Source: Cephalotus follicularis (taxonomy: Eukaryota; Streptophyta; Magnoliopsida; Oxalidales; Cephalotaceae). From it: a stretch of 64,000 bases of DNA. The stretch spans positions 124,001 through 188,000 of the forward strand of contig BDDD01000558.1 in the NCBI GenBank assembly GCA_001972305.1, given 5' to 3'. The notes under the pieces were generated by a model, which was not told the origin of the DNA, did not search any database, and saw only the letters and a program-made list of their open reading frames with translations. Position 1 is the stretch's first letter; each line of letters opens with the position of its first letter. A program made the translations under genes and the position numbers. This document shows positions 1 to 64,000 of the stretch, piece after piece.

Positions 1-22
1 TCCACATTAAAGCGGCCCTTAT
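1..22 (-). pseudogene. CACTA (En/Spm) transposase, continuation beyond the Athila insertion
   Basis: Read on the minus strand these bases give I-R-A-A-L-M-W, the residues that follow the transposase block ending at 14346. Family 21 plant transposases commonly have an AALMW motif here. The reading frame is interrupted by the 14.3-kb insertion at 23-14340 and runs off the left edge of the window. Bases 18-22 (CTTAT) are the left copy of the target-site duplication. The piece is tiny, but the joined frame makes the call much safer than its length suggests. Confidence 0.75.
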
Positions 23-1581
23 TGATAAGCATAAAAATTTATTATTTTTAATGATATAATTGTTATATTTTTATGTTTGGAACATATTACTTTGGTTGTG
101 TTTGATTGATTTTCAGGTTAGAGACCAAAGATATCAAAATGCAAAAACATTGGTCAAATTGGCACAAATTGAGAGCAAGGAAATCCAAGAATGAAGAAAT
201 AACAAAATTCTGCAAAAAACAGAGGAAGACGTCAACGCCTATCTTTAAGCGTCGACGCCTAACCCTTAAGCGCTGACGGTTTCGAGGATAGCGTCGACGC
301 TTTGTGCTTCACCTGGAGAAAATTTGCAGAACTATGATCTTCGTCAACACCAATCCTATTGGCGTTAATGTGCTAGGAATTCAGTATTTAGGCATCAACG
401 CCATGATATAGACGTCAACGCCATAATTGCACAATTCGGACAGTAGCTTACATGTTGACGCACAAAGAGGAAGATGTCAACGCCATCCTGCTTCACAACC
501 AAAGCGTCGATGCCCAAATCATAGCGTCGACGCTTAACACCAAATAAGCTCAAGTACGCAAGATAAACGTTGATGCTTAGTGCATTCAACATATCAAAGC
601 GTCAACGCAAAACGCCAAGACGTCGAAGCCTAAATCATAGCGTCAACACCCACAACGTATCAGGCGCCAAATTTGGAAAGTTTATACAATTTTAGTTAGA
701 TTAAAACAATTAAATTTTTTTCCGTTTTTCATGCATTAGGTTAGAGTATAAAAAGGAAAAAATAAGTCAGGATTGAAGAGAGGCTAGTTAAAAAGTGAAA
801 CAAAAAAAAGAAAAGCGGCTGCTAGATGAAGAATTCTTTGAAGATTATTGCAGCTACCATTTCCATGACCGGCCAAGTTTCTTAATCCATAGATGTAAAT
901 GAACCCATGTTTTATATAAATATATATTCCAGTTTTGGTTTTCAAGTTTAATTGCATGTTTGTGAGACACTTTTTCTTGTTAATGTATTGGAACATTTAT
1001 GAGAGGAATTTTTAATGATATAAAATCTGTTTTGATGATTTAGTGGTAGTTGCTGTAATTCATTCACATCATGCTATATCTTTATATGTGATCAAACCAA
1101 AGACACCCTTTAACCAATCAACCTTTTGAGAGTATCAAGGTTTGACAGGATAGGTTGTACCTAGGCTAAATCACTAGTCTGTTGTGTTAATTTGTTATGC
1201 TATTAAACCAGAATTCGTGTCATGAATTTGAGTGTATATATATATATATAAGGAGATTCTCGCATCTACGAAATTGTTTTTTTTTACATCACTTTGCTTA
1301 TTTATTTATTTTGTTAGTTTACATTAAATATTTGCTCTGAATTGTTTAGTTTTTCATTAAAGTAGTTTAATTCAAAACCAATCCTCTTTTCACAATTTAC
1401 TTTATTTGTATTGTTAGCTTAGATTAAATTAATTCAGTGTTCATATTTTTTTTGTTTAAGTGCACGCTAATTTCATTTATATTGCATGTCATCATAGCTC
1501 TTCATGGGAACGTTCCCTACTTTCAATTGTGCTAAATTGTTAGATTAAGGTAATTTTAATTCGGATTAACGACACCCATCA
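23..1581 (+). repeat. LTR 1 (5') of the Athila composite
   Basis: Begins TGATAAGCAT and ends ACCCATCA, 1559 bp. It holds a cluster of GCGTCGACGC-like sites (229-650), then a TATA-like box (about 746-757), then an AT-rich R/U5 part with a TA dinucleotide run near 1233. The same sequence, with few changes by eye, is repeated at 12786-14340 and, with a replaced middle, at 6239-8129. Confidence 0.92.
229..650. promoter_or_regulatory. Phased palindrome cluster in LTR U3
   Basis: About 16 copies of a decamer related to GCGTCGACGC, itself a perfect palindrome. Decamer starts read by eye: 229, 249, 270, 291, 341, 362, 392, 412, 452, 474, 504, 524, 567, 599, 620 and 640. Steps are 20-22 bp or about 30, 40, 43 and 50, near whole numbers of helical turns. 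Common variants have TCAA or TTGA in place of TCGA, as expected from decay of methylated CpG. The cluster ends about 100 bp before the TATA-like box. A role in promoter control is an inference. Confidence 0.7.
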
Positions 1582-1587
1582 AAATTT

Positions 1588-1605
1588 TGGCACCATTGCC
1601 GGAGA
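1588..1605 (+). other. Primer-binding site, tRNA-Asp-like
   Basis: TGGCACCATTGCCGGAGA lies six bases after the LTR end. It differs from the complement of the plant tRNA-Asp 3' end (TGGCGCCGTTGCCGGGGA) at three places, each a G to A change. The same site follows LTR 2 at 8136. Confidence 0.8.
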
Positions 1606-1726
1606 GCCAATGCATGATTCTGATAGATTTGAAGTTAGTTTCACTGCACATTGTTTAGTTAGAATTTAATTTAGTCATAATAGATTAGGGCACTCCCATT
1701 TATTCTTTTCATTGTAGCTTAGGTGC

Positions 1727-3091
1727 ATGCTAGGTCGCCGATCATTAGATTCCGAAGTAACCCCCTTTGATTTAGAAATAGAGAGAACTCTGGCTGGAAT
1801 TAGAGCAAATAACAGAATGGGTGAAAATAATGACACGCAACCAAGACGACCCTTGAGTGAACATTTTACACCAGGTACATACACATTTGCCTCATGTATT
1901 AGAGTGCCTACTATCCAAGCAGCTCAATATGAGATCAAGTCTAGCATTATACAGATATTACCATCCTTCTATGGACTTGACAATGAGGAACAATATAAGC
2001 ATTTGGATGAATTCATTGAGATATGCTCCACATTTAAAATTCAAAACTTGTCGGAGGATGCCCTGAAGCTGATTTTATTTACATTCTCATTGAAAGACAG
2101 AGCTAAACAGTGACTCAATTCCTTGGATTCCGTGATCATCACCACATGGGCACAATTACAGCACAAATTTCTCAAGAAATATTTTCCCATAGGACGGACC
2201 AACCAAATAAGGCGAGCCCTCACTAGCTTTTCACAGCATGATAGTGAGCAGTTCCATGAGGCATGGAAAAGATTAAAGGACCTCATTAGAAAATGTCCCC
2301 ATCATGTCGTACCTAAATGGCAGTTAGTCCAATGCTTCTATGAATGGATTGACAGCACAAAATAGACAGATGGTGGATGCCTCCTGTGGAGGCACATTCA
2401 TGCATAAAATTGAGGACGAAGCTTGGCAATTGTTTGAGGCCCTTAACGAGAACTCTTTGCACAATTTATCATCCAGAGTATAGTCTTCTCCCATAGGCAC
2501 TCAAAAGAAAGGAGGTATATATGAGGTTAGCCAATTTGAGACCATCAAGGCCAAGGTGGACATCCTATCCCAGAAATTAGATAAAGTGCTAACTATAGGA
2601 ATGCTTCCTTCGCAATCTACTCAGACTTCCATTGCACAAGAGGCTTACGCCTTATGTGCTAGCCCAACACATTACATGATTGATTGCCCGCTTGTTGTGC
2701 AATATTCGGAATTCATTCAAGAACAAGCACAGGCACGGTGCAAGGATTCTCTAGACCGGGGAATGATCCGTTTTCCAAAACATACAACCCGGGATGGAGG
2801 AATCACCCCAACTTTGCATGGAAGCAGTCCACTACTAGCCCTAATCCTCCATATAGGCAAAATAATTCCATTCCTTATCAGAGTGCCTATAGGGATATGC
2901 AACAATCGAATTTTCTACCTCAAGCACCTACAGCAACTGAAGATAAAATGGATAAGGTGTTATTTGCTTTAGATGGGATCACCAAGAATAGCCTGAAATA
3001 TGATCAAATCCTTCATTCTCATACCCAATCCATCTCTAAGTTGGAATCTCAAATAGGACAACTACATGACATCATTAGGAAGGAAGAATAA
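1727..3091 (+). pseudogene. Athila-like gag, copy 1
   Basis: Capsid-like protein of the retrotransposon, which would package the element RNA in cytoplasmic particles. The frame starts at ATG 1727 (MLGRRSLDSE). A retrotransposon gag domain covers about 2040-2365, with a helix-rich block ending FHEAWKRLKDLIRKCPHH. A TGA at 2111-2113 stands where the family has TGG (tryptophan), and the frame breaks again near 2366 and near 2690. The last part, 2684-3091, has the typical block NPGWRNHPNFAWKQ and then a coiled-coil-like tail (LESQIGQLHD). It is a decayed gene. The identical TGA is present in copy 2 (8659-8661), so the damage came before the duplication. Confidence 0.88.
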
Positions 3092-3109
3092 GGCCACCTA
3101 CCCAGTCAA

Positions 3110-4270
3110 GTGGTAGGAAATCCTAACAATCAGGATGGACACCATCCCCCCATAGAACAAGCCCAACCAATCACTACTTGGAGAAGTGGTCGAGTAATCG
3201 GAGAACCGCAAGTAACTGTCCAAAATCTTGATTCAATTCATGAAAAGAGTCATGAGGAGAGGGAGTCCTTAGAGAGTGGTGAGAAAGAGAGCATTGGAAA
3301 ATCTAATCCGGAAGTCACTAAAGCATCCATGTCTAAAGAGAGTGAACATAAGGGAAAGGAAAAGGACATTACTCTTGCTTCACCTAAAGCACATTTTCCT
3401 GAGTATTTGCGATCTCCGTCTTTAGTTCCTCTGTTTGGTCAAAAGGTTGGAAGGATGGATGAGATGATGGAACTGTTTAAGCGGATCCAAATCAACCTTC
3501 CTCTCTTAGATACGATAAGGTAAGTGCCAGCTTATACCAAGTTTCTGAAAGATTTATGCACCACAAAGCGTAAGCTGAAAACACACATTCTGAATACGGT
3601 CCATTTAACAGAGCAGGTGAGCGCAGTTGTTTCCAACAAGTTGCCTCATAAACTAAAAGACCCCGGAGCTCCTCTGATATCTTGCAAAATTGGAAATTTA
3701 CTTATAGAGAGAGCACTCCTTGATTTAGGGGCTAGCGTTAACATCCTCCCTAGCTCATTTTATGACCTTTTTGGATTTGGAGAATTGAGACCCACTGAGG
3801 TAACCCTTCAACTTGCTGATAGATATTTGAAAATTCCAAAGGGATTCATTGAGGACGTGTTAGTGAAAGTATATGAGCTTCATTTTTCAATGGATTTCCT
3901 TGTGCTCGATATGAAAACCTCTTCGAATGGAAAGCCACAATCAATTATCTTAGGTCATCCTTTCTTAGCCACAACGAATGCTTGCATAAATTGTCGATCT
4001 GGAGCAATGGACATATCCTTTGGTAATAAGAAGTTGAGACTGAACATTTTCAATGCACCCCTAGGACCTCAAGGTGATGAGAATTGTTTTTCCATATATT
4101 TGATAGATGGGATGGTATCCGAGTGTGCACCCGAGACGCCTATCAATGACTCTTTGATGCAACATTTGAGCTTCGTTAACCAAAAGGATATGTTAACGTG
4201 GTTGAAAAATGAAAAAGAGTTAGCATGGCTAGAAAATAAGATCAATGAGCCAACTTCAGATAGTGACTAG
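3110..4270 (+). pseudogene. Athila-like linker and aspartic protease, copy 1
   Basis: The first part (3110-3523) is the lysine/glutamate-rich linker after gag, with the motif TTWRSGRVIGEPQ. One TAA at 3521-3523 separates it from an open frame to 4270. That frame carries a retropepsin-like protease: the active-site region reads LLDLGASVNILP, with a leucine before GAS where the usual motif is D-L/S/T-G, and a flap-side block IILGHPFLATTNA with C-I-N-C-R-S-G after it. This enzyme would cut the Gag-Pol precursor. The rest of pol that should follow is almost wholly deleted. Copy 2 at 9658-10818 has extra stops. Confidence 0.88.
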
Positions 4271-4860
4271 GATCATCTACCCATTACACTAACAAAATTT
4301 CAACACCTGACCAAACATACTTTAACATAGATTTTGATAAAGACTTCATGGAATGTGTAAAGGAATTCGAGGAATTGGAGGTCACACAAAAGGAAATTCT
4401 AAGTTGGTTGGATGATGGGATCATTGATTCCACTTCAGTTAGTCCAAGGGAATTCGCTGACAAGCTTAACACACCGTCTCACCTTCATACCATCCTCCAA
4501 AATAACTCTATTTATTAAAGACCAAATAGGATGGAGAGTGTACATTCGTATGCATCAAATGTGTGACTGGTTGGTTGGCCACGACTATTTTTGTTCTCCA
4601 TATGGTTTTTACTGGTGAAAATTTTGTTGGGATGGTTCGTATATTATAAAAATTGTTTTCTCTCATCGTGTTGATGCAATTAAATGTTACGATTTTATAA
4701 ATGGATTTTATTGGTGGTGATCCCGTTGGGATGTTGTTTATATTGTTTGAAGACGCATTTAAAGTTAATGGGCAGCGTCTGAAACCATATGTGGATGGAA
4801 TTACTGATGGACAGATCATTAAGTCAGTTGACTTGATTGATCCTGTCTACTCTCCTTTGT
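4271..4860 (+). pseudogene. Collapsed pol remnant (RT start and integrase end), copy 1
   Basis: Only scraps of pol remain. Around 4380-4450 is the start of reverse transcriptase (TQKEILSWLDDGII). Around 4520-4600 is a damaged piece resembling the RT block with LAGHDYFC. Around 4755-4860 is the pol C-terminus (FKVNGQRLKPYVDG ... DPVYSPL). The catalytic RT palm, RNase H and integrase core are absent, which removes roughly 3 kb or more against a full Athila pol. The pieces are also broken by stops. The same collapsed structure occurs in copy 2, so this is a deletion derivative that was already fixed before the tandem arose. Confidence 0.8.
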
Positions 4861-6238
4861 GATGGCCACATCTGTTGCGTCTAGCCAAAGACATTAAAGC
4901 AAAGCGCTTAGTGGGAGGCAACCCACTGTTTTACTTTTATTTTATTCATTTATTTTATGTTTTTGTTTCTTTTATGTTTTATATTTTTCAAGTTTTATAG
5001 GTAAGTTTCGTGTATCGATGGAAGAAGCTATGGACTTGCATGAGCTTATTTACGAGATTCCATGATCATATCCGGTAAACCTGACCCCATTCTTTTTATT
5101 TTATTGCATTGCTTCATAATCCTTATTGCTCATTCGTGCATATTTTATAGTTGTGTTTCATTGCATTGAGAACAATGCAAGATTTTAAGTATGGGGGGCT
5201 GTAGTACCATTGTTCATCTTAATTTTGAAAGTAGAAATAAATGTTGATATGCTTAGAAATAATAGAAAACCCCATAGGAGAAATAATAAAAAAAATTAAT
5301 TTCAAGGAAAAGAAAAGGAATATATCTCAAGGTAGGAGTTTATGCGAGAAAATAAATGCAAATGAATAAAAAGACCGTCTTGTATGTGTTCGAAGTTTCA
5401 TAAATCTTAGTAAGGAGAAAGACAAGGAATTAATGTTATTGCAGATAAAAGAAGAAAAATAATGTATATTTTAGCTCTTTAAATTCAGTCTTGGTTTGTA
5501 GACTATTTGATTCGAGTAATTAAGCCTTAGAGGTGTTTTACAACTAGTTCCTTAAAGCCAACTGGTTTGAGAGTAACTGGTCGAAAGCTCGCTACATGGA
5601 TCCTATAAAAAGCTTAAGAGATCAAGACATTGCACGAATTTAAGTTGGTAAAATCTGAAGCTATTTAGTACCTTTGAGTGTTTGGTGTTTGCTCCATCCA
5701 TGATATTTCAGATGGAAAAGAGTGGAAGAATGAATAAAAATAGAAAAAGAAAAGCAAAAGAAAGAAGATGTGTATGAGTACTAAAGTTCTTTGTCCGACT
5801 CAGAACTAGGATTTTATGTTGCTAAGAATGCATATTTTGATTGGTTTATATATTGTGGAATAAAAGAAAATTTATGTAGTAAACTCCTTAATTAAGATGT
5901 GTTTTGATTCTAGAACTTGGAACAAGATAATAAAATTCAAGTATGGGGGTGTTCTATGAATTTTTAAGTTGAGATACATTTTGCCTCTTGTCAAAATTTT
6001 GATGAACTGAATTTTGTATGTTTATTAACTTGGAAAACACTCACGAGACAAAACTCGTCCACTAGGGACACCTAGGGGTTTAAAGGTTTGTTGCATCCAC
6101 TAAATGCAATCGTGATTCTTACGAAAGTGAGTTAGGTTTTTGTGTATGTGTTCTGTTTTTGTTTTTGTGTTTTTGTTCTTGTTTAAGCTTTCCATATTGT
6201 TTGCTTGAGGACAAACAAAGTGCAAGTATGGGGGTATT
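4861..6238 (+). other. Athila 3' non-coding region and polypurine tract, copy 1
   Basis: AT-rich sequence without a gene between the pol stop and LTR 2. It begins with the block AGCGCTTAGTGGGAGGCAAC (4906-4925), typical downstream of Athila pol. GTATGGGG occurs at about 5189, 5941 and 6226. The last one, just before 6239, is the likely plus-strand primer tract. Confidence 0.75.
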
Positions 6239-8129
6239 TGATAAGCATAAAAATGTGTTATTTTTAATGATATAATTATTATATTTTTATGCTTTGAACA
6301 TATTACTTTGGTTGTATTTGATTGATTTTCAGGTTAGAAACCAAAGATATCAAAATGCAAAAACATGGGTCAAATTAGCACAAATTGAGAGCAAGGAAAT
6401 CCAAGAATGAAGAAATAGCAAAATTTTGCAGAAAATAGAGGAAGACGTCAACGCCTATCTTTAAGCGTCAACGCCTAGCCCTTAAGCCCTGTCGGTTTCG
6501 AGGATAGCGTCAACACTTTGTGCTTCACCTGGAGAAAATTTGCAGAACTATGATCTTCGTCAACACCAATCCTATTGGCATTAACGTGCTGAGAATTCAG
6601 TATTTAGGCGTCAACGCCATGATATAGACGTCAACGCCATAATTACACAATTCGAACTGTAGCTTACACGTTGACACGCAAAGAGGAAGATGTCAACGCC
6701 ATCCTGCTTCACAACCCAAGCGTCGATGCCCAAATCATAGCGTCAACGCTTAACATGCATATCAGCTCAAGTACGCAAGATAAACGTCGACACTTAGTGC
6801 ATTCAACATATCAAAGCGTCAACGCAAAACGCCAAGACGTCGACGCCTAAATCATAGCGTCGACGCCCATGACGTATCAGGCACCAAATTTGGAAAGTTT
6901 TTACAATTTTAGTTAGATTGTAACAGTTAGATTTTTTTCCCTTTTTTATGCATTAGGACTTAGCTTTAGAATTCCTTTCTCTATTGCTTTCCACAAGTTT
7001 TACACTTCACACTCTGCAGGATTACTCTCTTTCTCAGCTCAAATTGACTGAGTTCATCACCCTTTGCCATTAAATAGAGAGATGGCTTCTTGGGTAAGTT
7101 TCTTCCCCCCTCTCACACATTTAATTCTCTCCCATGTGACAAGAATTCAACCAATCCAAGTGTTGCACTTGTTACATCCCCAAATAATACCTTTTAGCAT
7201 CTTCCCCTGGCCTGCCACGTGTCCCCACTTAAAGAATTTTACTTACAAAATGCCAAAAAGTCAGATTTTACCTTTGTCTGCAGCTTAAAGTGTCGACCGT
7301 TTCTTCTAAGCGTCGACCGTCACAGCCTTTTCCTGCGTTTTTCACCTCTATCCCGACTAAAGCGCTGACGCTTTATCACAAAGCGTCGACGCTTTGAGTC
7401 AGCAGACACATATAACTTCAACGCGTCGACGTTCAAAATTAGGAGATCGACTCTCACCTAAAGCGTCGACGCTTTAAGTGTAACTGTCGGCGCTTTAGAC
7501 AGTTTTCTTCTCATCACTTAGCTAAAAAAAAATTTCTTCTAGGGGCGCTGCCCCCTGAACCCCCGCCCGCTGTCCGGGCAGCGATACCCCCCGTCCGCTC
7601 ACCGGGGAGCAGAACCCCCGTACTCCCCGAGTGTAGGGTCATACTACGGGTCCCTTAAACTATCTGCCAATATACACAATAGAAATCATATTTAATATCT
7701 TACATGGAAATTTGGGTCCTTACATGTTGTGTTAATTTGTTATGCTATTAAACCAGAATTCGTGCCATGAATTTGAGTGTGTGTATATATATATATATAA
7801 GGAGATTCTCGCATCTACGAAATTGTTTTTTTTACATCACTTTTCTTATTTATTTATTTTGTTAGTTTACATTAAATATTTGCTCTGAATTGTTTAGTTT
7901 TTCATTAAAGTAGTTTAATTCAAAACCGATCCTCTTTTCACAATCTCCTTTATTTGTATTGTTAGCTTAGATTAAATTAATTCAGTGTTCATATTTTTTT
8001 TGTTTAAGTGCACGCTAATTTCATTTATATTGCATGTCATCATAGCTCTTCGTGGGAACATTCCCTACTTTCAATTGTGCTAAATTGTTAGATTAAGGTA
8101 ATTTTAATTCGGATTAACGACACCCATCA
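6239..8129 (+). repeat. LTR 2 (middle), chimeric
   Basis: Starts TGATAAGCAT and ends CACCCATCA, 1891 bp, against about 1555 bp for LTRs 1 and 3. The outer parts match the other LTRs, but 6958-7724 is foreign and replaces about 440 bp that in LTR 1 runs from roughly 741 to 1180. The replaced part contained the TATA-like box. The middle LTR therefore serves both as 3' LTR of copy 1 and 5' LTR of copy 2 without its own core promoter. Confidence 0.88.
6958..7724 (-). repeat. Inverted piece of a different LTR inside LTR 2
   Basis: On the minus strand this begins TGTAAGGACCC, like the left end of a Ty3/gypsy LTR. It runs through a GC-rich stretch (7540-7650), then eight GTCGAC-centred sites (7290-7493), then a CACGTG region and a TATA-like CTCTATTTAATGG near 7073. 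Its order of blocks resembles the solo LTR at 19885-21928, though the sequences are clearly different. The right border is a clean LTR end; the left border at 6957/6958 is not a TG/CA end, so part of the inserted element and of the host LTR was lost. Confidence 0.65.
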
Positions 8130-8135
8130 AAATTT

Positions 8136-8153
8136 TGGCACCATTGCCGGAGA
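8136..8153 (+). other. Primer-binding site of copy 2
   Basis: Same tRNA-Asp-like sequence as at 1588, placed directly after LTR 2. Confidence 0.75.
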
Positions 8154-8274
8154 GCCAATGCATGATTCTGATAGATTTGAAGTTAGTTTCACTGCACATT
8201 GTTTAGTTAGAATTTAATTTAGTCATAATAGATTAGGGCACTCCCATTTATTCTTTTCATTGTAGCTTAGGTGC

Positions 8275-9639
8275 ATGCTAGGTCGCCGATCATTAGATTC
8301 CGAAGTAACCCACTTTGATTTAGAAATAGAGAGAACTCTGGCTGGAATTAGAGCAAATAACAGAATGGGTGAAAATAATGACACGCAACCAAGACGACCC
8401 TTGAGTGAACATTTTACACCAGGTACATACACATTTGCCTCATGTATTAGAGTGCCTACTATCCAAGCAGCTCAATATGAGATCAAGTCTAGCATTATAC
8501 AGATATTACCATCCTTCTATGGACTTGACAATGAGGAACAATATAAGCATTTGGATGAATTCATTGAGATATGCTCCACATTTAAAATTCAAAACTTGTC
8601 GGAGGATGCCCTGAAGCTGATTTTATTTACATTCTCATTGAAAGACAGAGCTAAACAGTGACTCAATTCCTTGGATTCCGTGATCATCACCACATGGGCA
8701 CAATTACAGCACAAATTTCTCAAGAAATATTTTCCCATAGGACGGACCAACCAAATAAGGCGAGCCCTCACTAGCTTTTCACAGCATGATAGTGAGCAGT
8801 TCCATGAGGCATGGAAAAGATTAAAGGACCTCATTAGAAAATGTCCCCATCATGTCGTACCTAAATGGCAGTTAGTCCAATGCTTCTATGAATGGATTGA
8901 CAGCACAAAATAGACAGATGGTGGATGCCTCCTGTGGAGGCACATTCATGCATAAAATTGAGGACGAAGCTTGGCAATTGTTTGAGGCCCTTAACGAGAA
9001 CTCTTTGCACAATTTATCATCCAGAGTATAGTCTTCTCCCATAGGCACTCAAAAGAAAGGAGGTATATATGAGGTTAGCCAATTTGAGACCATCAAGGCC
9101 AAGGTGGACATCCTATCCCAGAAATTAGATAAAGTGCTAACTATAGGAATGCTTCCTTCGCAATCTACTCAGACTTCCATTGCACAAGAGGCTTACGCCT
9201 TATGTGCTAGCCCAACACATTACATGATTGATTGCCCGCTTGTTGTGCAATATTCGGAATTCATTCAAGAACAAGCACAGGCACGGTGCAAGGATTCTCT
9301 AGACCGGGGAATGATCCGTTTTCCAAAACATACAACCCGGGATGGAGGAATCACCCCAACTTTGCATGGAAGCAGTCCACTACTAGCCCTAATCCTCCAT
9401 ATAGGCAAAATAATTCCATTCCTTATCAGAGTGCCTATAGGGATATGCAACAATCGAATTTTCTACCTCAAGCACCTACAGCAACTGAAGATAAAATGGA
9501 TAAGGTGTTATTTGCTTTAGATGGGATCACCAAGAATAGCCTGAAATATGATCAAATCCTTCATTCTCATACCCAATCCATCTCTAAGTTGGAATCTCAA
9601 ATAGGACAACTACATGACATCATTAGGAAGGAAGAATAA
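8275..9639 (+). pseudogene. Athila-like gag, copy 2
   Basis: Near base-for-base copy of 1727-3091, including the TGA at 8659-8661 in place of a tryptophan codon and the later frame breaks. One visible difference is proline to histidine early in the protein (EVTPFDL versus EVTHFDL). The shared lesions show that neither copy has made a full Gag since the two separated. Domain content is as described for copy 1. Confidence 0.88.
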
Positions 9640-9657
9640 GGCCACCTACCCAGTCAA

Positions 9658-10818
9658 GTGGTAGGAAATCCTAACAATCAGGCTGGACACCGTCCCCCCA
9701 TAGAACAAGCCCAACCAATCACTACTTGGAGAAGTGGTCGAGTAATCGGAGAACCGCAAGTAACTGTCCAAAATCTTGATTCAATTCATGAAAAGAGTCA
9801 TGAGGAGAGAGAGTCCTTAGAGAGTGGTGAGAAAGAGAGCGTTGGAAAATCTACTCTGGAAGTCACTAAAGCATCCGTGTTTAAAGAGAGTGAACATAAG
9901 GGAAAGGAAAAGGACATTACTCTTGCTTCACCTAAAGCACATTTTCCTGAGTGTTTGCGATCTCCGTCTTTAGTTCCTCTGTTTGGTCAAAAGGTTGGAA
10001 GGATGGACGAGATGATGGAACTGTTTAAGCGGATCCAGATCAACCTTCCTCTCTTAGATACGATACGGTAAGTGCCAGCTTATTCCAAGTTTCTGAAAGA
10101 TTTATGCACCACAAAGCGTAAGCTGAAAACACACATTCTGAATACGGTCCATTTAACAGAGCAGGTGAGCGCAGTTCTTTCCAACAAGTAGCCTCATAAA
10201 CTAAAAGACCCCGGAGCTCCTCTAATATCTTACAAAATTGGAAATTTACTTATAGAGAGAGCACTCCTTGATTTAGGGGCTAGCGTTAACATCCTCCCTA
10301 GCTCAGTTTATGACCTTTTTGGATTTGGAGAATTGAGACCCACTGAGGTGACCCTTTAACTTGCTGATAGATATTTGAAAATTCCAAAGGGATTCATTGA
10401 TGACGTGTTAGTGAAAGTATATGATCTTTATTTTTCAGTGGATTTCCTTGTGCTCGATATGAAAACCTCTTCGAATGGAAAGCCACAATCAATTATCTTA
10501 GGTCGTCATTTCTTAGCCACAGCGAATGCTTGCATAAATTGTCGATCTGGAGCAATGGACATATCCTTTGGTAATAAGAAGTTGAGACTGAACATTTTCA
10601 ATGTACCCCTAGGACCTCAAGGTGATGAGAATTGTTTTGCCATATATTTGATAGATGGGATGGTATCCGAGTGTGCACCCGAGACGCCTATCAATGACTC
10701 TTTGATGCAACATTTGAGCTTCGTTACCCAAAAAGATATGTTAACGTGGTTGAAAAATGAAAAAGAGTTAGCATGGCTAGAAAATAAGATCAATGGGCCA
10801 ACTTCAGATGGTGACTAG
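9658..10818 (+). pseudogene. Athila-like linker and aspartic protease, copy 2
   Basis: Matches 3110-4270 but is more decayed. Besides the shared TAA after the linker (10069-10071) it has a TAG near 10189 and a TAA near 10357, so the active-site part is cut off and only 10375-10818 stays open. The flap-side block reads IILGRHFLATANA, where copy 1 has GHPFLATTNA. Confidence 0.85.
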
Positions 10819-11410
10819 GATCATCTACCCATTACACTCACAAAATTTCCACACCTGACCAAACATGCTTTAACGTAGATTTTGATAAAGACTTCATGGA
10901 ATGTGTAAGGGAATTCGAGGAATTGGAGGTCACACAAAAGGAAATTCTGAGTTGGTTGGATGATGGGATCATTGATTCCACTTCAGTTAGTCCAAGGGAA
11001 TTCGCTGACAAGCTTAACACACCGTCTCACCTTCATACCATCCTCCAAAATAACTTTCTCTTTACTAAAGACCAAATAGGATGGAGAGTGTACATTCGTA
11101 TGCATCAAATGTGTGACTGGTTGGTTGGCCACGACTATTTTTGTTCTCCATATGGTTTTTACTGGTGGAAATCTTGTTGGGATGGTTCGTATATTATAAA
11201 AATTGTTTTCTCCCATCGTGTTGATGCACTTGAATGTTACGATTTTATAAATGGATTTTATTGGTGGTGATCGCGTTGGGATGTTGTTTATATTGTTCGA
11301 AGACGCATTTAAAGTTAATGGGCAGCGTCTGAAACCATATGTGGATGGAATTATTGATGGACAGATCATTGAGTCAGTTGACTTGATTGATCCTGTCTAC
11401 TCTCCTTTGT
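10819..11410 (+). pseudogene. Collapsed pol remnant, copy 2
   Basis: Carries the same remnants in the same order as 4271-4860: TQKEILSWLDDGII, then RMHQMCDWLVGHDYFC, then FKVNGQRLKPYVDG. A short insertion near 11055 relative to copy 1 keeps the middle piece open from 10896 to 11270. No catalytic RT motif is present. Confidence 0.78.
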
Positions 11411-12785
11411 GATGGCCACATCTGCTGCGTCTAGCCAAAGACATTAAAGCAAAGCGCTTAGTGGGAGGCAACCCACTGTTTTACTTTTATTTTATTCATT
11501 ATTTTATGTTTTTGTTTCTTTTATGTTTTATATTTTTCAAGTTTTATAGGTATGTTTCGTGTATCGATGGAAGAAGCTATGGACTTGCATGAGCTTCTTT
11601 ACGAGATTCCATGATCATATCCGGTAAACCTGACCCCATCCTTTTTATTTTATTGCATTGCTTCATAATCCTTATTGCTCATTTTTGCATATTTTATAGT
11701 TGTGTTTCATTGCATTGAGGACAATGCAAGATTTTAAGTATGGGGGGTTGTAGTACCATTGTTCATCTTAATTTTGAAAGTAGAAATAAATGTTGATATG
11801 CTTAGAAATAATAGAAAACCCCATAGAGAAATAATAAAAAAATTTATTTTCAAGGAAAAAAAAAGGAATATATCTCAAGGTAGGAGTTTATGTGAGAAAA
11901 TAAATGCAAATGAATAAAAAGACCGTCTTGTATGTGTTCGAAGTTTCATAAATCTTAGTAAGGAGAAAGACAAGGAATTAATGTTATTGGAGATAAAAGA
12001 AGAAAAATAATGTATATTTTAGCTCTTTAAATTCAGTCTTGGTTTGTAGACTATTTGATTCGAGTAATTAAGCCTTAGAGGTGTTTTACAACTAGTTCCT
12101 TAAAGCCAACTGGTTTGAGAGTAACTGGTCGAAAGCTCGCTACATGGATCCTATAGAAAGCTTAAGAGATCAAGACATTGCACGAATTTAACTTGGTAAA
12201 ATCTGAAGCTATTTAGTACTTTGAGTGTCTGGTGTTTGCTCCATCCATGACATTTTAGATGGAAAATAGTGGAAGAATGAATAAAAATAGAAAAAGAAAA
12301 GCAAAAGAAAGAAGATGTGTATGAGTACTAAAGTTCTTTGTCCGACTCAGAACTAGGATTTTATGTTGCTAAGAATGCATATTTTGATTGGTTTATATAT
12401 TGTGGAATAAAAGAAAATTTATGTAGTAAACTCCTTAATTAAGATGTGTTTTGATTCTAGAACTTGGAACAAGATAATAAAATTCAAGTATGGGGGTGTT
12501 CTATGAATTTTTAAGTTGAGATACATTTTGCCTCTTGTCAAAATTTTGATGAACTGAATTTTGTATGTTTATTAACTTGGAAAACACTCACGAGACAAAA
12601 CTCGTCCACTAGGGACACCTAGGGGTTTAAAGGTTTGTTGCATCCACTAAATGCAATCGTGATTCTTACGAAAGTGAGTTAGGTTTTTGTGTATGTGTTC
12701 TGTTTTTGTTTTTGTGTTTTTGTTCTTGTTTAAGCTTTCCATATTGTTTGCTTGAGGACAAACAAAGTGCAAGTATGGGGGTATT
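11411..12785 (+). other. Athila 3' non-coding region and polypurine tract, copy 2
   Basis: Same AT-rich region as 4861-6238, ending in GTATGGGGGTATT just before LTR 3. Nothing else is seen in it. Confidence 0.75.
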
Positions 12786-14340
12786 TGATAAGCATAAAAA
12801 TGTGTTATTTTTAATGATATAATTATTATATTTTTATGCTTTGAACATATTACTTTGGTTGTATTTGATTGATTTTCAGGTTAGAAACCAAAGATATCAA
12901 AATGCAAAAACATGGGTCAAATTAGCACAAATTGAGAGCAAGGAAATCCAAGAATGAAGAAATAGCAAAATTTTGCAGAAAATAGAGGAAGACGTCAACG
13001 CCTATCTTTAAGCGTCAACGCCTAGCCCTTAAGCCCTGTCGGTTTCGAGGATAGCGTCAACACTTTGTGCTTCACCTGGAGAAAATTTGCAGAACTATGA
13101 TCTTCGTCAACACCAATCCTATTGGCATTAACGTGCTGAGAATTCAGTATTTAGGCATCAACGCCATGATATAGACAACGCCATAATTACACAATTCGAA
13201 CTGTAGCTTACACGTTGACACGCAAAGAGGAAGATGTCAACGCCATCCTGCTTCACAACCCAAGCGTCGATGCCCAAATCATAGCGTCAACGCTTAACAT
13301 GCATATCAGCTCAAGTACGCAAGATAAACGTCGACACTTAGTGCATTCAACATATCAAAGCGTCAACGCAAAACGCCAAGACGTCGACGCCTAAATCATA
13401 GCGTCGATGCCCATGACGTATCAGGCACCAAATTTGGAAAGTTTTTACAATTTTAGTTAGATTGTAACAGCTAGATTTTTTTCCCTTTTTTATGCATTAG
13501 GTTAGAGTATAAAAAGGAAACAATAAGTCAGGATTGAAGAGAGGCTGGTTAGAACATGAAACAAAAAGAAGAAAAGTGGCTGCTAGATGAAGAATTCTTT
13601 AAAGATTATTGCAGCTACCATCGCCATGATCGGCTAAGTTTCTTAATCCCTAGATGTAGATGAACCCATGTTATATATATATTTTCAGTTTTGGTTTTCA
13701 AGTTTAATTGCATGTTTGTGAGACACTTTTTTTTGTTAATGTATTGGAACATTGATGAGAGGAATTTTTAATGATATAAAATATGTTTTGATGATTTAGT
13801 GTTACTAGCTCTAATTCATTCACATCATGCTATATATTTCTATGTGATCGAACCAAAGACATCCTTTAACCAATCAACCTTTTGAGAGTATCAAGGTTTG
13901 ACAGGATAGGTTGTACCTAGGCTAAATCACTAGTATGATGTGTTAATTTGCTGTGCTATTAAACCAGAATTTGTGCCATGAATTTGAGTATATATATATA
14001 TATATGCATGAGGGGATTCTCACATCTATGAGATTGCTTTCTCATATCATTTTTCTTATTTATTTATTTTGTTAGTTTACATTAAATATTTGCTCTGAAT
14101 TATTTAGTTTTTCATTAAAGTAGTTTACTTCAAAACCAATCATATTTTCACAATTTACTTTATTTGCATTGTTAGCTTAGATTAAATTAATTCAGTGTTC
14201 ATATTTTTTTTTGTTTAAGTGCACGCTAATTTCATTTATATTGCATGTCATCATAGCTCTTCGTGGGAACAATCCCTACTTTCCATTGTGCTAAATTGTT
14301 AGATTATGGTAATTTTGATTCAACTTAACGACACACATCA
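12786..14340 (+). repeat. LTR 3 (3') of the Athila composite
   Basis: Starts TGATAAGCAT and ends ACACATCA, 1555 bp, directly followed by the second CTTAT. It keeps the palindrome cluster (about 12990-13430) and the TATA-like box near 13506 that LTR 2 has lost. Confidence 0.92.
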
Positions 14341-14345
14341 CTTAT

Positions 14346-15600
14346 ATTGAAATCTTCCTTCTTTGAACAATCCCAAATACAATGACATTGACCCACAACG
14401 ATTTCAATTCCTTAATCAATGGTTGTAGGTAAACATCGATGTTTCGTCCAGGATTTTTAGGTCAAGGTATGATCAATGACAAAACATAAATTGTCTTTTC
14501 ATACACATCCAATGAGGCAAGTTGTATGGCATAACAATCACCGACCATGTTGAGTGAGAACTGCAAGACTGACCAAAGGGATTGAACCCATCAGATTCAA
14601 GGCCAAGTCTAACATTCCTAACCTCTGAAGCAAATGAAAGGTGTGTGACATCAAAATGCTTCCACGCTTTAGCATCAGACGGGTGCTTCAAAAAATCAGA
14701 ATCATAATCTCTCTCTCCACTATACCAAGTCATGTGTGGAGCAATCTTCCGACACATATACATCCTTTGTATCCTAGGCGTCAAAGGAAGATACCTCAAC
14801 AACTTCTGAGGAATTACTTTGCTAATCCCCTAAGAATTATTTGGCTTATACCTAGACGCCCCACAGGTGGGACAACTCTTTGTTATCGCATGCTCCCCCC
14901 AATACAAAACACAATCATTCAGGCATGAATGGATTTTTCGGCAGTCAAATCCGAGTGCTCTCACCATCTTCTTCGTCTCATAATAATTTGGTGGAAGAAT
15001 CTCTCTTTTTGTCAACAAATCTTCCAAAAAACCAAGCAAAGCATCAAACGAAGTGTTGCTCCAGCAGTTATCGAATTTTAACTGCAGCAACCGATTCATT
15101 GCAGATAACTTAGTGTACTTCTTTCAGTTAGGGTATAACGGTTTTTCTGCAGCCCTTAGCAATTCAAAAATACTCCTTGTATGAGCATTAGGGACAGAAG
15201 GACCAGAAGAACCATTATCATCAAACCTCGAAGGTTGATCAACAAAAGCTAGCCCCACAACATTTGTTATCATTACCTCTGTGTCATCTCCCGACAAGTG
15301 TCCATCATCAGCAAAGTCTACCCTTTTCCTCTTACACATGTGCCCAACTATAGGTTCTCCATGCATATACCATCGATCGTAATCAGGAAGTATACTATTC
15401 TTCATCAAATGCAGCCTAACCATTTTGATATCTTGATGCTTTTTTGTTTTTAAATTTCACACATGGACATATAATTTGGCCCCTAACCATAACATCACGA
15501 GACTGAGCAAAAGATATGAAGTCTTCAATCCCTTTTCTGTATTCAATGCCCATCTTGTGAGCTCCAACCACTTTTGGACCCACTCCCTATTAGATGCCAT
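14346..15600 (-). pseudogene. CACTA transposase (TNPD / transposase family 21 type)
   Basis: Cut-and-paste transposase of the En/Spm group. The likely start is the ATG at 15600 (MASNREWVQKW), the position of the plant transposase-associated N-terminal domain. After a frameshift the frame continues GIEDFISFAQSRD and VRGQIICPC. Further blocks: a linker (15124-15423), CPTCGASRYKPN (about 14850), and the family 21 core with LTPRIQRMY, HPSDAKAWKHFD, RNVRLGLESDGFNPFG and MPYNLPHWMCMK (14473-14802). Homology continues through 14346-14472 (IDVYLQ-like, in broken frames) and resumes at 22-1 beyond the Athila insertion. Several frame breaks and the 14.3-kb insertion make it inactive. Confidence 0.87.
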
Positions 15601-17264
15601 ATGAACTGTACAACAATAATGTAATTAATTCTAACAATATATCATCAAGAACTCATTTTCAAAAAGAAATGGCCTTGAAAATGGAAGATCGCATATATAT
15701 AATTCATCTGAAAACGCATTCTCGATCGCACATTTGTCCCAGCACTCCTACAAGGTATGGCTCTATCCAATTCCCGAATACGTACTACCAACAATACTAT
15801 TATCTTACATATTTTGTTTGAGAAAATTTCTGCAGCATCTCCCCGTAGTTCCTCAAGTACACAAATTAAAGTGAATTGATTAGTTTAATTATGTAACCAA
15901 GGAACAATAGTAGGGAAGTGTAACCGAAATTTTCTAGAAGAACAATGTATCCAAAATAACGATATATCCTACTGTAGAAATACGTGTGCGAAAACTATCC
16001 GACTTGGACAATTCATGATTCACCCTTATTTAATGAATCATGAATGGGAATAAAAGGTTTATAACTCGAGACTCATGTTTATAATGTGAACAATTCAAGT
16101 GCGTAGCATCACAATCAAAAGCAACAATACGATTATATTCATCTAATTATATATACAAAATAATAATAAGGAAGCCAAGTGTGTGTGTGTTATTTTGGTT
16201 CTTTTATTTTTATTTTTTGTTGTGTGTGTAGTGCTCCTATACACAAATATGCCTCTACACACAAATATGCAATATATATAACTTAGCATAAAATTCGTAA
16301 GGATTGTCATGATATAAGTTCTACAAAAAGGTAGTACTTAAAACTTTTTTAAGAATAGCCTTTATACAACAAAAGGTCTCTCACGACAATATATTATACG
16401 CATGCATTGTATATTTATCATTGGAACCGTGACCATAAAGCAAATTAATCTTATGAAGTTATCAAACTTTTCATATATTTATTGAAATAATAACTGTCTC
16501 AACAACCAAATAATATATCGCTTTCCTCACCCTGAATTTGTTTGAAGAAGTAGTGTAAATGTGTTCATTATTTTGTACTAAAGATTTAATAATTTCAATA
16601 AAACACTTGGGGAAAGAAATGTTGGGCATATGGCTTGGAGTCTTTGGACTCTTCATTATGGTGACGGAGTTGATCGAGAAGAGAAATATTTGAAACATAA
16701 TAAGTTGCTTTTAAGGGGATAATTGTTCTACTTCTACATTAAACGTTTATGTAATGTAGTATCGATCTATTTAGCCTTGTTGTTTTTTATTTATCGGTAC
16801 AACTTTTTGAAGTTGCAAAGTCACTCCAACTAGGAGAGAAACAACTTCCAACTGGGAGAGAAGCAACTTGTATCTATATATTTATATAGTATATATATCN
16901 ATTAACCTAATGTGCAGGAAAGAAATTACAATTTTGCACTGCATTAAATCAAACATAGATCAAACAAAAAAAAAAACAAAGCAAAATTGAAAACAAAGAA
17001 AATCTAAACACTAGTCTATTTAGTTTTAAAAAGAAAATTAAAAAACTAAATTAAAAATGTGAGTACCTGGTGGTTGGTGCTTGAGTTGATGCTGCTGCCT
17101 CCGCCGTTGCGATAGTGGTAGGCTCGGTTTTAATGGCCTTACAAACGGAGAGAGTGTGTGAGAGACAAAGGGAGAGAGAGGAAGAGATATCACAACAATG
17201 AGAGAAAGAAGACTTACCTCCAGGGACCGAAGATGCCGTCGGAAGTGGTGGCTCGAAATCACAG

Positions 17265-17314
<50 letters not shown>

Positions 17315-17374
17315 GCGTTTAGAAAGAGAGAAACAAGTCGTGAAAATAGAAAAGGAAAAGGGCGGTCAAGTGGG
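15601..17374. other. CACTA 5' region, no gene recognised
   Basis: AT-rich sequence between the transposase start and the subterminal repeats. It contains a GA dinucleotide run at 17268-17312 and one undetermined base (n) at 16900 next to a TA-rich stretch. Short open frames here show no family motif. Confidence 0.6.
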
Positions 17375-17683
17375 GTAAACGACGTTTATGACGGACTTCA
17401 TATTCCATCACAAATTTGTGACGGAATAAGTAACTATGTCACAAATTTATGACGGAGTAAAATGTTCGTCACAAAGTTCTGATCATATTTCTGATTTTTT
17501 TAAATTTGGGCATAAATTTTGTGACAGATTATTAAAACTTTGTGATGTACTTTTTGACAGAACGAGGACTCTGTCTGAAATCCGTGACAAACTTTATGAC
17601 ATAATCATTTAATCCGTCACAAAATTCTAAGAAATTTGTGACGGAATTTATGTCTGTCACTATTTACCTATTTTCTAGTAGTG
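17375..17683 (-). repeat. CACTA subterminal repeats and terminal inverted repeat
   Basis: Many copies, in both orientations, of a motif close to TTTGTGACGGA, ending in the terminal repeat CACTACTAGAAAATAG on the minus strand. Such subterminal arrays bind the element's own proteins in En/Spm-type transposons. Confidence 0.85.
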
Positions 17684-17771
17684 ATTCTTGGAATAGATCA
17701 CATACACGATGGAACATGCTTGGTCCCTTCATTACCTTAAGGCCATAGCCTACATCATTCATCTTAGTCAG

Positions 17772-18265
17772 TGATAAGGGAAGAATTCTTATACAAATAA
17801 GACACTGACACGTGTCACCATGAAGACCAACTGACGGAGGGAAAGCATCTTTTAAACACAGGCGTTCCCACTCTTAAATGGGGGTGATAATGAGGAGATA
17901 ACTTCTCCAATTAAATATCAGGAAATGCTCGACGTTTCCAAGGGACCATTAATTTCCTCCATGATGATGAACAAGTCAGAGACAGTTACAGCAGGTACAC
18001 CTATAAATATCCCCAAGAAAGACGTTGAGGGGGTTGACTAATTGACAATATAGTGTTATTATCTTCATTGGAAATCAACTGACTTAAGCATCAAAGGGTC
18101 CCCGAGAGTGAAAACTCTTGGAATTTCTATAGTTTGTTTTCTATGTGTGCAGGAAAGACCAGAGTACGGAAACCCAGTGCCTTCTTTAGAGCATCCAATG
18201 CTTTTCCCAGCAAATCAAACCTCCACACTTGGGGGACTGATGTGAAGTTGATTTATGTATCAACA
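17772..18265 (+). repeat. 5' LTR of the Tat-like element
   Basis: Starts TGATAAGGGA and ends TATCAACA. A TATA-like CCTATAAATATCC lies near 18000. The primer-binding-site-like TGGCGCCGTTTATGGGAA begins at 18268; I do not name its tRNA. Confidence 0.85.
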
Positions 18266-18302
18266 GTTGGCGCCGTTTATGGGAAACGAGACGTAAATGG
18301 AT

Positions 18303-19832
18303 TCAACAATGCCTCCGAATAAATCTAACCCTGCGACCACACTTGGTCAAGCTCCTCTCACCAGTGAGCAATTTAACCAGCTCCTCCAAGAGATGTGAAG
18401 GCTCACTATACTGCTGGCAAATAATTTGGCCAGCCAAAATCAAGTTGGACCAAGCCAACCAACCACAGAACAACCGTAACCTCAAGAGGCCAGGCAAAAC
18501 CCACGGTGGGAGGCCACGTGCCCTCCAAGGCGGTCAGAGATTGATACATCTTTAAGAGCAGAGTCCTTCAGTGCAAGGGATTATAATTATGATCCCTAGC
18601 AAGACCTACCAAAGTAAGATCCATTGGAGGAAGACTACTCAAATTCTTACGCAGACGAGGAGAAGCCCCATGCACATTCCTACGCGTCTCATAGAACTGA
18701 ATCACGGCCAAGGAGTAGGTCAGACTACTCGGTCAGACCAACCGGAGGGCCATCGTAAATCTCTAGCAAGTCTAGGGATCAAGGGGATATCTAGCAGACC
18801 ATAAATAAGATGTTTGCAAAGATGAAGAAAAGGCTCAGAGGAGCCGAGCAGACGAAAGGATACTTGTTAGAGGTGCGGAACCTAAACTGCACTCCCTTCG
18901 CTCTAGAGATATTGAAGGAGCCTATGTCGAGAAGGTTCAAGTTCCCAACGTTTAGAGAATGTGACAGTTCCTTTGACCCAATACAGCATGTGAGGTACTA
19001 CACCCAGATCATGCTAGTGCATCAAGCTTCAAACGTAGTCCTTTACCGAGGACTTCTGGAGACCTTTATTGAAGCAACGCAGACGTGGTACTCTACGATG
19101 ACTCTGAAGTCAGTGGCAAACTTCGAGCAATTCAGTGAGATGTTTGTCACCAAATTCATAAATAGCACCACCTAGAGGAAGAGCTATACTCATCTGATCA
19201 ACGTGGTGCAAGGAAAAAATGAATCCATCAAAGACTACCTAACTCGATTCAATAAGGAATCTCTGATGGTAAAAGACCTGGAACCTTCCTTTGCTCTGCC
19301 AGCCATGAACAGGGGGTTGAGAGACAACTCAACTTTCACTTTCTCCCTGATGAAGAAGTTAGCCTTAGACATGGCAGACCTCTTTAGAAGAGTTGAAAAA
19401 TATGTAAATACAGAGGAGGGTCTGGAGGCTAGAAAGGAGAAGATCCCTTGGTCTGACTATCAAGAGAAGAATCAGAAGAGGAAAGGGGGGCCAAAGCTAA
19501 CGAAAGATGACTTGAGGCATAAACTCTCCAAGAGGAAAGACTCATCATAAAGGGGATCACAAATCCCCAATTACAATACTTTCGCCCCTCTCACGGAGAC
19601 GCGGACCAGAATTCTGGCAGTGGAGAAGGAGAAAGTTCAAATCCAATGGCCAGCCCCTTTGAGATCCTCAGCATACAAGAGGGATTCAAGCAAGTACTGC
19701 CGATACCATTGTGATCATGGGCATGATATGGAGGAGTGTAGGCATTTAAAAAATCAGATAGAAGACCTGATCCACAAGGGCTATATGAGGAAGTATGTGG
19801 ATAAGGAGCGCAGAGAAGAAGCTCCACAATAA
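18303..19832 (+). pseudogene. Tat-like gag
   Basis: Gag polyprotein of the element. A decayed N-terminal part (18303-18800) is followed by the gag domain: FKFPTFRECDSSFDPIQHV (about 18930) and TWYSTMTLKSVANFEQFS (about 19090). A TAG near 19173 breaks it, and it resumes at 19203 (GKNESIKDYLTRFNKE). A second break lies near 19550. The C-terminal part (19620-19832) has a zinc-knuckle-like CRYHCDHGHDMEEC then LIHKGYMRKYV, the usual link to protease in Tat-type elements. Sequence continues to the solo-LTR insertion at 19885. Confidence 0.85.
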
Positions 19833-19884
19833 GCAGAAGAGCAACAACCTAGAGGTGTGATACACACTATCTCTGGAGGGATCA

Positions 19885-21928
19885 TGTAATGCCGAAAATT
19901 TTGAATGATAATGTTAAGGAGTAAGTTCTTGTACTTGGTATCTTGTTTACATCATGTGTTATGTTGAAATCGTCGTTTACAGGAGATAAGGCATCGACGG
20001 TGTAGTTTAAGCGTCAACGCTTAGCCTTAACCATCGAAATGGATGCTTCACACGTCGACAAGACAAGACAAAGTCACCTAAGCGCCGACGGTTTATTAAA
20101 GCAGCGACGCTTTGAGAGTAACCATCGACACTTGGACCTATTCTAATGCCAGTTAAAAACAAAGGGTTTTCAACTTGGACAAACTCCTCTAACCGACAAC
20201 GCTTAGACAAAAGAAACATCGCTTGGTTGTAACCGACGAAGCCCTAAATTTAAGCTTAAACACTTTGGAGTCAAGTATTTCAGTTGACCTAGATGAGTCC
20301 AGAAAGCAGAGACGCTTTAAAGTGAAGCGTCAGCGCTTTGACCGGTGAGGAAATTGAAGAACTCAGAACAAGCCCGTAAGCGACGACGCTTAAAAGTGAA
20401 GCGCAGACGCTTTAGACTGCAGAGTAGTTGCCAAATTTGACTTTTCTTAATTTAGTGAGTAAATTAAAATTAATAATAAGACAAGTGTCAAGCCAAGAAG
20501 AGAGGAGACCAGATGTTTTATGTTGGTATGCCAAGTGTCACCATTTGATTGGTAGAATTAAGCACATGAGCAACTAAAGGAGGTGACTCATAAGAGAAAG
20601 GGAGAAACTTTCTCCCCAAGAAACTCAGCCTATATATACATGTGTGTGACCTAAATTAAGTTAGTTTAGCTGAAAAGAAAGTGTTTTCTGTTGAGAGTAA
20701 GAAGGAGAATTCAGCAAGGGAAAGAGAAAAGGAAATCTAAACAAAAGTAAGGAAAATTCAATACCCATTTTTACTAAAGTTCCTCTGTTATTTTCTAAGA
20801 TTATACAGCAGATTGTTTTATTCAAATCTTACTCATTTCTTGATGAAATTTAGAATGATTTAATGTTTTGGAAACTTCAAGATGTCTAATTTAACTGTTA
20901 TTCTTTGTGATTTTCGAAATTCAGACGAATTCTTGATGAAAATCCCTGTTTCATTTTACTGCTCATATACTGCTAGAATATAGAACCAATGACTTTAAAA
21001 ATTCATATAAGATTCAATTCTCAACTAAATTTTATGAACCTTATCTTCTTGAATTCATGGATATGTCTACTTTAATTTCTATGTTTTATGTTTTCTCTGA
21101 AAGTGATTATTTCTATATGAAATGCCAATTTTAGAAATGTTATGTAAAGCTGTTTTATGAATGCTTTTGAGTTAATTACTCAAATGAAGAGAAATGCTTT
21201 ATGAATTGTGAAAGGAAATGAAATGAAATGAACCACCTTAGATTGAAATCCAAGGAGAATGAATCCGAGATGGATTAATGTTATAGAGAGAGATACTCAA
21301 GGACATGCATGTGATGTAAGGATAGTAATAGGAGAGTGCACAATGCCCCGGTGAAGCGGAGTGAAAGGGTTCATTAAGTTTATAAACTATAAATGTTATG
21401 AAATGTCCTGGTTATGTGTTATAAATAGAAAATGGAATGTTATAAAGTATGTTTACTATGAAAAACCTTACTGGGCTATTTAAAACTCATTCCTTTCAAT
21501 GTTGTTTTCAAATAAAATGTTTTCAGGAAATGATTGAATGAAGGATGCGAGCTTTAGAGGAAGCTCATAAGAAGAAGTCTTGAGAAAGAAAATGTATTAT
21601 GCAATAGCGTTTGCATGTACTGATTTTGGGAATGTAATAAGATAATGTTTTTCCGCTGTGTGATGTTTTAAGACAAATGATGCTTAAAGACAAATGATGC
21701 TTGAATGTAAAAGATATGAATGTGATGGTTTATGACATCTTTAGATAAGATGATGATGTTTGAAGTTTGAACTCAAGGTTATGGAATATGTTAAAAAGTT
21801 TAATTTAATGATTTATGTTAGCATTAGGCAAGAATGCTAAAAGGCAAAATGGTTCACCCCATGTAACGCACCGACTCCTTGTAGCTCGCTTTAAGCATTT
21901 AAAGTGAACTCGGATCGGGGGTGTTACA
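19885..21928 (+). mobile_element. Solo LTR inserted in the Tat-like element
   Basis: 2044 bp starting TGTAATGCCG and ending GGGTGTTACA, flanked by a perfect GATCA at 19880-19884 and 21929-21933. No internal coding region is present, so this is an LTR left after recombination. It has a palindrome cluster (19991-20410), a TATA box (TATATATACA, 20631-20640), and a long AT-rich R/U5-like part. The TGTAA...TTACA ends suggest a chromovirus-type Ty3/gypsy family, which I infer only from the ends. Confidence 0.9.
19991..20410. promoter_or_regulatory. Phased palindrome cluster in the solo LTR
   Basis: Decamers related to GCGTCGACGC start at 19991, 20011, 20031, 20052, 20082, 20101, 20122, 20190, 20230, 20306, 20327, 20380 and 20401. 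Many steps are 19-21 bp. The cluster ends about 220 bp upstream of the TATA box. Several sites read ACCGAC or GCCGAC, the core of the drought-responsive DRE element, which may be chance. Confidence 0.65.
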
Positions 21929-21933
21929 GATCA

Positions 21934-22910
21934 CGTTTGGAGACAATGGCAGCCAGGCCAGAAAGGCCTATGCAAGACAGACCTTTTCCATTCAACAACG
22001 ACACGCACAGGGAAAAAGGTTGAAAATTGGTGGAGAATATGAGGTGATATCCTTCTCAGAGTCGGATATGGAGGGAGTACGTCTCCCTCATGATGATCTA
22101 GTAATGATCACTCTTCTGCTGGAGTTGTTCACCATGAAGAGAGTCTTCCTAGATAGCGGGAGCTCAGCAGACATCCTCTAAAACCAGCATTTGATCAACT
22201 GAGGATTCTAGAGAACCGGTTAAAACCGGTGAAGACTCCTCTGATAGGTTTTGCTGGAGATATAGTCCATCCATTGGGATCCGTTGCCTTGTCTATCATT
22301 GCAGGCTCACCCCCTCGCCAAACCCAGATGCAGATGACATTCCTAGTGATTGATACACCAAGCCTTACAACGCAATAATTGGGCACCCAAGACTTAACTC
22401 AATGGAAACGATAGTGTCGACAAGGCACCTACTGGTGAAGTTCCCAACCAGGTTTGGTGTGGGATAGATCAGAGGAGATCAAGAAGTTGTAAGGAAGAGT
22501 TATCAGATTGCTGTAACTAATAAAAGGAAGGAAAAGGCCTTTCTCATAGCAAATGTGAAGATCAGAGGAGGAGACGAAGGCTTAATACATCTTTCCCCCT
22601 TATTTCTGGGTTCAGCTCTAGGCGTCAGAGAACAGGTGGAGTCTGAGTGTCCAAGACCAGTAGAGGATGTGATGTAACTGCCTTTAGAAGAAGGCAATTC
22701 AGAAAAGGTCTTCCAGACTAATTCTGAGCTGGGAGAAGTGGAGAATAAGGAATTGATTACGTTCCTCAAAAATAATAAAGATGTATTCACCTTGTCTGCA
22801 GAAGAGGTCCCGGGGATCAACCCTGAGATAATGGTTCACAAACTCAGACTCAATGTAGATCCAACACGGCCCCCGACCATGCAGAGGAAGAGAAATACCT
22901 AGGACTTAGA
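21934..22910 (+). pseudogene. Tat-like protease and start of reverse transcriptase
   Basis: Continuation of the frame cut by the solo LTR. It reads GSQARKAYARQTF, then EVISFSESDMEGVRLPHDD, then the protease active site FLDSGSSADIL (about 22150-22181), followed by a stop and frame changes. Later pieces match the protease C-terminal half (VGHPRLN-like, 22370-22400) and the RT lead-in ELITFLKNNKDVFTLSAEE and MVHKLRLNVD (22750-22870). Homology is lost after MQRKRNT near 22900. The RT active site, RNase H and integrase are missing. Confidence 0.82.
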
Positions 22911-22989
22911 ATTCTAAGCACTTGAGGAAGTACTATAAGTAAAGTATGTACAAATATTCAATCCATTCAATAAAAATGATGTTTATTTA

Positions 22990-24115
22990 ACATAAGAATC
23001 AGTTCCAATTCTACAAGGGACAGGAGGCTCAACGTTTCGTCATTAAACCTCTGAACAACCTTCAAGTTCCACAATAAAAGACTCCTAAGGGAGCAGTCAG
23101 AGCAGGAGGCTCAATATTCATATCATTAAACCTCTGAACAGCCTTTAAGTTCCACAATAAAACACTCATAAGGTAGCAGTCAGAGCAGGAGACTCAATGT
23201 TCATGTCATTGAACCTCTGAACAGCCTTTAAGTTCCACAATAAAAGACTCCTAAGGGAGTAGTTAGAGTAGGAGGCTTAACGTTCACGTCATTAAACCTC
23301 TTAACAGCCTTCAAGTTCTTCAATAAAAGACTCCTAAGGGAGCAGTTATAGAAGGAGACTCAATGTTCACGTCCTTAAACGTCTGAACAACCTTCATCAG
23401 TTCTAAGTCTGCAAGGAAGAGGAGGTATGATGTTCACGTCCTTAAACTTCTGAACAGCCTTCCACAGTTCCAAGTCTACAAGGAAGATGGGGTTCAACGT
23501 TCATGTCCTTAAACCTCTGAACAGCCTTCAATAATTCTCACAAGAAAAGACTCCCAAGGGAGTAATCAGAGCAGGTCTTTGATACAGGACCACAGCTCTC
23601 CAAGTCTGAAGCAGACTATAAAGGCTCAAAGCTTTAATACAAGCTTTATTCAAAGACTCCTAGCAGAGGAGAAATCAGAGTAGGTCTCAAAGTTTTAATA
23701 TAAGCTTTATTCAAAAGACTCCCAATGGAGCAATCAGAGCAAGTCCTTGATACAGGACCATAGCTCTCCAAGTCTGAAGCAGACTATAAAGGCTTAAAGC
23801 TTTAATACAAGCTATTCAAGAATCCCAAATGAGCAATCACAGCAAGTCCTTGATGCAGGACCACAGCTCTCCAAGTCTGAAGCATACTATAAAGGCTTAA
23901 AGCTTTAATACAAGCTTATTCAAGACTCCTAAAGGAGTAATCACAACAAGTTCTTAATACAGGACCTTAGTTCCCCAAGTCTGCTTCGGTCAGAGCAAGT
24001 CCTTAATACATGACCATAGCTTCCGAAGTCTGCTTCGGTCAGAGCAGGTCCTTGATACAGGACCATAGCTCTCCAAGTCTGAAGAAGCTTTAATACAAGC
24101 TTATTTAAAGGCTTC
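22990..24115 (+). repeat. Tandem repeats in the 3' region of the Tat-like element
   Basis: Two linked repeat types. The first (about 23025-23570) has units near 83 bp (some near 68) with the core CTTAAACCTCTGAACAGCC and AGACTCCTAAGGGAG. The second (about 23570-24115) has units near 50-110 bp with the core CTTGATACAGGACCATAGC and AAGCTTTAATACAAGC. Many units end in a shared TCAGAGCAGG. Tandem arrays between pol and the 3' LTR are known in Tat and Ogre elements. Confidence 0.85.
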
Positions 24116-24247
24116 CTCCCAAAAGCTGGAGAAGCTCGAAGGCCAAAACATGCCCATTTGAGCAGTTAAGATTTGCTCGAGCAAGACCACCTCGTAAATG
24201 CCCATCCTTCTCTGCAAAGTCCAGAAAAGAAGGACCAGGGGGGCAAC

Positions 24248-24741
24248 TAATATGGGAGAAATTCTTATACAAATAAGGTACTGACACATGTCACAATGAA
24301 GACCAACAGACGGAGAGAAAGCATCTTTTATACACTGGCATTCCCACTCTTAAATAGGGGTGATAATGAGCAGATAACCCCTCCAATTAAAGATGAGGAA
24401 ACGCCCGACGTTTCCAAGGGACCATTAATCTCATCCATGATGATGAGCAAGTCAGAAACAGTTACAACATGTACACCTATAAATATCCCTAAGAAAGACT
24501 ATGAGGGGGTTGGCTAATTGACAATACAGTGTTATTATCTTCACTACAAATCAACTGATTTAAGTATCGGTAGGTCCCTAAGAGTGAAAAATCCTGGACT
24601 TTCTATAGTTTACTTTCTGTGTGTGCAGGAAAGACAAGAGAACGAAAACCCAGTACCTTTTTCGGAGCATCCAACGCTTTTCCCAATAAATCAAACATCC
24701 ACATGTGGGGGATTGTTGTGAAGTTGATTTCTGCATCAACA
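24248..24741 (+). repeat. 3' LTR of the Tat-like element
   Basis: 494 bp, the same length as the 5' LTR. The first bases read TAATATGGGA where the 5' LTR has TGATAAGGGA. A purine stretch with GGGGGG (near 24238) directly precedes it. It ends GCATCAACA. Confidence 0.85.
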
Positions 24742-24746
24742 ATCAG

Positions 24747-26588
24747 AATACAACACAATAAACATTTCATTAAATTGTGGAACAAAAGAAACTATACTCA
24801 TAACAAGATTATCCATAATCTAGTCCATCATTAGCTCAATAAAAGAAGTAAGATTGATTCTAAGAAAGAAGAATGGAACGAGTTCGAAGGAGATTTTAAT
24901 ATTCGAACATGACATAACTTTAGGGTTATCAAGGCAGAAAAATAGCATACAATGGAGAATATATTTATTCAATAATTCATTGGAAAAAAGAAATGGGACT
25001 AACCCCTTACTTGAATACTCTTTACAGTGCTAGCTCTTCTCATTTAGTTCTTTTCTGATACTCCTCACCTTTTACTATGAATATCTAATATTTGTTGTGC
25101 TCTTTGTGTAGTGTTAATAGTATTTTGAAGCTTTTATCACCTTATGGTCGAACCTATGAGTTAGATTGGTCATAAGGCTTCACAAGCAACTGAATATGGT
25201 GAAATGAAGGCATGACTTAGGTATTTATAGACAATGAGTTTGAGAGATGCTTTATAGATATCTAAATGATATAGAATTTCTATGGTCTTGGTTAGATTAA
25301 CAATCATAATTTCATTCAATGCATCCATTAATGTGAGTAACATAAAATAATAATCAAAGTGAAAAGTTCTAATAGAAATAAATGTTGATAGTTTATTTCC
25401 CCAATTTTAAAGAGTCAAAATGACTTATAAAATGTCGGAAAGGTGTTGTAAATGAAATTTGTAGATAATTAAGTTAGCTTTTCAACGCTTCAAATCCCAG
25501 TCAAAACGGATATATGAGTAAAAAGTTATGACTAAAAGACCGAAGTACTATTTCTAATGGAATTAAATGCTAACAGTGTATTTCCTGAGTTTTAAATAAT
25601 CAAAATGACTTATAAAACGTGTGAATCTGGAAAAGTGTTGTAAATGAAAGTTGTAGAAATTAAGTTAGCTTTCCAACGGTTCAAATCCCAATCAAAACGG
25701 ATATCTGCGTAAAAAGTTATGACTAAAATGCTGAAGTATTATTTGAGAAAATAAGAGTGAGTATTTAGCTCCTCAATGCTTGTTATTGGCATGCATTCAC
25801 CTAGTGTTAGGCAATGATTGTTTAAGAATCATCTTTGTGATTGTGTAAAGTGTTTAATGGATGTAGAGATCACTTCTAGATTGGCTCAAAAGGTGGTGCA
25901 TGCATGAGTCCGTAATAATGCACAACATATCATATTATTTATTCCAAACATCTATACACTTTAAAATGCACGACCCTTTTAATGTATATATCCCATATCT
26001 AATATTCAAAATATGATTTAGTGATTAAAAGACGTATAGTTTACTTACTCTATCAAGTCATTAATCACTAAATCAAACAATAAATGACATTATCAAGAAC
26101 TATAATAGAGTTTTAACCTAAGTAATCGTAGAATATTTTAATTAAATTAACTGTACTTTATCAAATTCTAACATATCAATTCATACTTAATTTTTTAGGT
26201 TATTACAGATAGTCTCCGTTTCTGGTGTTGTAGTGGCAGATGAATGCACTATCAAGAACAGAGACTATAGTGAAGAGTTTCGAGAATGATGCTAAATCAG
26301 AATCATTAGGTAACAATCTTGGCATGAATTTGCAGTTGAAATTCACGTCTTGATAACAAGAAAGACGACGTCCCGTGCAACTTAGAAAAAGATTTGAAGC
26401 TTAAAGGGAACCTTGAGCATCGTTATTTATTTTTTTTATTTTCATTCCCTATTATATTGGGTTTTTGTTATTATGATAAAATTAACAGAGAAAGATGGAG
26501 AAATGTATTTTGAGATTTTTACATAACTATAATAAGTTTTTTAGAGTGACAATACCTTTATTTTTTTAATGACCAAGTGAAATGGTTG
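24747..26588. other. Non-coding region with a direct duplication
   Basis: No gene recognised. About 185-190 bp at 25364-25549 is repeated with changes at 25550-25742; shared blocks include AAAATGACTTATAAAA and AAAAAGTTATGACTAAAA. This type of sequence is common in plant LTRs, but I could not find paired ends here. Confidence 0.55.
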
Positions 26589-27340
26589 TGTTGGCCTTTG
26601 CCACCCCGATTAATTATGTTTACATATGTTATTTTGATGATTAACAAACATAGATTACTTGTATGCATAATTCTTTGAGTTATAACTTCATATACTCACT
26701 TGATTTTATGTCCAAAGTTGTGCCAAGAACTTTTATGCAGAAACAGGTCAAGACAGCCGACTGGAAAGCAATCCAGTCGACTGCCCAAGGTTAAGTAGTC
26801 GACTTCCAGAAGCTATGTAGTCGACTGCTTCTTCAACCAGACTCAGAATCTGCAGGAACACCAATCCAGTCGACTGCCACAGGGGTCCAGTCGACTGCCA
26901 GGCAAATCCAGTCGACTGTCACAGGGCATCAGTGGACTGCCATGGGGTACAATTTCAGACAGAAACTTCTGTAACATTTTAACACCCAATCCAGCCGACT
27001 GAAGCAGGGGACCAGTCGATTGCCAGAGGATCCAGTCGACTTCCAGGGAATCCAGCCGACTGTTTTCAATTGTGCAAAATCATACAGTAGGTTCTGTAAC
27101 TTCTTATTTAGCCTCAACAACCGACTGGAACAGAGCATCCAGTCGACTGTCGGCGCCACCAGTCGACTGCCTAGAGGAGACATCCGACTGCCCAACACCA
27201 ACGGCTATATTCAAAAGTACGCGCCATCAAACCAGCCGACTGCCGTACAAATCCAGCCGACTGGATTTGTAACAGACCCTTAAAAATAGATCCGTTGGAG
27301 GCTCAACTATAAGAGGAAAATTAGAGCTCTTGCTAACTGA
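26589..27340 (+). repeat. LTR-like fragment with CAGTCGACTG cluster
   Basis: Starts TGTTGGCCTT and has the layout of a Copia-type LTR: a site cluster (26754-27263) and then AACTATAAGAGGA (about 27305-27317), a TATA-like position. No second LTR or duplication was found, so the right border is uncertain. Confidence 0.45.
26754..27263. promoter_or_regulatory. CAGTCGACTG palindromes in groups of four
   Basis: Eighteen decamers close to CAGTCGACTG start at 26754, 26774, 26796, 26818; 26867, 26888, 26909, 26930; 26992, 27013, 27033, 27053; 27118, 27140, 27160, 27181; 27233, 27254. Within each group of four the step is 20-22 bp, and group starts are 113-126 bp apart. The sequence between sites is poorly conserved. 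Confidence 0.75.
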
Positions 27341-28250
27341 ATGCTGATAAAATTGTTTGATAACTATACTGATTAAAAGATCTGAATATGTATAATTTCT
27401 CATTTTGATATTATGAACTATATATATTAAAAAATATGTTATTTTATAAAAATTAGAGTAAATTATAAAAATTAGTTATTACGAAGATACTATGCTTTTT
27501 CGATAAAAAATAATAAGTTATATTCAGTATTTATTTAAAAACTCAAACAAATGCATTTATTAGATGTTTTACTTATCCATCTAAGCAATAATAAACACTT
27601 CAATAAGTGTAAACAAATGAGACACGTGAACAAAATAGAAACAAAAAGATTATACCTTACAAATTAAGATTGTATTAACTAAAATAACTTTTGTAAACCA
27701 AGTGACACTATATATGAAACTTAAATTGCAATCTCAATTACACTACTTAATTGCACCAAAGTGTTTTGTCGTATTAACTGGTCGCTTGGTATAGGGTTTT
27801 ACAATATAACTCATTTTTTTCACATAACCCTATATCTCACGTTCCTTGACATTTGTGATTCGTAATATAAGATACAGTTACTTCTTACGTGGTAATATAA
27901 ATAAAATATTTAAGTGATAATGTGGTATACGGCAAAGGTAGTAGATAAGGAAAATCTTATATTATTTATAAAATAATAAAATTAGTCTAATTGATATAAA
28001 TATAAAATATTATTAATGTAATTAAAAATTTTATCAACCCACCCTCGTCCCTCGTCACATTACCTTATTGTCACGTTACCTCGTTTTGGATAAGGTAAGT
28101 CACTAGCATCATCAAAGTTTTACAAAATCAGAAGGTTTCTAATTGAATTGTTTTATCACATTGACCTACGTGTGTTCATCAGCAAATAAATTGAGTGTTT
28201 TGCCTTCACAAAATACCGTTCTCTTCATCCTGTTGTGAGATTGAAACGGA
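27341..28250. other. Upstream region of the antiporter gene
   Basis: AT-rich, no gene recognised. It would hold the promoter and 5' UTR of the SOS1-like gene. I could not single out a TATA box with confidence. Confidence 0.4.
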
Positions 28251-30603
28251 ATGGAGAGCGTGGCAGAGGAATTTCCGTACAGAATATTGGAGGAGAGCTC
28301 TACGGCTTCTACGGATCCAACAGACGCTGTCATTTTTGTAGGGATCTCTCTGGTGTTAGGGATTGCATCTAGGCATTTATTGCGTGGAACTAGAGTCCCT
28401 TACACTGTTGCTTTGCTCATTACTGGCATTGCCCTTGGATCTCTAGGTCCCTCTTTTTCTTCTCCACCGTTTTTTTTTATTGTTCATATGTATTCAATCA
28501 ATGGCTTATCTCATTGAAATTCTAATATCAATACGGCTTTATTTTTATTATTATTTTTATATCTGTGCAGAATATGGTACAAGTCATAAATTGGGAAAGA
28601 TTGGTGATGGAATTCGTATATGTAAGTTTTTTTTTTCTTTTATGGTCCTAAATAGTACGGAACTTGAAGAGGCCGAGGTTATCTCTTGATTGGCAAATAT
28701 CTTAGTGACTAAAGGTTTGATGGTGTTGATGGGCAGGGGCAAGTATCGATCCTGACCTTCTATTGGCGGTTTTCCTTCCTGCTCTTCTTTTTGAGAGCTC
28801 CTTTTCAATGGAAGTGCACCAAATAAAGGTTTTTTTCCCCCTCTCCTTGTCCATTTTTGTTGTTTTTTGTAACGATAATCAAACTTTTTAAATCACCCAC
28901 TTTTGGTTATAAGAATTTTGCAGTAGAATATTCAATAGTTTTAGAATTTTTGGGTAGTGCGTATTGGTTTGGATCTGTAACAAATAGCTTGTGGACTTTT
29001 TAAGTAATTGTATACTAAATATGAGGAGTTGAAAGGAAAAGAATGAGAATAATTATTCGTACATCAACAAGTATTTTGACAACTGTTTCATAGTGTCCTG
29101 TGTAATATTGCCAGATAGAAATTATTTATTCTTCTTGGAACTATGTCCATTTGTATGCCTTACCAAAATAATTATATACAAACTGAAGTAAATCTGAGGC
29201 ATGATGATATGATCTGACTATGAATGGATGCCTAGAAGTCCTTTGATATGGAAGAGTCACAAATGTGATATCAGTTCTTTTATATCAAAGCGTGTTTTTT
29301 CTTCTATCTTTACTGGTTTGACTTTTTAATCTCTGTTCATTTACCTTTCTTATGGAGATTTTCAGATGTTCGGATTTTTGGAATATCTTGTCATTGGTTT
29401 GGTTTTAGGTTATCTTTTGCTTTCCTATGTTATTTGGTTTGGTCACTTTTTATGTTTTCAACTGATTTTACTTTATTTCCTTTCCCCAAAAAATAAAAAT
29501 CAAAATAAAAAAGAAAGGAAATAAAAAAAGATGGCTTATTTTATTTCTTGTGAGCTCCGCTTGAAAAAGGTGTATCTTAATGGATGCCAACAGGGGTGAT
29601 TTAACACTTTTTTTTCAGACTTCAAATGAACCAGCTGCTTTACCATTTTCTGTTGCAGCGGTGTATGGCACAGATGATTACACTTGCTGGACCAGGAATT
29701 CTGATTTCAACCTTTCTTCTTGGAATTGCTATTAAGGTATCCTAGACCCTACTAATTAGACTTATAACCATTTGTGTATATTTACAGCTGCAATATCATA
29801 ATGCAGCTAACTTTTCCATATGACTGGAATTGGAAAACATCATTGTTGCTTGGAGGACTTCTGAGTGCTACTGATCCTGTGGCTGTGGTCTCACTGTTGA
29901 AAGAGCTTGGAGCAAGCAAAAAATTGAGTACGATAATTGAAGGCGAATCCTTGATGAATGACGGGTCAAGAATCTTTTTTCTGAACTTCTGTTTTTGTTT
30001 TCTTTTTTAACCCTCCATCTTTAGATAAGTTGATACATCTAAATAGGCAAAGTCAGCAATTTGCTTAAATATATCAATATCTTTTGAATATGTTTAATCT
30101 TCTGTGTCCAGGACAGCAATTGTGGTCTATCAGCTATTCTTTAAAATGGTCCTTGGGAAGGTGTTTAATTGGGTTGCCATAGTCAAATTTCTGGCACAAG
30201 TTTCACTTGGAGCGTATGTATCCTAATATCTGTGAACACTGATGACAAAATTTACTCTGGTTGTAAGACTGTTTCTTGGTCCAGTGTAGGCATTGGTCTT
30301 GCTTTTGGTATAGCATCTGTTTTATGGCTTGGGTATATTTTCAATGATACGGTGATAGAGATTACACTGACACTTGCTGTGAGCTACATCGCGTACTTCA
30401 CTGTATGTTACTTTCCTAATTTGGGATACTTTCTACCCTTACATTCAAATATTTACCACTTGATGTCATAGCTCACATGTTTAAAGAAGTGCTTATGATA
30501 CGCACATTGATAAATCTCATGGGTTTGCAATGATATGTGATGTTGATTGCATGGTTAGACTGTTGAGTTGCAATGGTGTGATTGTGTTATACTTGGTCGA
30601 TCG

Positions 30604-30664
<61 letters not shown>

Positions 30665-30717
30665 CATGGTTAGACTGTTGAGTTGCAATGGTGTGATTGT
30701 GTTATACTTGGTCGATC

Positions 30718-30778
<61 letters not shown>

Positions 30779-33700
30779 TGTGTGTGTGTGTAACCATGAT
30801 TTTATTTACCTGCCACCTGTTTATGTCTTTTGCCATGCTGGTTGTCACCTCTTTCTGCTTTATACTGATTGTAATCTCATCTAAGAAAACCAAATAACCT
30901 TTCTAGTGGAATATTTATTAAATATCTTGATGCCTATGTATGTGAGCATCTGATCTTGGATGATTACATTTATTATCAACATTCTTAAGTTAAACCTTTA
31001 CCCCAATTTAGGTGTATTATTTCTGACCCTTCATTTTTGGCAACATATGTATTTCTGTTTTCCAATTAAAAGCACTATAAGTTTACTTAATTTCCACCTG
31101 AATGCTAAATTTTTTTACCATACTGATTTGCTAAAAAGAATATTATATCATGAATTAAGTTTCATCTCTTGTCCATGATATATTGACAAGGATTTTTATG
31201 TGATAGGCTCAAGAGGGTGCTGATGTTTCTGGTGTTTTGACAGTAATGACTTTAGGAATGTAAGTTTTATCGGTCTCCTTAGACTCTTTCAACTCGCAGA
31301 CAACACATGTTGATATTTCACGTGGACAGGTTTTATGCTGCAGTTGCTAAGACTGCTTTTAAAGGCGATGGTCTGCAAAGCTTGCATCATTTTTGGTATG
31401 CCTCATTCCTTCCCACTTTATATGAAGTAACTTGTATGATTAATGATCACTAGACCACATAAATCTTAAGAAATCCTACTTGACTAACAAGTAACAACCC
31501 AACCCAACTAAATAGAAAATGAACATTATGACCAAATTTATTCCAATATTTTGCAAAGGAGAAGTGAAAGGGGTTGGATCACATACACAAAGAAGAAGAA
31601 AGTTTTGAAGGGTTGGGCACTTTGGTTGAGCTGTAGTGAATGTAGTGATATTGTTCCCATGAGCACCCATGCGGGGTGCAAAAGCTTGAAGGATTTGCTA
31701 AAAGAGTCGTGATATGTGACCCTGCTTTGTGAACTGATATCTGTGTTGCAGGCTTATACAGAAGTCCAAAAAATGCTTTGAAAGTAATTGAGATGCAATT
31801 AAATGTAAACTGTTTTTAACTTATCTTATTTTTAAAAATCAGTATAAATTATTTTACATTTTTTAAAAGGCACCTCTAAAACTGAAACTGTTACATTTGA
31901 TAACAAATTGATAATGTTCAACTCCGGGAAAAAACAGTGAAAAAAAAGAGAAAATAAAACATGTTTAACTTGGACAACAGAGTGCATGAGAGACATTTTA
32001 TTCACCATGTATGCATCTTTGGCTCTTCTTATATTATAATTTGTAACTTGATTAGAGAGTTTGGGTATGCCAAGATGGATTTTTTTTTCCTTTTTTTTTT
32101 TAATTTTAATTATTATGTATCTTTCAGGGAAATGGTTGCTTATATTGCAAATACGTTAATTTTCACCTTGAGGTAAGCGCATATTGTTTTTAATCTTGAA
32201 GTGTCTATAATATTTTGGACAATAAGCTATTCATGTAGCCAATATGGTTCCAGTCATGTTGATAACTAATCTATATATGTCATTTATTGTTTTGCAGTGG
32301 TGTTGTTATAGCAGAAGGGGTTCTCAGCAGTCACGATATTTTTAATAAACATGGTAGTACTCTCTTTCATCCTTGTTTCTTAATACGCATAGAACAATAA
32401 TTTTAGTATATTGAATTTTGAAATATGTTAGAATTATGTAAAGTTAATTGCTGAAGTGTCAAGAAGGTGTTAGCTAGTATAGCTGGGAAATTTGTTTGGT
32501 AAGTGAATCTGGCCGCCCTGTAGGGTTCCATTTGTTCTCAATTTCCCTTCACATAGTAGTTTGAATATGGATATACTGTTCATTACAATTGTTGGGATCT
32601 GAAATAGTTTGTACAGAGATAACTTGATTCCTAAAAGGCTTTAGCGTCAATTCTTTCCTTTTCGTGAACCATGATGCAAGGTTGGACTTTATTTTAAGTT
32701 TAGCATAAGTTTCATTTCGTCATTATTTTCGGAAATTTGCATTTCTGTCAGTTCAGTTGCTCTTCTTTGTTTCTTGTTTTTTTGTCTTTGGTTGAAAGAT
32801 ACGCCATTCAGTTATTAGTTTATGCCAACTCTGTCATTGTTGCTGATCTCTCTTCAACTTCTAGCAATGGGTATATTTAGCATTTCAACTATAAAACACG
32901 TACCAGAAAAAACTGTCATAATAGTTTTAGAATGGTGTTATCATACTTGCCACCTGAATTTTAAAAGAGGCTTGTGACAACTATTATCTAGAGACGTACA
33001 ATGCTAAAGCAGTCAAGGAAATTGAATGAGAACATGAAAATAACTATCAAGGGTAGAATCTGGTAAATGTAATGGGATGATCCATTAAGTTATAGGATAC
33101 AACTTATATAATGTTATACCCCTTAACATACTTATTTCATAACCGATTTGGGATACACACTAATAACTAACACTCCCCCTCAAGTTGAAGCATGTACGTC
33201 ATATAGTCCCAAACTTGTTACAAAGATAAGTGGCTCAATTCCCCCTTAAAGATTTCATGAAAAGATTAGCAATTTGGACTTTAGACCACATATAATGGGG
33301 AGCAATCTCTCCACGTTTGACCTTCTCACGAATAAACTACCTTAATATGCTTAGTACGCTAGTGAAAGACCGGGTTCACAACAATATGAATGGCTGACTG
33401 ATTATCACAATGTAATGAATCCGTCTGTGGAACAGTGAACCCAATCCCGACAAGAAGCATCCACAATATCCGGGATTGGACCGTCTATCCATAGGACATC
33501 TAGCCAATCGGCATTTGTGCATCTAATAATCTGAAGTGCACCCTTCTTGTCACAATTTGAATGACTCGTGAATTGAATATTTCAATGTTTTTTAAAGAGC
33601 AAACCAAGACTAGGAGCATTCTTCAAATATCTTGCAATCTGCAAGACCACATCCTAATGAGTTGTGTGAGGTGTACTCATAAAATGACTTACCACACCAA

Positions 33701-36700
33701 TTGTAAATGAAATATCATGCTGAGTCACTCTCAGATAGGTGAGCTTGCCAACAAGTCTTCTACACTTGGCCGACTCATGCATCAAATCTCCTTTTTTAAT
33801 TATCAACTTTTGCATTTAGCTTATCACCAGGTTTTGCCCCAATCAGACATGTATCCGCAAGGATGTCTACGGTGAACTTCCTCTTAGACAAATCAATGCC
33901 TTGTTTTGAGTAAGCCACCTCTATATCAAGGAAATAACGTAGACGGCCAAGACCTTTGGTGTTGAATTCAGTCTGAAGGAACTACTGTATCCTTTGAATG
34001 CCACTAGTATTACTGCATGTAATTACAATATCATCAACATACACAACCAATAAAATACAGCCAGTATAAGTGAGGCTAAAAATTGTATGATCAACAACAC
34101 ATTGGCGCATGCCAAAGTTCATTAGAGCATCACTAAACCTACCAAGCCATACACGATGAGAATGTATCAAGCCATATAGATACTTACGCAGTCTATGCAC
34201 TAATCTCTCCCCTTGAGTAACAAACCTAGAAGGTTGCTCCATGTAGATCTTTTTAGCCAAGTCACCGTGTAGAAATGCATTCTTCACATCCAACTGACGC
34301 AAATGCTAACCAAACCAAGTTGCCAAAGAGATAAAAATGCTAATTGAAGTCATCTTAGCAACTGGAGAGCATATCTGATCATAATCAATGCCATATGTCT
34401 GACTATAATTTTTTACAACCAGACTAGCTTTCAATCGTTCAACAGAACCATCAAGGTTACACTTGACAACATAAACCCACTTGCAGCCGACCACCTGCTT
34501 ATTGGTAGGCAAATGCATGAGCTGCTAAGTATTATTATCATATAGGGCCGTCATCTCCTCCTCCATAGCCTTCCATCAGCCTGGATGTGCTAATGCCTTT
34601 GATACACTGTGAGGAATAGAAATAGAAAACAAAGAAGATACAAGAGCAGACATATAGGGAGAAATATGATCATAACTGATAAATTGACTCATAGGATGAG
34701 AAGTGATCCTAGTATGAGATCGAGTACGATGAGCTATAGGAGAATTAGAAGATACATTACTCAAAGAAGCAGGATTAGGATCTGATGACAAGGCAGTAGT
34801 CGATGATGGGATGAAGGCATAACTCGTTCGAGAATAGTATGCGTGGAATTAGTGGCTGGAACAAATATAGGAAATATCATTCAAGGGCCTCGTCGATATA
34901 CTTGCACAAGAGGGTCCGTCCTTAGATATGGGTGGTGTTGATGAAGTGAGGGGAACCCGCTGAAAAGTAGACGGTGTAGCTGAAGTAGTAGTGCCTATAG
35001 CAACCTAAATGGGAAAGTAAGCATCATCCTTGAAGAAAGCCACATTGGCAAACACAAACAAACGACGTAGAGTAAGACTATAACACTTGTATCCTTTTTG
35101 CGTACGGGAATACCAAACCAACACACTACGTTCAACTTGTGGGTTTAATTCATTACTGCCAGGAGTGTTGTGTACAAAACATATATAGCTAAACACACGA
35201 ACAGGTAACTCAAATAAAGGACGCGCTTAGGATGGAGAAGAGCAAACGACACTTTCCCTTTCAACATAGATGAGGAAAGACGATTGATGAGATAACATGT
35301 TGTTTGAACTGAATAAGACATATATTCATGAGCATTGTTAGATTGTAAGCATTTTAAACGAATATTATATTGAATACTCACATCAAAGTAAAAGGTACGA
35401 AAAAATCATAAATCTCATATCGATCTTTTATTAAGTAAAGTCATGTCATTATGGAATAATCCACAAAAGTTACAAAATAAGGATAGCCAGACACAGTACG
35501 ATTAGACATCTGAATGAACAAGCTCAAATGGAGTTAGGCCGCGACTATGGATACAAGATGGGTAGGAAGCTCGATGATGTTTTCCTAACTGACATGCATG
35601 ACAATCAAGAGTACTAACAGATATAGATAGACTTGAGGACAATCGAAGTGTCTACGGTGATGATTGTCTCGTACGGTAGTGATCTCGATATGCACCACCA
35701 CAAGAAGCTGCAACAGTAGCAACCACAACAACAACATGATCCACATAATAAAGGCCACCAGCTTCATGGCCCCACCAATCGTTGTCTCCGTCCTTATATC
35801 CTGAAATTTACAAGAAGCAGAAGAAAACAAAACATGACATTTAAGCTCCTTGAAAAAACAACTAATAGACAACAAATTGTATGGAGAATAAGGTACATGT
35901 AGACGTGAAGATAAGGATAATGTAGAACTCAAAGAGATAAACACCAATACCTGTAATTGGAGACTTAGAAACATCAACAAGGGTAATAAACTGATTAGAA
36001 ATAGACTTAAAATGTCGAAACAAAGAAATGTCGATGGACTGGAACTTGAAGAGCTTGTTAAACCTAGGGTACGAATAATGAACTATAGATCTAATCAATG
36101 AATATTCATTGAACTATAGACTGCCTTTATATTATCAAAACACGACAGTTAATCCCCTTGAAAAAACAACTAATAGACAACAAATTGTATGGAGAATAAG
36201 GTACATGTAGACTTGAAGATAAGGATAATGTAGGACTCAAAGAGACAAACACGAATACCTATTATTGGAGACTTAGACACATCAACAAGGGTAATAAACT
36301 GATTAGAAATAGACTTAAAACGTCAAAACAAAGAAATGGTAACAGCGATATGGTTAATGACACCATAATCTATATCCCAAGAGTTAGTTTTAGCTGATAG
36401 TAAGATTGTATTACCTACAGACTGATGAGCAAAGGAAGAATGGTTAGAATAAGAGACACTGGTAGATACACTAGAGGTAGAAACAATACCATGGCTAAAG
36501 TGAACAAGCTTATCATACTCGGTCCTAGATAAATTGATGCGACTAGTCTCAGTCTTAGTCTGCCCCCCTCCGGATTCTACCCGTTGACTATGAGTCTCAC
36601 TACTATTTGTATAAGCCTCCTGCAAAGCACGAGTCCCCGAATACAAGTCATAACAATAGGGGGCGGTGTGACCAAGCTTCTGATAGTGTGAACAAAAGAG

Positions 36701-39700
36701 GCCACCACCACGTGGTGCCCCACTTCCACGGTCATCATCACGTCCACCATTTATACCAGCACCAATAATTTCAGAAGTAACACTAAATGATGCAGAAATA
36801 GCACCACAAACCCCACAAAACGGAGTAAAAAAACCTGTGATCCAATTAAGCAAGAAACCGAGAGCACCACACTACACACAAAGACTGAATACACCACATT
36901 CCTCTAAAGAGCACCACACAACAAAGAGCATCACAATTCACCACACACAAGTGAAATCACACAGTCGGATCACACACCATGTAACCGAATTAGCAAATCA
37001 TATTGTTTCCTTAGGAAATCATCACAAAAAGCACCCAACTACTAAAAAAAACCTACCAAAAGATAGTAGGGAAAAATAAATCTCCTCTATGATGAATTCA
37101 CAAAACGTGAAGAATAAGAGTTGTTGGTGTTGTTGTACTTTTTTTGGGGGGGACCGCAGGAGGTTGGCGGCGGCGATCAATGGTGCTGGCGGCGACTTAG
37201 GATATTTTAGGTAACTTATCACTTTGATACTGTGTTTAATGTAATGGGATGATCCATTAAGTTATAGAATACAACTTATATAGTGCTATACCCCCTTACA
37301 CATATTTATTGCATAACAAATGTGGGATAAACTAAAAACTGATACATACTAATAACTAACCGAGAGCACCACACTACGCACAAAGGCTGAATACACCACA
37401 CTCCTCTAAAGAGCACCACTGACTAAACAACATCACAATTCACCACAGACAAGTGAAATCACACAGTCGGATCACACACTATGTAATCTAATGCACCGAA
37501 TTAGCAAATCATATGGTTTCCTTAGGAAATCACCACGAACAGCACCTAACAACTGAAAAAAAAACTACCGAAATAGTAGGGAACAATAAATCTCCTCTAG
37601 GAAGAAGTCACAAAAAGTTAAGAATAAGAGTTGTTGGTGGTGTTGCACTTTTTTTTTGGGGGTATCCCAGGAGGTTGGCGGTGGCGATCAACGGTGCTGG
37701 CGGCGACTTAGGATTTTTTAGGTATCTTATCGCTATTGTACCATGTTTATAATGTAATGGGATGATCCATAAAGTTATAGAATACAACTTATATAGTGCT
37801 ATACCCCCTTACACATATTTATTACATAACTAATGTGTGATACACACTAATAACTAATAGAATCAATGCTAAATATTGTGCTGATCCATTTGGCTAGTGG
37901 TTCTACATGGTTTTGGCATCCTGTTTGGGTGCTTCTACATCAAAATCAATTTCATAGTATGGCACTACTAGGGAGCCAAAAGCAAGTAACGTTCTGTAAA
38001 GAAATTAAAAAATATAAATGGAAAGAAAAGAAGGAACAAATTTCGTGTTTTTCGTTCTTGTCACACAAATGGAGGTGCTTGTTTTGTTCTATGTGTTTCG
38101 GACTTGGGATGTTGAATTTTTTAGTGCAGTATGTTTTGCTCTATTTGGTGCAAGTGGCCTTAGTAGCTTTGTGGAAATTGAAGGCCATGAAATTGATGGC
38201 CTAATTGCTCGCATCCACTTGTGGAAGGTGCAGTCTTGCCTGAAAGCCTGTTATATAAGCCAGTCAATGGTCTCATGGGCATATGACACCCAAAGCAATT
38301 TATGCATGGTTTTATTGTTATATTGTGGTAGGGTTTTCCAGAAAGTAATTCTGTTTGCAGGAATTGTGCTAAACAACAGTAAGTCAGAAGAACACTTTAC
38401 TGAGCATCACTCAATAACCTGTAAATGATGACCTGATTATTGATTCAAGTTGATCTTGTATGTAGTTTGTGCCATTTAATTATAATATTTTGGCAAGATC
38501 ATGTATTTTATGCCGCAGTAGGGAACATCTAGAGGAACAGAAAATAACCGAACATCTGGTGGGCTGTGATGATATTAAATATGGCCAGGGTTGATTAGAG
38601 CTTGTTTGTCTTGGACAAAATTGTTAAATATCTCCTATTTTTTCCTTGTAAATTCCCATACGATGAGTGAACCTATCAACCCTAATTTTGCAGTTTTTAC
38701 CTTCTAATCTTATACATATTAAAATCAATTTCTGTCTTGAAGTTTAATTAATTTTTATAACTTGCCCTGATTTGTTTCAGTATATTCTTGGGGCTACTTA
38801 ATCCTTCTGTACGTATTTGTACAAGTATCTCGTTCAGTTGTTGTCGCTGTATTGTATCCCTTTCTACGATATTTTGGCTATGGTTTGGATTTGAAAGAAG
38901 CTGCTATTCTCACATGGTCTGGTTTGCGTGGGGCTGTTGCACTGGCACTTGCGCTCTCCGTGAAGGCAAGTTTTAGCTTAGTTGAGTATTTTTTTAACTT
39001 GTAGTTTTGAGGGACTTCTCTAAGGTGTGATCTGAAGTTGGTGTGGATCATTTCTTCAATGTAGAGATTTAAATTATAACATTATTTGTGCATATCTAAT
39101 TTCCAAGTTCAATTTTATTTTTACCTGTATTGGCATTTTGTTTTAATGGCTATGAAGCCGTATATGCAAGCTACGGAGAAAAAGTTTTGGAAGCATCTAT
39201 AAATTTATGTCTAAACACATATATTCGTATGAAGTAAATAATATGCCATTTCAATTTAAGATTACGGCTTTTCAAATCAAAACACTTGTAGTTATAGGCT
39301 TATGACTCTGCTTGGTATCTTTATTTGTCTTCTTAAGCTAGCTTTCCAATGAAACAAGTTATTGACCACAGTTAACTTCTGCAACACATGCATGTAAACA
39401 TGGTGTACCTTTTGTGTACATAAAGCTGACTAAAGCCTTATTTTCCTGTTTTATTCAGAATTATTTTAGTATCTATCACATAAAAGCAATTCTAATGCAG
39501 TATAATTAATTGGCTTCTAACAAATTTATGATTGTGCCAGCGTTCTAGCGACAATTCAGGGTCTCTCACTTCTGAAACGGGAATTCTGGTGAGTTTTTAG
39601 AACATCCATGTTTATGTCTGACTTATATACCATTTAGACCAATTTATACTTTATAGTTGTTTGCTGGGATTATGTGACATGAGATCATGTTTATGTCTAT

Positions 39701-39847
39701 TAATTCGTTGGCATAATTCCTTTTTTCTATCCTTCACAGTTTGTTTTCTTCACTGGTGGAATCGTTTTTTTGACACTTATCATAAATGGATCAACAACAC
39801 AATTGGTTTTACATCTTCTAGATATGGACAAGCTATCAGCAGCGAAG
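28251..39847 (+). CDS. SOS1: SOS1/NHX7-type plasma-membrane Na+/H+ antiporter, exons 1-14 (N-terminal transport domain)
   Basis: Exports Na+ in exchange for H+ at the plasma membrane; the family is activated by the SOS2-SOS3 kinase complex under salt stress. Fourteen exons join in frame to 452 codons: 28251-28446, 28571-28621, 28737-28828, 29659-29736, 29807-29964, 30112-30213, 30285-30402, 31207-31259, 31330-31395, 32128-32172, 32298-32353, 38781-38965, 39541-39588, 39740-39847. Start is ATG 28251 (MESVAEEFPYRILEES). They cover the Na+/H+ exchanger domain, with RHLLRGTRVPYTVALL, FLPALLFESSF, LLSATDPVAVVSLLKELGAS, IEGESLMNDGTAIVVYQ, FNDTVIEITLTLAVSY and WSGLRGAVALALALSV. Introns are GT-AG except intron 12, which is GC-AG. 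The family is about 1140 residues long; the cytosolic cyclic-nucleotide-like and autoinhibitory half was not found downstream. Confidence 0.93.
30546..30776 (+). repeat. 115-bp tandem duplication in intron 7
   Basis: The unit starts ATTGCATGGTTAGACTG at 30546 and again at 30661, each followed by a CT run and a TA run. The two copies look identical in their unique part, which suggests a recent duplication, possibly by slippage at the microsatellite. Confidence 0.88.
33061..37859 (-). mobile_element. Copia element with three short LTR copies, in intron 11
   Basis: Inserted antisense to the antiporter gene with a perfect GAATC duplication at 33056-33060 and 37860-37864. LTR-like ends lie at 33061-33172, 37233-37360 and 37744-37859, only about 112-128 bp each. 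The leader (36840-37232) is duplicated at 37361-37743, so LTR plus leader occur twice at the 5' end. The primer site after the outer LTR resembles TGGTATCAGAGC (initiator tRNA-Met) with changes. A CTCCCCCTCAAG stretch (33172-33183) is the complement of the polypurine tract. Confidence 0.87.
33173..36853 (-). pseudogene. Copia polyprotein remnants (gag, protease, integrase, RT, RNase H)
   Basis: Read from right to left. 36853-36323 has the end of gag with a damaged zinc knuckle (CSHYQKLGHTAPYC, tyrosine in place of the second cysteine) and a protease block where DSGA has become DYGV. 35381-35145 is integrase (LQSNNAHEYMS). 34518-33982 is reverse transcriptase, with [34 protein letters not shown] and the catalytic VVYVDDIVIT. 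33960-33173 holds scraps of the RNase H part. Stops and frame changes are spread throughout, so no function is expected. Confidence 0.85.
37865..38780 (+). other. Remaining intron 11 sequence after the Copia insertion
   Basis: Continues the original intron to the acceptor TTGTTTCAG at 38780. Open frames here (37866-38428) carry no family motif and are taken as chance. Confidence 0.6.
38966..38967 (+). other. GC splice donor of intron 12
   Basis: Exon 12 ends GTGAAG and the intron begins GCAAGT. The frame then resumes exactly at CGTTCTAGC after ...GTGCCAG (39541), giving SVKRSSDN. GC-AG introns with an AG|GCAAGT donor are a known minor class spliced by the major spliceosome. Confidence 0.85.
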
Positions 39848-40203
39848 GTAAGGTTTAATTAGATCTATATTGAAATATATTAACTTCTAACAGCAAGGGA
39901 ATATTTTAATTAGTGTCAAATGATTTTGATGCCTTAGTAATGCCTCTCAATTTTCCTTTTTTTTTATTTATAAATTCTTCATTATTATTATTTGTTATAG
40001 GGCATAATAATTTGATGTTAATCATCTGCAGTTTATACGGGATGTCTTCTAACAGGTTTTTAATTCTGATATTGATGGAAATTTCAAAGTTCAAAAAATA
40101 TAAATATCTCGACAGAAGCATTGATGGGTAAAATAACTATTGATGTCAGTTTAAAAAAATTATTGTAACTTTACTGTAAATAATAGTATGTGTGCGTGTG
40201 TGC

Positions 40204-40250
<47 letters not shown>

Positions 40251-42136
40251 TTGAATATACGAGTTTCGAATTTAATACCACATAGAGTTTCTTTGAGATT
40301 CAAAACTATCAACGATATCTCCCATCTGTATGAGAACCACTAGCGTGAATATAAACTTATTTATAGTCATACCATGCCTTACAAATTTTGTAAAGCTTCA
40401 GAAACGTAGTGTTGAACCCCATTTATGCCATGTTCTCAGGGACATGCTTTGCCCCTGGAAACCAACCTGTTGACATGGGTTGCGAAACTCGAGGGTTTAA
40501 AGACAAGTAACTAAACAATGCCAAAAAAGTGCAAAGTAGCCTGACTATATTACATTCTTGGATTTTTAAGGACAAAAAGACCAATAAGTTAATTTAAGTG
40601 GCTAGAAATTGAGGTTAAGAGGGCTGACAATATATATTAGAAGAATTATAATGATTCTAAGAGGAATAAATTGATGGAACGTTGTAATCTTATAGTCAAA
40701 CTTTTCTCCATCTCTTGAGTTACTAATATGTCTATTTTAGTGCCCACAACACAACTATTCCCGCCATAACAAATATGAGCGAGATATTTTCAAGTCTTTT
40801 ATTTTTTTCTTCAATGCTGATAAAATAGTTTTTCACTCAAGTTTAGGTGGTAGCCTGGTGGGAGAAATTATAGTTGTGGTGCTATCAACATCCTATAAAA
40901 GAAAGAGGTGATGGAGACAAGTCTTATCAAAGACAGACTTGTCTCTATCTCTCTCCAACACGTTGTAATGAATAAGAAGAGAATTTTTAACCTCATTCAT
41001 CCAAATGAAAATTAGGGTCATTACAAACAATCCTTACCGACACGAAACGGGTAAGCGATGTCGATCACGTGGCGACAATAGGGGGTAGAAGTACTAGCCA
41101 ACTCCTAGCACATAGGCCCACCTCTGCTGTCAATGGCATACTCCGACCATTGCACAATCAATCACTGAGAAGATTACAAAATTTGGAAATTTCAAAACAC
41201 GAGTCTCATTATTAGACACAATTTCGCTTTGGCAGTTGTTGCATTATGCAACCACTTGAAACCATTTTTCAATTGGTGTATTAGCACACACTTGAAAATT
41301 CTAGTTTTAAAAGTATTTTCCATATAAAATAATAATTTTCGTAAATATCAATTTAATGCAATTACTTTGTCGTTCAACATTTTGATATCTTTCCCTCGAA
41401 CAATCCACAACAATTCACAGTAACGTCAGTAATATAAATGCACGATTCAGTTAGTATTGGAGATGAAAACCCTTGAGAAACATCGGTGAAATCCCCTTAG
41501 TGACAATTCAGTCAGGTTTGAAGGACATAACCGGCGACGCTTAATTTTAAGCGCCAGTGCTTAACCCAAAGAGTCGATGGTTAGATCATCCGTTGGCGCT
41601 TTACACTGGATGTAGATGTAAGGATACTCCAATTTGCCTAACTGTCGATGCTTCGCAAAGCGAGGAGAAGTTTTAGCAACCCGTTGTTGGTTTGAGCTGA
41701 AATTTGAATTAGGATCACAACAGGAGTGACTAAGCGTTGAATCAAAAGGAGATAGGTATATATTTATAGTCTCTAGGGTTTTGGATCTAACCTAACCTAA
41801 CCTAACCTAACCTAAACCCACATTACATAGATATAGGCCCAGAGATAACTAGGCCCAACTTGCATAACTAATACAAAATAACAATTATGAAGTATTCTTT
41901 TTAATTATGAATAGTTCTCAATTTGCCAACTTATTAAAAGTCTTATCAGACCCCCAAACTGTAAAGAACCCAAATTCAATACCGATCAAGATTAGCATGA
42001 GCTAAACAAAAACTCAAATCAGTAATTAGTAATTAATAAAGTATACATAAATTCATTAAAACACATCATACATCAACTTCATGTTGTTTAAGAGAATCAT
42101 TGTTATCAAGGGCTAATTAGAAAATTAGAAAGTCAA
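39848..42136. other. Non-coding, possibly intron 14, with LTR-like pieces
   Basis: Starts with the donor GTAAGG after exon 14. Contains a GT/TA dinucleotide run (40188-40248), a TATA-like CCTATAAAAGAAAG near 40891, a palindrome cluster (41531-41743) with a TATA-like box at 41757-41769, and five CTAAC units at about 41787-41816. No exon of the antiporter C-terminal half was seen. Confidence 0.55.
41531..41743. promoter_or_regulatory. Phased palindrome cluster, fifth location
   Basis: Decamers related to GCGTCGACGC start at 41531, 41551, 41571, 41590, 41642 and 41734. Steps are 20, 20, 19, 52 and 92. A TATA-like TATATTTATAG follows at about 41759. More decayed than the other clusters. Confidence 0.5.
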
Positions 42137-42145
42137 TTTGAACAA

Positions 42146-42853
42146 GGGTTTACCGGAAATGAGCAGGCTGCTCATATGCATTATGTGAGCAGCTTTAAAA
42201 TTAAACACACCAGCCATCAAAACGATTTTCTTTTGGTTGCTGTTAAAAAAAAATAGAAAAATGAAATCATGCTCATAGTTGCAGCATCAACTTCTCCAAA
42301 ACCCAGTAGTGAGCGAGAGAGACAACCCAAAACCCATAATTCAGTTCATTTTTTATTTGGCTAGTCATCTTCTTTCTTTGTTGTTTGTGTGTTTCACTGT
42401 AGGTTGAATTCAACATAAAATTGTTTAAAACAATGGCGGTTCAATTGATAATCCAAGTTGAAAAATTGGGGAGAAGAACTTGAAGGAGAAGGATTCATAA
42501 TAGGTTAACAAAAACTGGGAAAAAAAATCCAACCAAGGCTAATCTAGGATGATATATGAACATGGATTTTCAAAATTGAGAGGGAGTTATAGAGAGAAAT
42601 AGATAGAGAGAATTTGTGCCATTTATAAAGTCAAAGAGATGTCTTCATTGGATCCTCGCATGCTTTTTCTTGTCAGAGAGAACAGAGGCTGCGATTGCAA
42701 AAGACAAGCTGCAATTTTGGTAACACACGATCGCATTAATATATATTTTTCAATTGCTTTAATGGAACAATGTCCTTTTGGGGCAAAAGCTATGTCATTT
42801 TTAAAGTTGCTCGCACAACGTACATGAGCAGCCTGCTCATTTCTGTTAAACCG
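42146..42853. mobile_element. Non-autonomous Mutator-like element
   Basis: 708 bp flanked by a perfect 9-bp duplication, TTTGAACAA, at 42137-42145 and 42854-42862. The terminal inverted repeats extend for about 60 bp: left GGGTTTACCGGAAATGAGCA, right (complement) CGGTTTAACAGAAATGAGCA, continuing into AGGCTGCTCAT on both sides. Each arm contains the palindrome GAGCAGGCTGCTC with a one-base offset. No transposase is encoded; a 9-bp duplication is the mark of Mutator-like elements. Confidence 0.85.
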
Positions 42854-43011
42854 TTTGAACAAATGGTTTGTCTAAATTTATAGAGGAAGAGGTGTGTAAT
42901 GGAATACAGAACATCTGGGTTTATTTTTGTTTTAATAACAATATATTCATTATTTGATTCAAAGTTGGAAGACTTTCGTGTTAGTTAAAATGGCTGTCTT
43001 TTTAATTACCA

Positions 43012-43446
43012 GGAACGACATGAATATAGATCGTTGGAATGCACCACTCAACAGTCTGATCAGACAAGCTTTTTTTAAAATGGTTTCATATAATTCCTTT
43101 CATCTATTGCATACATAGATACTAGAATGAAAGCTCTATTTATAGAGTTCAAAAATCAACCAAAAGGGCTCTTTGAAGATGAAGACTCATCCATTAATAA
43201 ATACATAATGAACCATTAGTTCATTCATGAATATTCAATGAATACATAATGAACCAGTAGTTCATTCATGAATATTCAACGAATACGTAATGAACTATTG
43301 GTTTATTCACGAATCTGAAACATCAAGAACCGTCTATGATTTGAAACTCTTAACGATATTCCAAAAGTCATGAATAACGAATATGGAATATTAAAAACCT
43401 TCTAGGTTTTGAAACTTTCATAGAATTTGTCAATCAAATTCCAACA
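43012..43446 (-). repeat. 3' LTR of the old Copia (partial)
   Basis: On the minus strand begins TGTTGGAATTTG. It matches 61795-62142 over most of its length. It differs by having extra copies of a block of about 55 bp with TTCATTCATGAATATTCAA (43195-43315), present once on the right side. Confidence 0.75.
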
Positions 43447-44167
43447 ATCCACAAGTTTCAAACGTATCAACCAAGTTTTAGAGAGCACTAGTCACATTGT
43501 GCATAATGAAGATGTTCGAAGACTTGAATCTTCAAATAGATTAACTGAAATACAGTGTAGTTCATGGTGGACTTAACTTTGAACCATTATAATACATTAT
43601 TTCAATAATCACACATGACTAGATCCATAGTATGTGTGCATAGTGGAACAAGCCTTGAATTATCAAACTATTCCCAAACTTGCCTGAAACAAATAAAACA
43701 CGCAGTGCTTATCCTGGTTTTGCGAAGGCTCTAGGAGTATGCCAACTCCATAGGAGATAAATCATCTCCACCTTAACATAGGTGTGTCCTTTAGTGTGTT
43801 CCTATCAAACACCCCGTACCCGAAGTACTTTGAACCACATTAAGACTGAAAAGTCAACCACTTTACTATGAAAGTTGAGTCCGACTACATAAGAGATGGC
43901 AAATCTTTACATGCACATAGGTGAGTCCCTCAGGGCATGCACTTGTCATGCATTCTGCACACTAAGTGCTCTGGGCTCATTAAGGTTTATAACCATCCTC
44001 TACTCAGGCAGGTATAGGAATGATCTTAGAAAGATTTTCTACCAAAAAACAAATCCATTCATATTTCATTCTTTGAAACATTAACTATATTTGATAGTAA
44101 ACTAAGCTTTGAACTATAAACACTGTTCAATAGTATATACAAATACAATTAGATTACACATGCTTCA

Positions 44168-47100
44168 TGTAAAGTATGGTAAAATCAAATTCTTCATATT
44201 TCAGTTATCTCAAATACGCTAATTATAGGGATGAATAGCAATCTACATAATTAATACATAATCGTAACTGACAACGACCACTGATAACTGACAGCTAATG
44301 ATTACTAACACTAACTGACAGCTAATTATTACTAACACTCCCTCTCAAGCTGTAGCATATATATCATACATGGCTAGCTTGTTACAGAGAAAATTAATTC
44401 TTCCACTACCCATGGACTTTGTGAATACATCTGCAAGTTGCTCAGCAGTTCTTACAAAACTCGTCGAGATAATCTTCTGCTGAACCTTCTCTCGAACAAA
44501 ATGACAGTCTACTTCAATATGCTTAGTGCGCTCATGAAATACAGGGTTTGACGCGATATGGATAGCAGATTGATTATCACCCCATAATTGCATAGGAGAT
44601 GGATCACCAAACCCAAGCTCACCCAAGAGTTGTTTCATCCACATCAATTCACACGAGGCATGTGCTTCTTGCTTTTCCATGAAACAAATTTACCTCCAAT
44701 AAAGACACAATAGTCAATAGTAGATCTTGCCCAATCAGCATCGGAACCCTCAGCTTGATGATGACCATGATCACAATACAACAGCCCACGTCGTGGATTT
44801 ACCTTAAGACATCTCAAAATTCGAATAACAACATCCCAATGAGAGGACCGAGGGGATGATAAGAATTGACTCATCACACCAACTGGAAAAGCAATATCTG
44901 GCCGAGTAACTGTCAAGTAATTAAGTTTACCCACCAGTCTCCGATATCTCTTAGGATCTTCAAGCACATCTCTAGTTTCTGTTGTGAGTTTCAAATTATG
45001 ATCCATTGGTGTATCAAGAGGTTTGGAACCTAACATCCGGTTTCTTCTAATAGATCAAGTACATATTTTCATTGAGACATAAAAATACCTTTTCTTGAAT
45101 GTGCTACTTCAATACCCAGGAAATACTTAAGCTTCCCAAAATCTTTGGTTTGAAAACTCTGCTGTAGATAAACTTTCAATGAACGAATACCCTCGTGATC
45201 ATGTCTTGTAATCAAATTATCATCGACATAAACAATCAATAGAATCCTGCCGCCATTAGAGGAACGATAGAATACTGAATGATCACTACTACAATGCGGG
45301 ATCCCAAATTGAATTACAACATCAGTAAAGCGACCAAACCATGTCCGAGGTGACTATTTTAAACCATACAATGACTTCTTAAGTTTGCACACCAGTCCTG
45401 ACTCCCCCTCAGCAATAAACCCAGGTGGTTGCTGCATATACACCTCCTCCTGTAAGTGCCCATGTAGGAAAGCATTTTTAACATCCAGTTGATACAATGA
45501 CCAATGACAAGAGGTTGCAAGAGAAATAAAAAGTCTAACGGAGGCAAGTTTAGCGAGAGGGGAAAAAGTATCTAAATAATCAACCCCATGTGTCTGTGCA
45601 AATCCCTTGGCCACTAACCGTGCCTTTAAACGAGCAAGAGAGCCATCAGGATTAACTTTGATCGCATACACCTAACGACATCCAATAGCAATCTTACCAT
45701 CAGGTAAAGGAACTAAATCTCATGTCTGATTTTGCTCTAGGGCCACCATTTCTCCTTCCATAGCTTGCTTCGAACAAGTGTGAGATAATGCAGAGGAAAC
45801 ATATTTTGGTATAGGATATGAATCAACAGTAGAAAGAAAAGAACAAAATGTAGGTGACAGTCCAAAATAAGATACAGATGAAGAAATAGAATGTTGAGTA
45901 CAACTGCCTTTACCTTTTCTCAAAGCTATAGGAAGTGCATACGGATCCACAGAATAGGTAGAGTAGAAGCTGGTGGAGTGGTAGGGTCAATGTTAACTGT
46001 AATAGGTGGAGGACGAGGACGAGGGCGAGGACGACGAGTAAAAACTTGACGAATATCTGGACATGGTGGAGGAGAAACTGGAGAAGGCTGGGGAAGATGA
46101 TGCTGCACAATATATACTAGAAAGTCGTCAGTAAACTCTAATGCATTAGAAGACTCTATCTGATAAGGAGTGGACTCAAAGAAAGAAACATCAGCAGATA
46201 CAAAATATTGATCAAGATCATAGGATTAACATCGATAACCTTTTTGAGTGCGAGAATATCCAAGAAAAATACATTTGAGAGCTTTAGGGTCCAGTTTGGA
46301 TACACATGGACGATGATCTTGAACATAACAAACACATCCAAAAATACGTGAAGGTAATGAAAACAAAGGCAGAGAAGGAAAGAGAAGCGAATGTGGATAC
46401 TATGACGACGAACAGAGGAAGACATACAATTAATAAGATAACAGTCAGTTAAGATAGCATCAGCCCAAAAAATTTCAGAAACCTTCATAGTAAACAATAA
46501 AGTTCGAGTCATTTCCAATATATGGCGATTCTTTCGCTCAGCAACCCCATTTTGTTGTGGAGTATATGAGCAAGATGACTGATGAATCATCAAATGTTGA
46601 GTCATGAAATAAGTAAACATAGTTGAAAGGTACTCATTTGCATTATCACTACTTAAAGTACGAATAGGAATGCCAAACTATGTTTTAATCTCAGCTACAA
46701 AAGAACAGAATATAGAAAACATGTCAGAACGATTTTTCATTAAATAAAGCCAAGTAGTCCAAGAGTAGTACCAACAAAATTAACAAAAAACTTAAAGCCA
46801 CACTTAGATACTGCAGGACATGGATCCTAAATATCAGAATTAACAACTTCAAATAGATTCATAGATCGCTTGTTGACTTTTGGTGGTTAAGACAATAAGA
46901 CAACCAAATAGCTCCTCAACTCCTTCACAAATCAATGTGAGTTACAAGATCCACAATCTTAGTGTCCATTGGATTTAACATTTATCCCATTATACGAGCA
47001 TCCTCCCTTAGCCATGTCATGACATTGGCACCAGTGGGAGGATCATTTGTCAAATGATCATCCTTTTCGTGTCCAGTAAGTACTAATTTTACAATTTTCG

Positions 47101-48154
47101 CCATTGCTGATAATTATTACTATCCTCTAATTTTTTATCAGTTAGACGACTGGACGAAGAAGAAACAACCTCTGTAATAATACTTTTGGACTCTTCTCAT
47201 TTAGTTTCCTCCATTTAAAAAAATAACCAAAACTATCACCAGAGATTATCAAACTACACACACCCAATAATTTTTTTAATCGTTAAAAGAGAAATAAGAA
47301 ATTTCCAGCAAACAACTGTGATGTCCAAGCCACAAAGAAACAAGCAAATTAGCTTTCCAAATCATCAAACAAAGCAGTTGCTACACACTACTACCAGCAA
47401 ACAACTTCGTTATCCAAACCACAAAGAAACCAGCAAATCAGCTGTCCAAATTGCCAAACAAAACAGCTGCTACACACTACCACCTTCACCCATCAAAACA
47501 AGCCAAGACAAGCCAACAAACAGTCATCCATCAAACCTCGACACTGTTCACGCTTTCAACAAGAAACATCTCTTAGATCAAGCTTTCAACCAGACACATC
47601 TCCTAAAAAAAAAGGTTCAAGCCGTGGCAAAATGGCTTCACGACAGAGCTCATCAACTACAAACTATGAAAAAGAAGAATTGAACATCAAGGCCAGAAAG
47701 AAAAATCATCACACCTTAGCGAAGATCAACGCTAAACCAGGAGATTCCCTCGCCGAAGATTTGCCAGTCAGCACTGAAAACAAGAGATCGTTGCACCCGA
47801 GATTGCCCTGCACCCGAGACAGCGAAGATTAGTGCGGTTGGCGTTGGAATTGAAGATCTTGAGCGCCGGAGCAGACGATTGGCGATGGAGACCGCCGGAT
47901 GGCGTGACGATGTGTTCTTTTGTTTTTCTTTCTTTTTGTCTTTTTTTTTTGTCTTTCTTGTTTTAAACTCCTACAACCTGCTCTGATACGATGTAAAGCA
48001 TGGTAAAATCAAATTCTTGATATTTCATTTATCTCAAATACCTTACTTATATGGATGAATAGCAATCCACATAATTGATAGTAACTAACACTGACCACTA
48101 ATAACTGACAACTAATGATTACTAACACTAACTGACAGGTAATTATTTCTAACA
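44168..48154 (-). mobile_element. Copia element with CTTCA duplication
   Basis: LTRs of 170 bp (44168-44337) and 163 bp (47992-48154) with TGTAAAG...CTAACA ends. The flanks are CTTCA at 44163-44167 and 48155-48159. On the minus strand the primer site GTATCAGAGCAGG follows the right LTR (initiator tRNA-Met type). It inserted into the old Copia. Internal length is only 3.65 kb, short for Copia because of an internal deletion between gag and integrase. Confidence 0.92.
44345..47215 (-). pseudogene. Copia polyprotein with internal deletion (gag start, integrase, RT, RNase H)
   Basis: Right to left: gag start near 47200-46930 (KLEDSNNYQQW, then HLTNDPPTGANVMTWLRED); then, with the rest of gag, protease and integrase N-terminus missing, the integrase core (RTLSSDNANEYLS, SCSYTPQQNGVAERKNRHI, 46156-46700); reverse transcriptase ([34 protein letters not shown], then LLIVYVDDNLIT, 45100-45671); RNase H (PKRYRRLVGKLNYL, GDNQSAIHIASNPVFHERTK, QLADVFTKSM, 44345-45036). 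Several stops interrupt it. Confidence 0.87.
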
Positions 48155-48520
48155 CTTCAGACCCATACCGTCAATATGTTGTTCAATTAGTTCTTTCTTC
48201 AGTCCTTTTGTAAAAGGATCTGCTAAGTTTGCCGAGGATCGGACGCCTATATGCAATATTCAAATAGCCATGCTTCAGCCGAACCGTCCTCTTCTTTCCA
48301 TTGAACAATGAGTTATCAGCAACAACTGGTTATCATAATATATTGTGATTGCAGTCAGCTACTTTTTAACGAAAAATCCAATAGCTTTATTTGGGCGTAT
48401 GTGGATTATTATGCATAATGAAAGTGTGCATTGCATTCAACCTTCACTTAGCTAGTCGACAATTCTTGCTCCAAAGCCATAGTGAACAAAGTCTTGAACT
48501 ATGACTGCTTTGGGATACAA
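48155..48520 (-). pseudogene. Old Copia RNase H C-terminal fragment
   Basis: The minus strand gives ADPFTKGLKKELIEQHIDG, the standard end of Copia RNase H, preceded in another frame by NGKKRTVRLKHG-like sequence. It directly abuts the younger Copia; the matching left side continues at 44167. Confidence 0.7.
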
Positions 48521-50399
48521 GACATTTGCGTCATGCACATAGTGCTCCGGGTGTTCTTATAAACTTTTAGCCTGCACATTACAGCCTTATGTGTGATTCC
48601 AGTTTCATGAGTGATCTAAAGAATTAGCCCAATCTCATAGGAATAGACATGTGAGTTTATAAACTCTAGTACAATTTTTAAAACCTTCAGATGATTCATT
48701 CTTCTCTTTTGAACCCAATTACAGGATCTCTGGACCTTGGGTTGAGTATCCTCATATAAGGTTTTGGCTTTTCAGGCTTAAGTCGTATCCCCCTAAATGT
48801 CTTCCAAATCTTTTGACTTTAGCTAAAGATCTATATCTCATATTTTTCAAAAATTTCGGGTTTTAGCACCTATTATATCCTATGGTCTTTTTATCACTAT
48901 TTAAGTGATTTTATAATTTTCGTTCGCAAATTAAGATGTGCATAAGTGCCATTTAGTTGCACAATCACATAGGCAATTATGTTGCCCTTGGTCGATCAAA
49001 TTATTCCCAATTTTCTGACATGTTTCATGGCTTTTAATTCAGCCATCGAGGACATTGTCCTTTCAATGATCTGACATGAGCACGAGTATAGTCCTTTCCT
49101 TTGTTCAATCATATGAACATTAGTAAGGATTCATATTATTTACTTGGCATCATTGTATCTTTTTATACAATAGGAATACCTTAGATAAAGCATATAAATA
49201 TTTTGTGGACACCATTATACTCATATGTATAATAGGAATATCTCATAGACTATGGCATTATGGGCATTATTGTTCTCATCAACAATAAGAATGCCTTGAC
49301 CTTAAGCATCATTATTCTTGCTCAATAATAGGAATGCCTTAACTTTATTTATAGGCATCATTATTCTCATAATAATAATAATAGGAATGCCTTTGTCCAC
49401 AAAATTTCTCAAATTGAATCCCTTTGAGACATTAAAAAATAGTCTCGATTTTTCTTGCTCAAATGGTTTTCACGATCATATCAAAATAAATAAGAAATCA
49501 TTTGTTTTTAAATGAATTTCTCAAATATTATTTGCATAATTTCAAAAAAATTGAAATCTCATTTTTAAAAGACCCCCACTATTGATGCAATTTGTAAAAA
49601 AATTCTCTTTCCTTGAAGCTGTAAAGCATTGATGCATATTTCAAATAAATTTTCGCCCCCACAATTTGTGCATTTTTGAAACATCAAAACAATAGATAAG
49701 TGCACAAGTATATTTTTATATACAAATGAAAATTTCATTTTTGGGGTCTTTATATTAGCATCAATCATACCAAATATTTTTCAAATACATTGAAGTCTCA
49801 ACATATGCCTATTTTTCTAAGTTTACAAAAATAATTTATTCATTGGCATAATAAATCGTGCATGATTTTGTAGTAGGCACAAAGAGATAGCATATTTATC
49901 TCTTCAGAAAAAAAAAAGAGACTTTCAATTGCCTCTTTCTATTTCAAAAGGAAGAGTATTTATAAACTCAAAATATATGAATATCATGTATTAGTTACCA
50001 TGAATGTCTCAAACGAAAATACGATTCCATATATTATAATTTATATTGACCGTAAAGTGAAAGCATATCACCTTTTGATGTGGGTGGGGGGGTCGGATCT
50101 AGGAAGTGAGCTTCAAGTGAACTATTGAGGTAAGGAATAGAACTTTTAATTGAGTAAAGGATATGGCACGGGTTTGGAGAGTGAGAAGTGCTTATGGACT
50201 GATTTTAGTGGTCTAGGATACAGTTTGATGGTATGTAGGGAGGATTAGGGGCTGGTTTTGTGTTTGGGATGGTTTAAGGAATAGGTCACGGGTTTGGTGG
50301 TTCTTTATTGGTTAAAGTTTCTGGTTTGGTAAAAGAAATGTAGAAGAAGAGATGAGAATTTAGGTTGTATTAAGAAATGAAGAAGATAGACTGCACTTA
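48521..50399. other. Non-coding, AT-rich, with a hairpin-type repeat
   Basis: No gene recognised. Part may be decayed Copia pol. The repeat at 49146-49391 is listed separately. Confidence 0.45.
49146..49391. repeat. Five-unit repeat of imperfect hairpins
   Basis: Units start at about 49146, 49208, 49262, 49305 and 49354. The pattern is GGCATCATTATT, a short loop, then AATAATAGGAATGCC, so each unit can fold on itself. Unit spacing falls from 62 to about 43-49 bp, and the last unit is the best conserved. Confidence 0.65.
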
Positions 50400-52190
50400 G
50401 AAGATCCAATAGTTACCCAAGCATAAAGGAAGCACCACCAGCTAGGATAAAGTATCACCACCACCAAGATGGATCAATTCTTGGATAAAGGATTGAAGAA
50501 CACAAATAAAATGAGAGACTCAATTAATCTTTTATTCAAAGGAATCTAACCTTGACAAAGGTTTACATGGGATTTATATAGGCCCAAGTGATGGAACCTT
50601 TAAACAACCCAAAAGTTTCCTAAAAACAAAGTACAATTTCGTCTCTAGGCTAGTCAAAGGAGTGCAATCTGATTTCATTTTTCAATACATCATAAAATGT
50701 GCTAATTTAATTGAAATTACATAGGAGAAAACCAAAGGACATGTGAATAATCTCAAAAGCTTTGACCAAATCTTGAAATCTGAATTCAATGCCTTGAAAC
50801 AATTTTCATTGCCTTGAATCAATCCTCTAGGTGTCTTGAAACAATCTCCAAAGTGTCTTGGAACAAGATTCCATGTCTAGAAACAATTCTCCATGCAAAG
50901 TAATTATAAACTCTTCATAACCAGATTCAATGAATGTAGACAAACTCATGGTTGTCAGGATCGCGATCCGGATCATAGGATCGTACGATCCTAGATCATT
51001 CAAACCATCCGGATCACATACTGAATCCTAAATACGTTAGGATCGTTGTAGGATCGGGTGGGATCGTAAACAAGTTACAAAATATGAAATTGGGTTGTTT
51101 GGGCTGGTTATTTTTATCTGTTGGGCCTTAAATACTTAGATGAAAATTTTCATTTCTTTAATTTAGGTTCTACTAGGGATTTTGATCTTCAGGATGTGGA
51201 GATTCATGAAGTTGATGATAATGCTACCAATGTGCCATTTAATCATTCAAGATATGTAGATCTAGATATGGATGATTTTGGTATGGGTGATAAAGAGGAC
51301 AATGATGGAGAATATGCTGATGATGATATTGATGATGATGTCAATGAACATAATATTGTTGGGGATGACTTCGATGAGTACACTGGCTCTCGCGAAATTA
51401 GTGATGAATGATAAATGGTGGTGATGTTTGGCAACTAAGCATTGATGTTGTGATAATTATATTTAACATGATGTATTAGTAATTTATAAATTTTTTGTAG
51501 TACACTTGAGAAATCCTTGATTAAACATATATTTAGTATCAAGTACTTAAACTTTTTATGTGGTGTTTAGTTAAAATGGTTTGTTATGAAGTTGATTGAG
51601 TTTTAGTTGTTTCTTTTTGTTATTTTTTTTTATGTTTAATTTGTGTTCTTGTATGTTTAATTGCACTATTATGAGGTTTTTTTTACCTGATTGGTAGGAT
51701 CTTACAATCCCCGATCCGATCCTACGATCCTGATCTTACCCCCCCTAATCGATCCTAGGTGGGATCCCGATCCTGACAACCTTGGACAAACTATCATCAA
51801 TATGGTCAAAGTAGCATTCTCCAAGGCTAGTACATTGAATCTAGACTTCCTTATGCATGAAACTTGGAAAGACTTGTACAATGAACCTAGGAATATAGTC
51901 TTGGCCGAAATTTTAAGGATCCAATCAATTGGGCTTGACCCAAGTAATCATGGTACACCCATTGGACATAAAACAAACTTCCCTTGGGTCCAAAGCTAAT
52001 GAATTCAGCCTAACCTTGAAACAAAGAGAACTTGGACTTTAATCAATGTGTAAACAAAACAATAATAAGTCACCTTTAGGCCCAAAAAAGAATTGGCCTA
52101 ACATGTGTAATTAGCACAAAGAAAACGGGCTTTAGAAAATGAGGGACCTGGGAGATACACATGTATCACCTTTCTTCTTCCAATTACCAG
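50400..52190 (-). repeat. Possible Ty3/gypsy LTR on the minus strand, split by a hAT element
   Basis: On the minus strand a purine tract (GGAAGAAGAAAGG, about 52168-52180) is followed by TGATACATGTGTATC, which would be an LTR start, and a TATA-like stretch lies near 50575. No partner LTR was found. Confidence 0.3.
50947..51784. mobile_element. hAT-like DNA transposon
   Basis: 838 bp flanked by a perfect 8-bp duplication, GACAAACT, at 50939-50946 and 51785-51792. The ends are inverted repeats: left CATGGTTGTCAGGATCGCGA, right (complement) CAAGGTTGTCAGGATCGGGA. Many GGATCGTACGATCC-like palindromes follow inside each end. The internal frame 51121-51411 is very acidic (runs of D and E) and may be the tail of a transposase, but no catalytic motif is seen. 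An 8-bp duplication is typical of hAT elements. Confidence 0.85.
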
Positions 52191-52899
52191 TAAGGATGAT
52201 TGTATCTTCATCTCATTGTCATGTATCAAGGCAACAAAATTATTAGTATATATATATATATATATATTGATCTCTAGTGCTCCAAAAATGCATTTTTCAT
52301 TTCAGGTCTCAAATAAATTGAGCACTAGACTAAACAGTATAGAGACATGAAGCACTAGTTAAATATATGTAAGCAGTTTAGTGCTAAACAGCTGCATGCA
52401 ACAAGTAGCGGACATGGTGACTATTTATAAATCATTTGAGTTTGATGCACTACTATGTCAAACAACATTTCAGCATAAATACCGAACATAAATTTAACAG
52501 TATATATTCAAATTAATATGCAGTTTTAATTATATATATTTGTGTTTGAACTTGTTGTAAGTACAATTTAAAACTGCATGTAGGTGTTTGACATGTGCAT
52601 GCATCATATAAGCAGCACACAAATGGATAATTATTCCAAACAAAAATTTACCAAATGCTAGCTTGCTCATTATAATTAATAAAAGCCCAAATCAGTTATT
52701 GCCATCTCAAAATTAGTAGCCACCATTGGAGTGGCAATACAAGTTGAACTTATTCAGTGATCATACATCTGGTTTACGTGCTAATAATATAGCACCAATA
52801 TTAATCAAATTCATAGTGGCAATAGTAGCGGTAAATATCATAAGAATTTACTAGTAAAAACCCTATGACATGACGACTTTCATATATCATGCATATTAT
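52191..52899. other. Non-coding, nothing recognised
   Basis: AT-rich, with a TA run at about 52246-52266. May be decayed gag-pol of the old Copia. Confidence 0.5.
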
Positions 52900-53251
52900 A
52901 GAAAGACTTCCCACATGTCGATTGTTTATTACTAGGCTTTATGCACCTTCCATGTAACTCTTTCTCCAAGAGAGTTTGATTCGTCTAAAATTGTTGTTCC
53001 AAACCATCTCAATTCTCCTTAGCGGAGTTCATTTGGGTGTAGACATCTGTTAGGTGGTCAGTAAGACTATTTAACAAATAACTCTTGCAAAAGCCAATGT
53101 CTAGGTCTCATTGGCCCTCAACGGCAGCATCATCCTCACCAAACACAGGTTTGGCATTGCATGCCAAAAAGAAGCTTTCAGCTCTAAACATTGAAATTAG
53201 AACTGTCAAAAGTCTCCAATTTCAAGTTGCTAAAACTCATAGAAGTGGTAT
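52900..53251 (-). pseudogene. Old Copia gag fragment
   Basis: The minus strand reads SMSFSNLKLETFDSSNFNV then a stop, then pieces such as CKSYLLNSLTDHLTDVYTQ and MNSAKEN, matching the N-terminal gag (UBN2 type) of Copia elements. It starts exactly at the insertion site of the Copia at 53252, and its first codons lie at 61552-61565. Confidence 0.7.
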
Positions 53252-53509
53252 TGTTAAATTGTGACAAATAAGTTGGAAAGTTTTTCCATTATTCACTTCT
53301 GCTTCAATTGCAGAGAAAACCATTCATATATATAGCTGTACATTTGAAATTAGATCCATATATTGTGCCTGAAAATTAGGAGAAATAATTGCCTAATTAT
53401 GTGTAACTGAATCTGAATCAATCTATTCTAATTATGCCTAAATATCTGCAATTTCCTTAAACGTAGAATCTCCTGATCCCCTATACTATCTATACATTAA
53501 CACTCCCCC

Positions 53510-53635
53510 TCAAGTTGGTGCGTGGATATCTCGCATTCCCATCTTGCAAAGAATATGATGAAAGTCTCTGGAAGCCAAAGCCTTTGTGAATATATCAGCC
53601 AACTGGTCTTTTGATCGCACATAAGGAGTGCATAT
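53510..53635 (-). pseudogene. End of the Copia RNase H beyond the LINE
   Basis: Reads ICTPYVRSKDQLADIFTKAL and ends RDIHAPT. About a dozen residues expected between the last block at 56656 and this one are missing, so the LINE insertion came with a small target deletion or later loss. Confidence 0.82.
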
Positions 53636-56600
53636 TATCCCTGGGCCGGATGGGTATAATTGTCTCTTCTTTAGGAGAGCTTGGGACATTGTGATGGAAG
53701 ATTGCATAGATGCCATTTTGGACTTCTTTAGATCAGGTTTCATGCCTTCGTGTATTAATTCCACCATCATTGCCCTGGCTCCGAAATTGAAGACCCCGGA
53801 AACTATGGCGGATTATAGGCCAATATCTTGCTGCAATTATCTTTATAAGACTATTTCCAAGATTCTTGCAAAGAGGCTAAAACCGCTTCTCCCTCAGCTT
53901 ATCGACCCGGCCCAATCCGCCTTTGTTGCAGGAAGAAGTATCAATGACAACATTCTCCTTGCCCAAGAGATCCTTAGAGGATATCATATAGGAAGGGGGC
54001 AGCCTAGGGGTGCTATCAAAGTGGATCTTCATAAAGCTTATGATACCATGGATCGGGGTTCCTTCTTGCTATGTTACGCAAGCTTGGGTTCCCATACAAC
54101 TTTGTCGCCTAGATCCAGCAGTGTATGTGTAACCCGCATTTCTCTATTGCTTTGAATGGTTCGTTATATGGGTATTTCAAAAGTGGGAGAGGTTTAAGGC
54201 AAGGGGACCCCTTGTCTACTTACCTCTTTGTCATTGGGATGGATTACCTCTTCTTTCTTCTTAATCCTACGTGGGAGCCAAACTCGTTCCGCTATCATTC
54301 TAAATGTCAGGCTCAGAAGATTAACCATCTTTGTTATGCGGATGACCTGCTTATTTTTTCGGCAGTAGATATGAGCTCCATTGAGTTTATTATGCAAGGG
54401 TTGTCGGAGTTCAAAGCGGCCTCGGGCCTATCCCCGAATGCCCAGAAAAGCTCTATTTTCTTTTGCAATACTGGGAGGAGTGCTAGATCTGGTATTCTTC
54501 ATCTGGCTCAGTTTCGGGAGGGTATCCTTCCTGTCAGATATCTTGGGCTGCCCCTTCTTACCAAAAGGCTAACCAAACAAGATTGTGCTCCTTTGGTGGA
54601 GCGGTTTTTGGCAAGGTCTAACAGTTGGGTAAGCAAGTCCTTGTCTTTTGCAGGCAGACTTCAGTTAGTTAAGTCTTCCTTGGCAAGTGTCCAAGTGTTT
54701 TGGAGTAGTATGTTCCTTCTTCCGGCTTCGGTCACTAATGAGTGTGAAAGGACGATGAGAAGGTTCTTGTGGGGTGGGAGGGGGCTTTGTGGGAAGTCTA
54801 GCAAAGTCAACTGGTCCCAAGTATGCAAGCCTTTCCAAGAGGGAGGACTGGGTATCAAAAGGATGAGATCTTGGAATGAAGCCTTGCTGCTTAAACAGAT
54901 TTGGAATTTGCTGCATCAACGGTCTTTATGGGCGAAATGGTGTAACCTGCACTTAATCAGAAAACACAATTTCTGGTCCCTTCTTAACTGGGGTAGTCAC
55001 TCCTGGGTTTGGAGGCATATGCTAAAATTGAGGGATTTAGCTAGGACTCATCTGGTCTATGAATGTGGGAGGGGAGAGCTGTTCTCGTTATGGTATGACC
55101 CCTGGTTCCATGGTAACTCAATACATGCTTTGTATGGGCATCGGGTGATCTATGATGCGAGGATGAATGGCAATGAAAAGCTAAAAGAGGTCATTGTTAA
55201 TGGACGATGGAGTTGGCCCCAAACCTCGTGGCACTTATTGAGATTCAGCAAAGGGTCCAGAACATCCCTGTGTCTTCACAACCGGATTGTATTGGGTGGC
55301 ATAAAAAGGGTGGAGCCTTTTCTACTAAGCAAGCGTGGCAACTGATTCGGAGGGCTTCGGATATTGTGCATTGGTGGAAACTGGTATGTTTCTCTAAAAG
55401 GATCCCTAAACGTTCCTTTTGTCTCTGGCTTACGATCCACCGTGCTCATAAGACCAAGGATAAGCTGCTGAATTGGGGTCTCATCTCGTCGGCAAGATGT
55501 GTCTTCCATTGTATGACCCTTGGTTCCATGGTAACTCAATACATGCTTTGTAGGGGCATCGGGTGATCTATGATGCGAGGATGAATGGCAATGAAAAGCT
55601 AAAAGAAGTCATAGTTAATGGGCGATGGAGTTGGCCCCAAACCTCGTGGCAGCTTATTGAGATTCAACAAAGGGTCCAGAACATCCCTGTGTCTTCACAA
55701 CCGGATTGTATTGGGTGGCAAAAAAAGGGTGGAGCCTTTTCTACTAAGCAGGCGTGGCAACTGATTCGGAGGGCTTCGGATATTGTGCCTTGGTGGAAGC
55801 TGGTATGGTTCTCTAAAGGGATCCCTAAACATTCCTTTTGTCTCTAGCTTACGATCCATCGTGCTCATAAGACCAAGGATAAGCTACTGAATTGGGGTCT
55901 CATCTCATCGGCAAGATGTGTCTTCCACTGTGGAGGTACTGAAAGTATTGATCACCTTTTCTTTGAGTGCCCTTACACTAGGAACATATGGAGGGATGCC
56001 CTTAGAAGATGCAATATTCACAGGAACATTTTACCCTGGGTGGAGGAAGTGGAGTGGCTGGAGGCATATGCTAGAGGAGACTACTTCCCTACGATCTTGA
56101 TGAGACTTGCTGTGGGAGCTACGATTTATCACATTTGGTTGGAAAGAAATAGGAGGTGCTTTCGAAACCGGTTTCTCCCAGGGGATGAGATAAGCAAGAT
56201 GATTAGAGAGGACGTGGGTAGGAAACTTAAATCCACGGGGGACAATTATGGTAATGACAATGACCGACACCATAGTTTGTGCATCAATTGGGGAGTGCTC
56301 TAATGTTTCCTTTGGGTTTTCTAACTTTGGCTCTGTTCGTTGGATGGGTTGGAAGTGGGATGTTACTGTCTGTCTCTCTGCAACTTGGCATGCATAGAAG
56401 GTCCTGTATAAGTATCGACACTTCTTTTGAATTGTCGACGATTATACATTAATCTTTTGTTTTTTGGTGGTTTTGCGTTGTAGGTCGTGTGTTGGCTTAC
56501 AGGTGTCCTTGTGGGTTGCTCTGCTTTGTGTTTAGTCTTTCTCCTTTTTTGGTGGTTTGGGTAGGCTATGTTAGTTGTCTTTCTCTGTTGTAAAGTGTAA

Positions 56601-56645
56601 CTATCATAGTTACTTTTTATGAATATACACATTTATTCAAAAATA
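53636..56645 (+). mobile_element. 5'-truncated LINE (L1-type non-LTR retrotransposon)
   Basis: Inserted antisense to the Copia. It begins inside the reverse transcriptase (IPGPDGYNCLFFRRAWDIV), so endonuclease and ORF1 are missing, the common result of incomplete reverse transcription. The coding part ends near 56303 and a 3' UTR of about 340 bp ends in TTTATTCAAAAA. No clear target duplication was found. Confidence 0.85.
53640..56303 (+). pseudogene. LINE reverse transcriptase and zinc-binding C-terminal domain
   Basis: Pieces: ADYRPISCCNYLYKTISKIL, AFVAGRSINDNILLAQE and IKVDLHKAYDT (53640-54155); after a frameshift SGRGLRQGDPLSTYLF, the catalytic LCYADDLLIF, then VRYLGLPLLTKRL and GGLGIKRMRSWNEALLLKQ (54125-55345). 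The RVT zinc-binding domain follows in two frames (GGAFSTKQAWQLIRRASD, KDKLLNWGLISSARCVF, TESIDHLFFECPYTRNIW, to 56303). A block of about 418 bp is duplicated inside (55094-55511 and 55512-55930), which also shifts the frame. It would copy LINE RNA at the target site if intact. Confidence 0.87.
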
Positions 56646-56655
56646 TATATATATT

Positions 56656-59600
56656 TCGTTCTATCATGTTGGACTTGATTATGGCAATACTGATTGTTGC
56701 TTTATTGTCACAGTTAAGCCTCATAGAACCTTCCTGTGATATTCTCGGATCACTTAGAAGTTTCTTCAGCCAAATCAGTTTACAAACCCCTTGGACCATA
56801 GCTCTATACTCAGATTCTGCACTAGATCTAGATACTGCAGTCTGTTTCTTGCTTCTCCAACTGACTAGGTTCCCCCCAACAAATGTGCAATACCCTGATG
56901 TGGATATTCTATTCTCTTTAGACACTGCCTAATCTGCATCAGTATAGGCTTCTACTCTCAGGTGATCATGACGAGAAAATAAGATCCATTTTCCAGGTGC
57001 TGACTTCAAGTACCTCATAATTCGATAAGTATCCTCTAGATGAAGTGACCGTGGATCATGCATGAATTGGCTAACAACACCCACTGCGTCAGCAATATTG
57101 AGTCTAGTATGAAACAAGTATATTATTTTCCCTACAAGTCTCTGATATCTCTCATTATCAACTGAGTCACCACATTCATCGTAGAGTTGATGATTGACTT
57201 CAATGGGAAAATCTGCAAGTTTGCAACCCAACATGCCAGTTTCATCAAGAAGGTCAAGTACAACCTTCCTCTAGGAAATAAAGATGCCTCTATCAGATCT
57301 AGCCACCTCAATTCCAAGAAAGTATCTCAACGGATCTAAGTCTTTGATTTCAAATTCCCTAGCTAAATGAGATTTTAACCTGGACACCTCAACCTCATCA
57401 TTACCCTGTCACCACTATGTCGTCAACATAAACAATAAGAACAGTGATTTTACCTCTGTCATGTCTAACGAACATAGTGTGATCAGCTTGGCTTTGCTTG
57501 TATCCAATTGCTAGCATAGCCTTGCAAAACCAACCAAACCAGGCTCTTGGTGATTGTTTTAACTCATATAAAGCCTTCTTCAATTTACACACCTTTCTGT
57601 CTGTGAGACGAGATGGAAAACCTAGAGGAATATCCATATATACTTCCTCCTCAAGATCTCCATGAAGGAAGACATTTTTCACATCTAGCTGTTGAAGAGT
57701 CCATCCAAGGTTTGCAACACATGATAGTAAGATCCTGACAGAGTTCATTTTTGCTACAGGAGCAAAGGTTTCTTGGTAATCAATCCCATATGTCTGGGTA
57801 AAACCCTTTGCAACCAACTGAGCTTTGAATCTCTCCAAAGTTCCATCTGACTTCTGTTTAACTGGATACACCCATTTACATCCCATGTCTTTTTTCCAGG
57901 TGGTAAAGAAACTGGCTCCCAAGTATCATTCTTTTTCAAAGCCTTCATCTCCTCTACCTTCGCACTTTTCCATTTAGGATATGTAATGGCCTTTTTCCAG
58001 TCCTGTGGAGTAGACATAGAAGACAACGAAGAAAGAGAAGCACAATATGGGAAACACAATTTTTTGTAGGAAACAAAGTGAGAAATAGGATGTTGAGTAT
58101 AAGTCCTAACACCTTTCCTAAGAGCAATAGGAATATCAGAATCATCGATAATAACATTATCTAATAGCAAAGGAGAGATATTTGAATCACAAGTTTCTTT
58201 ACCTAACGAGAAAAGAGAGGCATCTGAGTCTGGAGTTGACGATTGGTCCGGTGGTACATGATTGGACTTTCCTATACGAGTCTTTCTCCTACTATAAGTG
58301 ATAAAATCCCTTTTTGCCTCTTGTGGAAGGATCTTCTCACTCTCATTATTCTCACTCTCATTCATACACTCCCCCTCAGGATAAGTTTCATTCTCTTTCT
58401 CATTCACATTAGTCTCCCCCTCACTAGTACTTATGATCAAAGATGGTGGACTAGGAATCTCTTCCTCACTGCGGGTTACCCCCTGAAGAGATGACTGAAA
58501 GAATGAATCAGTTTCATGTAAAGTGACATCCATGGTAACAAACAGCTTGCGAGAAGGAGGAGGGTAACATTTATACCCCTTTTGTGAAGAGGAATAGCCA
58601 AGGAAGACACAACGAAGAGCCCGAGGGTCGAGTTTGTCACAGGAAAGACAAGAAGTATGAGCAAAACAAACATAACCAAAAACTTTTGGTGGAAGATAGG
58701 AAACAATTGACGGATCTGGTAAGCAAGAGACATGGATCTTAAACCCAAGAACACTATATGGAAGCCTGTTTATGAGATATGCTGCAGTGAGAACCGCATC
58801 CCCCAATATGATTTAGGAACATGCATGGAAAACATAATCGATCGAGTGACCTCTAGAAGATGTCTGTTTTTCCTTTCAGGAATACCATTTTGCTGAGGAG
58901 TATAGACAGAGGAGGTTTGAGAAAGGATACCATATTGTTAAGGTAATTCCGAAAATTTCCATTGATGTATTCCGTCCCAATATCACAATGGAGAACCCGA
59001 ATGATTGCATCAAATTGGGTGCAAACCATGGTATGGAAAGATTTAAAACATTCAAAAGCTTCATCTTTTGTGCGAAGGGGATAGATAAATGTAAGGCGAG
59101 TGCAATTCTCCACAAAGGAAATGAGATATTTAAAACCATCACGAGATACTGTCTTAGATGGACCTCATAAATCTGAGTGTATAATAGAAAAAAAGGAACA
59201 ATATTTTTATTAAAAGCTTAGATTATAAGAGTAACGTGTATGTTTAGAAAGTTCATATACGTTGCAAAGAAACTGTTTTTGATTACACTCTTTAATGTAC
59301 TAGGGAAATAAAATAGACAGAACCCTGAAAGAAGGATGACCCAACCTTTTATGCCATTGATGCAACAAATTAAGATTACTATCGGTCCGTGAGACATGAG
59401 CAGAGAGCCTTACAAAAGAGTGATCAAGATAGTATAATCCATCACGTACTCTACCAAAGCCAATTGTAATCTTCGTTCCCAGTTCCTGAAGACACAATGG
59501 ATAGAAAAGAAAAAGACACAACAATTTAGTTCTAATGTAAGACGATAGATGGATAATAAATTTGCACAAAGGTTAGGAACATGAAGTACAAATGATAAGG

Positions 59601-59875
59601 ATATGCTAGGAGTGCAATGGATAGAACCTTTTCCTGAAATAGATAATAGAGAACCATCTGCAACTCTAATAGTATCCTTACCAGAGCATGGAATATATGT
59701 TTCAAAAAACTTAGACGAACTAGTCATATGATCAGAGGCTCTAGAGTCAAGCAACCAATCTGAATTAGATGACTTGATAGAGTTAGAAGGACTAAGAACA
59801 CAAAGGGTACTCGGATATGTACCTGACTGAGCAAGATTGGAAGTGCCATGAGCAGACCCAACAGAAGGTCCTTAA
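56656..59875 (-). pseudogene. Copia protease, integrase, reverse transcriptase and RNase H
   Basis: Right to left: protease LDSRASDHMTSSSKFF (59754), with arginine in place of G in DSGAS; GAG-pre-integrase HKRLGHPSFRVL (about 59310); integrase VLHCDIGTEYINGNF and downstream DAVLTAAYLINRLP (58806); reverse transcriptase GTLERFKAQLVAKGFTQTY, QQLDVKNVFLHGDL and LIVYVDDIVVTG (57401-57922); RNase H CDNKATISIA (56660-56700). A few stops and frame changes are present. RNase H is cut by the LINE and resumes at 53634 as CTPYVRSKDQLADIFTKAL. Confidence 0.88.
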
Positions 59876-59879
59876 GGAG

Positions 59880-60957
59880 TGGAGGTATCAAGCTGTTGTT
59901 GAGAAAGCATACATAGAAGCGCAAGAATCTGTTTAGAGGAGAGAGCTGCAACAGAATCAGTTATAGGGTGATGAGGGCTAGCTGAGGTTTCAGTCATATG
60001 AGCCTGTTAGCGGCTAAAAGAGGGATGACCACCTCATCCCCTAGATGGGCGACCATGCAACTTCCAACAAGTCGCTCTAGTATGTCTCGGCTTTCTACAG
60101 TAGTCACATACAACTGGATTCTTATTTGTGGGATCAGGTTTCAAATCACTAGTAGTAGTTGGTGGCCGAGTCATTATAGCAAGGGCCGAACATTCAGGAT
60201 GAACAACGGGCATCATAGAATTGCGACGACGCTCCTCATGTTGGATCAAATTATAGGCTTCCTCCAATGTGGGAAACGGATCCTTACCAAGAACCCGAAC
60301 TCAGACTTGATCATAATCAGGATTGAGTCCAGCTAGAAAGTCATACACCCTTTCTTTCTCAATGTCTTTCTGAAAGGTAACCAGCTCAGTAGGAATAGAA
60401 GGCCTATAGGTGCGATATGTATCAAGTTGTTGCCAAAGATGAGAAAGATTAGAATAGTAAGCTGCAAGAGATAGTCCTCCCTGACTCATCTTCTTACTTT
60501 CCTTACGGATCTCATAGGCTTGAGCATAATTATTCTTCTGAGAATATTGTCGAGAAATCGCATCCCATATATCCTTTGCGGACTCCATCATCATATACTA
60601 TGGGCTGAGGGTAGGCTCGATAGAATGAAGTAGCCAAGACATGACCAATGCATCCTCAGACAGCCATTTTTCCTCGTCATTTGCTTGGACAGGTCATGTG
60701 GTTGTTCCAGTCAAGTAACCGGCAAGTGTATTGGTCCTGACAGAAATCATACATGCCTTTGACCAAGGGAGGTAATTGGTCCCATTGAACTTGATTGGAC
60801 TAATTTGGGGAGTTGAGTTATGAATTCGACTAATTTCTGTGGTCACAAATCTGAGAGAGGATGACCCACTGTCCATATTTCCAGTCTCAGTCATCACAAT
60901 AACACAAAAAAAATAAGCAAAAAATACTAAGCAACCCCAAGAAAAATACCACTTCAA
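59880..60957 (-). pseudogene. Copia gag
   Basis: Likely start ATG at 60894 (MTETGNMDSGSSS). The gag block runs through TPQISPIKFNGTNYLPWSK, KDIWDAISRQYSQ, LAAYYSNLSHLWQQLDTY and FLAGLNPDYDQV, followed by a CCHC zinc knuckle CDYCRKPRHTRATC at about 60070-60110. TAG and TGA codons near 60693, 60598, 60300 and 60033 break the frame, but order and spacing are normal for the family. Confidence 0.87.
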
Positions 60958-61588
60958 CTGCGCAAGTCAGATCATAACATTTCCCGGAAAGACGTCGGAA
61001 CAGAAGCAAATAAACAACCTGGAAAGAAGATTGGAGCGCAACGGTGATGGCCTAATTAAATCTGATCAGGCGCGTTTGATGTAGGCTGGTGACCGGAATT
61101 CAACCGAAGATAGATCGGTGACTAAGAGATGTTATCTTGGCAGTACTGGTTTCAATGCAACCGCCGCCGGAAATGCTTCGGTGAATCTGTGTGGCAGTAC
61201 TGGTTTCAACGCAACAGCCACTGGAAATGCTTCGGTGAATCTGTGTGTGGCGTTGAGTAGACCCAAAATCCCAATACAAGATGATTGGGCTCTGATATCA
61301 TGTTAAATTGTGACAAATAAGCTAGAAAGTTTTTCCATTATTCACTTCTGCTTCAATTGCAGAGAAAACTATTTATATATATAGCTGTACATTTGGAATT
61401 AGATCCATATATTGTGCCTAAAAATTAGGAGAAATAATTGCCTAATTATGTGTAACTAAATCTGAATCAATCTATTCTAATTATGCCTAAATATTTGCAA
61501 TTTCCTTTAATGTAGGATCTCCTAATCCCCTATGCTATCTGTACATTAACAGGTATCCATTGCTTGCAAACGAATAACACTTCAAGAT

Positions 61589-62142
61589 TGTTGGAGCAAG
61601 CAGGAAAAACAATGAATGAAAATAAAATTACAAAGCATAAATAATAAATTATTCCGACTTGTTGACAAGCTAAGGATGATAAAATTTTTACACTATTGTG
61701 AATCTGTCGTACGTCCTAAAATGCCCTCCTTAAAGTGTTATTCGGCCCTACTCCGGTGCAAGGATCGATGACTGAACCACCTCAGGAATAGCAGGAATGT
61801 AGACCGTTGGAATGCACCACTCAACAATCTGATCAGAGAAGCTCTTTTTTAAAATGGTTTCATATAATTCCTTTTCATCTATTCCATAAATAGATGCTAG
61901 AATGAAAGCACTATTCATAGAGTTCAAAAATCAACCCAAAGGGCTCTTTGAAGATGAAGAATCATATCCATTAATAAATACATAATAAACCATTAGTTCA
62001 TTCATGAATACAAAACATTAAGAACCTTCTAGGTTTTGAAACTCTTATTGATATTCCAAAAGTCATGAATTAACGAATATGGAATATTAAAAGCCTTCTA
62101 GGTTTTGAAACTTTCATAGAATTTGTCAAGCAAATTCCAACA
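61589..62142 (-). repeat. 5' LTR of the old Copia
   Basis: On the minus strand begins TGTTGGAATTTG at 62142 and ends near TTGCTCCAACA at 61589. The outer 350 bp match 43012-43446. The leader CTTGAAGTGTTATTCG and the gag ATG follow. The inner border is uncertain because no standard primer site is seen. Confidence 0.6.
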
Positions 62143-62220
62143 CTTTTGAGTTACACTTTAGCTTTTCCTATATTCTTTAACTATTAATCCGTTCCTACTG
62201 TGTTAAGTGCTATTAGAGCC

Positions 62221-63700
62221 ATGGTAGGGGGCGGTAGAGGTCGTGGTGGTAGAGGAAACCAAGGCCAAGGCCAACAAACAAAGATGGCTGAGATGAGGCA
62301 CATGATTGAAGATTTGTTGCGGGCTGTACAAGCTATGTAGCGACATGAACAAGCGGGAGCCCGTATGAAGATGCTGAAAGGTGACCACGATCCCTTGGAC
62401 TTACCGGAAGGTGGTTTCGAGGATGAATACTTTGTTGGAGAAGATGAAAATCCCTTTCATGATGTTGTTCCTACAAAACATGTGGCAAGAGGCATATTGG
62501 AAGAGAGATTGGTATGTGCCCTTGATTTGAGTGGGGCTGGAATTAGAATAGAAGTTGTTGATTTTTGCAGAAAGATGCATGTAGTAGATTGTTTGGATTG
62601 GGAAGCTAGTCTGGAAAATTATTTTGAATGGAAACCTATGGTTGAAGCTCGTAAGGTGTTGTTTGGGAAGCTGAAACTGAAAAGTACTAACCTTCAATGG
62701 TGGAAGAAAGTTGAGGAGTAGCGTGCTAGATAGGGAAGCCAAAAATTAGCACCTAGGAACATATGAAAGCCAAGATGCGGAAGCAATTTTTGCCGGCTGA
62801 TTATGTCCTAAATTTGTGTGAGAAATTCCATTCATTGAAGCAAAGAGGGATGTCAATTGACGAATACATTTCTGAATTCAGCAACATATCTATCCGAGTT
62901 GGTTTGAAAGAGACCAATCCAATGAACAATTGACTTCACGTTGTTTGTCAGGTTTGAATCAGTCCATTAGAGATGAGTTGGGAGTAGTGCGATTGTTCCA
63001 CCTTGAAGATGCACGAAAATATGCTTTAATGGCAGAAAAGCGTGTTATACACTACGGTCAAGTAAGCCATTATCCAGTAGAATGGATGGAACATCACAGA
63101 GGTTTTCGGGGTCTGATCGGAGTGTTAAAAATAGCGGAGGAGCTATCTCAATGAGTCAAACAAATTATGGGGTTTTGGTAATGCTGATAGGAGTGACAAG
63201 GGGAAGGAAGTAGTGCCTTTTAGAACCCAAAAAAGTTCTGCTTCTGCCTTCTCCAAAGAAAATAGTGGGACACAGGCACGCTGTTTTTGTTGCAGTGAGA
63301 AGGGACATTCTTCCAATTCTTCTCAATATGGCCGATTTCGATGATGATGTAGGAGAAGAGATATTTAAGCCAAAGTATGATGTCTGTGATGACGAGGAAG
63401 AAAATGTTGATCTTTATCATGTTTAGGGGAAATCTTTAGTAGTAAAAAGATTATAATTTCAACGGAGCTTGTAGAAAAGTTAAAATTGCCTATTGAAAAA
63501 CATCCACATCCATACGAAATTAGATGCTTTCGGAAGGGTAATGAAGTGTGGGTTACATCCCGATGCCTTGTTCAGTTTACTATGGATGGTGGTCTTGAAG
63601 ATAAGCTTTATGTGATATAGTACTCATGGATGTATATCGTATTTTATTAGGGAGACTGAGGTTGTATGATCATGACATCGTTCATCGTACCAAGCCTAAT
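62221..63700 (+). pseudogene. Ty3/gypsy gag and protease fragment
   Basis: Starts ATG 62221 with a glycine/arginine-rich leader (GGGRGRGGRGNQ). A TAG follows at 62338-62340. Then VDCLDWEASLENYF, NLQWWKKVEE and, in broken frames, a block like WEHMKAKMRKQFLPADYV and LTSRCLSGLNQSIRDELGV: the gag domain of CRM/Reina-like Ty3/gypsy elements. A zinc knuckle remnant (CFCCSEKGHSSNSSQ, last cysteine lost) lies at about 63280-63325. After 63420 comes the protease C-terminal half (STELVEKLKLPIEKHPHPYEI, then YRILLGRLRLYDHD), with the active-site part deleted. A degenerate initiator-tRNA-like primer site (GCTATTAGAGCC) sits just upstream at about 62208. Confidence 0.75.
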
Positions 63701-63780
63701 ACATATCCTTCCAAAGAGGTAACAAAAACTATATATTGCAACCACTTAGGTAAGAATTTAGTAAGCTTTGTATTGATAAC

Positions 63781-64000
63781 TGTTAAGATCTCTATCCCTA
63801 AAAGCATGCTTATAAGGAAGAGGTATCTCTCAAATATATTTATTGAACAAACCCACTTAATCTTTTCAATGTGGGATTCACGTCTTAACACCTGCCCTCA
63901 CGTGCAACGTGGACTTATGAGAAATTGCCTCAGAGGTTGCTACGAAGCTTGTCCCGGACAAGTGGGCTCAGAGGCTTCTAACGCAACTTGTCCCAGACTT
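63781..64000 (-). mobile_element. Left edge of another Copia element (3' LTR)
   Basis: TGTTAAGATC ... GTCTTAACA (63781-63890, 110 bp) followed by CCTGCCCTCACG, the arrangement seen at the left end of the other minus-strand Copia elements here (LTR, then the complement of a polypurine tract). The rest of the element lies outside the window, so the second LTR and the duplication (expected ATAAC) cannot be checked. Confidence 0.55.

Follow-up and report, generated by a model that had tools for sequence, protein, structure and literature searches.

What are the clusters of GTCGAC-centred palindromes that recur in otherwise different LTRs of the Albany pitcher plant, Cephalotus follicularis, and what would lead unrelated retrotransposons to carry them? 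The question is raised by a 64,000-nt stretch of this 1.58-Gb genome, hereafter the window, which holds 26 exact copies of GTCGAC. A preliminary description of the window saw one module with two palindrome types in several retrotransposon families, and knew of no described element that fits, without claiming novelty.

Arrays of this kind have been described. In 2010, palindromic repeated motifs (RM) that precede the TATA box in LTRs were published for Sireviruses (Bousios et al., PMC2829016). According to the accessible part of that paper, an element carries at least eight palindromic copies with a consensus of 10-20 bp, and Sireviruses are marked by the PPT AGGGGGAG followed by AT and the TG of the LTR, and by a 5' LTR/PBS junction of the form CA-ATTGG-TATCAGAGC. 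In Arabidopsis, VANC proteins bind short, dense, same-orientation motifs in the non-coding DNA of TEs; those of VANC6 are present in AT9TSD1 as well, an unrelated element (Hosaka et al. 2017, PMC5735166). In a further study, a DREB1 site predicts LTR identity, and DREB/CBF motifs are said to be present in most of the gypsy, copia and LINE elements of maize that stress activates; a single factor class at the service of several superfamilies is thus already known (PMC11656987). Among the matches listed for the open-licence literature, no earlier report of the motifs described below or of their sharing across superfamilies was found.

Methods

Segments of the window were scored by counting 10-mers within two mismatches of the class palindrome, and the counts were compared with those of 200 dinucleotide shuffles. 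Contig C1 was sampled as twenty 10-kb chunks, ten of them contiguous (1-100000) and ten picked for listed GTCGAC-pair matches; because of the latter ten, chunk-derived densities are biased upward. Six more chunks were taken by position alone, and four of these six contain arrays or close pairs. CAG-class spacing was measured on 217 sites in 264 kb. Site conservation was assessed in four LTR groups with 6 copies per group and 30 ordered pairs each, none of which was dropped. A first look for Transposase_32 (PF20167) gave 13,073 candidates in the genome, of which 150 were scored, and 20 upstream stretches were drawn as a spread sample of these 150 best-scored candidates.

Results

Two site classes in the window and in the genome

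The GTCGAC core is flanked by CA/TG in one class of site (CAG) and by GC/GC in the other (GCG). The CAG consensus, CAGYCGACTG, is polar along the array, and the GCG consensus, (AA)GCGTYRACGC(TT), tolerates variation at its centre. T is the commonest letter at the variable position of the CAG site: there are 88 exact sites with GTCGAC, and 63 of the 118 one-mismatch sites are CAGCCGACTG (which contains GCCGAC) or its reverse complement.

Five segments of the window had been described as GTCGAC clusters, and four exceed their shuffle maxima (Table 1). The fifth, 41531-41743, contains no GTCGAC and is not supported as an array, its site count equalling the shuffle maximum; weaker matches there lie partly about 20 bp apart, and it may be an old decayed array. 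The segments had also been called unlike one another outside the clusters, which is only partly so: 7238-7395 and 20303-20463 (inverted) are homologous, with 68% identity over 161 bp. The inverted LTR-like piece sits within 6957-7725, a stretch that breaks up the second LTR copy, and matches locus L010 at 75% over 504 bp. The element with the LTR at 22-740, which we take to be of Athila/Tat type, has a gag-protease-like internal ORF (3524-4267), and its positions 22-1581 align to 12785-14340 at 91.9%; Pfam assigned no family to the ORFs that this element (22-14340) has in the window. The Sirevirus LTR piece begins with TGTTGGCC at 26589, and the asymmetric CAGCCGACTG sites of its array are all on the + strand.

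Table 1. Palindrome arrays and associated features of the window (sites within two mismatches of the class palindrome)
Feature	Coordinates	Strand	Sites	Shuffles	Remarks
GCG-class array, GCGTCGACGC-like sites	229..650	+	10	mean 0.33, max 2	in LTR copy 22-740
GCG-class array, second LTR copy	6445..6866	+	10	max 2	scored 6446-6900
GCG-class array, third LTR copy	12993..13410	+			exact sites 13330, 13383; ends transferred from other copies
GCG-class array, inverted LTR-like piece	7290..7493	-	5	max 2	
GCG-class array, decayed	19991..20410	+	7	max 2	1 exact GTCGAC
CAG-class array, CAGTCGACTG-like sites	26754..27263	+	18	mean 0.34, max 3	Sirevirus LTR piece
TATA-like box CTATAAG	27307..27313	+			about 44 bp past last palindrome (ends 27263; TATAAG at 27308)
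Segment claimed as array	41531..41743		1	max 1	no array demonstrable

The pattern is real and genome-wide. A search of the whole genome, as the preliminary description had proposed, found 178,594 GTCGAC pairs 16-26 bp apart against 2,533 for the reversed-pattern control, and 37,144 CAGTCGACTG pairs separated by 10-12 bp against a control of 132; given this excess and the window sites above shuffles, a chance origin was rejected. In a prokaryote collection of 257 Gb, just 9 stretches hold the CAG pair, and it has no match in IMG/VR. The two classes are mutually exclusive within arrays and essentially never mix: 2 mixed pairs were found genome-wide, against the CAG pairs above and 3,558 GCG pairs. 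Asymmetric sites mostly share one direction along an array (31,800 same-direction pairs against 367 convergent), and both directions are present in 2 of 16 informative clusters.

Spacing is quantised in the CAG class. Among 182 nearest-neighbour gaps of at most 120 bp, 126 measure 20-22 bp, one 19 bp, eleven 27-28 bp and eleven 49-52 bp, with none below 19, at 23-26 or at 29-39 bp; both the step of 19-22 bp and the recurring gap of 49-53 bp noted in the window are thereby borne out. L014 shows 21+28 where the related L013 shows 49, and the long gap is, at least in part and in this one family, 21+28 bp minus the middle site. GCG-class spacing is looser.

Host elements

The CAG palindrome was found in LTRs of Sireviruses (Ty1-copia) and of putative Tekay-like chromoviruses (Ty3-gypsy); the GCG class occurs in other LTRs of both groups and, within the window, in the Athila/Tat-like element. 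The copia elements with arrays have the Sirevirus PPT and LTR/PBS junction and Ty1-copia coding regions. The PPT reads AGGGGGAG-AT-TGTTGG at L009:9477+ and L020:1076+ (CAG class) and AGGGGGAG-AT-TGTTGA at L009:2790- (GCG-like class), the junction CAACAATTGGTATCAGAGC near L025:6869- adjoins a copia gag (L025:5979-6809), and Retrotran_gag_2 was detected in L009 and L025 and RVT_2 in L024. Gypsy hosts have RVT_1 (L021, L022, L026) and integrase. Their Chromo domain scored above the cut-off in L021 and L026 (tek1) and below it in L024 (tek0-like) and L019, and the ORFs scanned in L015, L022 and L020 gave no match; L020 (GCG class) was grouped by RT. Site class does not track RT relationship among the hosts.

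No copia LTR group is joined to a gypsy LTR group by blastn at 150 bp or more. Blastn shows no relationship between the array-bearing LTRs of Sireviruses and those of chromoviruses, which come from different superfamilies. Support for the proposal of one module in several families, with two types of palindrome, thus extends far outside the window. An apparent homology between a GCG-class and a CAG-class chromovirus LTR was rejected, as the match lies almost wholly before the LTR and reads as the end of pol.

Site conservation, TATA position and Transposase_32 promoters

Array sites are far better conserved than the surrounding LTR. Identity is 88-95% at site positions against 63-75% in the remaining LTR, and CpG is retained in 78-93% of comparisons inside sites against 13-51% outside, in a set of few copies that includes LTR pairs of one insertion and in which a position counted as a site if the pair's first copy had one there.

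Each array had been described as lying upstream of a TATA-like box. In the Sirevirus LTRs looked at this is so, the box standing 43-44 bp past the last site (L009 and the window). Of the 20 Transposase_32 promoters sampled, 13 have TATATA exactly 21 bp after the start of the last CGTYRACG site; the chromovirus LTRs displayed have no clear box just downstream of the array. A second CAG array lies 5' of the internal Transposase_32 gene in all three Sirevirus copies seen, and a GCG-class array precedes 19 of 20 sampled high-scoring Transposase_32 copies, which are not 19 independent cases because the copies seem to come from a few families. For the region in front of this gene, just 2 of 6 ordered pairs remained in the alignment set, which is little informative. 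Within the chunks searched, Transposase_32 queries matched only Sirevirus places (L009, L019/L020 and L024) and none beside a chromovirus; for one GCG-class copy, no pol match was found within 5 kb upstream. The AlphaFold model of Transposase_32 was unusable (mean pLDDT 38.7).

Discussion

The arrays are probably activating modules that serve two sequence-specific DNA-binding factors and of which unrelated retrotransposons make use. This reading is supported by the excess of sites, their quantised spacing, conservation, TATA position and polarity, the exclusivity of the classes and the unrelated hosts. A 10-bp palindrome every 21 bp is most likely a docking strip for one protein that aids element activation. 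The arrays would act as enhancer-like upstream modules in LTRs and in the Transposase_32 promoter, with which the reversed array orientation of one chromovirus family (tek1) is compatible because enhancers allow either orientation. Each palindrome would be one site for a sequence-specific factor, and each class would have a factor of its own. The 20-22 bp step of the CAG class would amount to two helical turns and bring adjacent sites to one face of the double helix, where factors may bind jointly, commonly in runs of four. Protein binding, cooperativity and transcription activation are what we infer from this layout. Sirevirus and chromovirus families would share a class because both need the same trans-acting factor. 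For the CAG class the leading candidate, put forward tentatively, is a DREB/CBF-type AP2/ERF protein of the host. The DRE/CRT core has the form RCCGAC; the C variant of the CAG site contains GCCGAC, which suggests this candidate, and the commonest site has T instead of C and therefore fits the classical core less well.

The closest known system is the Sirevirus RM (PMC2829016, to the extent of its accessible text). As there, many palindromes stand in the LTR shortly upstream of TATA (three Sirevirus LTRs have 12, 16 and 18 sites, above the eight copies of the RM), a second cluster lies 5' of an extra ORF, there called env, and the Vitis RM CGGTCGACCG contains GTCGAC. The RM is described as confined to Sireviruses and missing from classic copia elements, and its core is CGG-CCG everywhere except in Tnd-1, whereas the present arrays lack that core, reach beyond Sireviruses so that copia and gypsy elements share one palindrome, show polarity and steps of 21/28 bp, and fall into two exclusive classes across lineages. 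RM clusters form CpG islands; here the observed/expected CpG ratio is 0.46, 0.50, 0.56, 0.69, 0.83 and 1.00 in six CAG arrays and 1.50 in the window GCG array, against a background of 0.66. VANDAL/VANC targets (PMC5735166) are likewise short, dense and same-oriented, with two specificities and an unrelated element carrying them, but their binder is element-encoded and demonstrated, whereas here any binder is putative; the string 'palindrom' does not appear in the main text of that paper. The DREB/CBF features of the LTR study (PMC11656987) are statistical-model features and motif lists, not palindromes in phased arrays. Sharing across superfamilies, polarity and two exclusive classes are what is new here.

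The arrays may have spread by capture of array pieces, by parallel selection, or both. Convergence and capture had both been suggested; short spacers that recur, same strand in both, in arrays of copia and of gypsy elements, in a test whose spacers are not independent and include several copies per family, lead us to lean towards capture. Masked whole arrays mostly align no better than shuffles: among 17 pairs, only copLTR2-tek4f beat the best of 20 letter shuffles and the reverse-complement control, which does not prove capture. The same spacers could speak for descent of all arrays from one LTR family diverged beyond recognition, an outcome that the preliminary description had named as its own refutation. 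Such descent is extremely improbable, and for whole LTRs was rejected, given hosts whose RT, gag, PBS and PPT assign them to either copia or gypsy and the lack of any blastn link of 150 bp or more between their LTRs; the array pieces alone may share one ancestor through capture. It is also very unlikely that the arrays are plain tandem repeats, functionless remnants of a 21-bp unit multiplied by slippage or duplication. Common polarity, repeated quartets with partly similar gaps in Sirevirus arrays, and adjacent copia-array spacers matching at 5.64 positions of about 11 against 4.42 when shuffled would suit such relics, but adjacent gypsy-array spacers are near random (4.46 against 4.05), the palindrome unit recurs in unrelated elements, and the conservation of sites over the rest of the LTR contradicts slippage as the whole story, though it may be a route of array growth.

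That Transposase_32 or another retrotransposon protein binds the arrays in a VANC-like manner, both in the LTR and before its own gene, activating or un-silencing its element, with families that lack the gene riding on it, is unlikely. The arrays in front of Transposase_32 in both classes, the abundance of PF20167 candidates and the VANC parallel of dense, same-orientation motifs shared with an unrelated element (PMC5735166, as above) favour it; Transposase_32 is, however, only a putative binder with a model of low confidence, and its matches in the chunks searched keep to Sirevirus places. A version with two competing systems, likewise unlikely on our analysis, would have each Transposase_32-type or other element protein read its own class and bind phased arrays before its own gene and in LTRs, with unrelated copia and gypsy families riding on it after gaining the arrays that match; if true, it would be a cross-superfamily analogue of VANC anti-silencing. 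Quite unlikely, too, is that the arrays are sources of hairpin RNA or small RNAs and mark elements for host silencing instead of serving an activator. They fold strongly (z of -4.86 for window 26754-27263 and -8.05 for L026:3440-3680), which makes some RNA role possible, and palindromic LTR regions of maize Sireviruses reportedly attract small RNAs. Self-complementary units fold by construction, though, and hairpins need neither fixed spacing nor TATA register. Same-direction asymmetric sites are 87 times commoner than convergent ones and yield C-A mismatches when site pairs with site, the opposite of selection for hairpins.

Conclusions

The usual view is that each family evolves the regulatory regions of its LTRs for itself. 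In this genome, elements as far apart as Ty1-copia and Ty3-gypsy have in common tens of thousands of site pairs that are identical and precisely spaced, and close relatives among the hosts carry different, mutually exclusive classes. The DNA-binding factor for Sirevirus palindromes was not identified in the 2010 paper (PMC2829016, accessible part); with a bait, a spacing rule and two specificities defined, the factor for palindromes of this type becomes directly testable. Our findings suggest that the look of an LTR promoter is set by shared use of a trans-factor and not by the ancestry of the element.

Array abundance and spacing

When the 64 palindromic hexamers were ranked by excess in 264 kb, GTCGAC came first, with 204 occurrences against 20.9 expected from dinucleotides. 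Four of the five window segments that the preliminary description had named as arrays (229-650, 7290-7493, 19991-20410 and 26754-27263) scored far above shuffles, and the fifth, at 41531-41743, did not. The window corresponds to positions 124001-188000 of contig C558 of the Cephalotus follicularis genome. A genome-wide search (1.577 Gb, 9,746 contigs) recovered 178,594 GTCGAC pairs 16-26 bp apart, versus 2,533 for a reversed-pattern control. At 30-40 bp there were 21,772 pairs (control, 788), part of which are 40-bp double steps. The exact pair CAGTCGACTG-N10-12-CAGTCGACTG occurred 37,144 times genome-wide (control, 132), and was present in nine stretches of a 257-Gb prokaryote collection.

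CAG-class sites (n = 217 in 264 kb) gave 182 nearest-neighbour spacings of at most 120 bp. The step was 20-22 bp in 126 cases and 19 bp in one, which confirms the 19-22 bp step claimed earlier. Others were 27-28 bp (11), 40-44 bp (16) and 49-52 bp (11), the last bearing out the recurring gap of 49-53 bp, and none of the 182 fell below 19 bp or at 23-26 or 29-39 bp. In-step runs of at least three sites numbered 48 in 324 kb from 27 sources, and 27 of these runs had exactly four sites. Sirevirus-type arrays are quartets (three 20-22 bp steps) with approximately 49-65 bp or more between them (Table).

Two site classes

The CAG class comprised 88 exact CAGTCGACTG sites in 264 kb, with CAGCCGACTG/CAGTCGGCTG (63) and TAGTCGACTG/CAGTCGACTA (34) as main variants and just six CpG-decay forms (CAGTTGACTG, CAGTCAACTG); no conserved flanks were found around CAG-class sites. 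The GCG class (17 exact GCGTCGACGC sites in 264 kb, and one-mismatch forms including GCGTCAACGC (14) and GCGTTGACGC (4)) has a site that extends to roughly AAGCGTCGACGCTT. Across the whole genome, 3,558 GCG pairs had gaps of 8-14 bp, and two pairs at such gaps were mixed GCG-CAG; with one mismatch allowed, 324 kb held 134 CAG pairs, 17 GCG pairs and no mixed pair. The two palindrome classes are mutually exclusive, and both cross element lineages.

Host elements

Clusters with at least two exact sites (48 in 264 kb) were grouped by blastn matches of at least 150 bp into 15 groups, one of which links a CAG chromovirus family with a GCG one solely via sequence preceding the LTR. CAG arrays occurred in both copia (RVT_2) and gypsy (RVT_1) hosts, which supports the earlier claim of one module in several families. 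Sirevirus hosts matched copia gag as well as RVT_2, with the PPT AGGGGGAG-AT-TG and the PBS CA-ATTGG-TATCAGAGC. The gypsy hosts, which we take to be Tekay-like, matched RVT_1, RNase H and integrase, and their PBS is TGGTATCAGAGC. Among the chromovirus LTR/array sets (tek0, tek4 and tek1), a chromodomain scored above the Pfam cut-off in tek1 (stretches L021 and L026) and under it in the tek0-like L024; the ORFs scanned in L015, L022 and L020 had no match to it.

GCG arrays were found in a gypsy element grouping with tek0 by RT (four sites in the L020 LTR, five in L019) and in a Sirevirus (Table). The window's gag-protease element, whose ORFs matched no Pfam family, also has a GCG array, with 10 sites. 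RT identity to the CAG-bearing tek0 was 74-75% for the GCG-bearing L020 and 66-68% for tek1, which carries CAG. Because L020 is closer to tek0 than tek1 is, site class does not track element ancestry.

Coordinates of arrays and neighbouring structures in the window and in sampled stretches of the same genome
Stretch	Position	Strand	Feature
L019	7770-8230		Sirevirus-type quartet array
L029	9394-9780		Sirevirus-type quartet array
L025	7421-8047		Sirevirus-type quartet array
L009	2250-2790	-	GCG array in Sirevirus; 4 sites, 3 of them hybrid GCGTCGACTC
L023	238-330; 1209-1310		Two separate CAG arrays ~1 kb apart in a chromovirus LTR of ~2.5 kb; second array and ~1.27 kb around it absent from the insertion's other LTR
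L055	3734-4066	-	Further GCG-class array, then TATA-like stretch, ~1 kb upstream of Transposase_32 promoter
Window	22-14340		Three copies of the LTR along with two internal regions, consecutive
Window	1180-6957; 7725-13501		Internal stretches, 98.4% identical
Window	6957-7725		Insertion with inverted LTR piece inside
Window	41787-41815		Short run of CTAAC units (5.8 perfect copies), directly after segment 41531-41743
Window	55093-55931		419-bp tandem duplication, 95% matches, within and just past ORF with RVT_1 match

Conservation and polarity

Identity at site positions in tek0, tek4, tek1 and the Sireviruses was 94.8, 88.5, 87.7 and 92.2%, versus 70.9, 63.1, 67.1 and 75.3% elsewhere, and CpGs were kept in 91, 93, 78 and 92% of comparisons within sites, versus 43, 13, 41 and 51% outside (six copies and 30 ordered pairs per LTR group, none dropped; the copies are few, some of them being the two LTRs of one insertion, and the first copy in a pair served to define its sites). 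A fifth set, preceding Transposase_32, gave 87.1 vs 68.3% and carries little weight, with two of six ordered pairs kept and 7 and 13 CpGs.

Same-direction CAGCCGACTG pairs numbered 15,848 and 15,952 on a genome-wide count, and convergent pairs 367. Locally, 14/16 informative clusters were one-way and two contained both directions. Sites read CAGCCGACTG in the sense of the element in Sireviruses, tek0 and tek4; in tek1, the third chromovirus family, the entire array is inverted. Polar inside and tolerated either way round, such an array would look like an enhancer composed of a directional binding site.

Arrays preceding Transposase_32

A second CAG array precedes the Transposase_32 (PF20167) ORF in all three Sirevirus copies seen (L009, L019 and L024), an arrangement like that described for the env-like ORF in PMC2829016. 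Of 302 relatives of one Transposase_32 ORF, the 120 listed are without exception Cephalotus proteins. A first look for PF20167 across the genome gave 13,073 candidates; 150 were scored, and upstream sequence was sampled for 20 of those. Within 360 bp upstream, 19/20 had three to nine CGTYRACG sites and one copy (L054) had none. The commonest spacings were 19 bp (30) and 31 bp (14), not 21 and 28, and the central pairs were CGTCAACG (46), CGTTAACG (27), CGTTGACG (24) and CGTCGACG (13). The last site begins exactly 21 bp ahead of TATATA in 13/20 copies. The 19 and 31 bp steps of these promoters (L035-L053) sum to 50, and the 21/28 of CAG arrays to 49. No pol match was found in the 5 kb upstream of one sampled GCG-class copy.

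Discussion

Palindromic LTR arrays upstream of TATA are already known from Sireviruses (PMC2829016). Among the matches listed in the open-licence literature, we found neither a single palindrome common to copia and gypsy families, nor array polarity with a 21/28-bp rule, nor two mutually exclusive classes crossing lineages.

Same-strand copia-gypsy spacer pairs with at least nine matches numbered eight (tek0), three (tek4) and four (tek1), against column-shuffle means of 2.8, 0.3 and 0.5 and none in each reverse-complement control; whole arrays with sites masked yielded no convincing alignment. We lean towards an exchange of array pieces with selection keeping the sites, although similar spacers would also arise from a binding preference that is extended and polar.

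That the arrays act as RNA hairpins would fit their strong folding, but head-to-tail polarity puts mismatches into site-site pairing and weakens this explanation. Two-turn spacing, class exclusivity, the keeping of CpGs and the register with TATA all favour a bound protein without proving it. A host AP2/ERF protein of the DREB/CBF type is a reasonable candidate for the CAG-class binder, as GCCGAC is contained in CAGCCGACTG and DREB sites occur in gypsy and copia elements alike (PMC11656987); against a classical CBF, GTCGAC outnumbers GCCGAC. On the boldest reading, a less probable one, the reader would instead be encoded by the elements, and Transposase_32 would be the obvious suspect. The best-supported reading is that of phased activating arrays with one factor per class, in which a phased, polar and orientation-tolerant array would activate from upstream of promoters and each class would be read by one predicted factor.
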